Assembly: GCF_963675165.1 (NCBI RefSeq)
Contig: NC_087377.1
Coordinates: 7,457,122 to 7,521,121 of the forward strand
DNA from: Halichondria panicea
Taxonomy: Eukaryota > Porifera > Demospongiae > Suberitida > Halichondriidae
Length of the DNA stretch: 64,000 nt
Direction of reading: 5' to 3'
Made by a program: the position numbers and the translations under genes. Shown piece after piece: positions 1-64,000 of this stretch (positions are counted from its first letter, which is position 1; the number at the start of each line of letters is the position of its first letter). The notes beneath the pieces are model-generated. The model did not search any database and was not told the DNA's origin. It saw only the letters and a list, made by a program, of their open reading frames with translations.

Positions 1-1010
1 CAACTAGATATTACATGGCAATTCATGCCACAAACAGTTTATTGGCCCTTGTAGTAGATACTGATCTCGGGCCTAAAGGCCCTTGACCACAATCTACTAC
101 CGGGCCAATCAGAGGAGGTACGACACGGTCACATGACCAGCCAAAAGGATTATGAATATCATTAACTTGTGACGAAATCATTCAAGACTGCATGTGTACA
201 TGTACTTTGATAGTGGATTGGTTTGGCGTGTATCTTTCAAGAAATACCGTGACTTGATGTTTCTAAGATCAGGCTGGTTGATTGTTGGGCTTATGCTGAT
301 GTGAAACAGCTTTTCAACCAACCAACACTTAGATTTTGAGCAGGATCATACAGGGGGAAAGGGGGGATATCCCCCCTAGCCCCCCCCCCCCCTTTGAAGT
401 ACTAGTTGTATGACTAAGTGTCCATAGCTGGGTATTGAGTTGAACTTTTTTTTAGCAAAATTGTCTGGTTACTTTTCTCATTTCCCCCTCTACTTCAAAA
501 TCCTGTATGACACCCTGTTGAGATATTATTGTGTTTTAGTTGTAGTTTGAGTGTTTAATAAGTTTCGTGCCTGCATTCAGGAATCACTGCCAACATCTGA
601 GCCTTGATTCTTACAATAAACCTAACTGGTTGATTGTTGGGCTTATGCTGCATGCACACAAAATATAATCAGTATCTAAATTAACACTGAATGCACAAGC
701 AAGGTTACACTATATATATGTAATAGTTATTACATGGCTATGAGTGCCACAAGCTGTTTATTGGCCTGCAGAGGAGGTACAACACTCGGTTAAGCTCACG
801 TGGCTGCAATTTGTTGCTGGCTAGTAGCTAGAATTTTACAAATATAGATTTGTTGTAAGTATCAAGGCTCAGATGTTGGCAGTGATCCTATATCCTGAAT
901 GCAGGCACGGAACTTATTAAACACTCTAAAACAGAACTACACTAAAACAATAATATCTCAAAATCTAAGTGGTGCATGGTTGGTTGAAAAGCTATTTCAC
1001 ATCAGCCATG
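1..1010. repeat. Composite inverted and direct repeats, no gene seen
   Basis: Bases 298-341 plus 518-613 are the reverse complement of 858-1010, giving an inverted repeat whose left arm is split by an insert at about 342-515 containing long G and C runs. A second motif beginning ATTACATGGC is directly repeated near 10-130 and 724-790. The first copy carries an extra hairpin, with the GTAGTAGA stem near 50 pairing with TCTACTAC near 95. This looks like nested non-autonomous DNA transposons. No splice-compatible coding exon was found. Confidence 0.6.
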
Positions 1011-1678
1011 CACAGAGTGCTTTAACTTATTCCCAGACACCCAGGCTCCACTATATATAATAATGGCTATATAGTCTGTAAAAGGTGTACGTGTCAATGC
1101 ACTATTACTGCTTATATGCTGTATTTACTCACGTATATGCATGCCTCCATGGCAGGTTTGTATATAACATTTTTTTATCTGTACAATGTAAGTCACGTCT
1201 GTGAACTGTATGAAAGTAAATTTTGGGACTTGACACTACAAACTTGGCTATAGAAGTAGTCTGCAAGAATTTAATTAGCTAAAGGTCAATATGGCAAGTG
1301 GTTTCAACATATCTTATTCACAGCCACCTTAACATATTCGAGGCTAAGCTGCTACCACCAACTATAGGATAAGTAAGTTGCCGCCACTTTCGAGGTTAAG
1401 CCGCCACTACCAACTAAACACCGCTGCCTCTACATTTTGGCACTATTCACCCCTCAGACACAGTTGTATGATTGTGTACAATGTTAAAAATGAAAGTTAT
1501 GGTGTCGTATATTATTTTGATCTTTACCAGTCCCTATACACCATAATCATTGTTCATATAGGTGACTGCATTGTAGCTGTACTAGAGTCTATACAGTCAT
1601 ACTATAACTAGACTGTATTTTCTACTAGATCTATATACTAGCTTAATTGGCATGCACACCTAGTACTAGTATACTTTG
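1011..1678. other. Intergenic stretch upstream of gene A
   Basis: No coding exon or obvious repeat was recognised. By analogy with paralogue H it should contain the promoter and 5' untranslated region of gene A. The sequence just before 1679 resembles the corresponding H leader, with a block reading GGCATGCACACCTAGTACTA. Confidence 0.35.
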
Positions 1679-1874
1679 ATAGATGATTACACTAGTTTGA
1701 CATTCCTTCTGCTTGCAATTGCAGGGACATTCACTGTAGCTGTAAAAGGTAAGTTAGCTATGCATGGTCTATAGGCATTATTTTGCTATTCTGCAATTAG
1801 GTCCCAACATCACCTTGTGTTTGTAATGTTACCATAATTATTCAGAGATTGTGGCTGTAATAATAGTACCATAA

Positions 1875-2014
1875 AAACTCGATTTAAAGCGACACATATG
1901 TTTTGCAAAAGTAAAGTTTTAAAGTACACAAAAAATTATATGGTGCTAATAATTATGAGCGAAATGTCCAAGTGTCGCTTATTTAGAGGGTCGCCTTAAA
2001 TCGAGGTTTTACGG
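1875..2014. mobile_element. Short MITE with AAATCGAG-type termini
   Basis: The terminus AACTCGATTTAAAGCGAC is mirrored by GTCGCCTTAAATCGAGGTTT near 1990-2009, giving a roughly 135-base terminal-inverted-repeat element in intron 1 of gene A, directly abutting the next MITE. Confidence 0.6.
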
Positions 2015-2272
2015 TACCGTATAGCGGGAAATTTTCATGGGGTGCAAAAATTTCCCGTTTTTCAAGGCAACTAAGTTAACGCGAAAATATACTGAGAGAC
2101 TCGATCTCCCACGCACCAATATATTTCACATGCAAAGCTCTTGGTGGGTGCATGCATGGGTTTCCTGGATTGAAACGCGAATATTAGAACCCATGAACAT
2201 TAATTTCTGCTGAGGTCTCTAGGGCCAAAATTATAGCGAAAATTTACACCAGCAAAATTTTCCCGCTATACG
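2015..2272. mobile_element. TATAGCGGGAAATTTT-family MITE (copy 1)
   Basis: It begins CCGTATAGCGGGAAATTTT and ends AAAATTTTCCCGCTATA. Internally it carries the shared block with CCCACGCACC, TTTCACATGCAAAGCT and TTTCCTGG. Several copies of the family recur through the array, in intron 1 of A and H and just downstream of most tail exons. Confidence 0.8.
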
Positions 2273-5192
2273 ACAATGGCTCACAATTTGTGGCCAGTGT
2301 ATTATAGATACGTTACAATACCGTCTTTCTTCTAATTACAGTACCTAAGAAGCGCGCCACCAATTGAGCGGCAATGGAATTATATTTTGCTGGGGCTTAT
2401 ATTATGTAATTATTAAAGCGGCCTAAAATCAATAATCTCTACAAATTATAATTCATACATTTGACTCATTATAGCCTTGTTGCACGGCTACTATCACTCT
2501 ACATTCTAACGTCTAATTACACTAGCACCACTCCAATAAGTATAAGTGCCAAACTAGCTATTTGTGTGTGCCATGCACTGTAAAACCACAATTTTGTCGC
2601 TGCAATTAGAAGAAAAACGATAGATCTAGTTAGATCGTATAATATCAAAATAGATCTATTGTGCCTAAATGGACAACTGAAAGTAACACAGAAATTTGTT
2701 TATAATTATCATTTTACACTTAATAAGAAGACTATATTTACCCCTATCTAAGGTAGTGATTATAATGTACAGTATATAGGCACTTTCTGTCTGCCTAATA
2801 CCTTATAGTCTATAGTGTATATATACTGATCACACAGCCCAACAGTTTACAATTGAGCCTGAGTCAGTGGTACGAGCCGAGGGATTATTGGCAGAGTTTG
2901 AGTGCCTGTCTCCTGGAGCACTAGCTCACCCTTGGTTTGTGAATGGCATTGAGTCTACAAGCCCTAACAGTTCATCTGAAATCAGAGTAGCTGGAGGTAT
3001 TTCAGGTCGTCCCTCAGTGCTGACCATCCCAGCCAGTTTACAGTTCAACAACAGTGTCATGCATTCAGTGTCTCGCAGCTTCAGTGAGTAGTGTAGTGTT
3101 CTCAAGGAATGCAACATTGATAGTTGGTGAGTTGTTATAATTATTTGTAGAGAGTACACCTATAGACACGGTTGCCTTAATTTAATGAGGCCTTTTTTCA
3201 GAGCGTGTATCTATTGAAGTGGTGAATAGTGAAACCCACCTTGCTGTCTCTGTGACGAATAACTTCACTCTGAATAATGTTACCTATCGTGTGGACATCT
3301 CGCTTACTGCTCTGGGCACCAATGAGATGGTTGCACTTCCTCCTCTAAATGGGCGAACAAATCAAGCACAGTTTAATTTCGGATACCCTAACCACACTGT
3401 CTGTGATATATTCACCTTCATTGTGACTCCAATTAGTGAGTCAGGAATGAAAGGAAGAGATCCAGTGAACCTGCAGTCCCTGCATGGGTTTTTCCTACGA
3501 GTATAACAGGTACTGCAGTACATTTTGTATATTGATATTTTGCACTCAGCTCTGTGTTCTTCCACGTACAGGTGATAGCATTGCCCCACTCATCAGCCGG
3601 AATGAAGATGTGTTGATGAAAATTGTGACTTTCATTGATGCGGTAACTGGAACTTCACCATTATAGTATTAATGCTCCATTTTGCAGGTGCCTAACTGCC
3701 GCAACTTCACTCATTACCGAATAGACTCAGCTGCTTTGCCAAGTCCCATCACTGAGATCATACAATACCCACTGACTGTGCTGAGTTTCCCTCTTCCCTC
3801 TGACATAATAACCAATGTCACTGTCACACTTACTGCACTGGGGGGTGGAACTGATATTCCAAAACATAGCAATACGTACGCCATAATAATTATTGGAACA
3901 ATAATTATAATGGCTAATTGTGCATGTTTTATCCTTGTAGGAACAACTGATGTTCAAAATTTGACAGTGAACATTTGCCCTGAAGGAAACTGTATTAGTG
4001 TGAGCATTGTGTATGTTGAAGGTATACCCTCTCTCCCGGAGCTCTTGTCTGTGTGATACGTATCACTGATGGAGAGTTGGATTTTGGTAGCATAAAAGTA
4101 ATTACCATACCTCATAGCAGGAGTGACAATTTCACAATATTAGCTGTTCCCAGTGGAAACTGCAGAGTGATTACGAACGCAATTTTCTGCCGAGAATGCC
4201 CATCTCAATAGCAGCTAACAGCAGGGACATATCTGTTATGGTGTCCTCAGGAGATGGAGGTATTTCTGATCATGTGTATATTATAGTGTCACTTGTCCTA
4301 TTTATTTTGTATATAGGACAACCTCCCAGTTGTGAGGGCGTTTCTGTCACAAAGTTGCCAAATGGAGATGCACAAGTGACTTAATTGTGCTGACTCTGAT
4401 GTCGTTTGTCTTGTTTTGTTTCAGTCTACCATCAACAATCTCGACAGAATTTTAGTTGCTCTCATTGACTCATTTGCAAGTTCAACGACCTTCTTTGTCA
4501 GTGACACCTTTGCTAATGGCCATGTGATAGTCTACTCTTGGAATAGCTCACAATCCATCTTCGACGGGAAGGTATCAATCATTAGGCAACTCAATCCACC
4601 AACAAGTATAAGCGTATTTGGTAGCTCATTTTCATACTGTTTACTGTGTTGTGTATATACAGGTGCACCTTCTACTTTGTCTCCTACCGATCCCACACCT
4701 GTTACTGGGTCCCAATTTCCATTGCCCGGAGTAATAGCTGGTAAAGCGAATAGTATTAAATGTGTAGCTAAAATACACCTATATAATTTATAATAGGGAT
4801 AACTGTGGTGGTGATTCTGCTATTGCTTGTAGTCATTGTTGTTGGAGCAGGCATTGTAATTTGTATTATAAAAAAAAGAAAAAAGATGCAGAATGAAGGT
4901 AAATAATGTCAATGCACGTTGCTAGATACAAATACATTGACCTTGATAAGCAGTAACTATTCAAGCTCCCGAGTCAGATGGACAAGTGGATTGGTGCTCA
5001 ACGTTTCCAGGAATTGAGCAGCCCAACGAAGCTTATGCTCCAGTACTCAAAAAGAACATTGCTTATGAGCAAATAAATAAACCACGGAGACAGAGGATTG
5101 ATAATTCACAAGCCCCGGCAACAATAGAGGGAGAGTATGAGAGCATTGAGCCAGTTCATGAGTACGAGGATGTGCTCCCGAAAACTAATTAA

Positions 5193-6644
5193 TTTTATAT
5201 CTCAACAGTTTTGACTTTACAAAACTAGATTTAGATGGGCATGGCCCGTCCTCCATTATTAAGTTGCTTTATTCATTATTTTGTGGTCACAATCTTTTGT
5301 AGACAATTGCAAACCATGCAGGTACCGTATAGCGGGGAATTTTTGCCGGGGAAAGTTTTTTTGCTATTTTGGCTCCAGAGCCATCAGTAGAAATGTTCAT
5401 AGGATCTAATATTCGCGGTTCATTGCCAGGAGACCACACCCACCAATAAGCTTTGCATGTGAAATACCGGTGCGTGGGAGTTTATCCTAGTTTTAATTTT
5501 CTGCCCTCGAAAAACGAAAACCTTCCACCTCACGAAAATTTCTCGCATATGCATGGATAACTAGATAATACACTTATGAATAATTATAGTTCGAACAAAT
5601 TCGTAGATCGAGGCTAGAAGAGTGTATGAGCTTTGACTTCCTATATATACTTAATTCACCATGAGATATAATTATGCATGTACTATTAATACACAATACT
5701 CCAGCACTTTTAAAGCCTCTCGCCATGTTTTTGCTTTCACTCTGGCATTTGCTGAGCAGCTGTCATTTGTTGTGAAGTAACTTTTAAGTGCTGCCTTATA
5801 GGGAAGTGGGAGATGTTCATGCTTATATTTGTACATGTACTTTTGTACATGTACTCAAATAGGAATACATTCACTTTGTTGACACAAGGGTATGAGTACT
5901 AAAAGCTAACATTGTTGTCATACTTGCAATGTTATTGCATTCTAAAGTGTAGTACAGGAATGACCTCATGAGAAGAAGTGCGGCCTTGGATCAAGGCTAT
6001 ACATGTAGTTAATACGCTTCAACTGCATCCCATTGAATGCACTTCACAACAATAAAATCGCAAAACCTGCTGCACACGATCCTTGCCAGAACGCAAATAA
6101 TTAGATTGCAAAAGATCAATTTTTCTGCTGATTTGGCTCATTTGCAAAGGTTTTTTCACCAGCAAACATTTTAGTAATCGGTATAATTAATATGACCACT
6201 GCTTGTCTTTTCATTAGTTGACATAATTATGGCTATTTCTTTGTATCAATTCCTTTTTTAGTAACGGCAATAAAGCTGTTGTGTACGATGTTTGTTTTTA
6301 GTTTGACTAATTTATAGTCGTCCAAACTGAAGATGAATGTTTATACACATTCTCTATTGAGTGCACTTTTTCCATACATGATTGTGATTGTCATAGTAGT
6401 TTCGTAAACTGGTCAGCTAGAATGCATTCTTGTATTTGATGATACTGTCAATGACAACGTGCAATTACTGGACCGGATGTGATACGGGATTAATTGCTGT
6501 ACACTCTCCAGTCACTAATAGTACATCATACGATCATAGTAATAATGGATCAGCATACAGACAATTTTTACAATAATAATTACATTTTATGACATGGGAG
6601 GAGAGTGGGATAACGATAAACGTTCAGTTAACGAGCCGAGTCGT
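5193..6644. other. Intergenic A-B, contains MITE and duplicated 3' flank
   Basis: Bases 5324-5551 are a TATAGCGGG-family MITE. Bases about 5690-5960 contain a block (TTTGTTGACACAAGGGTATG, AAAAGCTAACATT) that recurs near 12890-12940 and 19660-19700, so it belongs to the duplicated unit. No coding exon was seen. Confidence 0.55.
5324..5551. mobile_element. TATAGCGGGAAATTTT-family MITE (copy 2)
   Basis: Starts ACCGTATAGCGGGG and ends in a decayed ACGAAAATTTCTCGC terminus, about 130 bases after the gene A stop. It holds the same CCAATAAGCTTTGCATGTG internal block as the copies behind genes B, C and F. Confidence 0.75.
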
Positions 6645-7199
6645 CTTGTGATAATAAGATTATTACGCCAGTACAACCAATTTTGGATCTAGAGTGAGAG
6701 AGTCTAATGAGATAATTATTGGTACCATGCTACTCGTGAATGAGGTTGTGAGAAACCCAGTTTAATTTGGCAATTTTACTGACGATCGATTTTTTAAAAG
6801 TGGCACGTTAGAAAGGTTTTTTGCGGATTTAATTTTCGCGAATAGGAGCCGTTTTGCAGCAAGCATATGCGATATTAAATTCATTGGTGTAAGTACATGC
6901 ATGCTCAGCGAAATCACAAACGTTTATACCCTCGAATAACCTGCTATATATACAGTATATACATGACACGAAGATTTTGTGAGTATTACGATGAAAGATT
7001 TAATTCGGCGCGCCTCAGGTGTGGCTACTCTGCCACTTTAATATTGGTGGCTACTTTTAACATTAGTAAAATTTGCCAAATTAAACTAGGTTTCTCACAA
7101 TCTCATTCACGAGTAGCATGGTACCAATAATTATCTCATGCGACTCTCACTCTAGATCCAAAATTGGTTGTACTGACGTAATAATCTTATTATCACAAG
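6645..7199. mobile_element. Inverted-repeat element with arms over 120 bases
   Basis: The left arm from CTTGTGATAATAAGATTATT through GGTTGTGAGAAACC is the reverse complement of 7062-7199, which ends AATAATCTTATTATCACAAG. The centre has no recognisable coding sequence. It sits exactly at the left edge of the block shared between the upstream regions of genes B and F and is absent from the F copy. Confidence 0.75.
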
Positions 7200-8409
7200 G
7201 CTGCTCTGACAAAACTACGCATGATATTTGGTTTCAGTATACGTGAATTAAAGAACATGCATATATACGAGCCTGGAGGGACCTTGCAGACCAATTATAT
7301 AATTATAATAGGCTAACTGCAGTACCAGCAATAATTATCGAGCACTGTGCTGCACAATAATTATACACGACTGCATGTATAGCTCCTTTATCTATTTTAG
7401 CCAGACACCTCAGTGTGTTTTCATAACTATGACAATTCTCCTACTATAACTGCAACAAACAGATCTTCCCTAGAATAATTATATTGCTACACACCTTATG
7501 CAGATATCACTATCCAAACTGTACACTGCACCTGCCGTGATAAGAGTCCTGCAGACACTTTGCCCATGCATGTATGGTGAATGGTAGTAAATTGCTACAC
7601 GGACAAACACATTGCATGAACAATCCAAGAGCGGAGAGGCACAAAAAGTATAGCAATGCAATGTGAGCTAAGAGATAAATAAAAAGATGGCATATGCATC
7701 AAAACAATGCACGTGCATACAATTAAAAACAACTGCCTTGGAAACAACACGCCTTTTTACAAGAACCAGAATATTAATTACGTATAGCAAATAGGTTGTT
7801 CAGTCTGAGTTTCATGCCCGGATGGTGGCACTGTAATGATTTAATCGACAAAATTATGTCACCTCAAGTCAGTTCCATCCGTGAGAAATGAGGAGAGACA
7901 GGTCTGGGATAGGGTACCCCGCCACGCTGGGGTAGATCTAGATCGGCATGCACACAATCTTGAATTGTATCCAAAGATAATACTAGACAGTGCATCTGGG
8001 ATATGATGGAGGGTAATACTTAATAACATTAAAGGGTGAAGAGGTGGCCTTGTTCCTTTAATTTCCTCTGAAATAGTTCTGCAAGACTACGATTGGTAAA
8101 GATCGCACTAGATAGTCACTAGACATCCAATCCTAGAACTCTTATAGATATAAATTATTGGGTTCTGTTGGCTGCATGGCTTTAATATATAAAAGTACTA
8201 AATATATCTACTGTCGTACAGTAAAGGTGAGTGATCTGAAGGGGGGTATGTGGGTGTAGATTGTGTCTAGCTGTTGCCATGCATAGATATGGCTAGATCT
8301 AGTCTAGACTGATCTCAGTATCAGGTATTAAACTAGATCTATGTATTAGAAATCATATCTATCATAAATCATATCTATGATTAAATCTTCCACATAGCTT
8401 CATGCTCTG
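7200..8409 (+). promoter_or_regulatory. 5' flank of gene B, duplicated upstream of gene F
   Basis: From GCTCTGACAAAACTACGCAT on, this block aligns with about 25563-26745 upstream of gene F with small indels, showing that B and F duplicated with their 5' regions. Within it are a conserved box at 8091-8110 and a likely 5' untranslated exon ending GTAAAG before donor GTGAGT at 8227. The acceptor CACATAG ends at 8397, just before the start codon. No separate coding gene was recognised. Confidence 0.55.
8091..8110 (+). promoter_or_regulatory. Conserved upstream box GATTGGTAAAGATCRCACTA
   Basis: The box lies about 300 bases before the gene B ATG. Related copies lie upstream of C (13365-13384), D (20450-20463, truncated) and F (26450-26470). 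Conservation in position among paralogues suggests a regulatory or leader function, but common descent of the duplicated unit explains it equally well. Confidence 0.35.
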
Positions 8410-11400
8410 ATGGACAAGAGTTTGACATCTTTCACTTTTCTTTTCATGGCAGGGTCATTCATCATAGCTGTAAAAGGTAAGGCTATTGGCAATACACATT
8501 AATTTCAGAATACTGCTGCATACAAACAGAATAATGTTGCCACAAGAATACTATTCTACATGTAGATCGTATATACTGAGTTTCGAGTGCCTTAGTTATA
8601 GTCAATTGCGAACGACATTGCATGTATAAGCCTGAATACTATTGCAAATTGCACGTGAAGCATACTAATTGTATGCTCCTTGCGAGTCAGATCACTGTTT
8701 CCTTTGCAACTGCTATATATAATTATAATTATACGCAGCCAGAGATTGTGACTCATAATCATAGTCCAACATGTGATGCTCCTCTGCATGAGTACCACCA
8801 CTATTGGCACACTTTTGGATCCATTTTCAGTTAGTTACTGCTAGGAGTACCGTCTTATAGTTTTTGTCAGTGTGTGTGAGAGCCTATACTGAATTATTAT
8901 CTCCCCCACCTCAGAATAATTAAAATACATGTAGATCTGCACATATAAATTGTGTGCTGCCAAATTACTGGTGTGCATTGTACTTTTGAATAAACTACTG
9001 AAACACAGTTTACATGACTGTATTATTTTGTCTAATTTAGACAGTGATATCTAATTGACCTGATTTATAATAATGATTTTATAATTATTCTCGATTAAGG
9101 TAACCTATAACAACGTCTGCGTGCTAATACTTTCTTACAGCTCAGTTCACAATACAGCCAGTGTCAGTAGGGAGAGCCGAGGGACTGGAGGCAGTGTTCA
9201 GGTGCCAGTATCAAGCCGAGGGATTTACTAATAATTATATCTGGGCAATAAACAATGTTGTAGTGGGACAAGATACAGAAACTGTTAGAGCTCGTCGACC
9301 TTCATCCCCTGGTGGACCAACTACACTGACAATATTGGCCACTCCACAGCATAACAACTCTATTGTGTATTGTAGTGCTGTTATCATAAATGGCACTGAT
9401 ATTACTTTAGTAGATTCATCCACAGCATCTCTAGTTGTTCATGGTGAGTCAATATCTTGATTGTTTCAGCATAATTTTCTTTATTAGAGACGGTCCTCAC
9501 TCCGTTTGTTGTTGCACCAAATACCCTCACCGTGACGTGGAATGCTCTACCTCTCACTGAGTACTGTGTGGACATCACCAGGACAACTCTAGACTTCACT
9601 GAAACAGTTGTTATCGATTCTCTGTGTGGACTGACTAATGAGTACATCTTCATGTACTCTAATAACAGTGTGTGTGCTAGATTCACTGTGACTCCTACTG
9701 ATGGAGAGATGAGGGGAACAACCAGTGAATTATGTACCGGGTTATTTACGAGAGTAGAAGGTATGTTTATACTATAATAATAGTATTACACTTCTATAAT
9801 ATTATGCAGGTAGTGGAGAACAACATCGTATTCTTGAAACTAAAAGGAATAAATTAGTCAAATTTAGGGCAACTGTAAGTGATTTGATTTTAGTTGTTCG
9901 TTTCGTTGTTAAGAATGCATTTTAGTTTGTTGAGTTCTCTCATAAAATTCTAGGTTCCAAGTTGTACAAAGTTCACTCAGTATCGTGTGGACTCTGACCT
10001 ATTGACTACCTCCATCAACCTTCCAATCACGGACCCTCTTCTGTTTGATGGCACACTCAGTTTCTTCCTCTCCACTGACAAGATGACAGAATACAGTGTC
10101 ACACTGACTGATGAGAATGGAATAGATCTCGTGTTTGAGAACATTCCAATCAGTGAGTTCAATAGTACGTGTTCATTTGCTAATTATTTGATCCCCAGGT
10201 ACTTTTGACGTTCAAGACCTCCTAGTGTCTGAATGTCCTGGTGGTGGTGGTATTTGTGTGAGCATTGTGTATGTTGAAGGTACCCTCTCTTCCGGAGCTC
10301 TCGTCTGTGCAGTACGTAACATTGATGGAGTGTTTGATTTTGCTAACATGAAACTGGTTTCCATCCCTCGGAATTCTATTGAGAATTTCACCATTCCTGT
10401 TTCTAGTGGAGAATACCGAGTGATTGCTTTTGATCTGGAGAGCAACGATTTACCAAACATGCCCATCTCTATGGTAGCACTCAGTCAAGACATTATGAAA
10501 GTGAACGCTAGTGTTGAAGGTACCTGCTCTGTGTGTTATTGCTGTGCTATAATTATAGTCATTTACCGTAGACATTATCAGTCCACCACCAAGAGAGGGC
10601 ATTAGTGCATCCAATTTAACGAATGGAGATGTTAGTGTGACCTGCTCCAACTCTGCCCTGAATTGTCTAGTCTTGTTTCAATCCACCACCATCTTTGACA
10701 GAGTGATTGTCGGTTTCATTAACTCTTCTGAAGCCTCAACTGTCCTCTCTTTGAATGACACCTTTGGTGATGGCTATGTGATGGTGTACTCTTGGAATAG
10801 TTCACAGTCTATCTTTGAAGGGGAGGTATCGCTCATTATACAACTGGATCTACTCACCAGTAAGTGCCTCTGTAGATTATCATGCAGAGCTAACATCATT
10901 CATTGTTTTCTACACCTCCAACGTCTGATCCACAAACAGACCCACCTCCTCCTGATATTGAGTCCCTGCCAACATCAGTTATCACTGGTAGGTTTTAATG
11001 CTGTAAAGTATTATCATAATGATTCTATCCATTCACTGTCACAGCAGCAGCTATAGCTGGTAAGTCAATACCTACAGAGCACTGAATAATGTGTATGAAA
11101 TAGCATATAATTATTATTATTATGATAAACCATCAGTTTGTGAATATTTACCGTTTACTGGGTTAAGCTTTTAGGTTTAGTGATTCTGCTATTGCTTGTG
11201 GTCACCGCTGTTGGAACTGTCGTTGTGATTTTAAGGAAGCGGAGACAAAATGAAGGTACCTAAATCATTCGTTAACTTGTTTTGAACAATTGACATGCAG
11301 TTGAGGTTCCAGAGTCAGATGGAAGAGTGGATTGGTCATCAACATTTACAGGAATTGAGCAGCCCAACGAAGCTTATGCTCCAGTACTCAAGAGGAACAT

Positions 11401-11563
11401 TGCCTATGAGCAAACAAAGAAACCATGGGGACAGAGGATCGATGACTCACAAGCCCCGGCAACAACAGAGGGAGAGTATGAAAGCATTGAGCCAGTTCAT
11501 GAGTACGAGGATGTGTTGCCTCAGGGAAAAGCAAGTCGTGCAAATTATGTTAACGTTAACTGA
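8410..11563 (+). CDS. Gene B: Ig/FN3 receptor with tyrosine-motif tail
   Basis: Exons are 8410-8476, 9141-9443, 9488-9760, 9810-9874, 9954-10152, 10199-10519, 10572-10859, 10940-10987, 11045-11059, 11175-11255 and 11301-11563. All phases match (total 1923 bases, 640 aa plus stop). Residues 1-22 are a signal peptide (MDKSLTSFTFLFMAGS). Residues 23-123 are an Ig-like domain with cysteines in FRC and VYC and Trp in YIW; 124-214 are FN3-like, with the RFTVTPTDGEMRG strand. Residues 215-505 are beta-rich with NFT, NSS and NDT glycosylation sites, followed by a proline-rich stem, a membrane span at about 527-547 and RKRRQ stop-transfer residues. The tail has YAPV, YEQT, YESI, YEDV and YVNV. Exon 8 lost its ancestral acceptor relative to gene F; I used the ACAAACAG acceptor, which keeps frame. 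Likely a surface receptor signalling through SH2 proteins; its ligand is unknown. Confidence 0.85.
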
Positions 11564-12146
11564 TAGATTTACCCATTTATTTTTATCCCACACATTAATT
11601 TTGTATACTGCATGTGTATAGCGGGAAATTTTTCGCGGGTGCACATTTTCACTATTTGGCTCCAGAGCCCTCAGCATAAATGTTCGTGGGTTCTAGTATT
11701 CGCGGTTCAATATGCCAGGAAACCACACTCACCAATAGCTTTGCATGTGAAATACTGGTACGTGCGTGGGAGTTTATACTTTCAATTTTCTAGTATTCGC
11801 GGTTCAATGCCAGGAAACCACACCCACCAATAGCTTTGTATGTGAAATACCGGTACGTGCGTGGGAGTTTATCCCAGTTTAGTTTCAATTTTCGTTTTTC
11901 TTTCTGCTGTCGCATTTTTCCCTTGAGAAATACGAAATTTTGCACATTACGCCGCTGTACAGTATACGATTGTATAATGTACGATTCTATATATCAATTT
12001 GAAATTATACATGTGCATTTACCTGGATTCTTAGAGTGTCGTGGATTATGTATGATATTTACCAGTCCCTATATTTAAAGTCGCCTCTGATTTATAGGTG
12101 AGCTGTACTAAATTTTTTCTACATAGCTTGGCACACCTATGCTTTG
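11564..12146. other. 3' flank of gene B with MITE
   Basis: Bases 11616-11965 are a TATAGCGGG-family MITE carrying an internal duplication: the block TTCGCGGTTCAATATGCCAG near 11700 is repeated near 11790. The rest holds the leader of a lost paralogue (CATAGCTTGGCACACCTATG near 12123). No gene was seen. Confidence 0.6.
11616..11965. mobile_element. TATAGCGGGAAATTTT-family MITE (copy 3)
   Basis: About 55 bases after the gene B stop. The left terminus is TATAGCGGGAAATTTTTCGC and the right terminus is degraded (GCCGCTGTACAGTATAC). It is longer than other copies because of an internal tandem duplication of roughly 100 bases. Confidence 0.75.
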
Positions 12147-12202
12147 ATGAGTGATTACACTAGACATTATTTTGTCTTCGGACATTCACCGTAGCTGTGA
12201 AG
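12147..12202 (+). pseudogene. Relic signal-peptide exon of a lost receptor copy
   Basis: ATGAGTGATTACACTAG and GACATTCACCGTAGCTGTGA match the signal-peptide exon of gene H (ATGGATGATTACACTAG, ACGTTCACCATAGCTGTAAA), including the upstream leader and the GTACG donor. Internal deletions shift the frame, and no Ig exon of its own follows before the gene C leader. It marks a former array member largely removed by deletion. Confidence 0.7.
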
Positions 12203-13567
12203 GTACGTAGTATGAAGATAGATATGCACTGTCCAGGCAATAATTATTTGCTATCGTTATAATTATGCAATTGGGTCTAGAAAAACATGGTGATACCCTT
12301 GCTGTTTATAAGCTATGTAATGTTAACACAATTATCCGGAGATAGTGGGCCAGTGTAAATAATACCGTTTTTCAATCACAGCGCTTTTAAAGTCACTCCA
12401 ATTGAGCGCCAAGCGAAATTATTTTTTGCTGGCACTTAGGTTCAAGAAAGAAATTATAGTGTGGTCTGAAATCGAGGCTATACGTACAAATGATGACTCA
12501 GGTGGCCTTGTGGAACAGGTACTATTACTCTATTCCATAATTATAAGCGTACGTACCTCACCAGAATACAACTGAAACACACACACAATTTACACATTAA
12601 TAATAGAGGAGTACCGCTATCAAAGGCATACCCCTCCGGTAGTGATGTCAATAAAACTGTGTACTAGACCTATTACACAGTTCGAAGAGGCTGCAAGACA
12701 GACTTTCATCATACATATCATGTTACATGTACTACACTGCGTTTACGCAACCACACTCCAGCACTTCACTATTTTAGTGCATTTGCATGACTGCATGTGA
12801 ATAATGTGTTACTTTACTGAGTGATACCTTAAAAACATTGTTAGGGAGGTTGGAAGTGTCCATTCTATAATGTACTCAAATGGGAATGACTGATGCACTT
12901 TGTTGACACAAGAGTGAGTATTAAAAGCTAACATTCTTGGTTAATGACAGTATGTTTTGTTTCCATGTCAGCACAATGCACAATGCAATGCAATTGCGAT
13001 ACAGGAATGACCTCATACAAAACGTTGTGAACGATTGATTTGATGCTCTAGTTACATACCCTTAGACTGCGCATCGAATAGTGTGTAGGAGTTAATGCTT
13101 ATAATTATAGTTATGACCACATAAATCGACTGTTTGTTTTTGCCATTAGCCACTTTTAAAATCAATTTCTTTTATAGTCAAGGTTTAATAAAGCTGTTGT
13201 GATGTTTTTAGTTTGACTATTTATAGTTGTCCAAACTGAACATGAATGTTTATATAATGCGTGCACTTTTTCTATGTAATTATATAGTTGTGGTTGGGGT
13301 TGTCATGGTAGCGTTCCAGTAAACTTGTCGGCATTCTTGTATTCATGTACAAATCTAGATACAGGATTGGTAAAGATCACACTATGAATAGGACAGTTTC
13401 AGTATTAATGTCATGGTTTTAACCATTTCTATGTGTCAGTAAATAGGTGAGTATGTATGAAAGAGATTGTACATTGAATTTGTGTTGTAGCTCTATACTA
13501 CATAGATATGCATGGCTAAATCTTTTTCCACACAGCTTAGTACTTGTAGATCTACACTCATGACCTG
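12203..13567. other. Gene C upstream region, duplicated flank
   Basis: Bases about 12640-12960 match the flank downstream of gene C (19380-19720), with shared blocks such as GACCTATTACACAGTTCGAA and TTTGTTGACACAAG. A conserved box lies at 13365-13384. A likely 5' untranslated intron runs from donor GTGAGT at 13447 to acceptor CACACAG ending at 13535. No coding exon was found. Confidence 0.5.
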
Positions 13568-16500
13568 ATGGACAAGAGCTTGACATCATTCACTTTCTTT
13601 TGTATGGTAGGTTCATTCATCATAGCTGTAAAAGGTAAGTTAATTTGGCAGTATAACTTATCAATATTTGGCCGTCTCTAAAAATCAGACGCTCACAAAA
13701 CAACCTGCTGCAACTCCAGACTTTTCAACTTTTGTGCATGTGAAGGCCTGCACCCGTCCTACATTCAAAAGACCCAGCTGCAGCAGATATAGCTACTAAA
13801 ATAGTCTAAAGTGTCGGCCGTTTACCTCATTGTCGGACGCAGTCATTTTTTGCTTACAGAGCGATATATACTGGCGTCTGTATAGCACCTACACATAGAG
13901 CCTAGCCTTTCTAATATAGTTTTTTTACAAAGTGATGTTGAACACATGGTAGTCAAGTTCTCAATATTGGGCGCCATTTGTGAAAAAACTACGAAGAGAT
14001 TCAATACGTACCCGCCTTGCCTCTTACGATGCTCAGAAGTGTATAAAACAAAGGAAAAAGGCTACGGCAAAATAGACTCAGGCTGAGTTAGCGTGATTAG
14101 ATTGCATCAGGTTTTTGTATCATAATGTAACAAATCATGCTAACTCAGCAGTTTAGCTTATTTTGCATGCTTTTGCCTTCGTTTTATACACTTCTGAGCA
14201 TCATATAATAGAATGAGGCATGGCTGGTACCCCATACGTCTCTAGCAAAGCTTATAGAAACTTTCACAGCTGTATAGTCGGCAATAGGGCAATAGGTTGA
14301 AAACATTGATTTGTTGAGTATTCAAACCACCGACTTAGCTACTGCTGTGCACGAGTAAAGCGACCGGATTACTACTTCTAATTGTGGTGGCACACTACCT
14401 GATCATTGTCTATTTTTGCATACAATGATACTATTAACTTTTTGTTCCTATCATAGGTAGTGATGTGCATATTCAATTGGCCTTCCCGTCTTCCTAGTAC
14501 TATACATTTATTGTGCATGTACACATTGGATTGACTGTGAGGCGTGGCTAACACCCACTTTAATAAATGATATTCATCGCTATTGGCTAGCACCCACATA
14601 GAATGAAAGATTTCATGATACTATTGCGTAACAGGCCAGAACAAAACTGTGGATAGGCTTGATTCCCGACCTCCTTCAAGGAGGGCGGCGGCGGCGCTCG
14701 ACTACATAGATACATGTACTATACAGTGGAACCTCCATAAAACCATGATAAACGAACACCATTGGGGAACAGCCTTTTGGCCATTATAGAGAGGTGGTCT
14801 TTAATGTTGAGAGGTTTCGATTGCCAACCACATGTATGCTCTGAGTCAATTCCTACTGCAGATGAATCTTGGAGTTTTGCTAACGCTCTTTAGCTCATAC
14901 ACGCTTTAAAAAGGCTGTAGGGACAAGCTACAGCTCGATGGTGTAAAATAATTCCATCTCAGCAATAATATTCTGCTAATTCTGGGTGTGGTTGCCCATT
15001 TTGGGAGATTTATTTTCTATATCTAAAAGCGGATTGGGGACTATAGAAAGCTGCTCGTTATACGGAGTAGAAAGGTGGCCACTTCACAGGCTCTCCTTTT
15101 TCTGTTGTTTACCACAATCGTTCAATAAGTGTATTATATAATCGTTCAATATAAAATACGGTATTAATTGGAGAAATAATTATATAGAGGTAGAGTTAGA
15201 AAAAAGGAGAGCCTGTATCAGGAAGTCACGTATAGAAGGGTGAAAATGAGCGTGGGCATGCAGTGCTAGAGATGTTGGACTGCCTACGTAGAGATCTATA
15301 TATGACTAATAAAACTGTGTCTGCAGCAAGCTAGGCTGGACATGGACTTGGATGGAAGTTTGCAAGCTGTTTATACCGCAAGCTAGCTAGCTATACCCAG
15401 TAGTCTAGATCGTGTGTACGTGTTTATAGATTCATTGTCTTGTGTCTTTGTAATAGCTTAGTCATCATTATCATGTAGCAGGTAGCTACTGTCACGTATA
15501 CCAACGCTGGTTCCCTGACTAGACTCAAAAAATATTTGGTCCCCTGAAATATTCAGTCCCCCCGGACCAAATATTTCATGAAAGCATTTGGTCCGGGGGG
15601 ACCGAATATTTCAGCTATCGCCTGTAATTATTTGGTCCCCCCAGTCCATTGACAGATAGCTATTGCAGTGGTCTGTTCAAAGTTATTATGGACATCTTCA
15701 TGCAGATTAAGCCTATATCTGCATGTCAAGGTAAAATCCCAAAATAAATAGCCTAGCTCAGTATTAACTTGTTGAAACAATTGCATGTTTTGCTGTAAAT
15801 AACAGCACGATATTGACTGAAATAATTTGTCCGGGGGGACGAAATATTTGGTCCCCCTGGACAAAATTCGGGTGGACCAAATCTTTTGTGACAGTACCTT
15901 GGCAGTGTCTCAGTACAGTCTTATTAATTAATTAACTCTGAATGCGTGGGAGAATCTTTCACGATTGTGGTGGGCTACATATCGCCCACGTTCATAAAAA
16001 TCCTTGTGGATCACGTGATTTCCCAAACCAGGCCTTACTTTTTCTTAACTGTACGCCCATTTCTTTCTTCGCTGCCTCATTTTGTCGATTCTTTTTTGCT
16101 ACTTTCTATTTATGGATGAACAATGACAACAGCAAGGCCTGGGAACGAGGCTAGCCGCTCCTGGGAGGTTGCTTTACATTGAAATCATTGTAGTTTCAAT
16201 TCGAACCTGAGCTCTTGGCCATTATATAATAGCGTGTGGTGGAACATTTCTTTTTATTTAGTGCTGGTGTTTAGCACACGAAAATTAAAACTACAAAGTT
16301 ATTCTACTGCACGTCACTATCCTGAGGTGTACGAATATTTAAGCAGTTCATACAAAAATGTGCACCAACGAAAATTACCTGCTATGCAGTACCTATTAAA
16401 ATTATTGATTTATGTGTACACAGCCCAGCAGTTTACAATTGAGCCCGAGTCAGTGGTACAAGCCGAGAGATTGTTGGCAGAGTTTGAGTGTTTGTCTCCT

Positions 16501-18998
16501 GGAGCACTCGCTCACCCTTGGTTTGTGAATGGCATAGCATCTACAAGCCTTACGTCTGAAATCATAGTGGTTGAAGGAAGTGAAGGTCGTCCCTCAGTGC
16601 TGATCATTCCAGCTAGCTCACAGTTCAACAACAGTGTCGTTCAGTGTCTTGCATCCTCAGTGAGTGGTGTAGTCTTCTCAAGAAATGCAACGTTGAAAGT
16701 TGGTGAGTGGTATAATTATTTGTAGAGAGCACACCTTAACACAGTTGCTTTCAATGAGGCCTTTTTTCTCAGAGCGTGTATCTATTGAAGTGCTGAATAG
16801 TGAAACCCACATTACCATCTCTGTGACCAATAACTTCACACTGGATATCCCTACCTACCATGCGGACATCTCTCTCACTACTCTGGGCACTAATGAGATG
16901 GTTGAACTTCCTCCTCTAAATGGGATTCAAAATCAAGTGCAGTTTAATTATCAACAACTTAAGAACCACACTGTCTGTGATATATTCTCCTTCACTGTAA
17001 CTCCAATTACTTGTGAGTTAGGAATGGAAGGAAGATCCAGTGAACCAGTCACTGGATTCTTTACAACAGTAACAGGTCTGTGAATGTTTTATTAAACGTG
17101 TTTTATGCTTAACAACTACCCCAGATAATAACAATGTCGCTCCCCTCATCAGTCAGGGAGGAAATGTGTCGAGGAAAATAGTACATCTTGGTGGCATGGT
17201 AAGAGACGTATTGACTGCATGTAGGACACACTTATTCAACTCACCTCTCAGGTACCCAACTGTACCAACTTCACCTCCTACCAAGTGATCTCTGACATAT
17301 CAGCACCCATTAACAAGACCATCAAAGACCCCCAAATGATAAATTTCTCTCTTCCCACTGACCAGATAATCAACATCTCTGTGATACTTAAATCAATCAC
17401 AGGTGTACGTCTCACATTCAAGGACACGCTAATCAGTAAGTTGTGTTATTCAGTATAATAGTTACAAAACTGATTTTATTTTCCACAGGAACAACTGATG
17501 TTCAAAATTTGATTGTGGACGTTTGCCCTAAAGAAAACTGTGCAAGTATTGAGTATGTTGAAGGTACCCTCTCTCCCGGAGCTCTTGTGTGTGTGATACG
17601 TATCACTGATGGAGAGTTGGATTTTCAAAACACAAGACTAGTGCCAATTCGACGGAATATGAGTGACAATTTTACCATCCCGGTGGCTGTTAGTGGAAAT
17701 TACACCGTGATTGCATTTGACCTTGAGAACAACAATATGAGTGTACCAAGAATGCCCATTTCTATAGTGGCCGACAATGAAACTATGTTTTTGAGCAATG
17801 GTGAGTAGTCGACAAGTGTTAGTCTATAGTCGCCGACGATCAATTTGAGCAATAGTAAGTCGACAATATTTAGTGTCAGTGTTGTATACGTGCATGATAC
17901 CCTAGTGGTTTATTTTCGCTGATTGACTTTGAACCTAGAATAATTGCTTAATTCCGGTATTGTAAGGGGTGTGGTCATTTAAACTTCTATCCTCAAATTA
18001 AAAACTGTAAAATGAAAAATTGAGCGCTATACCGACCGTATTATAGTATAATTATGAGCTTAAATCTAATTATTGTTGTTGGGTTCCCATTTCCTCAGAA
18101 TCTTCCACTGAACCAAATTCTCCACCTAATTCTGAGGACATCACTGTCACTAAACTATCAAATGGAAGTACTGAAGTGACCTGCACTACCACTGGTCAGA
18201 GTTGTCTAGCGTTGTTTCAATCTAAAACCTCTTCAACCTCTCTTGATCCGATGGTGGTTGGTTTTATTGAACCACCTAATGACAGAACCACTGTCACTCT
18301 TAGTACCACTTCCGATGTTTATGTGGTAGTCTACACTTGGAACAGTGATTCTGGTGGGACCATCTTTGATGGGAAGGTATCCTTCATTAGTCAATTGGAG
18401 CTACCAACTAGTAAGCCAGAGTTAGTTTCAGTTTCAGAATTGTGTGCACTCTAGCTGTTGCAGCTCCTCCTCCTACACAATCACCTCCTGATACTACTGG
18501 AACTCCAGTTCCATCGCCCATGATAGTACTAATAGCAGGTGAATGGTGGCAATTTATGGCTGGCTGCATGTGTACATTGTATTTTGTCTGTTATAAAGGT
18601 ATCATAACCGTGGTCGTGGTACTGCTTCTCCTGATAGTCACCGTAGCTATTGTTGTAGTCGTGGTTATTGTGAAGAGAAAACAAAGAGGTGATATCAATT
18701 AGTTTAAAAAAATTTTATGTCACTTCTCAACACAGTTGAGGTTCCAGAGTCAGATGGAATAGTGGATTGGTCATCAACATTTGCAGGAATTGAGCAGCCC
18801 AACGAAGCTTATGCTCCAGTACTGACGAGGAACATTGCTTATGAGCAGACAAAGAAACCACGGGGACAAGGGATCGATGACTCACAAGCCCCGGCAGCAA
18901 CAGAGGGACAGTATGAAAGCATTGAGCCAGTTCATGAATACGAGGATGTGTTGCCTCAGGGAAAAGCAAGTCGTGCAAATTATGTTAACGTTAACTGA
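13568..18998 (+). CDS. Gene C: Ig/FN3 receptor with tyrosine-motif tail
   Basis: Exons are 13568-13634, 16424-16702, 16773-17075, 17125-17198, 17252-17435, 17489-17800, 18099-18410, 18464-18538, 18599-18688 and 18736-18998. Phases are consistent, 652 aa plus stop. The signal peptide (MDKSLTSFTFFCMVGS) is of the B/F type while every later exon is of the A/H type, so the gene looks like a recombinant. The Ig-like domain (about 23-115) has cysteines in FEC and VQC and Trp in HPWF. The FN3-like domain ends SFTVTPI then TGFFTTVT. Further beta exons follow, with NFT and NYT sites, then a stem (PPPTQSPPD), a valine/leucine-rich membrane span at about 537-558, VKRKQR, and the tail with YAPV, YEQT, YESI, YEDV and YVNV. 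Intron 1 is 2.8 kb and full of inserted repeats. A less likely alternative start, at 16385 just before the Ig exon, would encode MQYLLKLLIYVYTAQQ. Confidence 0.8.
14029..14204. mobile_element. Hairpin MITE, GATGCTCAGAAGTGTATAAA termini
   Basis: The left end ATGCTCAGAAGTGTATAAAA is mirrored by TTTTATACACTTCTGAGCAT at the right end. Stems continue inward through AGGCTACGGCAAAAT and ATTTTGCATGCTTTTGCC with mismatches. Confidence 0.75.
15087..15215. mobile_element. Hairpin MITE, CAGGCTCTCCTTTTT termini
   Basis: CAGGCTCTCCTTTTTCT is mirrored by AGAAAAAAGGAGAGCCTG after about 95 bases. It appears to be nested inside the decayed element that starts near 14729. Confidence 0.65.
15487..15896. mobile_element. 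TACTGTCAC-terminated element with repeated TTTGGTCC motifs
   Basis: Termini TACTGTCAC and GTGACAGTA flank repeated subterminal motifs ATTTGGTCC and GGACCAAAT in both orientations, for example near 15535, 15572, 15630 and 15850. Such subterminal motif arrays are typical of transposase-binding sites. No intact ORF for a transposase is present. Confidence 0.6.
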
Positions 18999-19040
18999 CA
19001 GATTTCCACATTTATTTTTATCTCACACATTAATTTGTAT

Positions 19041-19195
19041 ACCGTATAGCGGGAAATTTTCGCCGGTGCACATTTTCACAATTTGCATGGCTACAGAGCC
19101 CTCAGCAGAAAGTTTTATGGGTTTAACTTTTAGTATTCACGTTTCAATGCCAGGAAACTAGACCCACCAATAGCTTTCCATGTGAAATACCATTA
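19041..19195. mobile_element. TATAGCGGGAAATTTT-family MITE (copy 4, truncated)
   Basis: Begins ACCGTATAGCGGGAAATTTT about 40 bases after the gene C stop and shares the internal AGGAAACTAGACCCACCAAT block. The right terminus is missing. Confidence 0.7.
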
Positions 19196-20025
19196 ATTGT
19201 TAGTGGCCCTGGTATTAGAAGTAACTGTAACTGTATATGATCAAATGTGTATGGTTTAATCTACATGTATTGTGCATTGTACGTACTTCACCAGAATGGA
19301 CAACTGAAACACACACACAATAATATTTAATGATAAAGGAATACTATTTTTGCTATCAAAGGTATATACCCCACCGGTAGTGATGTCAATAAAAATGTGT
19401 ACTAGACCTATTATACAGTTCGAAGAGGCTACAAGACAGACTTTCATCATGCATATACATGTACTATACACTACGTTCACGCAACCTCACTCCAGCACTT
19501 CACTACTTTAGTGCATTTGCATAATCGTGAATAAGTATGTTACTTTACTGGGTGCTGCCTTAAAACATTTTAGGGAGGTTGTCCTTTTAAGAGGTGTCCA
19601 TGCTTATATTCTCATATAAAAATGATACGTATATACTCAAATGGGAATGCATATGCTCTTTGTTGACACAAGGATATGAGTACTAAAAAGCTAACATTCT
19701 TGGTTAATGGACTGCATGTTTTGTTTCCACGTCAGCACAATGCACAATGCAATGCAAGTGCAGTACAGGAATGACTTCATACAAAAGGTTGTGAACGATT
19801 GATTTGAGGCTCTAGTTACATACCCTTCAACTGCATCGAATAGTGTGTAGGAGTTAATGCAATGCATATACATGTATGACCACATGAATGTATGTTTTCC
19901 CATTTAGCCACTTTCAATCTTAAAATCTGTCATCTATTCTTTTTTTAGTCACGGTTTAATAAAGCTGTTGTGATGTTTTTAGTTTGACTATTCTATAGTT
20001 GTCCAAGCTGAACATGAATGTTTAT

Positions 20026-20333
20026 TGGGGCGAGCGTAGCGAGCTTTAACTTAGTGACGACGGTAGGAAATTTCTCTGTATGTATGTAATGGTACGTTCG
20101 TACGGCCTGATAGCTGGTTTTTACACACGCGGTCCTTGCCAATTTCGTGTAGAAAAAGTTGCATAAAATGAATCCTGACAACAAACGCAAACAAGAAAGA
20201 CTTCGAATAAGGAGGGATCGAGAGAGACAAGCAAGAGCCCAAGAAACAGCTGAAGAGAAAGAAGTCAGGCTAAGTTCAAACAGGGTCTAACAACATGCAT
20301 CAAAACACCTGTACTGCTAACACGCTCGCCCCA
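20026..20333. mobile_element. TIR element TGGGGCGAGCG with small basic ORF
   Basis: TGGGGCGAGCG is mirrored by CGCTCGCCCCA. Inside, 20168-20290 encodes a 40-residue, Arg/Glu-rich peptide (MNPDNKRKQERLRIRRDRER then QARAQETAEEKE). This recalls the RRDRERARRAAETAEER-type repeats that precede helicase modules in some invertebrate Helitron-like proteins, but the match is low-complexity and only suggestive. Target duplications are not clear. Confidence 0.5.
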
Positions 20334-20642
20334 TGACACCTTGTGTCACCCTAGTATAATTATAATGAGTGCACTTTGGGGTTGTCATGGTAGCGTTCCA
20401 GTAAACTTGTCGGCTTAAAATGCATTCTCATGTACAGATCTAGATACAGGATTGGTAAAGATTAATGTCAGTATTAAACCATTTATGTATGTGTCAGTAA
20501 ATAGGTGAGTATATAAATAGATCTACATATGGAAGAGATTGTACATGAATTTGTGTTGTAGCTGTACATAGATATGCATGGCTATATAAACTAAATCTTC
20601 TTCCACACAGCTTAGTACATGTAGATCTACACTCATGATCTG

Positions 20643-22315
20643 ATGGACAAGAGTTTGGTTCTTTATGTTACGAGGGCAGAAGGTGTGTACATGTAGATGT
20701 TGCAATCTGAGTACATTCACTATTGTTATTACAATTCTACAGCAGGTAGTGGAGAACAACATTGTATTCGTGACAATGGGGAGAAAAAATCAGTTGAATT
20801 TGAGGCCACCGTGAGTTCTTTTAACCTTTATAGTGCGAGTTACACATACATTAACCTTTTTTAGATTCCAAATTGTACAAGGTTCACTCGGTATCGTGTG
20901 GACTCTGACCTATTGACTCCCTCCATCAGCCGTTCAATCACGGACCCTCTTCTGTTTGATGGCTCACTCAGTTTCTCCCTCCTCACTGACAAGATTATAC
21001 AGAATACAGTGTCACACTGACTGATGAGAATGGACGTGTTTGAGAACATTAAAATCAGTGAGCGGCTCAACCTATCACGTGTATTTTGATGATAGAAGTA
21101 TTTTAATTATCTATCAGGTACATTTGACATTCAAGAAATCCTAGTGTCCTGGTGGTGTTTGTGTGAGCATTGAGCATGTTTAAGGTACTGTCTCTCCCGG
21201 AGCTCTTGTTTGTGTGATACATAATATCATTGATGGAGTGTTAGATTACTAACATAAAAGTACTAGAGTGACCATACCTCATAGCAGGAGTGACAATTTC
21301 ACAATATTAGCTATTCCCAGTGGAAACTACAGAGTGCATGATGACGTTTGATCTTGAATGCAATTCTCTGCCGAGAATGCCCATCTCAATTGCAGCTGAC
21401 AACGGGAATATATCTGTTACAGTGTCCTCGGGAGATGAGGGTATATTTTCTGTACATGCATGCATATAGTGTCACTTGTCTATTATTTAGTAGGACAATC
21501 TCCCAGTAGTGAGGGAATTTTTGCCACAAAGCTGCCAAACGGAGATGCACAAGTGACTTGTGCTGACTCTGATGTCGTTTGTCTTGTTTTGTTTCAGTCT
21601 ACCATCAATCTCGACAGAATTCTAGTTGCTCTCATTGACTCATTTGCAAGTTCAATGGCCTTCTCTGTCAGCGACACCTTTGCTAATGGCCATGTTATAG
21701 TCTACTCTTGGAATAGCTCAGTCCATTTTCGACGGGAAGGTATCACTCGATCATTAGGCAACTCAATCCACCAACAAGTGAGTGCATGTATTTGGTATCT
21801 TAAATGTTTATACAGTTTACTGTGTTGTGTACATGCAGGTGCACCTTCTACCTTGTCTCCTACCGACCCCCCACCTGTTTCTGGGTCCCAGTTTCCATTG
21901 GCCACACGAGTAATAGCCGGTAAAGCAAATAGTATTAAATGTTTAGCTAAAGTTACACATAATTATTATATTATAATAGGGATGGGATAACTGTGGTGGT
22001 GATTCTGCTATTGCTTGTAGTCATTGTTGTTGGAGCAGGCATTGCTGTTAGTCTAAAAAAAAAGTCAGAAGATGCAAAATGAAGTTAAATAATGAACCTT
22101 GTCATGTTCGCATCTATGTTACTTCGATATGCAGTAACTGAAGTTTCGAAGTCAGATGGAAGAATTGATTGGTGCTCAATGTTTCCAGGAATTGAGCAGC
22201 TCCAGTGCTCAAGATCAAGGGGAATATTATTTCCTTTGAGCAAACAAAGAAACCACAGATCGATGAAACACAAGCTCCAGCAACAACAGGGGAGAGTGTA
22301 CGAGAGCATTGACTA
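20643..22315 (+). pseudogene. Gene D: receptor remnant lacking Ig and FN3 exons
   Basis: The first exon (20643-20682) fuses the signal-peptide start MDKSL to the last residues of the FN3 exon (VTRAEG), in frame. One deletion therefore removed the rest of exon 1, intron 1, the Ig exon and most of the FN3 exon. Next come 20746-20810, 20865-21057, 21118 to about 21437, about 21495-21781, a stem near 21839-21918, a membrane exon near 21980-22082 and a tail near 22133-22315. The fifth exon is frameshifted near 20994-21005 and lost several codons. The next has VEG changed to a stop-containing frame (GTTTAAGG near 21178). The tail is shifted and keeps only one tyrosine motif (VYESID). Clearly non-functional as a receptor; closest to gene A in its membrane half. 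Confidence 0.8.
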
Positions 22316-23253
22316 AACTATTTCTGGACAAATTGTTCATATCAAAAGTTAGACAATTAATTTTATTCAAGCTTACTCTGTGTAATTTTTGGACCTTAGC
22401 CGTAATCTTCTTCAAATCTCTCCCTAACCGTAACGGTACTAAAAACTATGAGTTTTGAGCACTGCGGAGGATGTGTAGATATTAATTTTAAGCAACATCG
22501 AACCATTCATTAGATGTTGTGGAAAGTCCCACACCTTAGCCGGAAACTGCTGGCCTTTTCTCTCCCTAACCGATTACCCACTATAACAATTGTTTACTGT
22601 TTTATTAATCACCACAAACCCTACCACCTTATGTTGTCATGGAAACACTTTTGGATATAATAATTCGATCTAGACAATGCATTTATGGTATCAGCAGATT
22701 TTCTTAGCTATCATAACATAATACTTACATTTAAGTACAACTACTCACACATTTTTGGTATTCTACTCTCTATAGACTGGATCGATGCACTGTAACTGCC
22801 ACATGCACTTAATTTGAACATAGATAAGGAATTAGAGAGGGATTGGAAATGGAAGCGTTCAATCTACGTGAATGCAGTCTACCCTCAATAAACATCCGCG
22901 CCTCGCCTAAATTGTGTCCGCAAAATGCCGGGAAAATACCTCCCTCTTATGTTTTTGAGTTTCCTCAGTATACTATGCATCTCCCTGAGTTTCTACGAAG
23001 CTTTCTTAGTATACTGAAGTGGTGTGTATCAAGTACAAAAAAAACAACAGTAAATTAAGGCTTCCAGCCTAGCTACATTGAATTTTAACGGGAACTACCT
23101 CTTAATGTACTCCCGACAATAATTATTATCATGCTACTTGTTATAATTATCTCCACACTGCGCCCTCGGGGAATACATAGAACTGCCCTTGGTAGTACAA
23201 ATCCAATACACACATATCCATGGTACAACTAGATTACTATTATAAGGAGTCTG
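22316..23253. other. Intergenic D-E
   Basis: Contains GCCGTAATCTTCTTC and CTCTCCCTAACCG motifs twice, near 22400 and 22550, consistent with a small repeat. Near 23090-23253 is the probable promoter of gene E. No receptor exon was recognised. An ORF at 22843-23058 shows no family features. Confidence 0.4.
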
Positions 23254-25009
23254 ATGCTGATTTTGTCAATATTACTACTCAACAATGGTAAGTATTATTT
23301 TGTACAGTATAAGCAACAAGTAAAACAATTGCCTATAATAGACCAAGGCTATAGTGGTAATAATAATTATAGCTCTAATATACCTATTAGATATGCATGG
23401 ATCGATCCGTTTAGTCACTTTAATATAATACTCTGTTTTTCAGCAATTGCCCAAGGAGCTGCAAACAGCACAAACGTAACCACAGACTCAACTTCTGCAA
23501 TGAACTTGACAGTAACTACATCAAGTAAGTTCACACGATCACACACCACCTATAATTAGAGCATTACAAGTGCTAGACTAAGTATGAAGTGTACATAATT
23601 ATAATTATGGGGATTAGCAGCTATATAGTCTCTGAGGGCCGTTTGACATTTAAAATGAAAGTAGCAATACAGATCTTTATCACATAATTATAGTGATCTC
23701 ACATCCATTCAGCAGTGTGCTTTACTAAATTTTGATATTTTCACAGCTGACTTTCAAGTTGATGATGATGGCACCCATCCCACATACGTTTATGTTCTTA
23801 TAAGCTTTGGAGTGATAGCGCTACTTGTTCCCATAACTGTCCTAGTTGTTTTAACTCTCTACTGGGCAAAACGCTCAAGAAAAACTAAACGCTTACTCAA
23901 ATTGAAATTGAAAGTGCAGATATATCCCAGGACCACCTCGATGTATCATCTGGTTACGATGATATCCTCTCTGTTTCTGAAGTAATGAGAAAGAAATGTG
24001 TGAGTGACGAAGAAAGTAATAATGTCAAGTTGAATGAAGACATACCCACGAGTTGCAATGAGGCTTACGGTGTAGCGGGAGTGTCAGGGGCGGATCCAGG
24101 AAAAACAAAAGGGGGGGGCTAGACTAGCTAGAAAGGGGCGAAGCCCTGTACTGTACGAGGGCAGCCTCGCCGGAGGAGAATTTTTTTGCAAGATTTGACC
24201 TTTGAACTTTCATATTAATGAGTAGAATACGTTGACCTCTGCACTTACTTTTAATACTATGGTGATACTGTACTGATCAGATGTACGTACGTACGTACAG
24301 CTAGCTAGCTAGCTAGGTACGTCCAGCTAGCTACCCTAGATCCTTTATACTCCTAGTAGCTGTTGTCTAGCATCTCTCAAGTGATTTCAAGTGAGTCTAC
24401 AGATGCATAATTGGTGGCAAAATTGTTGTAGAGTCAGACTACAACATATGGTAGTTTTTTCAAAAGGGGGGGGCTTCAGCCCCTCAAAATCACCCCTGGA
24501 TCCGCCCCTGAGTGTGCAAAACACAAAATATTAATACTGTAGAGAACACAGAACAAAGCGAATGTGTCTATGCAATTATTGATAACAGTTCTCCACATGA
24601 GAGTAATAACACTCTCAATGGCTTTGGAAGCAGGCAGGAAGATAACAGAAGTCACGCAAACACGAAAGATAATACTCCTGATTATGAAAACATTGCACCT
24701 ATAAATGACCACAGTGCAGAAGGTGATGACGATGAGCCAGACTATGAGAATTTGGTGTCTCCAGATCATGTTTTTGGAGATTACGCAGTACCTGAGTTTG
24801 ATTTAACTTCAAGTTCAGCAAAAGTTCAGAACAGTTTCAATAATATTGAATACTCAAAGCTGAGAGGGTATCCAGAGTCTGGAAGCAGGATGAAGTCTTC
24901 GAGATCAATGCCACACAGTCTCGAAGAGGTGAAATCTGTACAGAACAAGCAAAACAAGGGTTGTAAAAAGTCACACAGTTTCAAAATCACTAACCCAATG
25001 CACAGTTGA
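23254..25009 (+). pseudogene. Gene E: LAT-like transmembrane tyrosine adaptor, interrupted
   Basis: Exons are 23254-23287 (signal peptide MLILSILLLNN), 23444-23524 (Thr/Ser-rich, N-glycosylation sites NST, NVT and NLT) and 23747-25009 (membrane span YVYVLISFGVIALLVPITVL near 23790-23860, then AKRSRK). The tail has tyrosines in GYDD, EAYG, VYAI, DYENI, DYENL, DYAV and EYSK, ending at TGA 25007. YENI and YENL fit the pYxN Grb2-type SH2 site, and PDYENL is also how human LAT reads at its distal site. Two breaks: a one-base frame change near 23888 between the span and the tail, and a MITE at 24085-24510 within the tail. Removing the MITE and one AGTGT duplicate keeps the tail in frame (VAGV into CKTQ). 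The gene shares no ectodomain with the receptors around it. The frame change could be a real lesion or a sequence error. Confidence 0.7.
24085..24510. mobile_element. hAT-like MITE CAGGGGCGGATCC inside gene E
   Basis: Termini CAGGGGCGGATCCAGG and CCTGGATCCGCCCCTG are perfect inverted repeats, flanked by AGTGT on both sides (24080-24084 and 24511-24515). The CAGGGGCGG tip is common among animal hAT elements. A five-base duplication is at the short end for that group, so the assignment is tentative. Confidence 0.8.
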
Positions 25010-26745
25010 GTTTAACTCACCATAATTGCCGAACATATATAAAGTATGAATGACATAGATAACTTTTTATAGTGTTATAATGCTTCTTATGCATGTGCGA
25101 TTTATTGATTTATTCATCAGAAACCTAGCTGACATAATAATCAATTAATGTAATAATAAACCACACAATTAGTCACCCAAATCGGGAAGAGGAAAATCAA
25201 ACTAGGAAGAGGAAAATAACAACAGTCAGAAACAGGATATGAGCCAGACAGTCACTGTAAATAATAAATTTGTCCTCTGATGTCTCACACTATAAACAAA
25301 ACATTGCAAACCTGTTCCTGATCAAAACATCCTGTGTTTACATCGTTATTACTATAGTTATTCTAGTTATTCTAGTTGCATAATTAAATGTCTCTATAAT
25401 TAAATGCACTAGCTAGCTAGTGGACACCCATAATTATACAGTGCAACCATTCATACAGTGCACTTTTTATGTTCTTAGACTATAACATGACAGGGTTCAT
25501 GACGACTTCATATTATAAAAATATTATACTGTAACAACAGAAACTGTATAAAACTATATAGACACTGCTCTGACAAAGTACTACGCATGATATTTGGTTT
25601 CAGTATACGTGAATTAAAGAACATGCATATACGAGCCTGGAGGGACCTTGCAGACCAATTATAGGCTAACTGCAGTGTCAGCAATAATTATCGAGCACTG
25701 TGCTGCACAATAATTATACACGACTGTATAGCTCAAGGCTCTTTATCTATTTTAGCCAGACACCTCAGTGTGTTTTCATAACTATGACCAGGATGACAAT
25801 TCTCCCTACTATCACTGCAACAAACAGATCTTCCCTAGAATAATTATTGCTACACACCTTATGCAGATATCACTATCCAAACTGTACACTGCATCTGCCG
25901 TGATAAGAGTCTGGCCTGCAGACACTTCGCCCATGTATAGTGAATGGTAGTAAGTTGCTACATAGACAAACACATTGCATGAACAATCCAAGAGCGGAGA
26001 GGTACAAAATGTAGCAATGCAATGTGAGCTAAGAGATAAATAAAAAGATGGCATATGCATCAAAACAACTTGCATGTGCATACAATTAAAGACGACTGCC
26101 TTGGAAACACAAACATGCCTTTTTACAAGAGCCAGAAAATTAGCAAATAGGTTGTTCAGTCTGAGTTTCATGTCTGGGTGGTGGGGCTGTAATGATTTAA
26201 TCGACAAAATATATATGTATCACCTCAAGTCAGTTCCATCCGTGAGAAATGAGGAGAGTCAGGTCTGAGCTGGAATAGGGTAACACGTACACCTACGTAC
26301 TCAGTCTTGAATTGTATCCAAAAGATAATACTATACAGTGCACCTGGGATATGATGGAGGGTAATAGTTAATTAACATTAATTTTGTATACATTACTCAT
26401 GTTACTTGAACAGGTGAAGAGCTAGAGATAGATGGCCTTGTAGATATACGATTGGTAAAGATCACACTAGATCTAGAGCTATTAGTCAAGATCTAGTCAC
26501 TAGATCTAGACTAGTGTGATCTTTACCAATCCTATAACTCTAGTATTGGCTGGTCTGCTGTCATGTCTTGTACACTAAACAGTGAAGTAAAGGTGAGACT
26601 CAGAGTGATCTGAAGGGAGTATGGGTGTAGATTGTGTTGTAGCTTGTGTTGCCATTCATAGATATGGCTAGTAGATCTAGTAGCTATAATAATAGATCTA
26701 TTATGTAGATCTACAGTGACACAGCTTCATGCCGCGCGCTCTGAC
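25010..26745 (+). promoter_or_regulatory. Intergenic E-F and duplicated 5' flank of gene F
   Basis: Bases about 25563-26745 duplicate the region 7200-8409 upstream of gene B. The part before 25563 is AT-rich, with no recognised gene. The block carries a near-perfect palindrome built on the conserved box (26450-26531). A probable 5' untranslated exon ends at GTAAAG before GTGAG near 26592. Confidence 0.5.
26450..26531. promoter_or_regulatory. Palindromic duplication of the conserved upstream box
   Basis: GATTGGTAAAGATCACACTA is followed about 40 bases later by its exact inverse TAGTGTGATCTTTACCAATC, with AGATCTAG repeats in the loop. Gene B has only one, non-palindromic copy, so the inversion arose after the B/F duplication or was lost from B. 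Confidence 0.5.
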
Positions 26746-29700
26746 ATGATGGACAAGAGTTTGACAATGTTGACATCTTTCACTTTTCTTTTTATGGCAG
26801 GGTCATTCATCATAGCTGTAAAAGGTAAGGCTGTTATGTTACATTGGTAGTAAATACTGCTGCATACAAAGTAATGTTGCCACAATGGAATTTACTATTC
26901 TACATGTAGATCGTATACTGAGTTTCGAGTGCCTAATTAGACAATTGCGAACGACATTGTATAAGCCTGGATACTATTGGGAATTGCACGTGAAGCATGC
27001 TAATGTATGCTCCTTGCGAGTCAGATCACTCTTTCATTTGCAACCGCTATACATAACTATAATTATATGCAGCCAGAGATTGTGACTCATAATTATAGTC
27101 CAGCATGTGATGCTCCTCTGCATGCATCAGTACCACCACTATTGGCACACTTTTGATCCATTTACAGTTAGTTTCTGCTAGGGTACCTCAGCTTATAGTT
27201 TTTGTCGGTGTGTGTGCGAGCCTATACTGAATTATTATCTCCCCAGAATCTCTGTACACAAATCAAATTGTGTGCTACCAAATTACTGGTGTGCATTGTA
27301 CTTTTAAATTACCAATAAACTGCTGAACTACAATAGACCAGTTGCGCATAAGGCTGAGGAATTTAATTTACCGTGACGTCACGATTGGCCTGCTCCGGAA
27401 AATTCACTTTACTGGCAAATCAATGTAAAAATTGCACTGCATGCGCTTTTACCAGAGTTCATTGCATCGTAAAGATCTGTTTATCTATTTAAACAACGTA
27501 CAGCTAGAGAGTAAGAATTTCTACTGCATGTGGAGTTTGAAGTAGCTCTAGAAAGCAAGTTGAACTGGAGATATAAGCGGAATAAGCTAAATTCTGGAGT
27601 AAAGAGATGCCTGTAAAGAGATGCCTGGCAAGACCTGCTGCCTCCGTTTATAAGATGGGTCCCCAGATCTCTTTGTACTGCTTCTCAGGGAAGAGTAGAA
27701 AGTAGTTGGAAGTGTTAGAACGTCCAAGATTCGACTGGGTAGGTTTCTTTCATCACCAGAAGAAAGTGTCTTTAAAGACTCTCAAAGATGGTTTTACTTT
27801 ATGTTCTTGAAGTTCTAACACTTTCAACCACTCTATTACATGACTGTATTATTTTGTTGCTAATTTAGACAGTGATGTCTGATTGACCTGACTTATAATA
27901 AGGATTATACTCTTGATTTAGTACAGTAACCCATAACGATGTCCTTCCAATATTTTCTCACAGCTCAGTTCACAGTGCAGCCATTGTCAGTGGAGAGAGC
28001 CGAGGGACTGGAGGCTGTGTTCAGGTGTCAGTATCAAGCGGAGGGAGTGACTGTTACTTATGATTGGGTAATAAACAATACCATACTCGAAACAGATACA
28101 GAAACTGTTAGAGCACGTCGACCTTCATCTCCTGGTGGACCAGCCACACTGACAGTCTTGGCCACTCCAGAGCACAACAACTCTGTTGTTCAGTGTGTGG
28201 CTACAATCAGAAATGGCATTGTTACTGTAAGGTCTGAAGTATCGACCACAGCTACTCTAACTGTTCGTGGTGAGTTAGTAACTTTCTATACATGAGCATT
28301 GTTTAAGTATTGCACTATAGCAACAATCATCACTGATGTTCTGACTGCTCCAAACACCATCACCGTGATGTGGAATGCTCTACTTCTCACTAACTACTGT
28401 GTGAACATCAACAGGACAACTCTGAACTCAACTCAAACAGCTGTTCTTGATTCTGTGTGTGGATTGGCTAATGAGTACATCTTCACGTACTCCAACCCCA
28501 TCAGTGTGTGTGACAGATTCTCCTTCACTGTGACTCCTACTGAAGGAGAGATGAGGGGAACAACCAGTGAACCAGTTACTGGGTTCTTTACGAGGGCAGA
28601 AGGTGTGTTGTATTGTTACATACACACTTCATACACAATGTATACATAATATTGCAGGCAGTGGAGAACGACGTCGTATTCGTGAAAATGGAGGGAATAA
28701 GTTAGTTGAGTTTGAGGCCACTGTGAGTCATTGTATATATAGTATAAAAGATGCACATGTAACAAAGCTAACGTTCTCCAGATACCAAGTTGCACAAGGT
28801 TCACTCGGTATAGTGTGAACTCTGACCTATTGACTCCCTCAATCAGTCGTTCAATCACGGACCCTTTGTTTGATGGCTCACTCAGTTTCTCCCTCCCCAC
28901 TGACAAGATGATAGAATACAGTGTCACACTGACTGATGAGAATGGAATAGACCTCGTGTTTGGGAACATTTCAATCAGTGAGTTCAATGAGGCGTGTTCA
29001 GATGTTTATTACGACTCCCTTCTTAGGTACATTTGACGTTCAAGACCTGCTAGTGTCTGAATGTCCTGGTGGCGGTGGTATTTGTGTGAGCATTGAGTAT
29101 GTTGAAGGTACTATCTCTCCCGGAGCTCTCGTCTGTGCAGTTCATATCATTGATGAAATCCTTGATTTTGCTAACGTGAAACTGGTCACCATCCCTCGGA
29201 ATTCTATCGAGAATTTCACCATTCCTGTTCGTAGCGGAGAATACAAAGTGATTGCTTTTGATCTGGAGAATACCAAGTTACCAAGAATGCCCATCTCTAT
29301 GGTAGCACTGAGTCTGGACATTATAGTGAATTCGACTGGGGAAGGTATGTGCTCTGTGTGTAAATATGCTTTTCTAGTGACTATAGAAAATTTATAGGAA
29401 CAAGTCCACCACCCAGTGAAGTCGTTAGTGCAACCAACTTATCAAATGGAGATCTTGAGGTGACTTTCTCTGACTCTGCTCGGAATTGTCTAGTTCTGTT
29501 TCAACCCATTTTGGACAGAGTACTACGTGTAGTTGATTTTATCAACACATCTGAAAGCTCTACTGTCGTTGTTGTTCGGAAGGACACCTTTGGTGATGGC
29601 TATGTGGTGGTGTATTCTTGGAATAGTTCACAGTCCATCTTTGAAGGAGAAGTATCGCTCATTATACAACTGGATCCACCCACCTGTAAGTGCCTCTGTG

Positions 29701-30631
29701 GATCAGAGCTAACATCATTCATTGATTTTTCTTTTTTCTATTGCAGCTGCTCCCACTACACCTCCAACGTTTGATCCACAAACAGACCCACCTCCTCCTG
29801 ATATGGAGTCCCTGCCAACATCAGTTATCGCTGGTAGGTTTCTAGCGCTGTAAAAGTGTATCATAATGATTCTCTCCATTCACTGTCACAGCAGCAGCCA
29901 TAGCTGGTAAGTCAATGTACCTACAGAGCACTGACTAAGTCTATTTGTGTTGAGTTTGACCTTCATAAAGTTGTCATAACTTATGAAGCCATGATTGACC
30001 ACATAACTTCCGGGGTCGAACTCAACGCTTTTTATATGAGAATATAAGCATGGACACCTCTTAAAAAGGACAACCTCCATATACAATGTTTTAAGGCAGC
30101 ACTCAGTACAACAACACATTTATTCACCGCAATAGACTTTAGTTTGTAAAATAGCATAATTATTATGACGCAGTTTGTGAATATCTACAGTTTACTTTGA
30201 ATAGGATTCGTACACTCTAATAGTATGGATGCACATTTTTAGGTTTGGTGACTCTGCTATTGCTTGTGGTCACCGCTGTTGGAACTGTCGTTGTGATTTT
30301 AAGAAAACGGAGACAAAATGAAGGTACCTAAATTATTCGTTAACTTGTCTTGAACAATTGACATGCAGTTGAGGTTCCAGAGTCAGATGGAAGAGTGGAT
30401 TGGTCATCAACATTTCCAGGAATTGAGCAGCCTAACGAAGCTTATGCTCCAGTACTCAAGAAGAACATTGCCTATGAGCAGACAAAGAAACCACGGAGAC
30501 AGAGGATCGATGACTCACAAGCCCCGGCAACAACAGAGGGACAGTATGAAAGCATTGAGCCAGTTCATGAGTACGAGGATGTGTTGCCTCAGGGAAAAGC
30601 AAGTCGTGCAAATTATGTTAACGTTAACTGA
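26746..30631 (+). CDS. Gene F: Ig/FN3 receptor with tyrosine-motif tail
   Basis: Exons are 26746-26824, 27964-28269, 28321-28602, 28658-28722, 28782-28977, 29027-29344, 29398-29685, 29747-29833, 29892-29906, 30243-30323 and 30369-30631. All boundaries are GT-AG and in phase, 659 aa plus stop. A second in-frame ATG at 26749 is equally possible. The signal peptide is followed by an Ig-like domain (27-128; cysteines in FRC and VQC, Trp in YDW), an FN3-like domain (129-222; FSFTVTPTEGEMRG, EPVTGFF) and beta-rich exons to about 511, with IENFTIPV, EYKVIAFDLE and YVVVYSWNSS. A proline-rich stem (SAPTTPPTFDPQTDPPPPD), a 15-base micro-exon (AAIAG), a membrane span at about 546-564 and RKRRQ follow. 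The tail has YAPV, YEQT, YESI, YEDV and YVNV. This is the best preserved copy and sister of gene B. Confidence 0.88.
27331..27836. repeat. Insertion in intron 1 of gene F, absent from gene B
   Basis: Gene B reads from AATAAACTACTGAAACACAG straight to TTACATGACTGTATTATTTTG, while gene F has about 500 extra bases between the same anchors, beginning CAATAGACCAGTTGCGC. Terminal repeats and coding potential are not evident, so its class is unknown. Confidence 0.5.
29930..30160. repeat. Hairpin and inverted copy of the array flank in a gene F intron
   Basis: GTTGAGTTTGACC near 29948 is mirrored by GGTCGAACTCAACG near 30013. Next to it, 30030-30120 (CATGGACACCTCTTAAAAAG, TTAAGGCAGCACTCAG) is the inverse of the flank downstream of gene C near 19550-19625. 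The micro-exon to membrane-exon intron has therefore received an inverted piece of the repeat unit. Confidence 0.55.
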
Positions 30632-30670
30632 CAAATTTACCCATTTATTTTTATCCCACACATTTCTATA

Positions 30671-30886
30671 CCGTATAGCGGGAAATTTTTGCGGTGCACA
30701 TTTTCACTATTTGGCTACAGAGCCCTCAGCAAAAATGTTCATGTGTTCTAGTATTTTGCGTTTCAATGCCAGGAAACCACACCCACCAATAGCTTTGCAT
30801 GTGAAATACCGATGCGTGGGAGTTTATCCCATTTTCGCGTCTTCTTTTTGCCCTCACCTCACGAAAATTTCCCGCTGTACGGTATG
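30671..30886. mobile_element. TATAGCGGGAAATTTT-family MITE (copy 5)
   Basis: CCGTATAGCGGGAAATTTTT to AAAATTTCCCGCTGTACGGT, about 40 bases after the gene F stop, at the same relative position as the copies behind B and C. Confidence 0.8.
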
Positions 30887-31330
30887 CGATTGTACAATGT
30901 ACCATTCTATCAATTTTTACAAAACTTACATTTACATATGTATTCTTAGTGTGGATTGTGTTATTATATGTAATATTTACCAGCCCCTCTGATTATAGAT
31001 GAGTGCATTGCTAATTTACTTCTACATAGCTTGGCACACCTATTCTTTGATAGGTAATTACACTAGTTTCCTCTGCATGAGTACCACTATTGGCACACCG
31101 TTACTGCCATGCTAGGGTACCGGCTTACAGTTTTAATTTGTCAGTATGTGTGTGTGAGCCTATACTGAATTATTATCTCCCCAGAATCTTGACCCCGGAA
31201 AATGTACCCATGTAAATCTGTACATAATAAATTGTGTGCTGTCAAATTACTGTACCTTTAAATTACCCTTACATTATATCTGAATGAACTGCTGAAACAC
31301 AATTTACATGTTGCTTAATTTAGACATAGG

Positions 31331-31949
31331 GATACAGTCATTTTAGTAAAACTTGCAATATTCTGATACCTTTCTGCAACCACAGTTGTAACCACATTGA
31401 TGAGTATGAATACCATTAAGCATGGAAAGTTCAAACATCTAACAGCAGCCAAGCACTAGTTTTTCTGCACTGCATGTACACTGTACACCATAATGACTTC
31501 GCACAGCCTCAGAGAACAGCTCAAACATGCCAATGAAGAGGATGTTCGTATAAGTGTCCAGGGTTCTCATAATTCGAATAACACTATAATTATATACATG
31601 TACATATACCCATGTAACTTATTTTCAGCATGCTGTAATGCATGTTGCTTCCCTTCTCCACTAGCCTACAACACGGACACTGCCACGTACCATAATTATA
31701 GGGAAACTCGCAAAATAAGTATAATTAGTATAAAATAACCATTCTCAACGAGTTTTATTGGCATATGAAGCTGTTTTCTGAGGCTGTGCTGAAGTCATTC
31801 AACGTATGCTTGCTGTTACATAACTGATATTTGACTTGGTCTTGCTGCTTACATGGTTTAATTATATTCATAATCATGTCCTTTCTGTGGTTACTACTGT
31901 GGTTGCAGCCAAATTACACAAAATATTGTTTTACTAAAATGACTGTATC
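31331..31949. mobile_element. TIR element GATACAGTCATTTTAGTAAA
   Basis: The 5' terminus GATACAGTCATTTTAGTAAA is mirrored by TTTACTAAAATGACTGTATC. GCAACCACAG near 31377 is mirrored by CTGTGGTTGC near 31900. A short ORF (31493-31738) shows no recognised domain. Confidence 0.65.
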
Positions 31950-32614
31950 TAGTAAAAAAGATAGGCTCGTACTCTTGATTAAGTACAGTAACCCATAACG
32001 ACGACTGGTGCTAATATTTTCTCACAGCTCAGTTCACAGTACAGCCAGTGTCAGTAGAGAGAACCGAGTGACTGGAGGCAGTATTCAGGTGTCTGTATCA
32101 AGGGGAGGGATTGACTGTCACTTATGATTGGGCAATGAACAATTCCTTAGTCGGAGCAGATACTGAAACTGTTAGAGCTCGTCGACCTTCATCTCCTGGT
32201 GAACCAGCCACACTGACAATCTTGGACACTTCACAGCACAACAACTCTGTTGTTCAGTGCCGTGCTACAATTAGTAATGGCTTTGATACTGTAAGGCCAG
32301 AAGTATCGATCACAGAAACTCTAACTGTTCGTGGTTAGTCAATAATTATATTGATTGTCTTGGTATAATTTGTTTCTTTTATTACATTAGAGACGGTCCT
32401 CACTCATCTTATTGTTGCACCGAATACCATTACCGTGATGTGGAATGCTCAACCTCTCACTGAGTACTGTGTGGACATCAACACCGGTGTGGGAACTGTC
32501 GTTGTGATTTTAAGAAAACAGAGACAAAATGGAGGTACCTAAATCATTTGTCAACTTTTCATAAACAATTGGCATGCAGTTAAGGTTCCAGAGTCAGATG
32601 GAAGAGTGGATTGA

Positions 32615-32867
32615 TGTAACAGACTAGCCTCTCTAGCCTGTTAGTGAGGGAACTAGTGTTTCAATTGATATGACTTTTTAAGCAACAACAATTCTAGTCC
32701 TACTTTTATACACCAAATAAAAGAAACTTCTGGAATTGTCTTTCCAAGTATACTAAATTCTAGAATCATCCTGCACTACAACCACAAACCACTAAATTAC
32801 TGAACTTTAAACCATAGTAAATTCTAGAAGTATCCACCAGTTCTTGATAATTAATAAGTCCGTTACA
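32615..32867 (-). repeat. 3' LTR of the gene G retrotransposon
   Basis: A 253-base repeat, shorter than its partner by two internal deletions. It is followed inward by a tandem duplication of about 44 bases (TCCTTCAGTGTCAAATAGAG) at 32868-32958 that overlaps the end of pol. Confidence 0.85.
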
Positions 32868-32902
32868 TCCTTCAGTGTCAAATAGAGTTTGACGCAGCAC
32901 GT

Positions 32903-34815
32903 GAAAGGGCGTTACATCCTTCAGTGTCAAATAGAGTTTGACGCAGCACGTGAAAGGGCGTCTGCATTTCCATTTGCGGTTCCAACTCTGTGCAACACTT
33001 CAAATTGGTATGGTTGAAGAGATAGACTCCAGCGGGTGAGTCTTGAATTTTTATCCTTGAGTTTAAACGTTCAGCCACACAAAAGCTCGATGGTCAGTTT
33101 GAATCGTAAACTTCTTGCCTTCAAGATAAACTCGAAATGCTTGTATTCCTTGCTTAATGGCTAAGCACTCTTTCTCAACGGTGGAGTATCTTGGCAAAAG
33201 CTTCTTGCTGTAATATGCGACTGGGTGGTCTATCCCTTGCTCATCAAGTTGACTCAGTACAGCTCCTATTCCTCTGTCGGAAGCATCTGTCTGTAATATG
33301 AATTGTCTTGTAAAATCTGGACTTTTCAAAATTGGTGCAGCACATAAAAATTCCTTGAGGGCATCAAAACTCGATTCGGCATCTTGTGAGCAGTGTACCG
33401 TGTTTGGAGCCACCTTTCTTGTGAGATCTGTCAATGGGGCAGCAATCGTTGCATAGTTAGGTATAAACCGCCTATAATATCCGGTAAGGCCGAGAAATGT
33501 TCTGACTTGTTTCTTTGTGGTTGGTAGCGGAAACTCTTTTATAGCTTTGATCTTTGAATCTTCGGGTCTAACACATCCTTCACCGACAATGTGCCCCAAA
33601 TATTGGCAATTGTTTGTCCCAAATTGACATTTCTTGAGTTTTGCTGTTAATCCACTTTGTCCAAGCCTCTCAAGTACTTTTTCCAAATGAGTTAGGTGCT
33701 CGTCCCACGTCTTGCTGAATATGATCAAGTCATCCAAGTAGGCTGCTGCGAAGCCATCCAGTCCTATGAGTACATTGTCCATCAATCTCTGAAATGTAGC
33801 TGGTGCTCCTTGTAATCCAAACGGCATGACATTGAACTGAAACAGTCCAAATGGTGTGACAAATGCAGTCTTGTGACGGTCTTGCTCGGCTACGGGCACC
33901 TGCCAATATCCACGAGTCAAGTCCAATGTAGAGATAAACTTTGCGTTCCCCAATCTGTCAATTAGTTCGTCTACTCTTGGCATTGGGTATGCATCGGTCC
34001 GTGAACAACTGTTCAATCTTCTGTAATCCACACAGTCTCATGGTGCCGTCTTTCTTTTTAACCAACACAATGGGTGAACTCCACTCGCTGCTTGAATGTG
34101 AGATTAATCCTGCTGTCAGCATCTCATTCAAGTCTGTCTTGACTGTATCACGAAACACATGAGGTATCCTGTATGGTGGCAATCTCATTGGTCTTGCGTC
34201 ACCTGTCGGGATCTTGTGTTCGGCTAGCCTAGTATGGCCTGGTGTATCCTTGAAAAGCTGCTGTAACAGTCGTTTGAGCTGTTTTCCTTGGTTTTCTTCT
34301 AATTGTATCTTCATAGCGTCACTTTCAACTTCCTCGTTTTGTTCCAGTTTCCATTTTCCTCTTCTACTCCTTCCTGTGCAAATCCAACTGTCTGCTCGAA
34401 TACATAGAACTTCTTCAGGAGATTGACATGAAATACTCGCTTTCTCTTCTTCTTGTTATGCATGTCGATGAGGTAGTTAACTTTGCTCGTTTTTTTCACA
34501 ACTGCATATGGCCCTTGCCACTTGGCCAATAACTTTGAGCTGCTCGTCCTCCTTTAAGGTCTCTGTCTTTTGCCTTCTTGTCGTACCACTGTTTCTGCAA
34601 CTTCTCCATATTCTCTTTGACTAGTTCAGCCATAGATTCCAACCTTTCTCGAATGGTTAGCACATAAGAAATAACACTTTCGTCAGTGTTCTGAGAATTT
34701 TCCCAAGCATCCTTTAGAACATCAAGTGGCCCTCGAACTCTACGTCCATAGAGTGTGATCCTGGGTGAAAACTCGTCCTGATCTACATCCAATAGAAGTA
34801 TACCGCTGCCACCAA
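32903..34815 (-). pseudogene. pol: pol remnant: integrase C-terminus then RT-RNase H
   Basis: Reading the minus strand, the order is the integrase C-terminal region (LYGRRVRGPLDVLK near 34750), the GPY/F module (KWQGPYAVV near 34510), the RT start (SSPIVLVKKKDGTMRLC near 34060), the RT catalytic core (YLDDLIIF near 33730) and RNase H. RNase H ends HRVGTANGNADALSR, then a stop near the LTR. At least three frame changes make it inactive. Integrase upstream of RT is not the usual Ty3/gypsy order; it matches the Gmr1-like lineage. Alternatively a rearranged ordinary element could give this order, but the pol ending at RNase H beside the LTR favours the first reading. Confidence 0.75.
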
Positions 34816-34816
34816 G

Positions 34817-35095
34817 TGTAACAGACTAGCCTCTCTAGCCTGTTAGTGAGGGAACTATCGGTGGATCTTTAACAGTGTTTCAATTGATACGACTTTTTAA
34901 GCAACAACAGTACAGATAATTCTAGTCCTACTTTTATACACCAAATAAAAGAAACTTCTGGAATTGTCTTTCCAAGTATACTAAATTCTAGAATCATCCT
35001 GCACTACAACCACAAACCACTAAATTACTGAACTTTAAACCATAGTAAATTCTAGAAGTATCCACCAGTTCTTGATAATTAATAAGTCCGTTACA
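34817..35095 (-). repeat. 5' LTR of the gene G retrotransposon
   Basis: A 279-base repeat with TG...CA ends, followed on the minus strand by CT then the TGGTGGCAGCGG primer-site candidate. Confidence 0.85.
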
Positions 35096-35551
35096 ATAAT
35101 ATTGATCATCAACATTTGCAGGAATTGAGCAGCCCAACGAAGCTTATGCTCCAGTACTCAAGCTCAAGAAGAACATTGCCTATGAACAAACAAAGAAACC
35201 ACGGGGACAGAGGATCGATGGCTCACAAGTCCCGGTAACAACGGAGGGAGAGTATGCGATCATTGAGCCAGTTCATGTGTACGAGGATGTGTTGTCTGAG
35301 AGAAAAGCAAGTCGTGCAAATTATGTTAACATTAACTGAAACTTTCCCACACAGTTGTTTGACGGTATACAATGTATCTACCCATCTTTGTACAAAACTG
35401 AAAATGAAAGTTATAATTGTACACAGGAGTGCATCATAACATGATTCTAGTGTCTTACTATTGTGATCTTTAATTAAAATTTAATACTAAATCTAGAATG
35501 TGATTCATTTTTCTACTACATAGCTAGCTTGGCACACCTATATATGCTTTG

Positions 35552-38500
35552 ATGGATGATTACACTAGTTTGACATTTCTTCTATTTGTGGGGACGTTCA
35601 CCATAGCTGTAAAAGGTACGTAAGTAGCTATGCATGGTCTAGGCATAATTATTTTGCTATTCCTGGTCCAGAAATGCATGGTGATACTCTTGCTATTTTA
35701 TAGGCTATTGCTTTGTTTGTTACTACAATTATCCAGAGATTGGCTGCATGTATAATGTGTTTGACCGTATTATCTAATGGCTTACATTTGTGGTTAGTGT
35801 AGATACTGTATATAGCGGGAAATTTTCGTAGGTGCACAATTTTGCATTTTTTGAGGGCAGAGCAGTTACGCAAAAATTAAAACTGGGATAAATTCCCACG
35901 CACTGGTATTTCACATGCAAAGTTCTTGGTGGGTGCATGTGGTTTCCTGGCATTGAAATGATAATTATTAGAACCCACGAAAATTTCTGCTGAGGGCTCT
36001 GTAGCCAAATAGCAAAAAGGGTGCTAATATTTTCCCGAAAATTTCCCCGCTATAATTATATATACGGTACTGAATGGGGGCTCATATAGTTGTATTTCTC
36101 CACCCACACCACACCACACCACACACCTCACACACACACACACCCACATGTTACACTCACCGCCACTATATATACGGTAATACCGGTACCGTTTTTCTTC
36201 TGATTACAGTGAGAAAGTGCTCCAATTGAGCGGCAAGTAAAGTCTAATGGCGCGCTATTAGAAATAACAATAATAATAGCCTAAAATCAATCAACGCTAT
36301 AATTGATCCATTGCTACTATCATGCACTTTACGTTAATTCTTCCTAATGCTATAAGCGCCTGTTCTATTGGTGATTAGAAGAAAACGATAGTTGTGCAAA
36401 TTTACTGAATGGACGATAAAACATACACAATTAATGTAGAAGAGTATACTATTAATTTGTTGTTCCTATCAAAGGTATATAGTGATGTATATATACATAA
36501 TTATATTCAATTGGCCTTCCTGTCTTCCTAGTACCATACATTTATCATGTACACAGCCCAACAGTTTACAATTGAGCCTGAGTCAGTGGTACAAGCCGAG
36601 GGATTATTGGCAGAGTTTGAGTGCCTGTCTCCTGGAGCACTAACTCATCCTTGGTTTGTGAATGGCATTGAGTCTACAAGCCCTGACTTCTCATCTGAAA
36701 TCAAAGTAGCTGGAGGCACTTCAGGTCTTCCCTCAGTGTTAACTATCCCAGCTAGCTTACAGTTCAACAGCAGTGTCGTTCAGTGTGCAGCCGTTTCAGT
36801 GACTGGTGGAGTCTTATCAAGGAATGCAACGTTGAAAGTTGGTGAGTAGTATAATTACTTGCAGAGTATACATCTTGACACAGTTGCTTTCAATGAGGTT
36901 TTTTCTCTCAGAGCGTGTATCTATTGAAGTGCTGAATGATGAAACCATTACCGTCTCTGTGACCAATAACTTCACAATAAATATCCTCTCCTATCATGTG
37001 GACATCTTTCTCACTACTCTGGGCACCAATGAGATGGTTACACTCCCTCCTCTAAATGGGATTCAAAATCAAACACAGTTTAATTACGGGCAACCTGATA
37101 ACCACACTGTCTGTGATATATTCACCTTCACTGTGACTCCAATTAGCGAGTTAGGAATGGAAGGAAGATCCAGTGAACCAGTAATTTACTTCTTTACAGC
37201 AATTAGAGGTTCTGTGAATGTTTTATTGAACGTTTATGCTTGACAATTACCACAGATAATAACAATGTCACTTCCCTCATCAGTCAGGGAGGAAATGTGT
37301 TGATGAAAATAGTACATCTCAGTGGTATGGTAAGAGACGTATTGACTGTAGTAAGATACATTTATTCAGCACACCTCTATAGGTACCCAACTGTACCAAC
37401 TTCACCTCCTACCAATTGACCTCTGACATATTGGCACCCATCAATAAGACCATCGAAGACCCCCACATGATAAGTTTCTCTCTTCCCACTGACCAGATAA
37501 TCAACATCTCTGTGACACTTACTTCGATCACGGGTGTACGTCTCATATTCAAGGACATGCTAATCAGTAAGTCGTGTTATTCAGTAGTAAGTATTACATG
37601 CTGATTTTAACACAGGAACAACTGATGTTCAAAATTTGATTGTGGACGTTTGCCCTAAAGAAAACTGTGCAAATATTGAGTATGTTGAAGGTACCCTCTC
37701 TCCCGGAGCTCTTCTCTGTGTGATACGTATCATTGATGGAGAGTTGGATTTTCCAAGCACAAGACTAGTGCCAATTCGACGGAATATGAGTGACAATTTT
37801 ACCATCCCGGTGACTGTTAGTGGAAATTACAGTGTGGTTGCATTTGACCTTGAGAACAACAATTTGAGTGTACCAAGAATCCCCATTTCTATAGCGGCCA
37901 ACGATGAAACTATATTTTTGCTCAATAGTAAGTCGGCTATTATTATGTCAGTGTTGTACATATACTTTTTTGTGTGCTGTGCCATATCCTCCCAAAAAAT
38001 TGTACTCGCAGATAATTGGCATTAAAACCGCTTGCGAGTAATTGAAAAATTTAATTTCACAACTTGAGCAAGAATTTAATTTAATTAATTTTTAAGCTAA
38101 ATAGTGAAATCGCAAACAAATCAGGCTACCTGTGAAAATATGTCACCTTAAGGTAATCTCTCACGAGCGGACCTTCTGGATTCCGGACAGCGGACAATCT
38201 TTGTGCAAAACTTCCTCTTATAACGGACAAACAGAAAATTACACATGTATATTTTATGTCCATATGGTATTATGTTATTGCTATAAATCGTACTGCCATA
38301 CTGCAAAGCATGAAAGAATTATGCTTTATATCTTTGATTTTAGCAAGTTTCTTACTTATCGTACTTTTTGAACTAGAATTAGGGTCTAATTATAATTATA
38401 CATGAATACTATCTTGATATGGCAATTTGAATGAACCTTCAAAAAGAGACTAGGACAAACACTCTGCCTCCAAGTGTCCTTTATTCGGAGGTTCCATATA

Positions 38501-39454
38501 GTGCTTTCGCAGGTTGACCTCGAACCTCAAAAATTCTGTCATTTGAATTTCTATCGTCATATAATTATAACAACGCAATTTGTGAACATAATTATTTTTG
38601 CTAGATAGTACTGTGTTAATAAAGTTGTTGGGTTCCCTTTTCCTCAGAATCTTCCACTGAACCAAATTTTCCACCTAATTCTAAGGACATCACTGTCACT
38701 AAACTATCGAATGGGAGTGCTGAAGTAACCTGCACTATCACTGGCCAGAGTTGTCTAGCATTGTTTCAATCTACAAACTCTCCAACCTCTCTTGATCCGA
38801 TGGTGATGATTGGTTTTATTGAACCACCTAATGACAGAACCACTGTCACTCTTGATGCCACTTCCGATATTTATGTGGTAGTGTACACTTGGAACAGTGA
38901 TTCTAGTGAGACCATCTTTGATGGGAAGGTATCCTTCATCAGTAAGCCAAGAGTTAGTTTCAGTTTCAAAATTGTATGCGTTCTGTTCTTCCTCTTGCAG
39001 GTCCTCTCCCTACACGAGTACCTGACAGTACAGAGTTTGGATCTCTGCCCATACTAATAGCAGGTGAATGATGCAATTCACGGCTGTCTGTGTATATTTT
39101 TGTCTTTTAAAAGATATCATCACTGTGGCTGTGGTACTGCTTCTCCTGGTAGTCATTGTAACTATAGTAGCCGTAGTTATTGTGAAGAGAAAACGAAGCC
39201 GTTTTACAGAATCAAATGGGAGAGTGGATTGGTCATCAACATTTGCAGGAATTGAGCAGCCCAACGAAGCTTATGCTCCAGTACTCAAGAGGAACATTGC
39301 CTATGAGCAAACAAAGAAACCATGGGGACAGAGGATCGATGACTCACAAGCCCCGGCAACAACAGAGGGAGAGTATGCCAGCATTGAGCCAGTTCATGTG
39401 TACGAAGATGTGTTGCCTCAGGGAAAAGCAAGTCGTATTAACATTAACTTATAG
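35552..39454 (+). CDS. Gene H: Ig/FN3 receptor with tyrosine-motif tail
   Basis: Exons are 35552-35615, 36557-36841, 36912-37208, 37256-37329, 37383-37566, 37616-37927, 38648-38941, 39001-39063 and 39114-39454. All phases match, 637 aa plus stop. The signal peptide is MDDYTSLTFLLFVGTFTIAV. The Ig-like domain (to about 116) has cysteines in FEC and VQC and Trp in HPWF. The FN3-like domain ends FTFTVTPISELGMEG. The beta-rich exons carry NFT, NYS and NKT sites. The stem is short (PLPTRVPDSTEFGS) and is followed by a membrane span at about 527-548 and VKRKRSR. Uniquely, the membrane and tail exons are one exon here: the intron found in B, C and F is gone together with the VPE segment. The tail keeps YAPV, YEQT, YASI and YEDV, but the C-terminus is SRININL, so the YVNV site is lost. 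Confidence 0.85.
35811..36071. mobile_element. TATAGCGGGAAATTTT-family MITE (copy 6)
   Basis: TATAGCGGGAAATTTTCG to GAAAATTTCCCCGCTATA within intron 1 of gene H, matching the position of copy 1 in gene A. It is followed by a CACAC microsatellite at about 36100-36150. Confidence 0.8.
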
Positions 39455-40351
39455 TTTTGTACCAGATTTTACCCCTTATAACTATTAATTAACTTATAAT
39501 TTTGTCCCACACAGTTGTGTAATTGTACAATGTCAAGGGGATATGAAGAGAAGAGGGCATGCAAATCACTATTATAGTCTAACGTGCGAGCAAGAACTGG
39601 ATTCAATCTATCTGCACATGTACTTTACACAAAATCAAATAGATATTACTGTACTTTTCCAGTAAATTCCACCGCCCACAACAGTTTTTGCTCGCAAGCC
39701 CTCTTCTCTTCATACGCCCTTGACAATGTACGATTCTATCAATTTTGTACGCCAAACTTTTTCTTTTTCTATTTGTCCGCCACTGGCTAAGACAGTATAT
39801 ATAGTTAGATGATCACTGGACTGGACTACACTGCATGGACTCACCTTTGATCTTATGTAAATAAGAAAATGATTATGTACTTGGAGATGGAAGCATTAGA
39901 TGGTATTTAGCAAAGTAGTGCTGGAAAATCTACCTTTAGTTAGTACATCAGTCATGCATGCATACGGTCTGTTTGAAAATTAATGGTTGCACAAAAATTA
40001 ATGGGTCATTCGTACAAGAATTTGCACCAACAAAAATTACCCGCTATATAATTATACTGTATAATAATTATAATTATAATAGACCACTCTTAAAATCTAA
40101 GACTTATTTTTAGACTTGAACTTTTGGCATCGATCGTTTTTAACAACAATCATGGTTGATCATTACCCACTATTCGCATGCAGCAAAATTCATCACAATA
40201 ATTATAATCAATGTGTGTATAAAAGCTAGCTATTAGTAGTTTTATGTTATGTAGCTTTGGCACCTCCACCGAGGCATCAGCACCCGCGGTGCTTTCATTA
40301 TTATAATTATGGAATGGCATGAAAATGGTATACATGCATAAATGAATATTG
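39455..40351. other. Gene H 3' flank to left inverted arm
   Basis: Holds a 191-base hairpin element at 39533-39723 and, near 40020-40050, a fragment of the GCGGGTAATTTT family (AAAAATTACCCGCTATATAA). No coding exon was recognised. Confidence 0.5.
39533..39723. mobile_element. MITE TCAAGGGGATATGAAGAG with CAATG duplication
   Basis: TCAAGGGGATATGAAGAGAA is mirrored by CTCTTCATACGCCCTTGA, and CAATG flanks both sides. The uninterrupted target (GTACAATGTACCATTC) is visible in the equivalent flank of gene F near 30892. Confidence 0.75.
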
Positions 40352-43300
40352 TTCGTTGTTAACATTATTGTCTCAAACGCTTAAATTATAGTCAAACACT
40401 TAATACTACCGAAGACAACTTATGGAGCACCTCGCCACCTGCATGCATGAATACAGCAAACAATGTATTATAATCATATACACTTACTACTTTGACATTC
40501 ATTATAATTCTGTACACTTATACTGCTTGACATTCATTATGCCTCGGTGTGCATGTAACTTCCAGTATATCATACAGTCATGCGATGGTAAATTTAGCAC
40601 ACATGTTGTATAAATTATAGTTAGAAACATATAGTACTAATTGACTTCAAGTAGTATAATTTATACACGTATACCGTATACCGTGTTGTTTTCAAGGGTC
40701 CTCCACAAACATTACTAACAGCGGATGCAACGTGCATTGACATAACGTATAGCGTGAAATTTATGTTTTATAGGTAATTCCATGAAAGTTAAGTGCCTTG
40801 AAAATTTCGTGCATAAGAAGAGAAGAGTATCAAACTACTGATACCTCTACACAAAAACGGTGCACAAAGTAACATGACTCGCACGTGACGAAGTATTGTA
40901 AACTATATATACTAGTAATCTCCTAGTAAATGTTAACCATGACGTTTTAGGGGTGTGGCAATTGAACAATGACATCTGATTCTAGCTAGTCGTTCGCGTT
41001 CAACAATCAGAGCTGCTTACTGCACACTGATAAGACAATCTCTTCACAAAAATCATCTAAATAGAGACAATAGTCGGGTTGATCCTCTTCACTCTTTCCT
41101 CACTATTAACAAATTCTGTGCGTTGTGTAATTATGCGCAAACGTCATCAATTGCATGCGAGTTGCTCACGTGCAATTGACAGGACGTCACACGTTACTTT
41201 GTGCACAGTTTTTGTGTAGAGGTATCGATCAGTAGTTCGACACTCTTCTCGCATTCTTGGTATAGGTAGAATACAGAATACAAGTACAGTACTAGAGTAT
41301 AGAATCCCATAAACACATTTACTAAACAAGCGTTTATACAAGCAATGGCTCAATTCAATGGTGGAGCTCTTCTTGACCTTATACTGCTAGTATTAGTTAT
41401 TGCTTGCATGGCACGGGTACAATAATTATATTAATGCGGCCCTCGGACATTACATCACCAATAATTATTACACAAGACCCCGTCCAATGATACTTGCAGT
41501 GCATTGTATCATCATAATTATAACCATGCATCAACAAGGTCATACAGTCCCTCCCGTGCTATACATAGTGGGGACATAATTATAGGGGTGATATAAAACA
41601 CATATACCGTACCCTCGCGAAAATAAGCCCATCCCGTCTTTTGCTTCGAAGTTCTTGCAGGGTATTTTCTAGACTCGCAAGCCACTCCCTTTTCTCTGAT
41701 TGGACGGGGGCGGGAGAAAAGGGACTGGTGACTCTGGGCTACAGCTTGTGTAAATCAGGAATGCTATTAAATATTAATGTCACGTGCAAATTATCCAATT
41801 TATTCTGATGTGTCAAAAGCTAAAGACACACAGAAGACAAGTATACGGATCTATCTAGCCAGCCTTTTGATTTTATAGATCCTTGTACCAGTGTCTGTTG
41901 TGCCACAACTTGTGGATTAGCATGGAACAGCTGATGAACGTAGAAATCTTGGCAGTCCTTCTTTGAACCGAGGAGTGGCAGCGATTTAAGACAGCTTGTA
42001 CAAGTCTGACTACTCTCAATTCAACTGCTGCCCTCTGCCATTATCTGTCTTGTATTGTACAGGTTATTAAAAGCTTTAGGCAACCAATGACTTTCGGCTG
42101 CCAGTTCTCATCACGTAAAACTAAAACAAGCTAATCTCTGCTGGTGTCTTAGATGACTATACTCCTAGCTGAATGCCTGATGATGTTATTACTCCATCAT
42201 CTTCTCTTTTCTAGCACTAGCACTAGCATCCATTCTTAAACTGTAGCTAAGAAGCCCGCGATCACTTTTGCAGGCTACGCAATTCTACTTAACCTCACGC
42301 AATTTTTGGATCACGTGGAAAAATCAATGAATAATCTCTACCCAAATTCTGGTAGAGACACAAAATGTGTCCCAGAGTCACCAGTCCCTTTTCTCCCGCC
42401 CCCGTCCAATCAGAGAAAAGGGAGTGGCTTGCGAGTCTAGGTATTTTCATGCCCTCGATTATAAGCCCACCCAGAATGAAGAGTTTGAGCATGCGCAGTA
42501 GATAAATGCCACATGTTGACTATTAATTACCCCAGGCGTGAGTGGGCGGCCACGGGTATAGTAGTCTGTTGGTTTGTTTGTCACAGGTTATCTACTCACC
42601 TGGATGCCACAGCACTGCGTTTACAGCGCATGGATAGCCTTCACACAACAATATCTTGGTTTAAATAGTGACAGATTGTGATGTTATAAGGTTACGGTAA
42701 ACAGTTTGCTCATGAATATTCATTATAATGATTTTTGTGAAACTATAAATGCCATGATAAAAATTTGAAGCACACACATGATAAATATAATTGGTGTATC
42801 ATCCTGTATGACAAGTATCAGTCTTCAAAACATTTTCCAGTGGAAGCTCTCAGCGATCATCAAGTTACTAGAAACAACACAAACTAGTAGTCATTTTAAA
42901 CTTCCAAAAACACTTCTAGCTCTGTGTTCTTGCTCTTATAATGATGCTTCTTACCATTCAGGAGGGCGGGTCGAAGCGTTTTTTTCTTTCCAGGCCAACA
43001 AACTCTCACAAAATAATAATATGTAGACTAACTCCACTTAAAATGGCGGCCAGAGCCAAGGAAAACAGCCTCTTGTGAGCAAAGAAGCCTGGAGTCTCAG
43101 AGAAGTAGGGCTCCAGGTCCTACATGGAGTAGGATCCCAGTCAGCTAAAGCAAGCTTTCTACTTTAGTGACCCTGTTCCATTGTTCCTGGACCTGGTACA
43201 AGATCACTTCAGTTATAAGTAACGCATGTGCAAGTTCTGTTCAAGCTACATTTTGCTCGCTTTTATTAGACACCGAAGCTTTAACACCGAAAGCTGCCAC

Positions 43301-43432
43301 TATTAGAAGTACTGACTTATTGTGTGGAGGCTACCCATACTGTAAACGCAGTGCTAGAGCATCCAGGTAAGCAGACCCAGTCACAAGCTTCTTAGCTTTT
43401 GCTCGTTTTTATTTGACAACGAAGGTTTAACA
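40352..43432 (+). repeat. Left arm of the long inverted repeat around gene I
   Basis: From GTTCGTTGTTAACATTATTG to GTTTTTATTTGACAACGAAG this arm is the reverse complement of 48311-51698. Without insertions each arm is about 2.3 kb. Identity looks very high by eye; for example, the 67-codon ORFs at 43167 (+) and 48368 (-) are identical. ORFs in it have no recognised domains. It contains one TIR element at 41670-42439. Confidence 0.85.
41670..42439. mobile_element. TIR element TAGACTCGCAAGCC, 9-base target duplication
   Basis: TAGACTCGCAAGCCACTCCC is mirrored by GGGAGTGGCTTGCGAGTCTA, with the repeat extending through CGGGGGCGGGAGAAAAGGGA. Flanks are GGTATTTTC on both sides. A 9-base duplication and long TIRs suggest a Mutator-like (MULE) MITE. 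No transposase ORF was found. Confidence 0.8.
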
Positions 43433-44166
43433 TCAAATTCTGCCACTATTTAAAACTAATAACTTGTTGTATGAAGGCTATCCATGCCATATGCTGTGGC
43501 ATCCAGGTGAGTAGATTCACAAATTACAAACAAACCAGACGACTACTACCGTATAGCGCGAAATTTTCGAGGGGCTTAATTTTCGCTGATTTCGTGGGTT
43601 AGAATCTACACAAAAATTATGTCCACGAAAATTGTTGTTTAATTAGAATTACCTGCTATCATGCAAATATTTAAAGGCGTGGCTTCCGGTAAGCAGTCAT
43701 TCTGCAAACATTGTGCAACGAAATAGCTTTTAGAGGCCAATCCACGAAATATAAGTGCCTCGAAAATTTCGCGCTATACGGTATAACCCGTGGCCGCCCA
43801 CGCGCCTCGGGTTAACAAACAAACAAACAGACTACTATACCTGTGGCCGCCCACGCGCGCCTCGGGTAAATATTCTAGTAATACGTTCAGTAGTGCGAAA
43901 TCGATGGGGCTTAATTTCTCCACGAAAATTAGGTCCATGAAATGCTTAGAGCTAACACAAGACGCAACTTCATTTAAATGACATTGCGTCTTATGTTAGC
44001 TATATATTTGGTCAAATTTTGACAAAATAGCGCAATATGATTTAAAATTTCGCGCTATTGTTAAAACCATGGCACCACTTTTGTTGTAGAGCTGCTTTTC
44101 AACCATTTAAGCTGCTATGTGGTGAACATAATCGAATCCATGAGATCAATACATTCCATACACCTT
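43433..44166. other. Spacer between left arm and gene I
   Basis: Bases 43549-43782 form a MITE (ACCGTATAGCGCGAAATTTT to AAATTTCGCGCTATACGGT). Next to it CCGTGGCCGCCCACGCG repeats occur near 43792 and 43843. No coding exon was seen. Confidence 0.5.
43549..43782. mobile_element. TATAGCGCGAAATTTT MITE (related family)
   Basis: Termini CCGTATAGCGCGAAATTTTC and GAAAATTTCGCGCTATACGG are perfect inverted repeats. It differs from the array MITEs by GCGCG in place of GCGGG and by its interior. Confidence 0.75.
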
Positions 44167-44916
44167 TCATGAATGTAGCTGGAATGCGACACCTTGTTGC
44201 CTCGTTTGCCTTTCTTCACTCGATACAGAATAACGATAACGATCGATGACAATATTAAACAATAACATAATTATAATTATAATTATTGCAATGATCAGAA
44301 TCAGAGTAACAACAATGACTGCAGAGAGAGAGAGAGGTCACGACTATTAATGCTAGCATGTAAAATAGGCAATGGAACGCAATCATATACCACACGTACT
44401 TGCTTACCTATTATTACTATGGGCGGTGGAGGTTGAGGTGAAGACAATGATGGAGATTCCGTACTGTCAAGAGGTGATTGTGTAGGGGGAGGACCTGCAA
44501 CATTAAGAATAGAGCACATTATAATTCTGAAACTGAAACTAACTCTGGGCTTACTGGTTCGTAGCTCCAATTGATCAATGAAGGATACCTTCCCATTAAA
44601 GATGGTCTCACCAGAATCACTGTTCCAAGTGTACACTACCACATAAACATCGGAAGTGCCATCAAGAGAGACAACAGTTCTGTCATTAGGTGGTTCAATA
44701 AAACCAACCACCACCATCAAATCAAGAGAGGTTTTAGATTGAAACAATGCTAGACAACTCTGGCCAGAGGTAGTGCAGGACACTTCAGCACTTCCATTTG
44801 ATAGTTTAGTGACAGTTCAGAATTAGGTGGAGAACTTGGTTCAGTGGAAGATTCTGAGGAAATAGGAACCCAACAAGTAAAATAGTTCGAGCTCAATCAT
44901 ACGGTCAAGGTGTGTG

Positions 44917-45613
44917 CACACGAGATCAACTTTCATGAGATCAACTCCCAAATTTCAGTGTAACGTACCCTATTTAATATAACAAACACGTTCAGAGGAA
45001 ATTTCAGGTCATTATACAAAGGCAGCCTTTGTGTTGAGGGGTTGCTTTTGTACTAACGATGACTTTTTTCATTATTAAAATATCGTTGTTGGTTCTGGGC
45101 TGATGTGATTGAAAGTGAATGTTTCCATTGATCCAAGTTAATTTGTACTACATGTAAGTGCATGAAATAGTCCACTAGCTCGTCAATGTCAAGCCAGGTT
45201 ATTAACAAATGTCAATGGACAAAATGCCACAGATACCATAAAAATGTACGTCTCGAATTTTCGTGTAGATACACCCCTCGAAGTCTTTCCTATAGCTCTT
45301 CAACTGTTCCTGAATTCTTGATGATTGAGCCATTGAGAATGAGTGTGCATTGTGCTAAATCTATAGGGGTTTTTTACTCAATACCTGTCCTTTGGCATGG
45401 GCGCATAGCTAAGAAAGTGAGGCCAACACCTTTAAAAAGTTAATTTCTGGATAACAAGATTAGAGTTGATTTGAGTTGATTTCAGGAGTTGAGTTGATCT
45501 TATGAAAAGTTGATTCTGTGAGAGTTGATCTATTGACAGTTGACCTCATGCAAAGTTGCTCTGGTAAGAATTGATCTCGTAGGAGTTGATCTCATGAAAG
45601 TTGATCTCGTGTG
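44917..45613. mobile_element. TIR element built of GTTGATCTCRTG repeats
   Basis: CACACGAGATCAACTTTCAT is mirrored by ATGAAAGTTGATCTCGTGTG. The right end carries about seven degenerate 18-20-base units of the form GTTGATCTCATGAAA between 45470 and 45613. It lies in an intron of gene I. Confidence 0.7.
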
Positions 45614-46023
45614 AGGCAATCTATAAAACGCACACCACAAACGAATGTACATGTACAAGACTGACAGCCGACTCACCATTGCTCAAAACCGTACTTTCAT
45701 CGTCGGCCACTATAGAAATGGGCATTCTTGGTACACTCATATTGTTGTTCTCAAGGTCAAATGCAACCACGCTGTACTTTCCACTAACAGCCACCGGGAT
45801 GGTAAAATTGTTACTCATATTCCGTCGAATTGGCACTAATCTCATGCTTTGAAAATCCAACTCTCCATCAATGATACGTATCTCACACACAAGAGCTCCG
45901 GGAGAGAAGGAACCTTCAACATACTCAATACTTGCACAGTTTTCTTTAGGGCAAACGTCCACAATCAAGTTTTGAACATCAGTTGTTCCTGTGGAAATCA
46001 TTGTAAATCAAATCAGCATTGTA

Positions 46024-46618
46024 AAGCCCCGTTTACACAAGGCCTTTAATCTTGGTTGGAATCCAGATTAAACCTATCCGCGTTTGTGTAAACAGGCTCC
46101 GGATTAGCCAACCTACCTCTAAAGCAGAGGAGGTACCACACTTTCTTGGCTTCATGTATTGCTCAAGGTCTCTATGGCTAAGTACGTATATTGTTTCTCC
46201 AGCTGAGGTCCTCGTCAATATATTTATGAAGGGTGCAGCTAGTGCTCTCACCTCTTGTAGCAAGCATATCTCGTAACTGAATAGGGGTTCACTGGTGTTC
46301 AGCAAAGGAAACAGTTTGATCTAGGTCTAATCTATATACTACCCTTGACTTTGAAAAGCCTCAGTCACAGAATAATTAACGAGTTATTATGAGGAACACA
46401 CTACATTGAAAACTAAGATTGGAATACAATTAAAAGAGATATCACGAGATGTTGTCGTACCGCTTAGCTGTGAGTAAACACAAAGGGCTAATTCTGAGGT
46501 GTTGTTTATGTTTTTGCGCAAATGCAAGTAGTGGTCGTTTTACAATTTTACTATGCCCACTACTCAGACAAATCAGACCCGGATTTGACCCAGATTAGGC
46601 GTCGTGTAAACAGGGCTT
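46024..46618. mobile_element. TIR element AAGCCCCGTTTACAC with TA flanks
   Basis: AAGCCCCGTTTACAC and GTGTAAACAGGGCTT are inverted termini flanked by TA on each side, in an intron of gene I. A minus-strand ORF (46305-46033) shows no recognisable transposase motif. Confidence 0.65.
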
Positions 46619-47694
46619 TATACTACTACCAGGAGTGCTACTGAATAACATGACTTACTGATTAGCATGTCCTTGAATATGAGGCCCACACCCATGATCG
46701 AAGTAAGTGTCACAGAGATGTTGATTATCTGGTCAGTGGGAAGCAGGAAATTTATCATTTGGGGGTCTTCGATGGTCTTATTGATGGGTACCAATATGTC
46801 AGTGGTAACTTGGTAAGAGGTGAAGTTGGTACAGTTTGGTACCTGAGAGGTGAGCTGAATAAGTGTGTCTTACAGTCAATACGTTTCTTACCATACCACC
46901 GAGATGTACTATTTTCTTCAACACATTACTGATGAGAGGAATGACATTACTACCTGTGGTTTTTTTGTCAAGCATAATTATATAAACACATTAAAGATAA
47001 TATTCACAGTACCTGTTACTTGTGTAAAGAACCCAGTGACTGGTTCACTCTGATTTCCTTCCATTCTTGACTCAGAAGTAATTGGAGTTACAGTGAAGGA
47101 GAATATATCACAGACAGTGTGGTTCTTAAGTTGTTGATAATTAAACTGCACTTGATTTTGAATCCCATTTAGAGGAGGAAGTGCAACCATCTCATTGGTG
47201 ACCAGAGGCACCAGGGAGATGTCCACACGATAGGCGAGGTTATTCATAGTGAAATTATTCATTACGGAGACAGTAATTTTGGTTTCACCATTCAACACCT
47301 CAAGAATTACACGCTCTGAGAAAATAAGCACAGCAACACAAGGTATACTTTCTACAATACACCACTCACCAACTGTCAATATTGCAATCCTTGAGAACAA
47401 CACTGCACCACTCAGTGAAAATGCTGCACACTGAATGACACTGTTGTTGAACTGTGAGCTAGCTGGGATGGTCAGCACTGAGGGACGACCTGAAGTACCT
47501 CCAGCTACTTTGATTTCAGATGAAAAGTCAGGGCTTACAGACGGTGTGCCGTCCACGAACCAAGGATAACCTGATGCTCCAGGAGACAGGCACTCAAACT
47601 TTGCCAATAATCCCTCGGCTTGTATCACTGACTCGGGCTCAATTGTAAACTTTTGGGCTGTATTATTATGACGTACATGGCGGCGGTTTGTCAT

Positions 47695-47988
47695 TAGACT
47701 CGCAAGCCGTCACTGTTGCAGGCGAACAGTAGACTGGTCAAACTCCGTGTTGAGACTCGTGTAACGTTTGCCACGATATTTGTGGCAACTAACCGCATGC
47801 GGTTACCACAAGATCAATGATAGTGACGTTTCACTAGAAAATTCTACGTATCACATGCAGTATACTGACGTCACGAAAACCGCAGCCACTTAAAATATTT
47901 TCTGATATGCTGACTGTGCAACACGAGTCTCAACACGGAGTTTGACCAGTCTACTGTTTGCCTGCAACAGTGACGGCTTGCGAGTCTA
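47695..47988. mobile_element. TAGACTCGCAAGCC MITE in gene I intron 1
   Basis: The terminal inverted repeats are about 68 bases long (TAGACTCGCAAGCCGTCACT and AGTGACGGCTTGCGAGTCTA). GTTTGTCAT is duplicated on both sides (47686-47694, 47989-47997). It shares its tip with the 770-base element in the left arm and sits 37 bases from the Ig exon acceptor. Confidence 0.85.
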
Positions 47989-48310
47989 GTTTGTCATTGC
48001 ATGTAAAATATTTATAGTGACACATGTATGTGTATCATACCTTCAATAACTGTGATTGTAAGAAATAGCCCAACTACAATGCACAAGGCAGTTGTCTGAC
48101 TTGCTATAGCTGCCACCAACTCCATCTACAAGAGCTACAATAAAAATAGTTTGACTCTAACTATGGGTTATAAAATTCATTACTAGCTTGTCGTCTGATA
48201 TCGGCTGTGGTCCTTGTAGATTCACGATCAGCTATAGCGCTAAATGTATAATAGCTAAATTAAGTCTTGCTATTCATAAAAATTAATAGTTAGCGTAGTC
48301 TACTTTCTTA

Positions 48311-51300
48311 AACCTTCGTTGTCAAATAAAAACGAGCAAAAGCTAAGAAGCTTGTGACTGGGTCTGCTTACCTGGATGCTCTAGCACTGCGTTTACAGTA
48401 TGGGTAGCCTCCACACAATAAGTCAGTACTTCTAATAGTGGCAGCTTTCGGTGTTAAAGCTTCGGTGTCTAATAAAAGCGAGCAAAATGTAGCTTGAACA
48501 GAACTTGCACATGCGTTACTTATAACTGAAGTGATCTTGTACCAGGTCCAGGAACAATGGAACAGGGTCACTAAAGTAGAAAGCTTGCTTTAGCTGACTG
48601 GGATCCTACTCCATGTAGGACCTGGAGCCCTACTTCTCTGAGACTCCAGGCTTCTTTGCTCACAAGAGGCTGTTTTCCTTGGCTCTGGCCGCCATTTTAA
48701 GTGGAGTTAGTCTACATATTATTATTTTGTGAGAGTTTGTTGGCCTGGAAAGAAAAAAACGCTTCGACCCGCCCTCCAGAATGGTAAGAAGCATCATATA
48801 AGAGCAAGAACACAGAGCTAGAAGTGTTTTTGGAAGTTTAAAATGACTACTAGTTTGTGTTGTTTCTAGTAACTTGATGATCGCTGAGAGCTTCCACTGG
48901 AAAATGTTTTGAAGACTGATACTTGTCATACAGGATGATACACCAATATATTTATCATGTGTGTGCTTCAAATTTTTATCATGGCATTTATAGTTTCACA
49001 AAAATCATTATAATGAATATTCATGAGCAAACTGTTTACCGTGACCTTATAACATCTGTCACAAGATATTGTTGTGTGAAGGCTATCCATGCGCTGTAAA
49101 CGCAGTGCTGTGGCATCCAGGTGAGTAGATAACCTGTGACAAACAAACCAACAGACTACTATACCCGTGGCCGCCCACTCACGCCTGGGGTAATTAATAG
49201 TCAACATGTGGCATTTATCTACTGCGCATGCTCAAACTCTTCATTCTGGGTGGGCTTATAATCGAGTGCATGAAAATACCTAGCCTCGATCCCAGGCCGA
49301 GTTTTCGCTTTTATAACGGTTAGGCGAACAACTGGGCCTGGTACTAGTTGTCTGCGCATGCGTCAAATTTTCATTGTATATTTGTGGTCGGCAAAAATAT
49401 TTAATAAATCAATAATGGAAATTTGTACACAGAAAATGCACAGAGTGAGTACACAAAAGATGCACATAGGGAGCTGCTTCACAAAGGCCTGGGGAGTTGC
49501 CAGTTGTGCTGCAGCACAATTACAGTGACCCAGGGCAACTTCAGGATGATTGAATGCCTTCAAATTACGTTTCAAAAAGATTTAGCAGGCTGCTGGACTT
49601 CTCTGATTCTAGGCCCCAACTCGTAACTCATTGCTTGAGAAAACGTAGATTCTCTTGATGTCTCTGAGCTACCCAGCAACGCTCGAATGAGCAGGTCATA
49701 CTCCAGTCCTGTGTCTGTGAGTATAGGACAATATTAAAAGAAACCAAAGACGGTTAAACCCTTACCTCAAACTGTCCAGTCTCGTCCGTTAGTATAGCCA
49801 AGAGGAGCACTGTTGGGATAGCTGGATATTAGCCATTGCTCCTGTACAGAGAAGTAGACATTTTAAATACGTGTAGATCTATACATATTAAATTTCTCGG
49901 TTATAGTGTCATTGTCGACGAGCTGATGATGGCAGCACCAAGTTCTCTAGCTCACACTCTTCACTTGATCCACCATATTAATGATGAAACTATAGTCTAC
50001 CTACATTCTTGCCAAACATGAACAAGACTTGATAGCATAGCCGGCCATAGGGCCCACACAAAAATATCTGACCTTAACAAGCTTGACAAAGCTTTATACC
50101 TCTTCCCTTGTTGTTCAGTCTTCAGAATAAGCTTCAGAGAAGAGAGAAGCTTCAGCTAAGAGCCATTCCAATCGATTCCAATAATGATAAAACGGGAACT
50201 GACTTCTAGTACACGATAGTACACGAATATAAATGTCACGAAAGTGAACGAGAATATCCATTCGTCAGAATCTGACGAACGACTGACACATGCGCAGACA
50301 ACTAGCAGGCCCAGTTGTTCGCCTAACCGTTATAAAAGCGAAAACTCGGCCTGGGATCGAGGCTAGAAAATACCCTGCAGAAACTTCGAAGCAAAAGACG
50401 GGATGGGCTTTTATTCAAGATGGGCTTATTTTCGCGAGGGTACGGTATATGTGTTTTATATCACCCCTATAATTATGTCCCCACTATGTATAGCACGGGA
50501 GGGACTGTATGACCTTGTTGATGCATGGTTATAATTATGATGATACAATGCACTGCAAGTATCATTGGACGGGGTCTTGTGTAATAATTATTGGTGATGT
50601 AATGTCCGAGGGCCGCATTAATATAATTATTGTACCCGTGCCATGCAAGCAATAACTAATACTAGCAGTATAAGGTCAAGAAGAGCTCCACCATTGAATT
50701 GAGCCATTGCTTGTATAAACGCTTGTTTAGTAAATGTGTTTATGGGATTCTATACTCTAGTACTGTACTTGTATTCTGTATTCTACCTATACCAAGAATG
50801 CGAGAAGAGTGTCAAACTACTGATCGATACCTCTACACAAAAACTGTGCACAAAGTAACGTGTGACGTCCTGTCAATTGCACGTGAGCAACTCGCATGCA
50901 ATTGATGACGTTTGCGCATAATTACACAACGCACAGAATTTGTTAATAGTGAGGAAAGAGTGAAGAGGATCAACCCGACTATTGTCTCTATTTAGATGAT
51001 TTTTGTGAAGAGATTGTCTTATCAGTGTGCAGTAAGCAGCTCTGATTGTTGAACGCGAACGACTAGCTAGAATCAGATGTCATTGTTCAATTGCCACACC
51101 CCTAAAACGTCATGGTTAACATTTACTAGGAGATTACTAGTATATATAGTTTACAATACTTCATCACGTGCGAGTCATGTTACTTTGTGCACCGTTTTTG
51201 TGTAGAGGTATCAGTAGTTTGATACTCTTCTCTTCTTATGCACGAAATTTTCAAGGCACTTAACTTTCATGGAATTACCTATAAAACATAAATTTCACGC

Positions 51301-51698
51301 TATACGTTATGTCAATGCACGTTGCATCCGCTGTTAGTAATGTTTGTGGAGGACCCTTGAAAACAACACGGTATACAGTATACGTGTATAAATTATACTA
51401 CTTGAAGTCAATTAGTACTATATGTTTCTAACTATAATTTATACAACATGTGTGCTAAATTTACCATCGCATGACTGTATGATATACTGGAAGTTACATG
51501 CACACCGAGGTATAATGAATGTCAAGCAGTAAGTGTACAGAATTATAATGAATGTCAAAGTAGTAAGTGTACAGAATTACAATACATTGTTTGCTGTATT
51601 CATGCATGCAGGTGGCAAGGTGCTCCGTTGTCTTCGGTAGTATAAGTGTTTGACTATAATTTAAGCGTTTGAGACAATAATGTTAACAACGAACACCC
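48311..51698 (-). repeat. Right arm of the long inverted repeat around gene I
   Basis: Reverse complement of 40352-43432. Just beyond it a 58-60-base segment (GACTATAATTTAAGCGTTTG to CCTATGTTCAATTT) is tandemly duplicated, to about 51770. The arm carries a 1085-base TIR element at 49281-50365. Confidence 0.85.
49281..50365 (+). mobile_element. 1.09-kb TIR element TAGCCTCGATCCCAGG (copy 1)
   Basis: TAGCCTCGATCCCAGGCCGA is mirrored by TCGGCCTGGGATCGAGGCTA, and the repeat extends about 80 bases through the GTCTGCGCATGCGTC region. GAAAATACC is duplicated at both edges. Internal ORFs (for example 49836-50021) have no recognised transposase domain, so the element is presumably non-autonomous and possibly Mutator-like. 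Confidence 0.8.
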
Positions 51699-51796
51699 TA
51701 TGTTCAATTTTGACTATAATTTAAGCGTTTGAGACAATAATGTTAACAACGAACACCCTATGTTCAATTTGAGTCACTCGTTATGTAGCCACGACT

Positions 51797-53577
51797 ATGT
51801 CTGATGGTGAGGATGACGTGTCTGGGATAGAAGTCAAAGGTATTTGATGTGCATATTTTTAAGCGAAATTCACACCCGGAATTTTCAGAGTCTAAGAGGA
51901 CACCCAGAAGAGGGGGTACACCAGCGCCCAAGATTGTAGGAGTCAAAGGTTAGTTTTTTTCCCAGTCCCTTCCCGTGTTGTGTTTATGTAGCAAATTTTC
52001 CAGCTACTGCTGACAAGACAAGATCTACCTCTACGTCTACACCAGCGTCCAAGATTGTAGGAGTCAATGGTTAGTTTTTTGCCCAGTCCCTTCCCGTGTT
52101 GTGTTTATGTAGCAAATTTTCCAGCTACTGCTGACAAGACAAGATCTACCTCTACGTCTACAAAGGGAATCACAGGTATCTGATTTCGAAATGTGCATTA
52201 TCGTGTACATAATATATATATGTGGCATGAACGTCTTACAATTGTGCAGAGCCCAAGAGAACGCTAAGAAGAAGGTGTCAAGCAATGCCCAAGGCTGCAG
52301 GTACACTGGGAGTCAAAGGTTTGTTTAATGACTACACTGTAAAAAAAAAAGTGCGGTGAGCACACTAAAACCGTCGCATATAGCACACTTTTTCAAAAAA
52401 GCGTACTATATGCGACGGTTTTAGTGTGTCCACCGCACTTTTTTTCAATCATTTTTTACAGTGTACCTAATACCTCCTTAGTGTTACGTCTGCGAAGGGT
52501 ATTACTATTAATGTCCCAATAATTATTTTACGCACATATATACGTGGCATACTGATACATGAAAGTCATACCATTTCCAGAGCCCAATATGACAATCGGA
52601 AGAGGGGGTACACCAGCGCCCAAGACTGTAGGAGTCAAAGGTTCATTGCCCAGTCCCATTCCAGCTACTCTTGACGAGACTAGAGGTGTTACGTCTGTTA
52701 AGAGCATCAAAGGTATCAGTGACGTGTATGCCAATACACGTGGCATAAAAGTCTTACAATTTTCAGAACCCAAGAGGACTCTCAGGCACACTGGGAGTCA
52801 AATGTTTGTTTATGTTGCTCAATCACATTATTCCAGCTACTTCTGCCGAGACGACCACCAATGGCACAGATCTTACATCTGCAAAAGGTATCGAATATGC
52901 CCATACGTATTGGTGTGAAGGTCATACAAATGTTCAGGGTCTAAAAGGCCAGCGCCCAAGGTTGAAGACACTCTGGGAGTCAAAAGAGGTTAGTTAAATT
53001 TCCAGTCACGTGCAGTGTTGTGGTTTTAATTAATCTATTTTAGCTACTTTTGACGAGACTACCTCCGCTGTCCAAGGCATTAATGAATGTGCTTATAATT
53101 ATGTGGCATAAAAATCATCCAATCTTTCAGGGTTCAAAATGAAACTCAGAGGAGAGAGTAAACCAGCGAGTAAACCAGCACCCAAGGTTGTAAGCACTCT
53201 GGAAGTCAAAGGTTAGTTTAAATTCCAGTCACAGTGTTGTGTTTTAATTTATTTATTCTAGCTGCTTCTGACGAGACTATTTCCGCTATCCACGGCATCA
53301 AAGGTATTATTGAACGTGGCTTGCACCCAGAACAATTTCGGGGTATACAAAAAGACACTGATTTTTATTATACACTCTACTCTGTTCACAATTATACAAA
53401 ATAATGGTACGTAACTAGAGTTACTTTGTATCGTACATGCAGAGCCAAAAAAGAGTGTGGATGAAGGAAAAAAGGTATTTCTGTCAATGTGTTATTCTCA
53501 GCAACATTTCTAGTATGATATATTTGTTTTTACAGTGTGGTTTCCGTTTGTATGAAGTCACAAGATCTGTTTGGTAG
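51797..53577 (+). CDS. Gene J: tandem micro-exon array, basic repeat protein
   Basis: Candidate exons are 51797-51839 (MSDGEDDVSGIEVK), 51889-51948, 52004-52069, 52125-52175, 52250-52318, 52581-52640, 52665-52712, 52767-52803, 52837-52887, 52938-52988, about 53049-53090, 53131-53211, 53262-53303, 53443-53474 and 53536-53577 (ends VTRSVW). Most are phase 1-1. Two exon types alternate: one is basic (EPKRT, GGTPAPK, VGVKG) and the other is Thr/Asp-rich (ATxDxTR, IKG). Neighbouring intron halves are also repeated, so the unit duplicated as DNA. Lesions: exon 52767 is shortened out of frame, the exon near 53049 lacks a good donor, and 52641-52664 is a 24-base gap too short for an intron but readable in frame. 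No known domain was recognised; it may be an intrinsically disordered protein or a decaying gene. Confidence 0.5.
52336..52463. mobile_element. Hairpin MITE CACTGTAAAAAA with TA flanks
   Basis: CACTGTAAAAAAAAAAGTGC is mirrored near 52433-52463 (GCACTTTTTTTCAATC then TTTTTTACAGTG). The inner stem CTAAAACCGTCGCATATAG pairs with CTATATGCGACGGTTTTAG. TA flanks suggest a Tc1/mariner-type MITE inside a gene J intron. Confidence 0.75.
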
Positions 53578-53715
53578 TCAGGTAGATCAGAGTAAAACAC
53601 AAAACATTGAACATTGTTCATCATGATTGGTGTATACATTTTGTTTTATATATATAGAGTTAGACAGTTGAAGAAAAGTATGATGTGCAAAGTCTGATAG
53701 TATCTAGACATCCCT
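53578..53715. other. Gap between gene J and ORF K
   Basis: Short AT-rich sequence with a TATATATATAG run near 53649; no feature was recognised. Confidence 0.3.
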
Positions 53716-55021
53716 TTGAGCCCAGCAGCACTGGAAAAGTACAGTGTCCGGTTAATTGCTCATAACCGCAATGTCCGATTTATTGATCGAGATACCTTTA
53801 CCAGTTCAACTGAGCGTAGTGCAGAGCTAGCCTCGATCCCAGGCCGAGTTTTCGCTTTTATAACGGTTAGGCAAACAACTGGGCCTGGTACTAGTTGTCT
53901 GCGCATGCGTCAGTCGTTCGTCAGATTCTGACGAATGGATATTCTCGTTCACTTTCGTGACATTTATATTCGTGTACTATCGTGTACTAGAAGTCAGTTC
54001 CCGTTTTATCATTATTGGAATCGATTGGAATGGCTCTTAGCTGAAGCTTCTCTCTTCTCTGAAGCTTATTCTGAAGACTGAACAACAAGGGAAGAGGTAT
54101 AAAGCTTTGTCAAGCTTGTTAAGGTCAGATATTTTTGTGTGGGCCCTATGGCCGGCTATGCTATCAAGTCTTGTTCATGTTTGGCAAGAATGTAGGTAGA
54201 CTATAGTTTCATCATTAATATGGTGGATCAAGTGAAGAGTGTGAGCTAGAGAACTTGGTGCTGCCATCATCAGCTCGTCGACAATGACACTATAACCGAG
54301 AAATTTAATATGTATAGATCTACACGTATTTAAAATGTCTACTTCTCTGTACAGGAGCAATGGCTAATATCCAACTATCCCAACAGTGCTCCTCTTGGCT
54401 ATACTAACGGACGAGACTGGACAGTTTGAGGTAAGGGTTTAACCGTCTTTGGTTTCTTTTAATATTGTCCTATACTCACAGACACAGGACTGGAGTATGA
54501 CCTGCTCATTTGAGCGTTGCTGGGTAGCTCAGAGACATCAAGAGAATCTACGTTTTCTCAAGCAATGAGTTACGAGTTGGGGCCTAGAATCAGAGAAGTC
54601 CAGCAGCCTGCTAAATCTTTTTGAAACGTAATTTGAAGGCATTCAATCATCCTGAAGTTGCCCTGGGTCACTGTAATTGTGCTGCAGCACAACTGGCAAC
54701 TCCCCAGGACTTTGTGAAGCAGCTCCCTATGTGCATCTTTTGTGTACTCACTCTGTGCATTTTCTGTGTACAAATTTCCATTATTGATTTATTAAATATT
54801 TTTGCCGACCACAAATATACAATGAAAATTTGACGCATGCGCAGACAACTAGTACCAGGCCCAGTTGTTCGCCTAACCGTTATAAAAGCGAAAACTCGGC
54901 CTGGGATCGAGGCTAAGTGCAGAGCCTGATAGGAGTTTGAGCTTCATTTTTGGTCTGCAGCTAGCTAAAGAGTTCCGCTATAGTCCTCAATTTTCACATT
55001 TTCACAGGAGTCCTTACTGGT
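53716..55021 (+). pseudogene. ORF K split by the 1.09-kb TIR element
   Basis: The open frame beginning near 53716 (SPAALEKYSVRLIAHNRN) runs to 53827, where the transposon starts. It resumes at 54926 after one AGTGCAGAGC duplicate (PDRSLSFIFGLQLAKEFRYS) and ends HRSPYW with TGA near 55020. With the insertion and one duplicate ignored, the frame is continuous for about 75 codons. No ATG begins it (TTG only), so it is probably an internal or last exon. No family was recognised. Confidence 0.4.
53828..54915 (-). mobile_element. 1.09-kb TIR element TAGCCTCGATCCCAGG (copy 2)
   Basis: Nearly identical to 49281-50365 in the opposite orientation, bounded by AGTGCAGAGC (53818-53827 and 54916-54925). 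Near identity of two copies 3.5 kb apart suggests recent activity or local exchange. Confidence 0.85.
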
Positions 55022-55609
55022 GAGAATATCAGCACTGTCCAAACTTACGTTGTTTTTGTTCGGCAATCGCTACCACCGGACAGCGTTTTCTTTCAGCTGT
55101 AAAACAAACAATTTTCACAGTATAGCTACACAATTTGGAGAATAGATAGCATAAGACATTAGCTTTAAAATGGTCTTTGAATGGTGTCTGTATCTTTTGT
55201 AGTTTTGACAATATCGGTGTCCGACATAATTATGATGACGTCCAGTGATTGATACTTTACTCTAGTTCCTGGTAAAATTAATACTAAGTACTGTACTGTG
55301 TCACAGTGTGTGGGAGGACAGATATTGCGGTTTACTCTTGGCCACGCTCAATTAAATTTGGCTACGTCAGTAGCAGATCACAAGACTTAGCGGGGCAGGC
55401 CTTCCTTTTTCTTAGTGGCTTCCTTTTTTCTTTCTTTGCTCCCTCCAATTATTCCCGTATGGTGTTAATATTGTGACAAACAACAGAAACAAAATTATAA
55501 CTGAAAAAGGAAGGCCTGCGAAGGAGGCTACAAACACGCTACTGTATATCAGACAATACAAATGTACAAAAGCAACAGACCAAAAGATAAGAGGGGGGGG
55601 CATACAGTT
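55022..55609. other. Spacer with possible minus-strand micro-exon
   Basis: On the minus strand near 55099-55050 the sequence TTTTACAG, then AERKRCPVVAIAEQKQ, then GTAAGT has good splice borders, and an ATG (MSDTDIVKTTKDTDT) lies upstream at about 55227. They could belong to a divergently transcribed relative of gene J, but frames were not joined convincingly. Bases 55395-55520 are a hairpin with AGGCCTTCCTTTTTC arms. Confidence 0.3.
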
Positions 55610-56460
55610 TAGCGGATACCATCCGCTGAAGGAGGTAAAGTTTATTGGCGATGAAGCCACAGGCAGGCATTTCCTCTCCAAAGTGCAATGGCCAGGCGAT
55701 GAAACATATGCTTCAGTCTTGGTGGAGGATGAGGAATGTGTCATGGTTACTCTCCGATCGATGGCATTTCCTATGGCACCTATGATGTTGATTGCTTCTT
55801 CGCCTAGACCTCCTAGTGTTTCTGCCACAATGGGAATGAAGTTTACACCTATGGAGCGGCAGGCCTGTAGATGGGTGGTGAGTTTGCGCCTAACTCCAAC
55901 TTCTAGGGCGTGTCCAGGGGAGAAGGCAGCTTCATGAATGAGGGTTTGCTGGAGCGGTGAAATAACATGGACTTCCAAGGCAGCGGGCCTGCCACCTTGC
56001 CAAGTTGGGAGGAAGACGTCAGCGGGTCTTGACAGGGATTCTGGGATTAAACCTTGGGCCTCGCGAGATGGTCCAAGAGCTGCAGATTGAGCGGCTGAAA
56101 AAATGACATCTCTGACCGCATTGTGGCGGGTGATTCTGTCTCCATTTCCGCCACAGCCAACTTGATGGTCACCATACTCGTCTGCGGAGGTGCGACATGC
56201 TGGGCAGAGGTGGGGGGCACTGTGGAGAGGGATGCCGAGCCAATATTTCAAGCAGCTGTTGAATTCCTTGTCCTGCATGTGGAGGCCAAGCACATCTGAT
56301 GGCACCCCGTTCAACCGGTCTCCAGCATGGGGTAGAGCAGACGAGTTTGCCAAAGCACGAGCCCTGGTTGAAGGTGATGTGTCCAATAGCTTTTGGTACA
56401 TATACCAACCTATACCGTATACCTCGCTTGCGCATGCGCACCGAGGCATAATAAAATCAG
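55610..56460 (-). pseudogene. Non-LTR retrotransposon C-terminal endonuclease fragment
   Basis: The minus-strand open frame has a zinc-binding pattern (CPACRTSADEYGDHQVGC), then RHNAVRDV, RPADVFLP and GRPAALEVHVISPLQ. This spacing of Cys/His residues followed by a PD...E type core fits the restriction-like endonuclease end of R2/NeSL-style non-LTR retrotransposons. The reverse transcriptase itself is absent, so it is 5' truncated. The predicted upstream methionine lies in repeat DNA and is not a credible start. The match is from memory of the family pattern, not a search. Confidence 0.55.
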
Positions 56461-56579
56461 CAAATCCAACTGCATGAAAAAATAGTACATCCAGTAATTC
56501 AAAGAGATTGTAAACTATAGAGCACAGAAGTGCTAACCCTCGGCTGTTGACATGAATAAATAGATCTATAAAAACCGAA

Positions 56580-57249
56580 CTCAGGTGCATTAAGGACTGG
56601 GACCAACATAAAAAAGACATTTATAAGAGGCACTTCAACCTGCTGCTGTTTACTGTGTATATTAATCTGTGTAAAACTTTTATGATTAAATGAAACACTG
56701 GCTTCCATTCTCTAGGAAAATATTAAAATGAAGCCCCGCCCACTAATTGATCAGTGGGGGTGGTCCGTTTTGTCGAAGCACTATTTCACTTTTCTATTGA
56801 AAAATCGGCGTTTAATTAAACACTAAGGCTATACTAGCTATTGCTGCTGCTCATTATACTTAGTTCTATCTAAGCTAACAACTCACTCTAGCGCTTAGCC
56901 CTCCTGGTCTTTGCAAGGGAGAAATAACAGAAAGTTGTTTGATGTAGCAGTCTCATCTTGGATAGTAGGCTTCCCAGGGACACGGTCAACAATTTTTTGA
57001 CAAAGTACAAGGATAAATCAGCTAAGGAAGGCTTATGGAAGTCATCTATTGCCTCGCAAGCTTTACTAGAGGGTGTTTTAAACGCCGACTAAGTCACTTC
57101 TCTAAACTAGCTGAATTACTGCAAAATGAAAAGGGAGTGGTACGTTGAAGTAATGAACGCGTGGGCGGAACCATGGCGACCGTGTGGGCGGGGCTTATAA
57201 TTTGCAAATTCAGCAATAATTGAAGGTCCCAGTCCTTAATGCACCTGAG
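56580..57249. mobile_element. TIR element CTCAGGTGCATTAAGGACTG
   Basis: A 25-base perfect inverted repeat (CTCAGGTGCATTAAGGACTG... and ...CAGTCCTTAATGCACCTGAG) bounds about 670 bases with no recognised ORF. Confidence 0.7.
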
Positions 57250-57808
57250 AAGGAATGTTCTAATAAAGAAGCAACAAACTAATAACTTTTAATAGAGATC
57301 GGTAAAGGATCACTTCAGCTGCAAATATGTAGATTTACCTCAAATAATGGTCGCGTGTATAGAGCTAGCCAACGTGCAAGTTAAGTTTTTTAGCTTTTAC
57401 TCGCTTATATATACGACAACGAAGTTTTAACATCGAAATCTGTTAAAACTATTGTATGAAGGCTACCCATGCTGTAAACGCAGAGCTATGGCATCCAGGT
57501 CAGCAGGCTCATAAATTACAAACAGACAGACAAACAAACAAACCAACGGACTACTATACCTGCTGGCCGCGGCACAGCCTCGGTTAACTTGAATCGATTT
57601 AGAGCATGCATGCATGCATAGACCACCCAGTTTCTACCGATATTCGATACAACCCATGAAAAGTCAAAGGAAATTTAAAGCAGCACTAACAGCATTATCA
57701 TCTACATGCCACAAGCAGCAGTGCAATGTACGTGTTAGTAAATTACATTTAATATAAAGAGGTGCATGTGCCTAATCTGCCGAGTAATTATATGAAGTTA
57801 TTATGTTC
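57250..57808. repeat. Diverged copy of inverted-repeat-arm sequence
   Basis: The segment 57370-57590 (ACGACAACGAAGTTTTAACA, GGCTACCCATGCTGTAAACG, GGCATCCAGGTCAGCAGG) resembles the inner ends of both gene I arms near 43320-43560 and 49080-49190. The arm is therefore part of a dispersed repeat family. No gene was recognised here. Confidence 0.55.
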
Positions 57809-60800
57809 TCACACAGTTATTAAGGACGTCTCGTGGATGGGTGGTGGGGGTGGATGGCGTTGTCGTGGTGCAAGGGCTGGAGGGAGATATTGGTTGAAAA
57901 TAATAAACAGATGTATAGTACGTATAGTACGCTTCGCTTCCAAAGGACATATTAATTGACATATTTGCATTTTACCCGACGAAAATTACCCGCTATACGG
58001 TATTGTAGCATGTAAGTACTAACCACACACCTAGTGTCTTCTCTGTGTGTAGCTCCTCAGTGTTGGTGACAGGGCGTCGTGGTGGAAGAGCTGGAGAGGA
58101 GAGATAATGAAAGTTGTTTCATGGACTACAATTACCGGTCATACTACAATTGAACAGTGAATCTAAAAAGGACCAAATAAGGGAAAAATGTCCTCTAAGA
58201 AAACACAAGAATACAATTAACAGTAAACATCCACCGAATAAGAGAAACATTAATTTCCTCTAATATTATTCCATAGGAAACCTAATTATATAAATGTATG
58301 TTTCTTAGAGTCACAAGTAATGTTTTCAATATTACACTTGTACACACAATCATAAATCATAATGATACACCTGCATTGCATGAACTCTTGGGAATTAGTG
58401 TAATGTGGAACCAATCACCACATTGTATTAACTACCACTTGACGAACGACAGTGCCAACATTTAATTTCCCACAGTTTAAAGTGACTTACATTGTACAAT
58501 ACATACAAATTGTATTAGAAAACAAGACAATAATTTATGGGGTGTCCATGGCACTCTAAAAACTACTTCGTGTAAGTACCATAATTATAGCGGGTAATTT
58601 TCAGGGGGCAAAATGCTTCATTCGTGGGTAAAATATTCGTGGTAATGCAGACCTTCAACCACGAAAACCACGAATATTTTCCCCCATGTTTATTACCCGC
58701 TATAAGTATACTAACCACCCACCTAGTGTCTTCTCTGTGTGCAGCTCCTCAGTAGTGACAGGGCGTCGTGGTGGAAGAGCTGGAGAGGGGAGACAATGAA
58801 AGTTGTTTCATGGACTACAACTACCGGTCATACTACAACTGAACAACAGTGAATCTATAAAGCACCAAATAAGGGAAAAATGTCCTCTAAGAAAACATGC
58901 ACGAATACAATTACAATGTATAACAGTAAACATCCAATCACGTACCGAATAAGAGAAATATTTCCTTTAATATTGTATCTATAGGAAACCTTATTTATAT
59001 ACATGTATATGTGGAGGTAAATTTTCACCCCTGAAAGGATGACACTTGAATGCGGTAGGGAATATTGATATAATAACATTAGATCCCATTTGAGTGTATT
59101 TAGCAGGGAACTATGAGCTATAGTACCGGTATATAGATTGCTCTGGGCTACAAACTACAACATTGTACATTGTATTGTGATTTACAAGAAGATACACATG
59201 TATTAAATAACAATTATTGTAGCTAGATGCTTTGTCTAGTAATATAATAACAGAACTAGAATGAAAGAGAGAAGCTCTAGTTTCTTTTTTTGGCTTTGTT
59301 CGAGAGTAGTAGGAGACGCTCGTTTTTTGGGCCTGTGCTTTTTTGCTGCAAGGCTACATGCATGGGGGAGGAGTTGGATGTATGGAAGTGCTGGGATTCT
59401 AGCTTTGGCTTCTTCCTAAAGTTCTTTTCGCTTTGTTCAAGAGTAGTATAGGAGCCGCTCGTTTGCTGGGCTTGTTTGCTGCAAATTATAGCTTAGGTGT
59501 CTTCCTTTCGCTTTATGAGGAGTAGTACGAGCCGCTCGTTTCTTAGAAAGTGTGCTGGGCTTATTTGCTGCAAAACTGGGGGAGGAGCTGGATGTTTCCG
59601 TTTTATGGGTGGATCTAGGACTGTAATTTTGTCCATCAAACTGAGGTGGAGGAACAGGGTTGACTTGAATAGAGACCACAGATTTAGTAGAGACACAGAG
59701 ATGCCAACTTTAGATATTAGTTTTCAAAAGAATAATGATGCAGTTGCTAGGTTGGCTGTTTATATAGGTTGACTGTTGCTAAGCTAGTGCATTTCTAGTA
59801 GCCAATAGGTTTTGGGATCTAAATCAGTTAGAACATGTGCATTTGGTATCTATGGTTATAGTGTCCCTCATCCCTCGGGCTAAAGCCCTCGAGCTTTGGG
59901 ACACTATAACACATAGATACATCATGCCCATGTTCTAACTATAACTTATAAACACCCAAAACAACAATTTCAAGTAATTGTTGAACTAGAGGCGATAAAC
60001 TTGACTGGCTTTTGAGATTCATTTTCCGTTTAGTCGGCAGGTAAGGGAATGAGTAATGTGATAAAGACGCTCTAAAAAACAACAAACACTTCCAAAGATG
60101 GCTTTTGAGATTCATTTTCCGTTTAGTCGGCAGGTAGGATTAAGGGAATGAGTATTGTGATAAAGACGCTCTAAAAACAACAAACACTTCCAAAGAATAA
60201 GTAGGTAGGTAGGAACTAGGTCAGAAGGTATATTCAGAGTGGATAAGAGTGACGTACCTGGTGGGTCGTTCAGGTCGACTGGTTTCAGTTTGTCCTTGTC
60301 CACCTGGACATAGACGACCTTGGTGGAGTCCATCACCTTGGCATCACTGCTGGCTGGCCTGGTCTCCACCGGAATGTACTGCCTTTGTGCTTTGGCAACT
60401 ACAGGACAGGGCATAACACATGTACAAGTTATTGAGATGTCTGGCCTCTCATGATGAAAGTAGTCCAACTAGTTACGAAAACTACCAGCACAAAGTTTTG
60501 AAGTTACACTACATGTACACACATGAAACTGTCAACCGTCTCCACTTAGGGAATTAGCTGACACGTATATGTACTGTAGTAGTAAGCACTATCCCCAAAG
60601 TTTATTCTCCTACATAATTATAATAATTATAGTGAGTATATATATAGTATACATGTATATATGCTACTTATTGATACCTTTGCCAAAAAAATAATGTCTG
60701 CCTGAAACAATATTAATTAAATAGGTTATATATAATAGGTTATTGCTTTTTAATAAGTGCTGACATCAGCGTTTTACATTCAAATTGCACAGGAAGCGAC

Positions 60801-61877
60801 TCATCACCGACTGTGCAGATATTTTTCCATATTGCACACCCGGAAGTATTATTGCACACTTGTTATTGCACACTAGGAAGTGATTCTTATTTGGAATAAA
60901 ACGTTTTCAGCAGTGAGAGAACAAGAAAAACATAGTTTACACACTTATAATCATGCATTGCAATGTTTATCAGTCTCTTTTCTTGTTTTCTGATGCTCTG
61001 TATCACTTCTGTGCTCTTTTTGCAGTGAAGCTGAGGGTCAGGAGGTTGTCAGTATTCATATTTAATGCATCAAACAGGCATCAGTGTTGGGAGTGGGTGC
61101 TTTGAGCGGAGTATTGCACATGTAGAAGTGTACTGCACCACCATATAAGCCTGTTCAGGCTTGTATAAAGTCGTTTTGGCTTCAAAAACGGTTGTCACAC
61201 TTTTCTTCAGTTATAGCGGTGCATGTTTCCTCTTCTGATACACTGGAGCCACTGGAGCATGATAGAAAGCAAGCACATGCTGTTTATCCTTCAGAACTAT
61301 CCATTTTCAAAACGGGTTGCTGGTTGTCAACGTTTTTCTTGTCTGTTCTCTACAAAATCTTTAAGTAGCCTTCTGCAAGCTCTCTTGGTGTTCTAGAGTC
61401 TTATTTCTTTGTCTTTCTAGCTGTTTTCTTTCTCTTAAACTAGTCTTCAACTGGGAGAACTCAATCTTGTTGCTACGCATTCTTCTGGTTGATAAAGCAA
61501 CCGCATGTTGCGCATGCGCAGATTCAACCTGCATTTTGGTTGCCAAGCAATAAATGCATTATCCCATGGATACTGATGATTATCACTCGTCCGTGCCTAG
61601 TAACTGTCACTCGTGCCTTGCAGGCACTCGTGCAGTTACTGGCACAGACTCGTGATAATCTTCAGTATCCATAGGATAATATCATATTATCATTCAGGGG
61701 CTCCACTGTATACTGAACAAGTACCTGGTGGTGGGACGACTGGTACGAGTTTGTCCTTGTCCACCTCAGAGTAGATTACCTTGGATGAGTCCTTCACCTT
61801 GTCAGCACTACTGGCTGGCTTGGGAACCACCAGCGTGTACTGGTGCTGTGTGGGAGTGGGTTGGGTGCTAATAATTA
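57809..61877 (-). CDS. Gene L (partial): ITIM-like and proline-rich tail exons
   Basis: Minus-strand exons with matching phase-1 borders are 61877-61725 (ends PPPG; contains VIYSEVDKDKL), 60398-60258 (contains VVYVQVDKDKL, ends NDPPG), 58779-58723 (LPPRRPVTTEELHTEKTL), 58090-58031 (LPPRRPVTNTEELHTEKTL) and 57876-57809 (terminal, ending LITV then TGA). VIYSEV and VVYVQV fit the ITIM pattern V-x-Y-x-x-V, and LPPRRP is a likely SH3 ligand. The first two exons are paralogous to each other, as are the next three. No membrane span or ectodomain was found in the window, so the 5' part lies beyond 61877 or off the edge. A possible extra exon near 59660-59440 is not resolved. Confidence 0.55.
58016..59000. 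repeat. Direct duplication of a gene L exon and its flanks
   Basis: Bases 58016-58290 and 58706-59000 align (CACCTAGTGTCTTCTCTGTG, GAAAGTTGTTTCATGGACTA, AAAATGTCCTCTAAGAAAAC), duplicating the LPPRRP exon with about 200 bases of intron. Between them, 58586-58704 is a MITE (TATAGCGGGTAATTTT to TATTACCCGCTATA). Confidence 0.7.
59275..59700. repeat. Three degenerate tandem units, possible gene L exon
   Basis: Units near 59290, 59430 and 59510 share TTTCGCTTT, GAGTAGTA, GCCGCTCGTTT and TTTGCTGCAAA. On the minus strand one frame reads AANKPSTLSKKRAARTTPHK, Lys-rich and Pro-rich like a disordered tail. An acceptor-like CCTCCACCTCAG precedes it. Frames are inconsistent between units, so coding status is open. 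Confidence 0.35.
59827..59940. mobile_element. Hairpin MITE GTTAGAACATG
   Basis: GTTAGAACATGTGCATTTGG and TATCTATGGTTATAGTGTCCC are mirrored by GGGACACTATAACACATAGATA and CATGTTCTAAC. The loop has CCTCGGGCTAAAGCCCTCGAG. Confidence 0.7.
60008..60199. repeat. Tandem duplication of about 95 bases
   Basis: The segment CTTTTGAGATTCATTTTCCG through CAACAAACACTTCCAAAGA is present twice in a row, in the intron just downstream of the VVYVQV exon of gene L. The copies are nearly identical. Confidence 0.8.
61558..61681. mobile_element. Hairpin MITE TTATCCCATGGATACTGA
   Basis: TTATCCCATGGATACTGATG is mirrored by CTTCAGTATCCATAGGATAA, with an inner stem GTAACTG...CAGTTAC and repeated CACTCGTGC. It lies next to a GCGCATGCGC palindrome at 61509. 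Confidence 0.65.
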
Positions 61878-62627
61878 CTGTAAAGTCAATTTGCCAAAAA
61901 TATATTAACCGTTATTTAATGGCCGGTGTAAGTATAGGATAGACTACACCTAAGAGTAGAATATGCATCTATATATGTAACCTCCGCGGTTGCGGTTAGC
62001 CCGAGATGCAAAGCCGAGGGAATCTAACCGTAACCAAGGTGGTTACTAAGACGCATATTCTACGAGTGGGTGTGATCTATCTAACTTGAACTTCATTGCG
62101 CATGCGCGAGGTGTGGTTATAAAAAGCCAGGTTTGGTGCGTAGCAACAGAAATTGAATTTGTGCGAGCTGGACAAGCTGTGAGAGACACCAGTTTACAGA
62201 AAAAGACAAGAAGACGGCTTCAAAACAACGAAAACCTACAGTAAAACTTAGTAGAGCTTGTGAAACGCTTCTTGAAGATACTGGAAAGAACAGACAAGTA
62301 AAAAGACTGACTGCAACACTACAAGAAGAAGAATGAAGCTCTGTGGTGGAGTGGAGGGGGTATAGAGCAGACTGGACCGGCATGGAACCTTTAAAAATTC
62401 AATAGAAAGTGTCAAGCGATTGCTGAAGTGTTTTTGATGCTTCCTGGCCCCCCTGCCCATGCCCAACTGGAAAAAGCAATACAAAACAACAGTGGACATG
62501 GAAAGAATGGATATTGACTGAACAAACTATTGCTTTCTGTGTTTTTTATAATGTTTTTGTCATCTTCTTGTCACTTTCACTAAAAATTTCATTCCAACTT
62601 TTGAGAACTTCCTGCAAATTATTTGTC

Positions 62628-62733
62628 ACTTCCTGTAGAATATGCGCCCATTTCCTGTAGAATATGTGTCCACTTTCTGTAGAATAGGCGCCCATTTCCT
62701 GTAGAATATGCGTCCACTTCCTGTAGAATAAGT
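62628..62733. repeat. Minisatellite, 22-23-base unit
   Basis: About five units of CTTCCTGTAGAATATGCGCC with small changes. Confidence 0.8.
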
Positions 62734-62974
62734 ACCTTCTTGTAGATTATGCTTCCATGTAATCTAATGTTTTTAGCCAATCAGATCAATTACAGATGAT
62801 GTAATGTAGTCTAATTAATTTTAGTAAACAATACTTCCTGTCTACTATAATTACACTGACACAACGCCTGTAACGTACGTACATGAATCCAGTCCTGAGG
62901 ACATTGGGACACAGACTGAGACTAGTAATATGTACTTTCCCACTAATATTATTACTATTACTATAAAATATGTT

Positions 62975-63095
62975 ATAGTTATAACACGGGCACAAGGGAT
63001 GTATGGAATATATTGCACTGAAGCACGAGGGCGTAAGCCCCGAAGGCTGAGTGCAATATATGCCATGCATCCCGAGTGCACGTGTTATAACTAGT
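62975..63095. mobile_element. Hairpin element GTTATAACACGGGCACAAGG
   Basis: TAGTTATAACACGGGCAC and ATATATTGCACT are mirrored by GAGTGCAATATATGCC and GTGCACGTGTTATAACTA. The loop contains GGGCGTAAGCCC. It is of the same style as the hairpins at 59827 and 61558. Confidence 0.7.
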
Positions 63096-63284
63096 TTATA
63101 TCCCGAGGGCATAGCAACATAACACTGTCTTAGTAACACAATATAAACTGCACAAAAAGATGACAAAGACAACTCTAGACACAGCTCCATCTCTTCTCTC
63201 TTCTAGACGCCAGTATATGCAGCGTATTAGATTGGCATGACCGACGAATGGCTTGACACAAAATCCAACGCTGAAAGCACTCCA

Positions 63285-63375
63285 AAACAGCCCCACCCCC
63301 ACTACTGCTGCAAAGAAACAGCCCCACCCTACTTACTGCTGCGAAGAAACAGCCCCACCCCACTACTCAGTGTAT
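63285..63375. repeat. Tandem repeat CAGCCCCACCCYACTACTGC
   Basis: Three units of about 31 bases with the core CTGCTGCAAAGAAACAGCCC. In one plus-strand frame each unit reads TAAKKQPHP, but the frame changes between units. Confidence 0.65.
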
Positions 63376-64000
63376 TTTAAACTGCTGCTCGAACAGCCCT
63401 CCACTATCCTCGGCATCACAACCAAGCCAAAGAAGCTCGCCTCTACACTGCTGCAAAACAGCTCAAGCCCCCAGCAAAAAGAGCTGCTTCTAGTGCTATG
63501 GTGAAGCAGAATTGACATGCATCACAAAGTCAAGGACTATAGGTCTAGGAACACAGAATCTTCCACAAAATGAACCTTGGACAATTTTAAAACCTGCATG
63601 GTTGCAAAGAAACTCCAGTAGTGCTGAACATTCCTGCATTGCTGGACTTACTTTGATATATACTTGTTATTTCTCATGATACAATAATTGTCTGTCTAAT
63701 GCCGGAGGGGCGTTTTGTGGTTAGTGCATTATGACTTTGCGGTCAGTGCATTAATGACTTTCAGCAGTGCATTATGCTGCATAATGCACTTGGCAACAAC
63801 GTAGCAACGGGATATAAGTCATTGTATTCAAGCACGGAGGCTTCCGACATGTAGAGCTTCCTTCCCTGGAATCACTGTACAACTGCCAGACACTTGCTGA
63901 TACATGTAATCAAAGGCTTACACATTATGCACACAGCTGTACAATTTCTGACGTCCACATATTAAAGACATAAAGTACCCACAAAAAGGGACAAAGGGGA

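Follow-up and report, generated by a model that had tools for sequence, protein, structure and literature searches.

A large birth-and-death cluster of Ig-type membrane receptor genes with an unusually uniform tail exon, a candidate for self/non-self or immune recognition

The stretch of DNA analyzed in this study (the window, 64 kb in length) carries eight copies of a receptor gene between positions 1679 and 48125. Four of these copies (B, C, F and H) are open in every exon and four (A, D, G and I) are broken, exactly as an earlier note on this DNA had counted them. All exon models are predictions from the genome sequence; the exons of H, B and C were joined and translated, and F was judged exon by exon. 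Given their length and likeness, the exon-ordered repeats are not a product of chance.

Copy H (35552-39454, plus strand) is open and encodes 637 amino acids in nine exons. These specify a signal peptide (35552-35615), an Ig domain (36557-36841), an FN3-like domain (36912-37208), five further segments (37256-37329, 37383-37566, 37616-37927, 38648-38941 and 39001-39063), and finally the membrane span and tail together (39114-39454). Copy B (8410-11563, plus strand) has ten exons, located at 8410-8476, 9141-9443, 9488-9760, 9810-9874, 9954-10152, 10199-10519, 10572-10859, 10940-10987, 11175-11255 and 11301-11563, which passed checks of GT-AG borders and phase. It has a long tyrosine-bearing tail, and its ectodomain belongs to lineage 1, as does that of copy F (26749-30631, plus strand), which has ten exons that are each open. 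Copy C (13568-18998, plus strand; ten exons) is a mosaic whose exon 1 and tail are near those of B and whose exons 2 through 7 are near those of H.

The broken copies carry a variety of lesions. Copy A (1679-5192, plus strand) has ATA where H has its start codon, and frameshifts relative to locus L045 in exons 2, 3, 5, 6 and 7, with a tail that is open. In copy D (20643-22316, plus strand), a deletion has taken out the Ig exon along with most of exon 3, so that exon 1 now adjoins the end of exon 3; this copy also has many indels and a degenerate tail. Copy G (32030-35339, plus strand) has an in-frame stop in its Ig exon, and its exons 4 through 9a were not found. Between its exon 3 and its tail lies a minus-strand LTR element (32690-35095) bounded by two identical 178-nucleotide repeats of family D20 (32690-32867 and 34918-35095), with a Pfam-matched reverse transcriptase/RNase H frame at 33063-34037 and a further frame extending to 34455, both on the minus strand. 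Copy I (44167-48125, minus strand) has its own signal exon (48125-48041), an Ig exon (47657-47370), exon 3 (47315-47013), exons 4 through 6 (reaching to 45677), an exon 7 with a 7-nucleotide net deletion near 44816, and a membrane-span exon (44318-44167) that is followed by no tyrosine tail. It is flanked by inverted repeats (40424-51626) whose arms, 40424-43430 and 48308-51626, are in several pieces that are 95-100% alike.

Gene E (23254-25009, plus strand) is of a different kind, and encodes a single-pass membrane protein with a small ectodomain and a long multi-tyrosine tail (YENI, YENL, YSKL and others). Here the gene is disrupted, both by a frameshift and by a repeat inserted at about 24084-24511. 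A relative, L052, is open at C1:6989382, and there are three further matches inside the cluster. A multi-tyrosine, adaptor-like membrane gene is thereby sited within the receptor cluster.

A common plan of 9 to 10 exons runs through the receptor copies (signal peptide, Ig exon, degenerate FN3-like exon, further exons, stalk, membrane span and tail), in agreement with the single shared plan described in the earlier note. The shared exon phases are partly a matter of construction, because borders outside H were placed by search or by eye while keeping the phases of H. The exon 3 donors of H (GTTCTG) and C (GTCTGT) are poor.

The earlier note had read the ectodomain as a combination of Ig and FN3 domains. 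The ectodomain does contain an Ig fold, which places the receptors in the Ig superfamily. Of 17 Ig exons (14 from this cluster and three from a second, more diverged cluster described below), 7 match Pfam Ig_3 at E ≤ 0.1, with a best value of 5.2e-5, and where bit scores are shown they fall below the curated cut-off (23.7 versus 30). The best PDB profile match of the Ig exon is titin (3.1e-5), and its structure model has a pLDDT of 73-88 over residues 21-80, with antibody chains as the top fold matches.

The FN3 portion of the claim holds at most for exon 3, which appears to be a degenerate FN3-like domain when it is assigned through an intermediate family in the second cluster. An Ig-FN3 query from that cluster aligns with copy F across exons 2 and 3 (39% identity, 2.7e-9), and profile comparison links exon 3 to the exons of the second cluster at 4.9e-6. 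Those exons themselves match fn3 weakly (0.02-0.08), and one of three scores better with another family, DUF4945 (0.0022). Direct searches with exon 3 gave no Pfam fn3 match in 16 members and nothing among PDB profiles, a genome search with fn3 gave nothing in this cluster among the 150 of 808 candidates scored, and the structure model of exon 3 has a pLDDT under 50. Exons 4 through 7 yielded no significant match, and PDB profile matches of exons 6 and 7 are at chance level. Foldseek found nothing at E ≤ 0.001 for the model of exons 6-7, whose mean pLDDT is 51.9, and profile comparison detected no homology between exons 6 and 7 or between exons 3 and 7.

The window is only the middle of a receptor gene cluster of ~0.8 Mb. 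A tail search of the genome returned 73 matches, and locates 48 tail exons across 0.84 Mb (C1:6.910-7.746 Mb), of which 32 are open and near full length. The second cluster (C1:3.44-3.70 Mb), on the same contig, accounts for 18 tail matches, and three lie outside both clusters. Another search for cluster members, in which 69 of 351 candidates were scored, gave at least 119 matches. The clustered family of single-pass Ig receptors, intact genes mixed with pseudogenes, that the earlier note recognized is therefore a slice of something far larger.

Birth-and-death evolution of this family, also proposed previously, is well supported by the genome sequence, which holds pseudogenes, deletions and recent multi-gene block duplications whose main pieces are 97-100% alike. 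Tract comparison likewise confirms the duplicated 5′ flanks. Near-identical modules lie at 7.36, 7.50 and 7.69 Mb. Between two modules that lie 322.6 kb from each other, 3,339 bp are 100% and 3,663 bp are 99.7% identical, a pattern that might also be produced if much of the multiplicity were an assembly artefact, with uncollapsed haplotypes placed in tandem. We judge this to be very improbable: copies of H differ by 1.3-2.4% and also by insertions, the 48 tails range from 66 to 99% identity to one query, and haplotypes could not account for the more diverged lineages.

The common tail is present in six of the eight window copies at E ≤ 0.001 (A, B, C, F, G and H), whereas D has a degenerate tail and I has a different, short one. 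The earlier description of diverged ectodomains joined to a common tail is correct in outline, with the refinements that some copies have no such tail and that the tail looks homogenized rather than merely constrained. In a comparison of B with H, which represent two ectodomain lineages, synonymous differences number 5 of 52 in the tail versus 129 of 236 in the ectodomain (Fisher 5.6e-10), and three other pairs behave in like manner. The tree of tails is shallow, and the ectodomain grouping is not rejected by the tail data (p-AU 0.19), so the signal of homogenization is in the depth of the tree and not in its topology. The tail thus seems too alike for its age, and gene conversion is the explanation that best accounts for these sequence comparisons.

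The similar tract ends close to the borders of the tail exon between B and H and between F and H, as might be expected if purifying selection on the nucleotide sequence itself (say, for a regulatory or RNA function) instead maintained the tail, with no gene conversion. Three observations make this alternative unlikely. The several-fold drop in synonymous divergence is limited to one exon; the likeness of B with C and of C with F continues beyond the stop codon; and tails of the second cluster have only 53-62% protein identity in 16 of 18 matches (two fragments reach 73%), which indicates that the tail exon is free to change when isolated. Constraint at the codon level could nevertheless add to the likeness that we attribute to gene conversion. 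Values of pN/pS are 0.70 for the Ig exon and 0.37 for the tail, though exon 5 is also low at 0.39. Local windows suggest positive selection on the Ig exon, but no tested pair has pN significantly above pS (exons 2 and 6).

A strict ITIM is [SIVLT]xYxx[ILV] and a strict ITAM is Yxx[LI]x6-12Yxx[LI]. The tails of B, C, H and one gene of the second cluster each carry 3-5 tyrosines, mostly in YxxPhi contexts, and none of these four contains either strict motif, so on this point the earlier note's parallel to Hydractinia receptors with ITAM/ITIM-like tails is not supported as worded. Three of the four fit an ITAM pattern relaxed to allow V and a spacing of 5-12.

The tyrosine block is missing from the short tail of copy I and from those of several other loci, and relatives of copy I are present in two other modules. 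Long- and short-tailed members have similar ectodomains. In vertebrate paired receptors, the short-tailed partner carries a charged residue in its membrane span. No such residue was seen by eye in L046, L056, L057 or copy I, and a DAP12-like partner is not indicated because these spans lack charge. These short-tailed loci, the homogenized tail and the adaptor-like gene inside the cluster are the points that go beyond the earlier note.

We consider it probable that these genes encode type I membrane receptors for recognition and belong to a multigene complex evolving by birth and death, with a tail exon subject to gene conversion. Conversion limited to the tail exon (and perhaps signal exon 1) would hold one signalling output while ectodomains diversify, such that all long-tailed receptors would feed the same pathway. 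Ligand binding by the Ig/FN3 ectodomain would lead to phosphorylation of tail tyrosines, for which NEAYAPV, NIAYEQT, EYESI, HEYEDV and NYVNV are candidate sites, and phosphorylated tails would recruit SH2 proteins; a genome search gave 71 SH2 matches. Short-tailed copies may be decoys, competitors or subunits that need a partner, and the product of gene E is a candidate for that partner.

Paired immunoreceptors of the KIR, LILR and PIR families likewise combine linked members whose tails are long or short and whose ectodomains are similar, and they evolve by birth and death with gene conversion. The present cluster resembles them in these respects, including probable gene conversion. It differs from them in the absence of a strict ITIM from the tested tails, in the uncharged short-tail spans read, and in an FN3-like second domain. 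An innate immune array of paired receptors directed against microbes or symbionts is accordingly one possible reading, which we hold tentatively. The mix of tail lengths, the conversion pattern and the higher pN/pS of the Ig exon relative to the tail favor it, while the missing charge and strict ITIM weigh against it.

Adhesion molecules typically combine Ig and FN3 domains, and among the weak all-beta hits of exons 6-7 are FN3 chains, sDscam for one (low confidence, none at E ≤ 0.001). A family that serves adhesion or development (cell sorting, Dscam-like identity) and takes no part in immunity or allorecognition nonetheless appears unlikely, in that developmental adhesion genes seldom have such rapid turnover, pseudogenes and recent duplications.

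In Hydractinia, the Alr family comprises at least 41 loci of single-pass Ig receptors, with many pseudogenes, in several discrete clusters (PMC11067881, PMC11999971). The present genes are likened to Alr by layout: many single-pass Ig genes (membrane spans by eye) and pseudogenes are grouped in discrete clusters in both. Here, FN3-like and unassigned-fold exons follow the Ig exon, and there are one homogenized tail exon, short-tailed members and a linked adaptor-like gene. The Ig-domain receptor tyrosine kinase of the sponge Geodia (PMC12018476) shares the Ig ectodomain and single-pass form but differs by its kinase domain, as Pfam finds no kinase in the final exon of H. A further likeness is to the second cluster, which has the same order of tail motifs and both Ig and FN3 exons, and differs in its more diverged tails and in an Ig-FN3-Ig-FN3 order in the two genes read. 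Among open-licence papers, we found none on such a sponge receptor cluster.

The arrangement of clustered Ig receptors with many pseudogenes in a few discrete clusters, as in the Hydractinia ARC (PMC11067881), raises the prospect that this is specifically an allorecognition complex, convergent with the ARC, whose polymorphic receptors decide conspecific fusion or rejection. The two clusters on one contig and the high gene turnover are consistent with this proposal, yet a large array of receptors with a conserved output suits pathogen recognition equally well, and we regard the specific assignment as rather doubtful. By analogy with other such clusters, the most likely role of the preferred recognition complex would be conspecific cell recognition (allorecognition) or microbe recognition, and the cluster is a promising candidate for a part in self/non-self or immune recognition.

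A more speculative proposal is that an early-branching animal, possibly a sponge, would possess an allorecognition complex of independent origin from the Hydractinia and Botryllus complexes. The ectodomains of some 50 Ig receptors in 0.84 Mb would diversify, with conversion of a single exon preserving one signalling plug for all. The same block would pass on short-tailed decoys and a transmembrane adaptor, so that receptor, antagonist and transducer duplicate together. A sponge host is plausible; a genome search with a silicatein motif gave 0 matches, which is uninformative because an intron or an incorrect motif would conceal the gene.

In a grafting transcriptome of Amphimedon, neither cell adhesion nor adhesion mediated by the aggregation factor was significantly enriched (PMC5450542). 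Should the host prove to be a sponge, this locus would offer a named candidate, open to mapping, for the receptors behind precise graft rejection, whose identity is an open question. In any animal, it would exemplify modular evolution, in which diversified sensors are combined with one homogenized output exon and linked short-tailed members, and it allows one to ask whether the logic of inhibitory or decoy receptors evolved repeatedly.

A repeat search of the window revealed blocks that recur in one order on both strands, within an assembly of 131 Mb and 39 contigs. For copy H (35552-39454), nine exons were joined by hand; their borders are AG/GT, their phases agree, and together they yield an open protein of 637 residues. 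The remaining copies were found by using the H exons as queries, with B (8410-11563) and C (13568-18998) modelled with frame and splice checks; in F (26749-30631) each exon is open, and the model is exon by exon and not a joined reading. The search outside H allowed only H phases, and therefore stop-free exons in order, rather than shared phases, are the independent evidence for these copies. The exon 3 donor sites of H and C are poor. The earlier note had counted eight copies, four of them intact, in 1679..48125, and the models agree: B, C, F and H are open, and A (1679-5192), D (20643-22316), G (32030-35339) and I (48125-44167, minus strand) are broken. Position 48125, an end coordinate in that note, is the start of copy I, which has its own signal exon.

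Several repeats lie in the window. An LTR element (32690-35095, minus strand) sits in copy G; it has an RT/RNase H frame and a pair of identical 178-nt repeats, whose identity suggests that it inserted recently. Inverted repeats at 40424-43430 and 48308-51626, 95-100% alike, stand on either side of copy I; these arms contain an interspersed repeat of ~380 bp that has at least 38 further copies elsewhere in the genome. Perfect inverted repeats of 1,028 nt at 49278-50305 and 53891-54918, 3.6 kb apart, are perhaps transposon ends. An open frame of 402 residues without a Pfam match (55412-56620, minus strand) resembles the C-terminal region of non-LTR elements.

An Ig/FN3 architecture had been proposed for the ectodomain, and its two halves fare differently. 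Exon 2 matches Pfam Ig_3 (best 5.2e-5; 7 of 17 members at E<=0.1), with bits, where shown, under the curated cut-off (23.7 versus 30), and its family profile ranks a titin chain first in the PDB (3.1e-5). An AlphaFold model of copy I exons 2-3 (mean pLDDT 48.2) reaches 73-88 over residues 21-80, the Ig part, and falls below 50 in exon 3; antibody chains predominate among the 50 Foldseek matches listed, seven of them at E<=0.001, with query TM of 0.25-0.34. By these profile and model comparisons, exon 2 is an Ig domain. Exon 3 gave no direct fn3 match in a genome-wide fn3 search (150 of 808 candidates scored), Pfam or PDB profiles, and is tied to FN3 solely through the intermediate link supplied by a second cluster at 3.44-3.70 Mb of the same contig (C1). 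An Ig-FN3 query from that cluster matches copy F over exons 2 and 3 (39% identity, 2.7e-9), and exon 3 compares with its FN3 exons at 4.9e-6. The FN3 assignment there is itself weak: Pfam fn3 scores 0.02-0.08, and DUF4945 is better in one of three (0.0022), whereas the PDB sequences that match at E<=1, six in number, all belong to FN3-bearing molecules (best 0.0047). Exons 4+5, 6 and 7 received no domain assignment from Pfam or, for exons 6 and 7, from PDB profiles and fold comparison; the exons 6-7 model is all-beta at low confidence (mean pLDDT 51.9), and none of its Foldseek matches reaches E<=0.001. Exon 7 is followed by a stalk, then by the membrane span and the tail; signal peptides and membrane spans were identified by eye.

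The receptor cluster is real, and is larger and more structured than the earlier note saw. With 69 of 351 candidates scored, the H protein query yields at least 119 exon matches, 114 at C1:6.91-7.69 Mb and five on contig C2 near 1.56 Mb. A tail query gives 73 matches, of which four were left out as second pieces of adjacent rows; 48 lie in the main cluster at C1:6.910-7.746 Mb (32 open and near full length), 18 in the second cluster, two on C2 and one at C1:8.72 Mb. All 20 tails at 7.014-7.244 Mb are on the minus strand and 22 of 23 at 7.257-7.746 Mb on the plus strand, the sole exception being a fragment at 7.2775 Mb. This switch of strand, near 7.25 Mb, would suit a complex made of two opposed arms. 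In the second cluster, two genes of locus L055 read as Ig-FN3-Ig-FN3, membrane span and tail, the last FN3 exon of the second being frameshifted. This locus also holds a short-chain collagen gene (L055 6510-7352), presumably spongin-like by its motif; two pieces tried gave no Pfam match. Together with the small size of the genome and its short introns, this gene would suit a sponge host; a silicatein motif, which an intron could hide, had no match in the genome. The Ig-FN3 query further matches C1 at 6.34, 7.78-7.94, 10.76 and 11.07 Mb, contig C8 at 4.49-4.53 Mb and contig C5, and therefore the wider family is larger than both clusters.

The earlier view that ectodomains diverge and the tail is common holds for the long-tailed copies, and copy I lacks that tail. 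Synonymous differences in the tail are 5/52 (B-H), 7/53 (F-H), 5/57 (B-C) and 5/57 (C-F), versus 129/236, 138/236, 134/243 and 139/242 in ectodomain exons 3, 5, 6 and 7 together (Fisher 5.6e-10 to 3.5e-12). The similar DNA of B and H spans 11307-11570, where the tail exon is 11301-11563, and that of B and C extends to 11755, beyond the stop codon. In 15-row trees the B-to-H path, summed from printed branch lengths, is ~0.45 for exon 6 and ~0.06 for the tail; the tail tree has no branch that splits B and F, one ectodomain lineage, from the H type. The tail data are compatible with the ectodomain grouping (p-AU 0.19), so homogenisation is argued from tree depth, not topology. The simplest reading is that gene conversion, confined to the exon still keeping homology, would account for the tail similarity; the rival is constraint at the nucleotide level. 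In the H-type group the Ig exon has a pN/pS of 0.70, exons 3 to 7 have 0.56, 0.56, 0.39, 0.67 and 0.47, and the tail has 0.37. Of 15 local windows in the Ig exon, five exceed 1, and in exons 2 and 6 none of the pairs tested shows significant positive selection (best p 0.15 and 0.12).

Birth-and-death evolution with duplicated 5′ flanks, also proposed earlier, is borne out by shared flanks, recurring modules and broken copies. B and F have 1.9 kb around exon 1 in common (78%), as C and D have ~0.8 kb upstream (80%), and C is a mosaic, near B in exon 1 and tail and near H in exons 2-7. A module with the order gene E match, two tails, H and I occurs near 7.35, 7.49 and 7.68 Mb. Over the main pieces its H copies are 97.6-98.7% alike, and the window copy of I matches the other two at 97.5-99.4%. 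Those two, 322.6 kb apart, are 99.7-100% alike, and may be an assembly duplicate.

In copy I the last exon (44318-44167) codes for a membrane span and a tail that lacks the tyrosine block. The DNA of this exon matches eight places in the genome, one being the window itself and two apparently parts of a single locus (L040), and locus L046, when translated, likewise ends in a short tail. By eye, the membrane spans of L046, L056 and L057 contain no charged residue, and basic residues follow them. Long- and short-tailed ectodomains are alike (I versus H exon 2, 77%). The tyrosine-signalling tails of the earlier note stand in part: the second-cluster tail tested has three tyrosines, H four, and B and C five, mostly YxxPhi; three of these four tails fit a relaxed ITAM pattern, and none fits a strict ITIM or ITAM. 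The genome holds 71 SH2 matches, some partial (control genomes 0/14), and therefore phosphotyrosine readers exist in it; one match, at C1:6893767, lies just beyond the low end of the main cluster.

Between D and F lies gene E (23254-25009), a different gene, broken by a frameshift and an insert. The insert in its tail exon (~24084-24511) is a short repeat with terminal inverted repeats. A relative at C1:6989382, which shares 95% identity with gene E across 148 residues of the tail, is open (exons 1-2 placed by eye). Its product has a signal peptide and a short ectodomain rich in Ser/Thr, followed by a membrane span and a long tail that carries YDDI, YAII, YENI, YENL and YSKL. Five of the six genome matches to gene E, its own included, lie inside the receptor cluster. 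We take its shape to recall LAT-type transmembrane adaptors; Pfam returned nothing adaptor-like.

Among open-licence papers, we found no description of such a receptor cluster in sponges. The cluster is like the Hydractinia allorecognition complex in layout and possibly in logic. Vertebrate paired receptors are similar to it in the pairing of tails, but two motifs of theirs, the strict ITIM/ITAM and the charged short-tail membrane span, were not seen in the four tails tested and the membrane spans read. Whereas a biological role for the cluster is not well supported, diversification of the ectodomain behind a homogenised output is.
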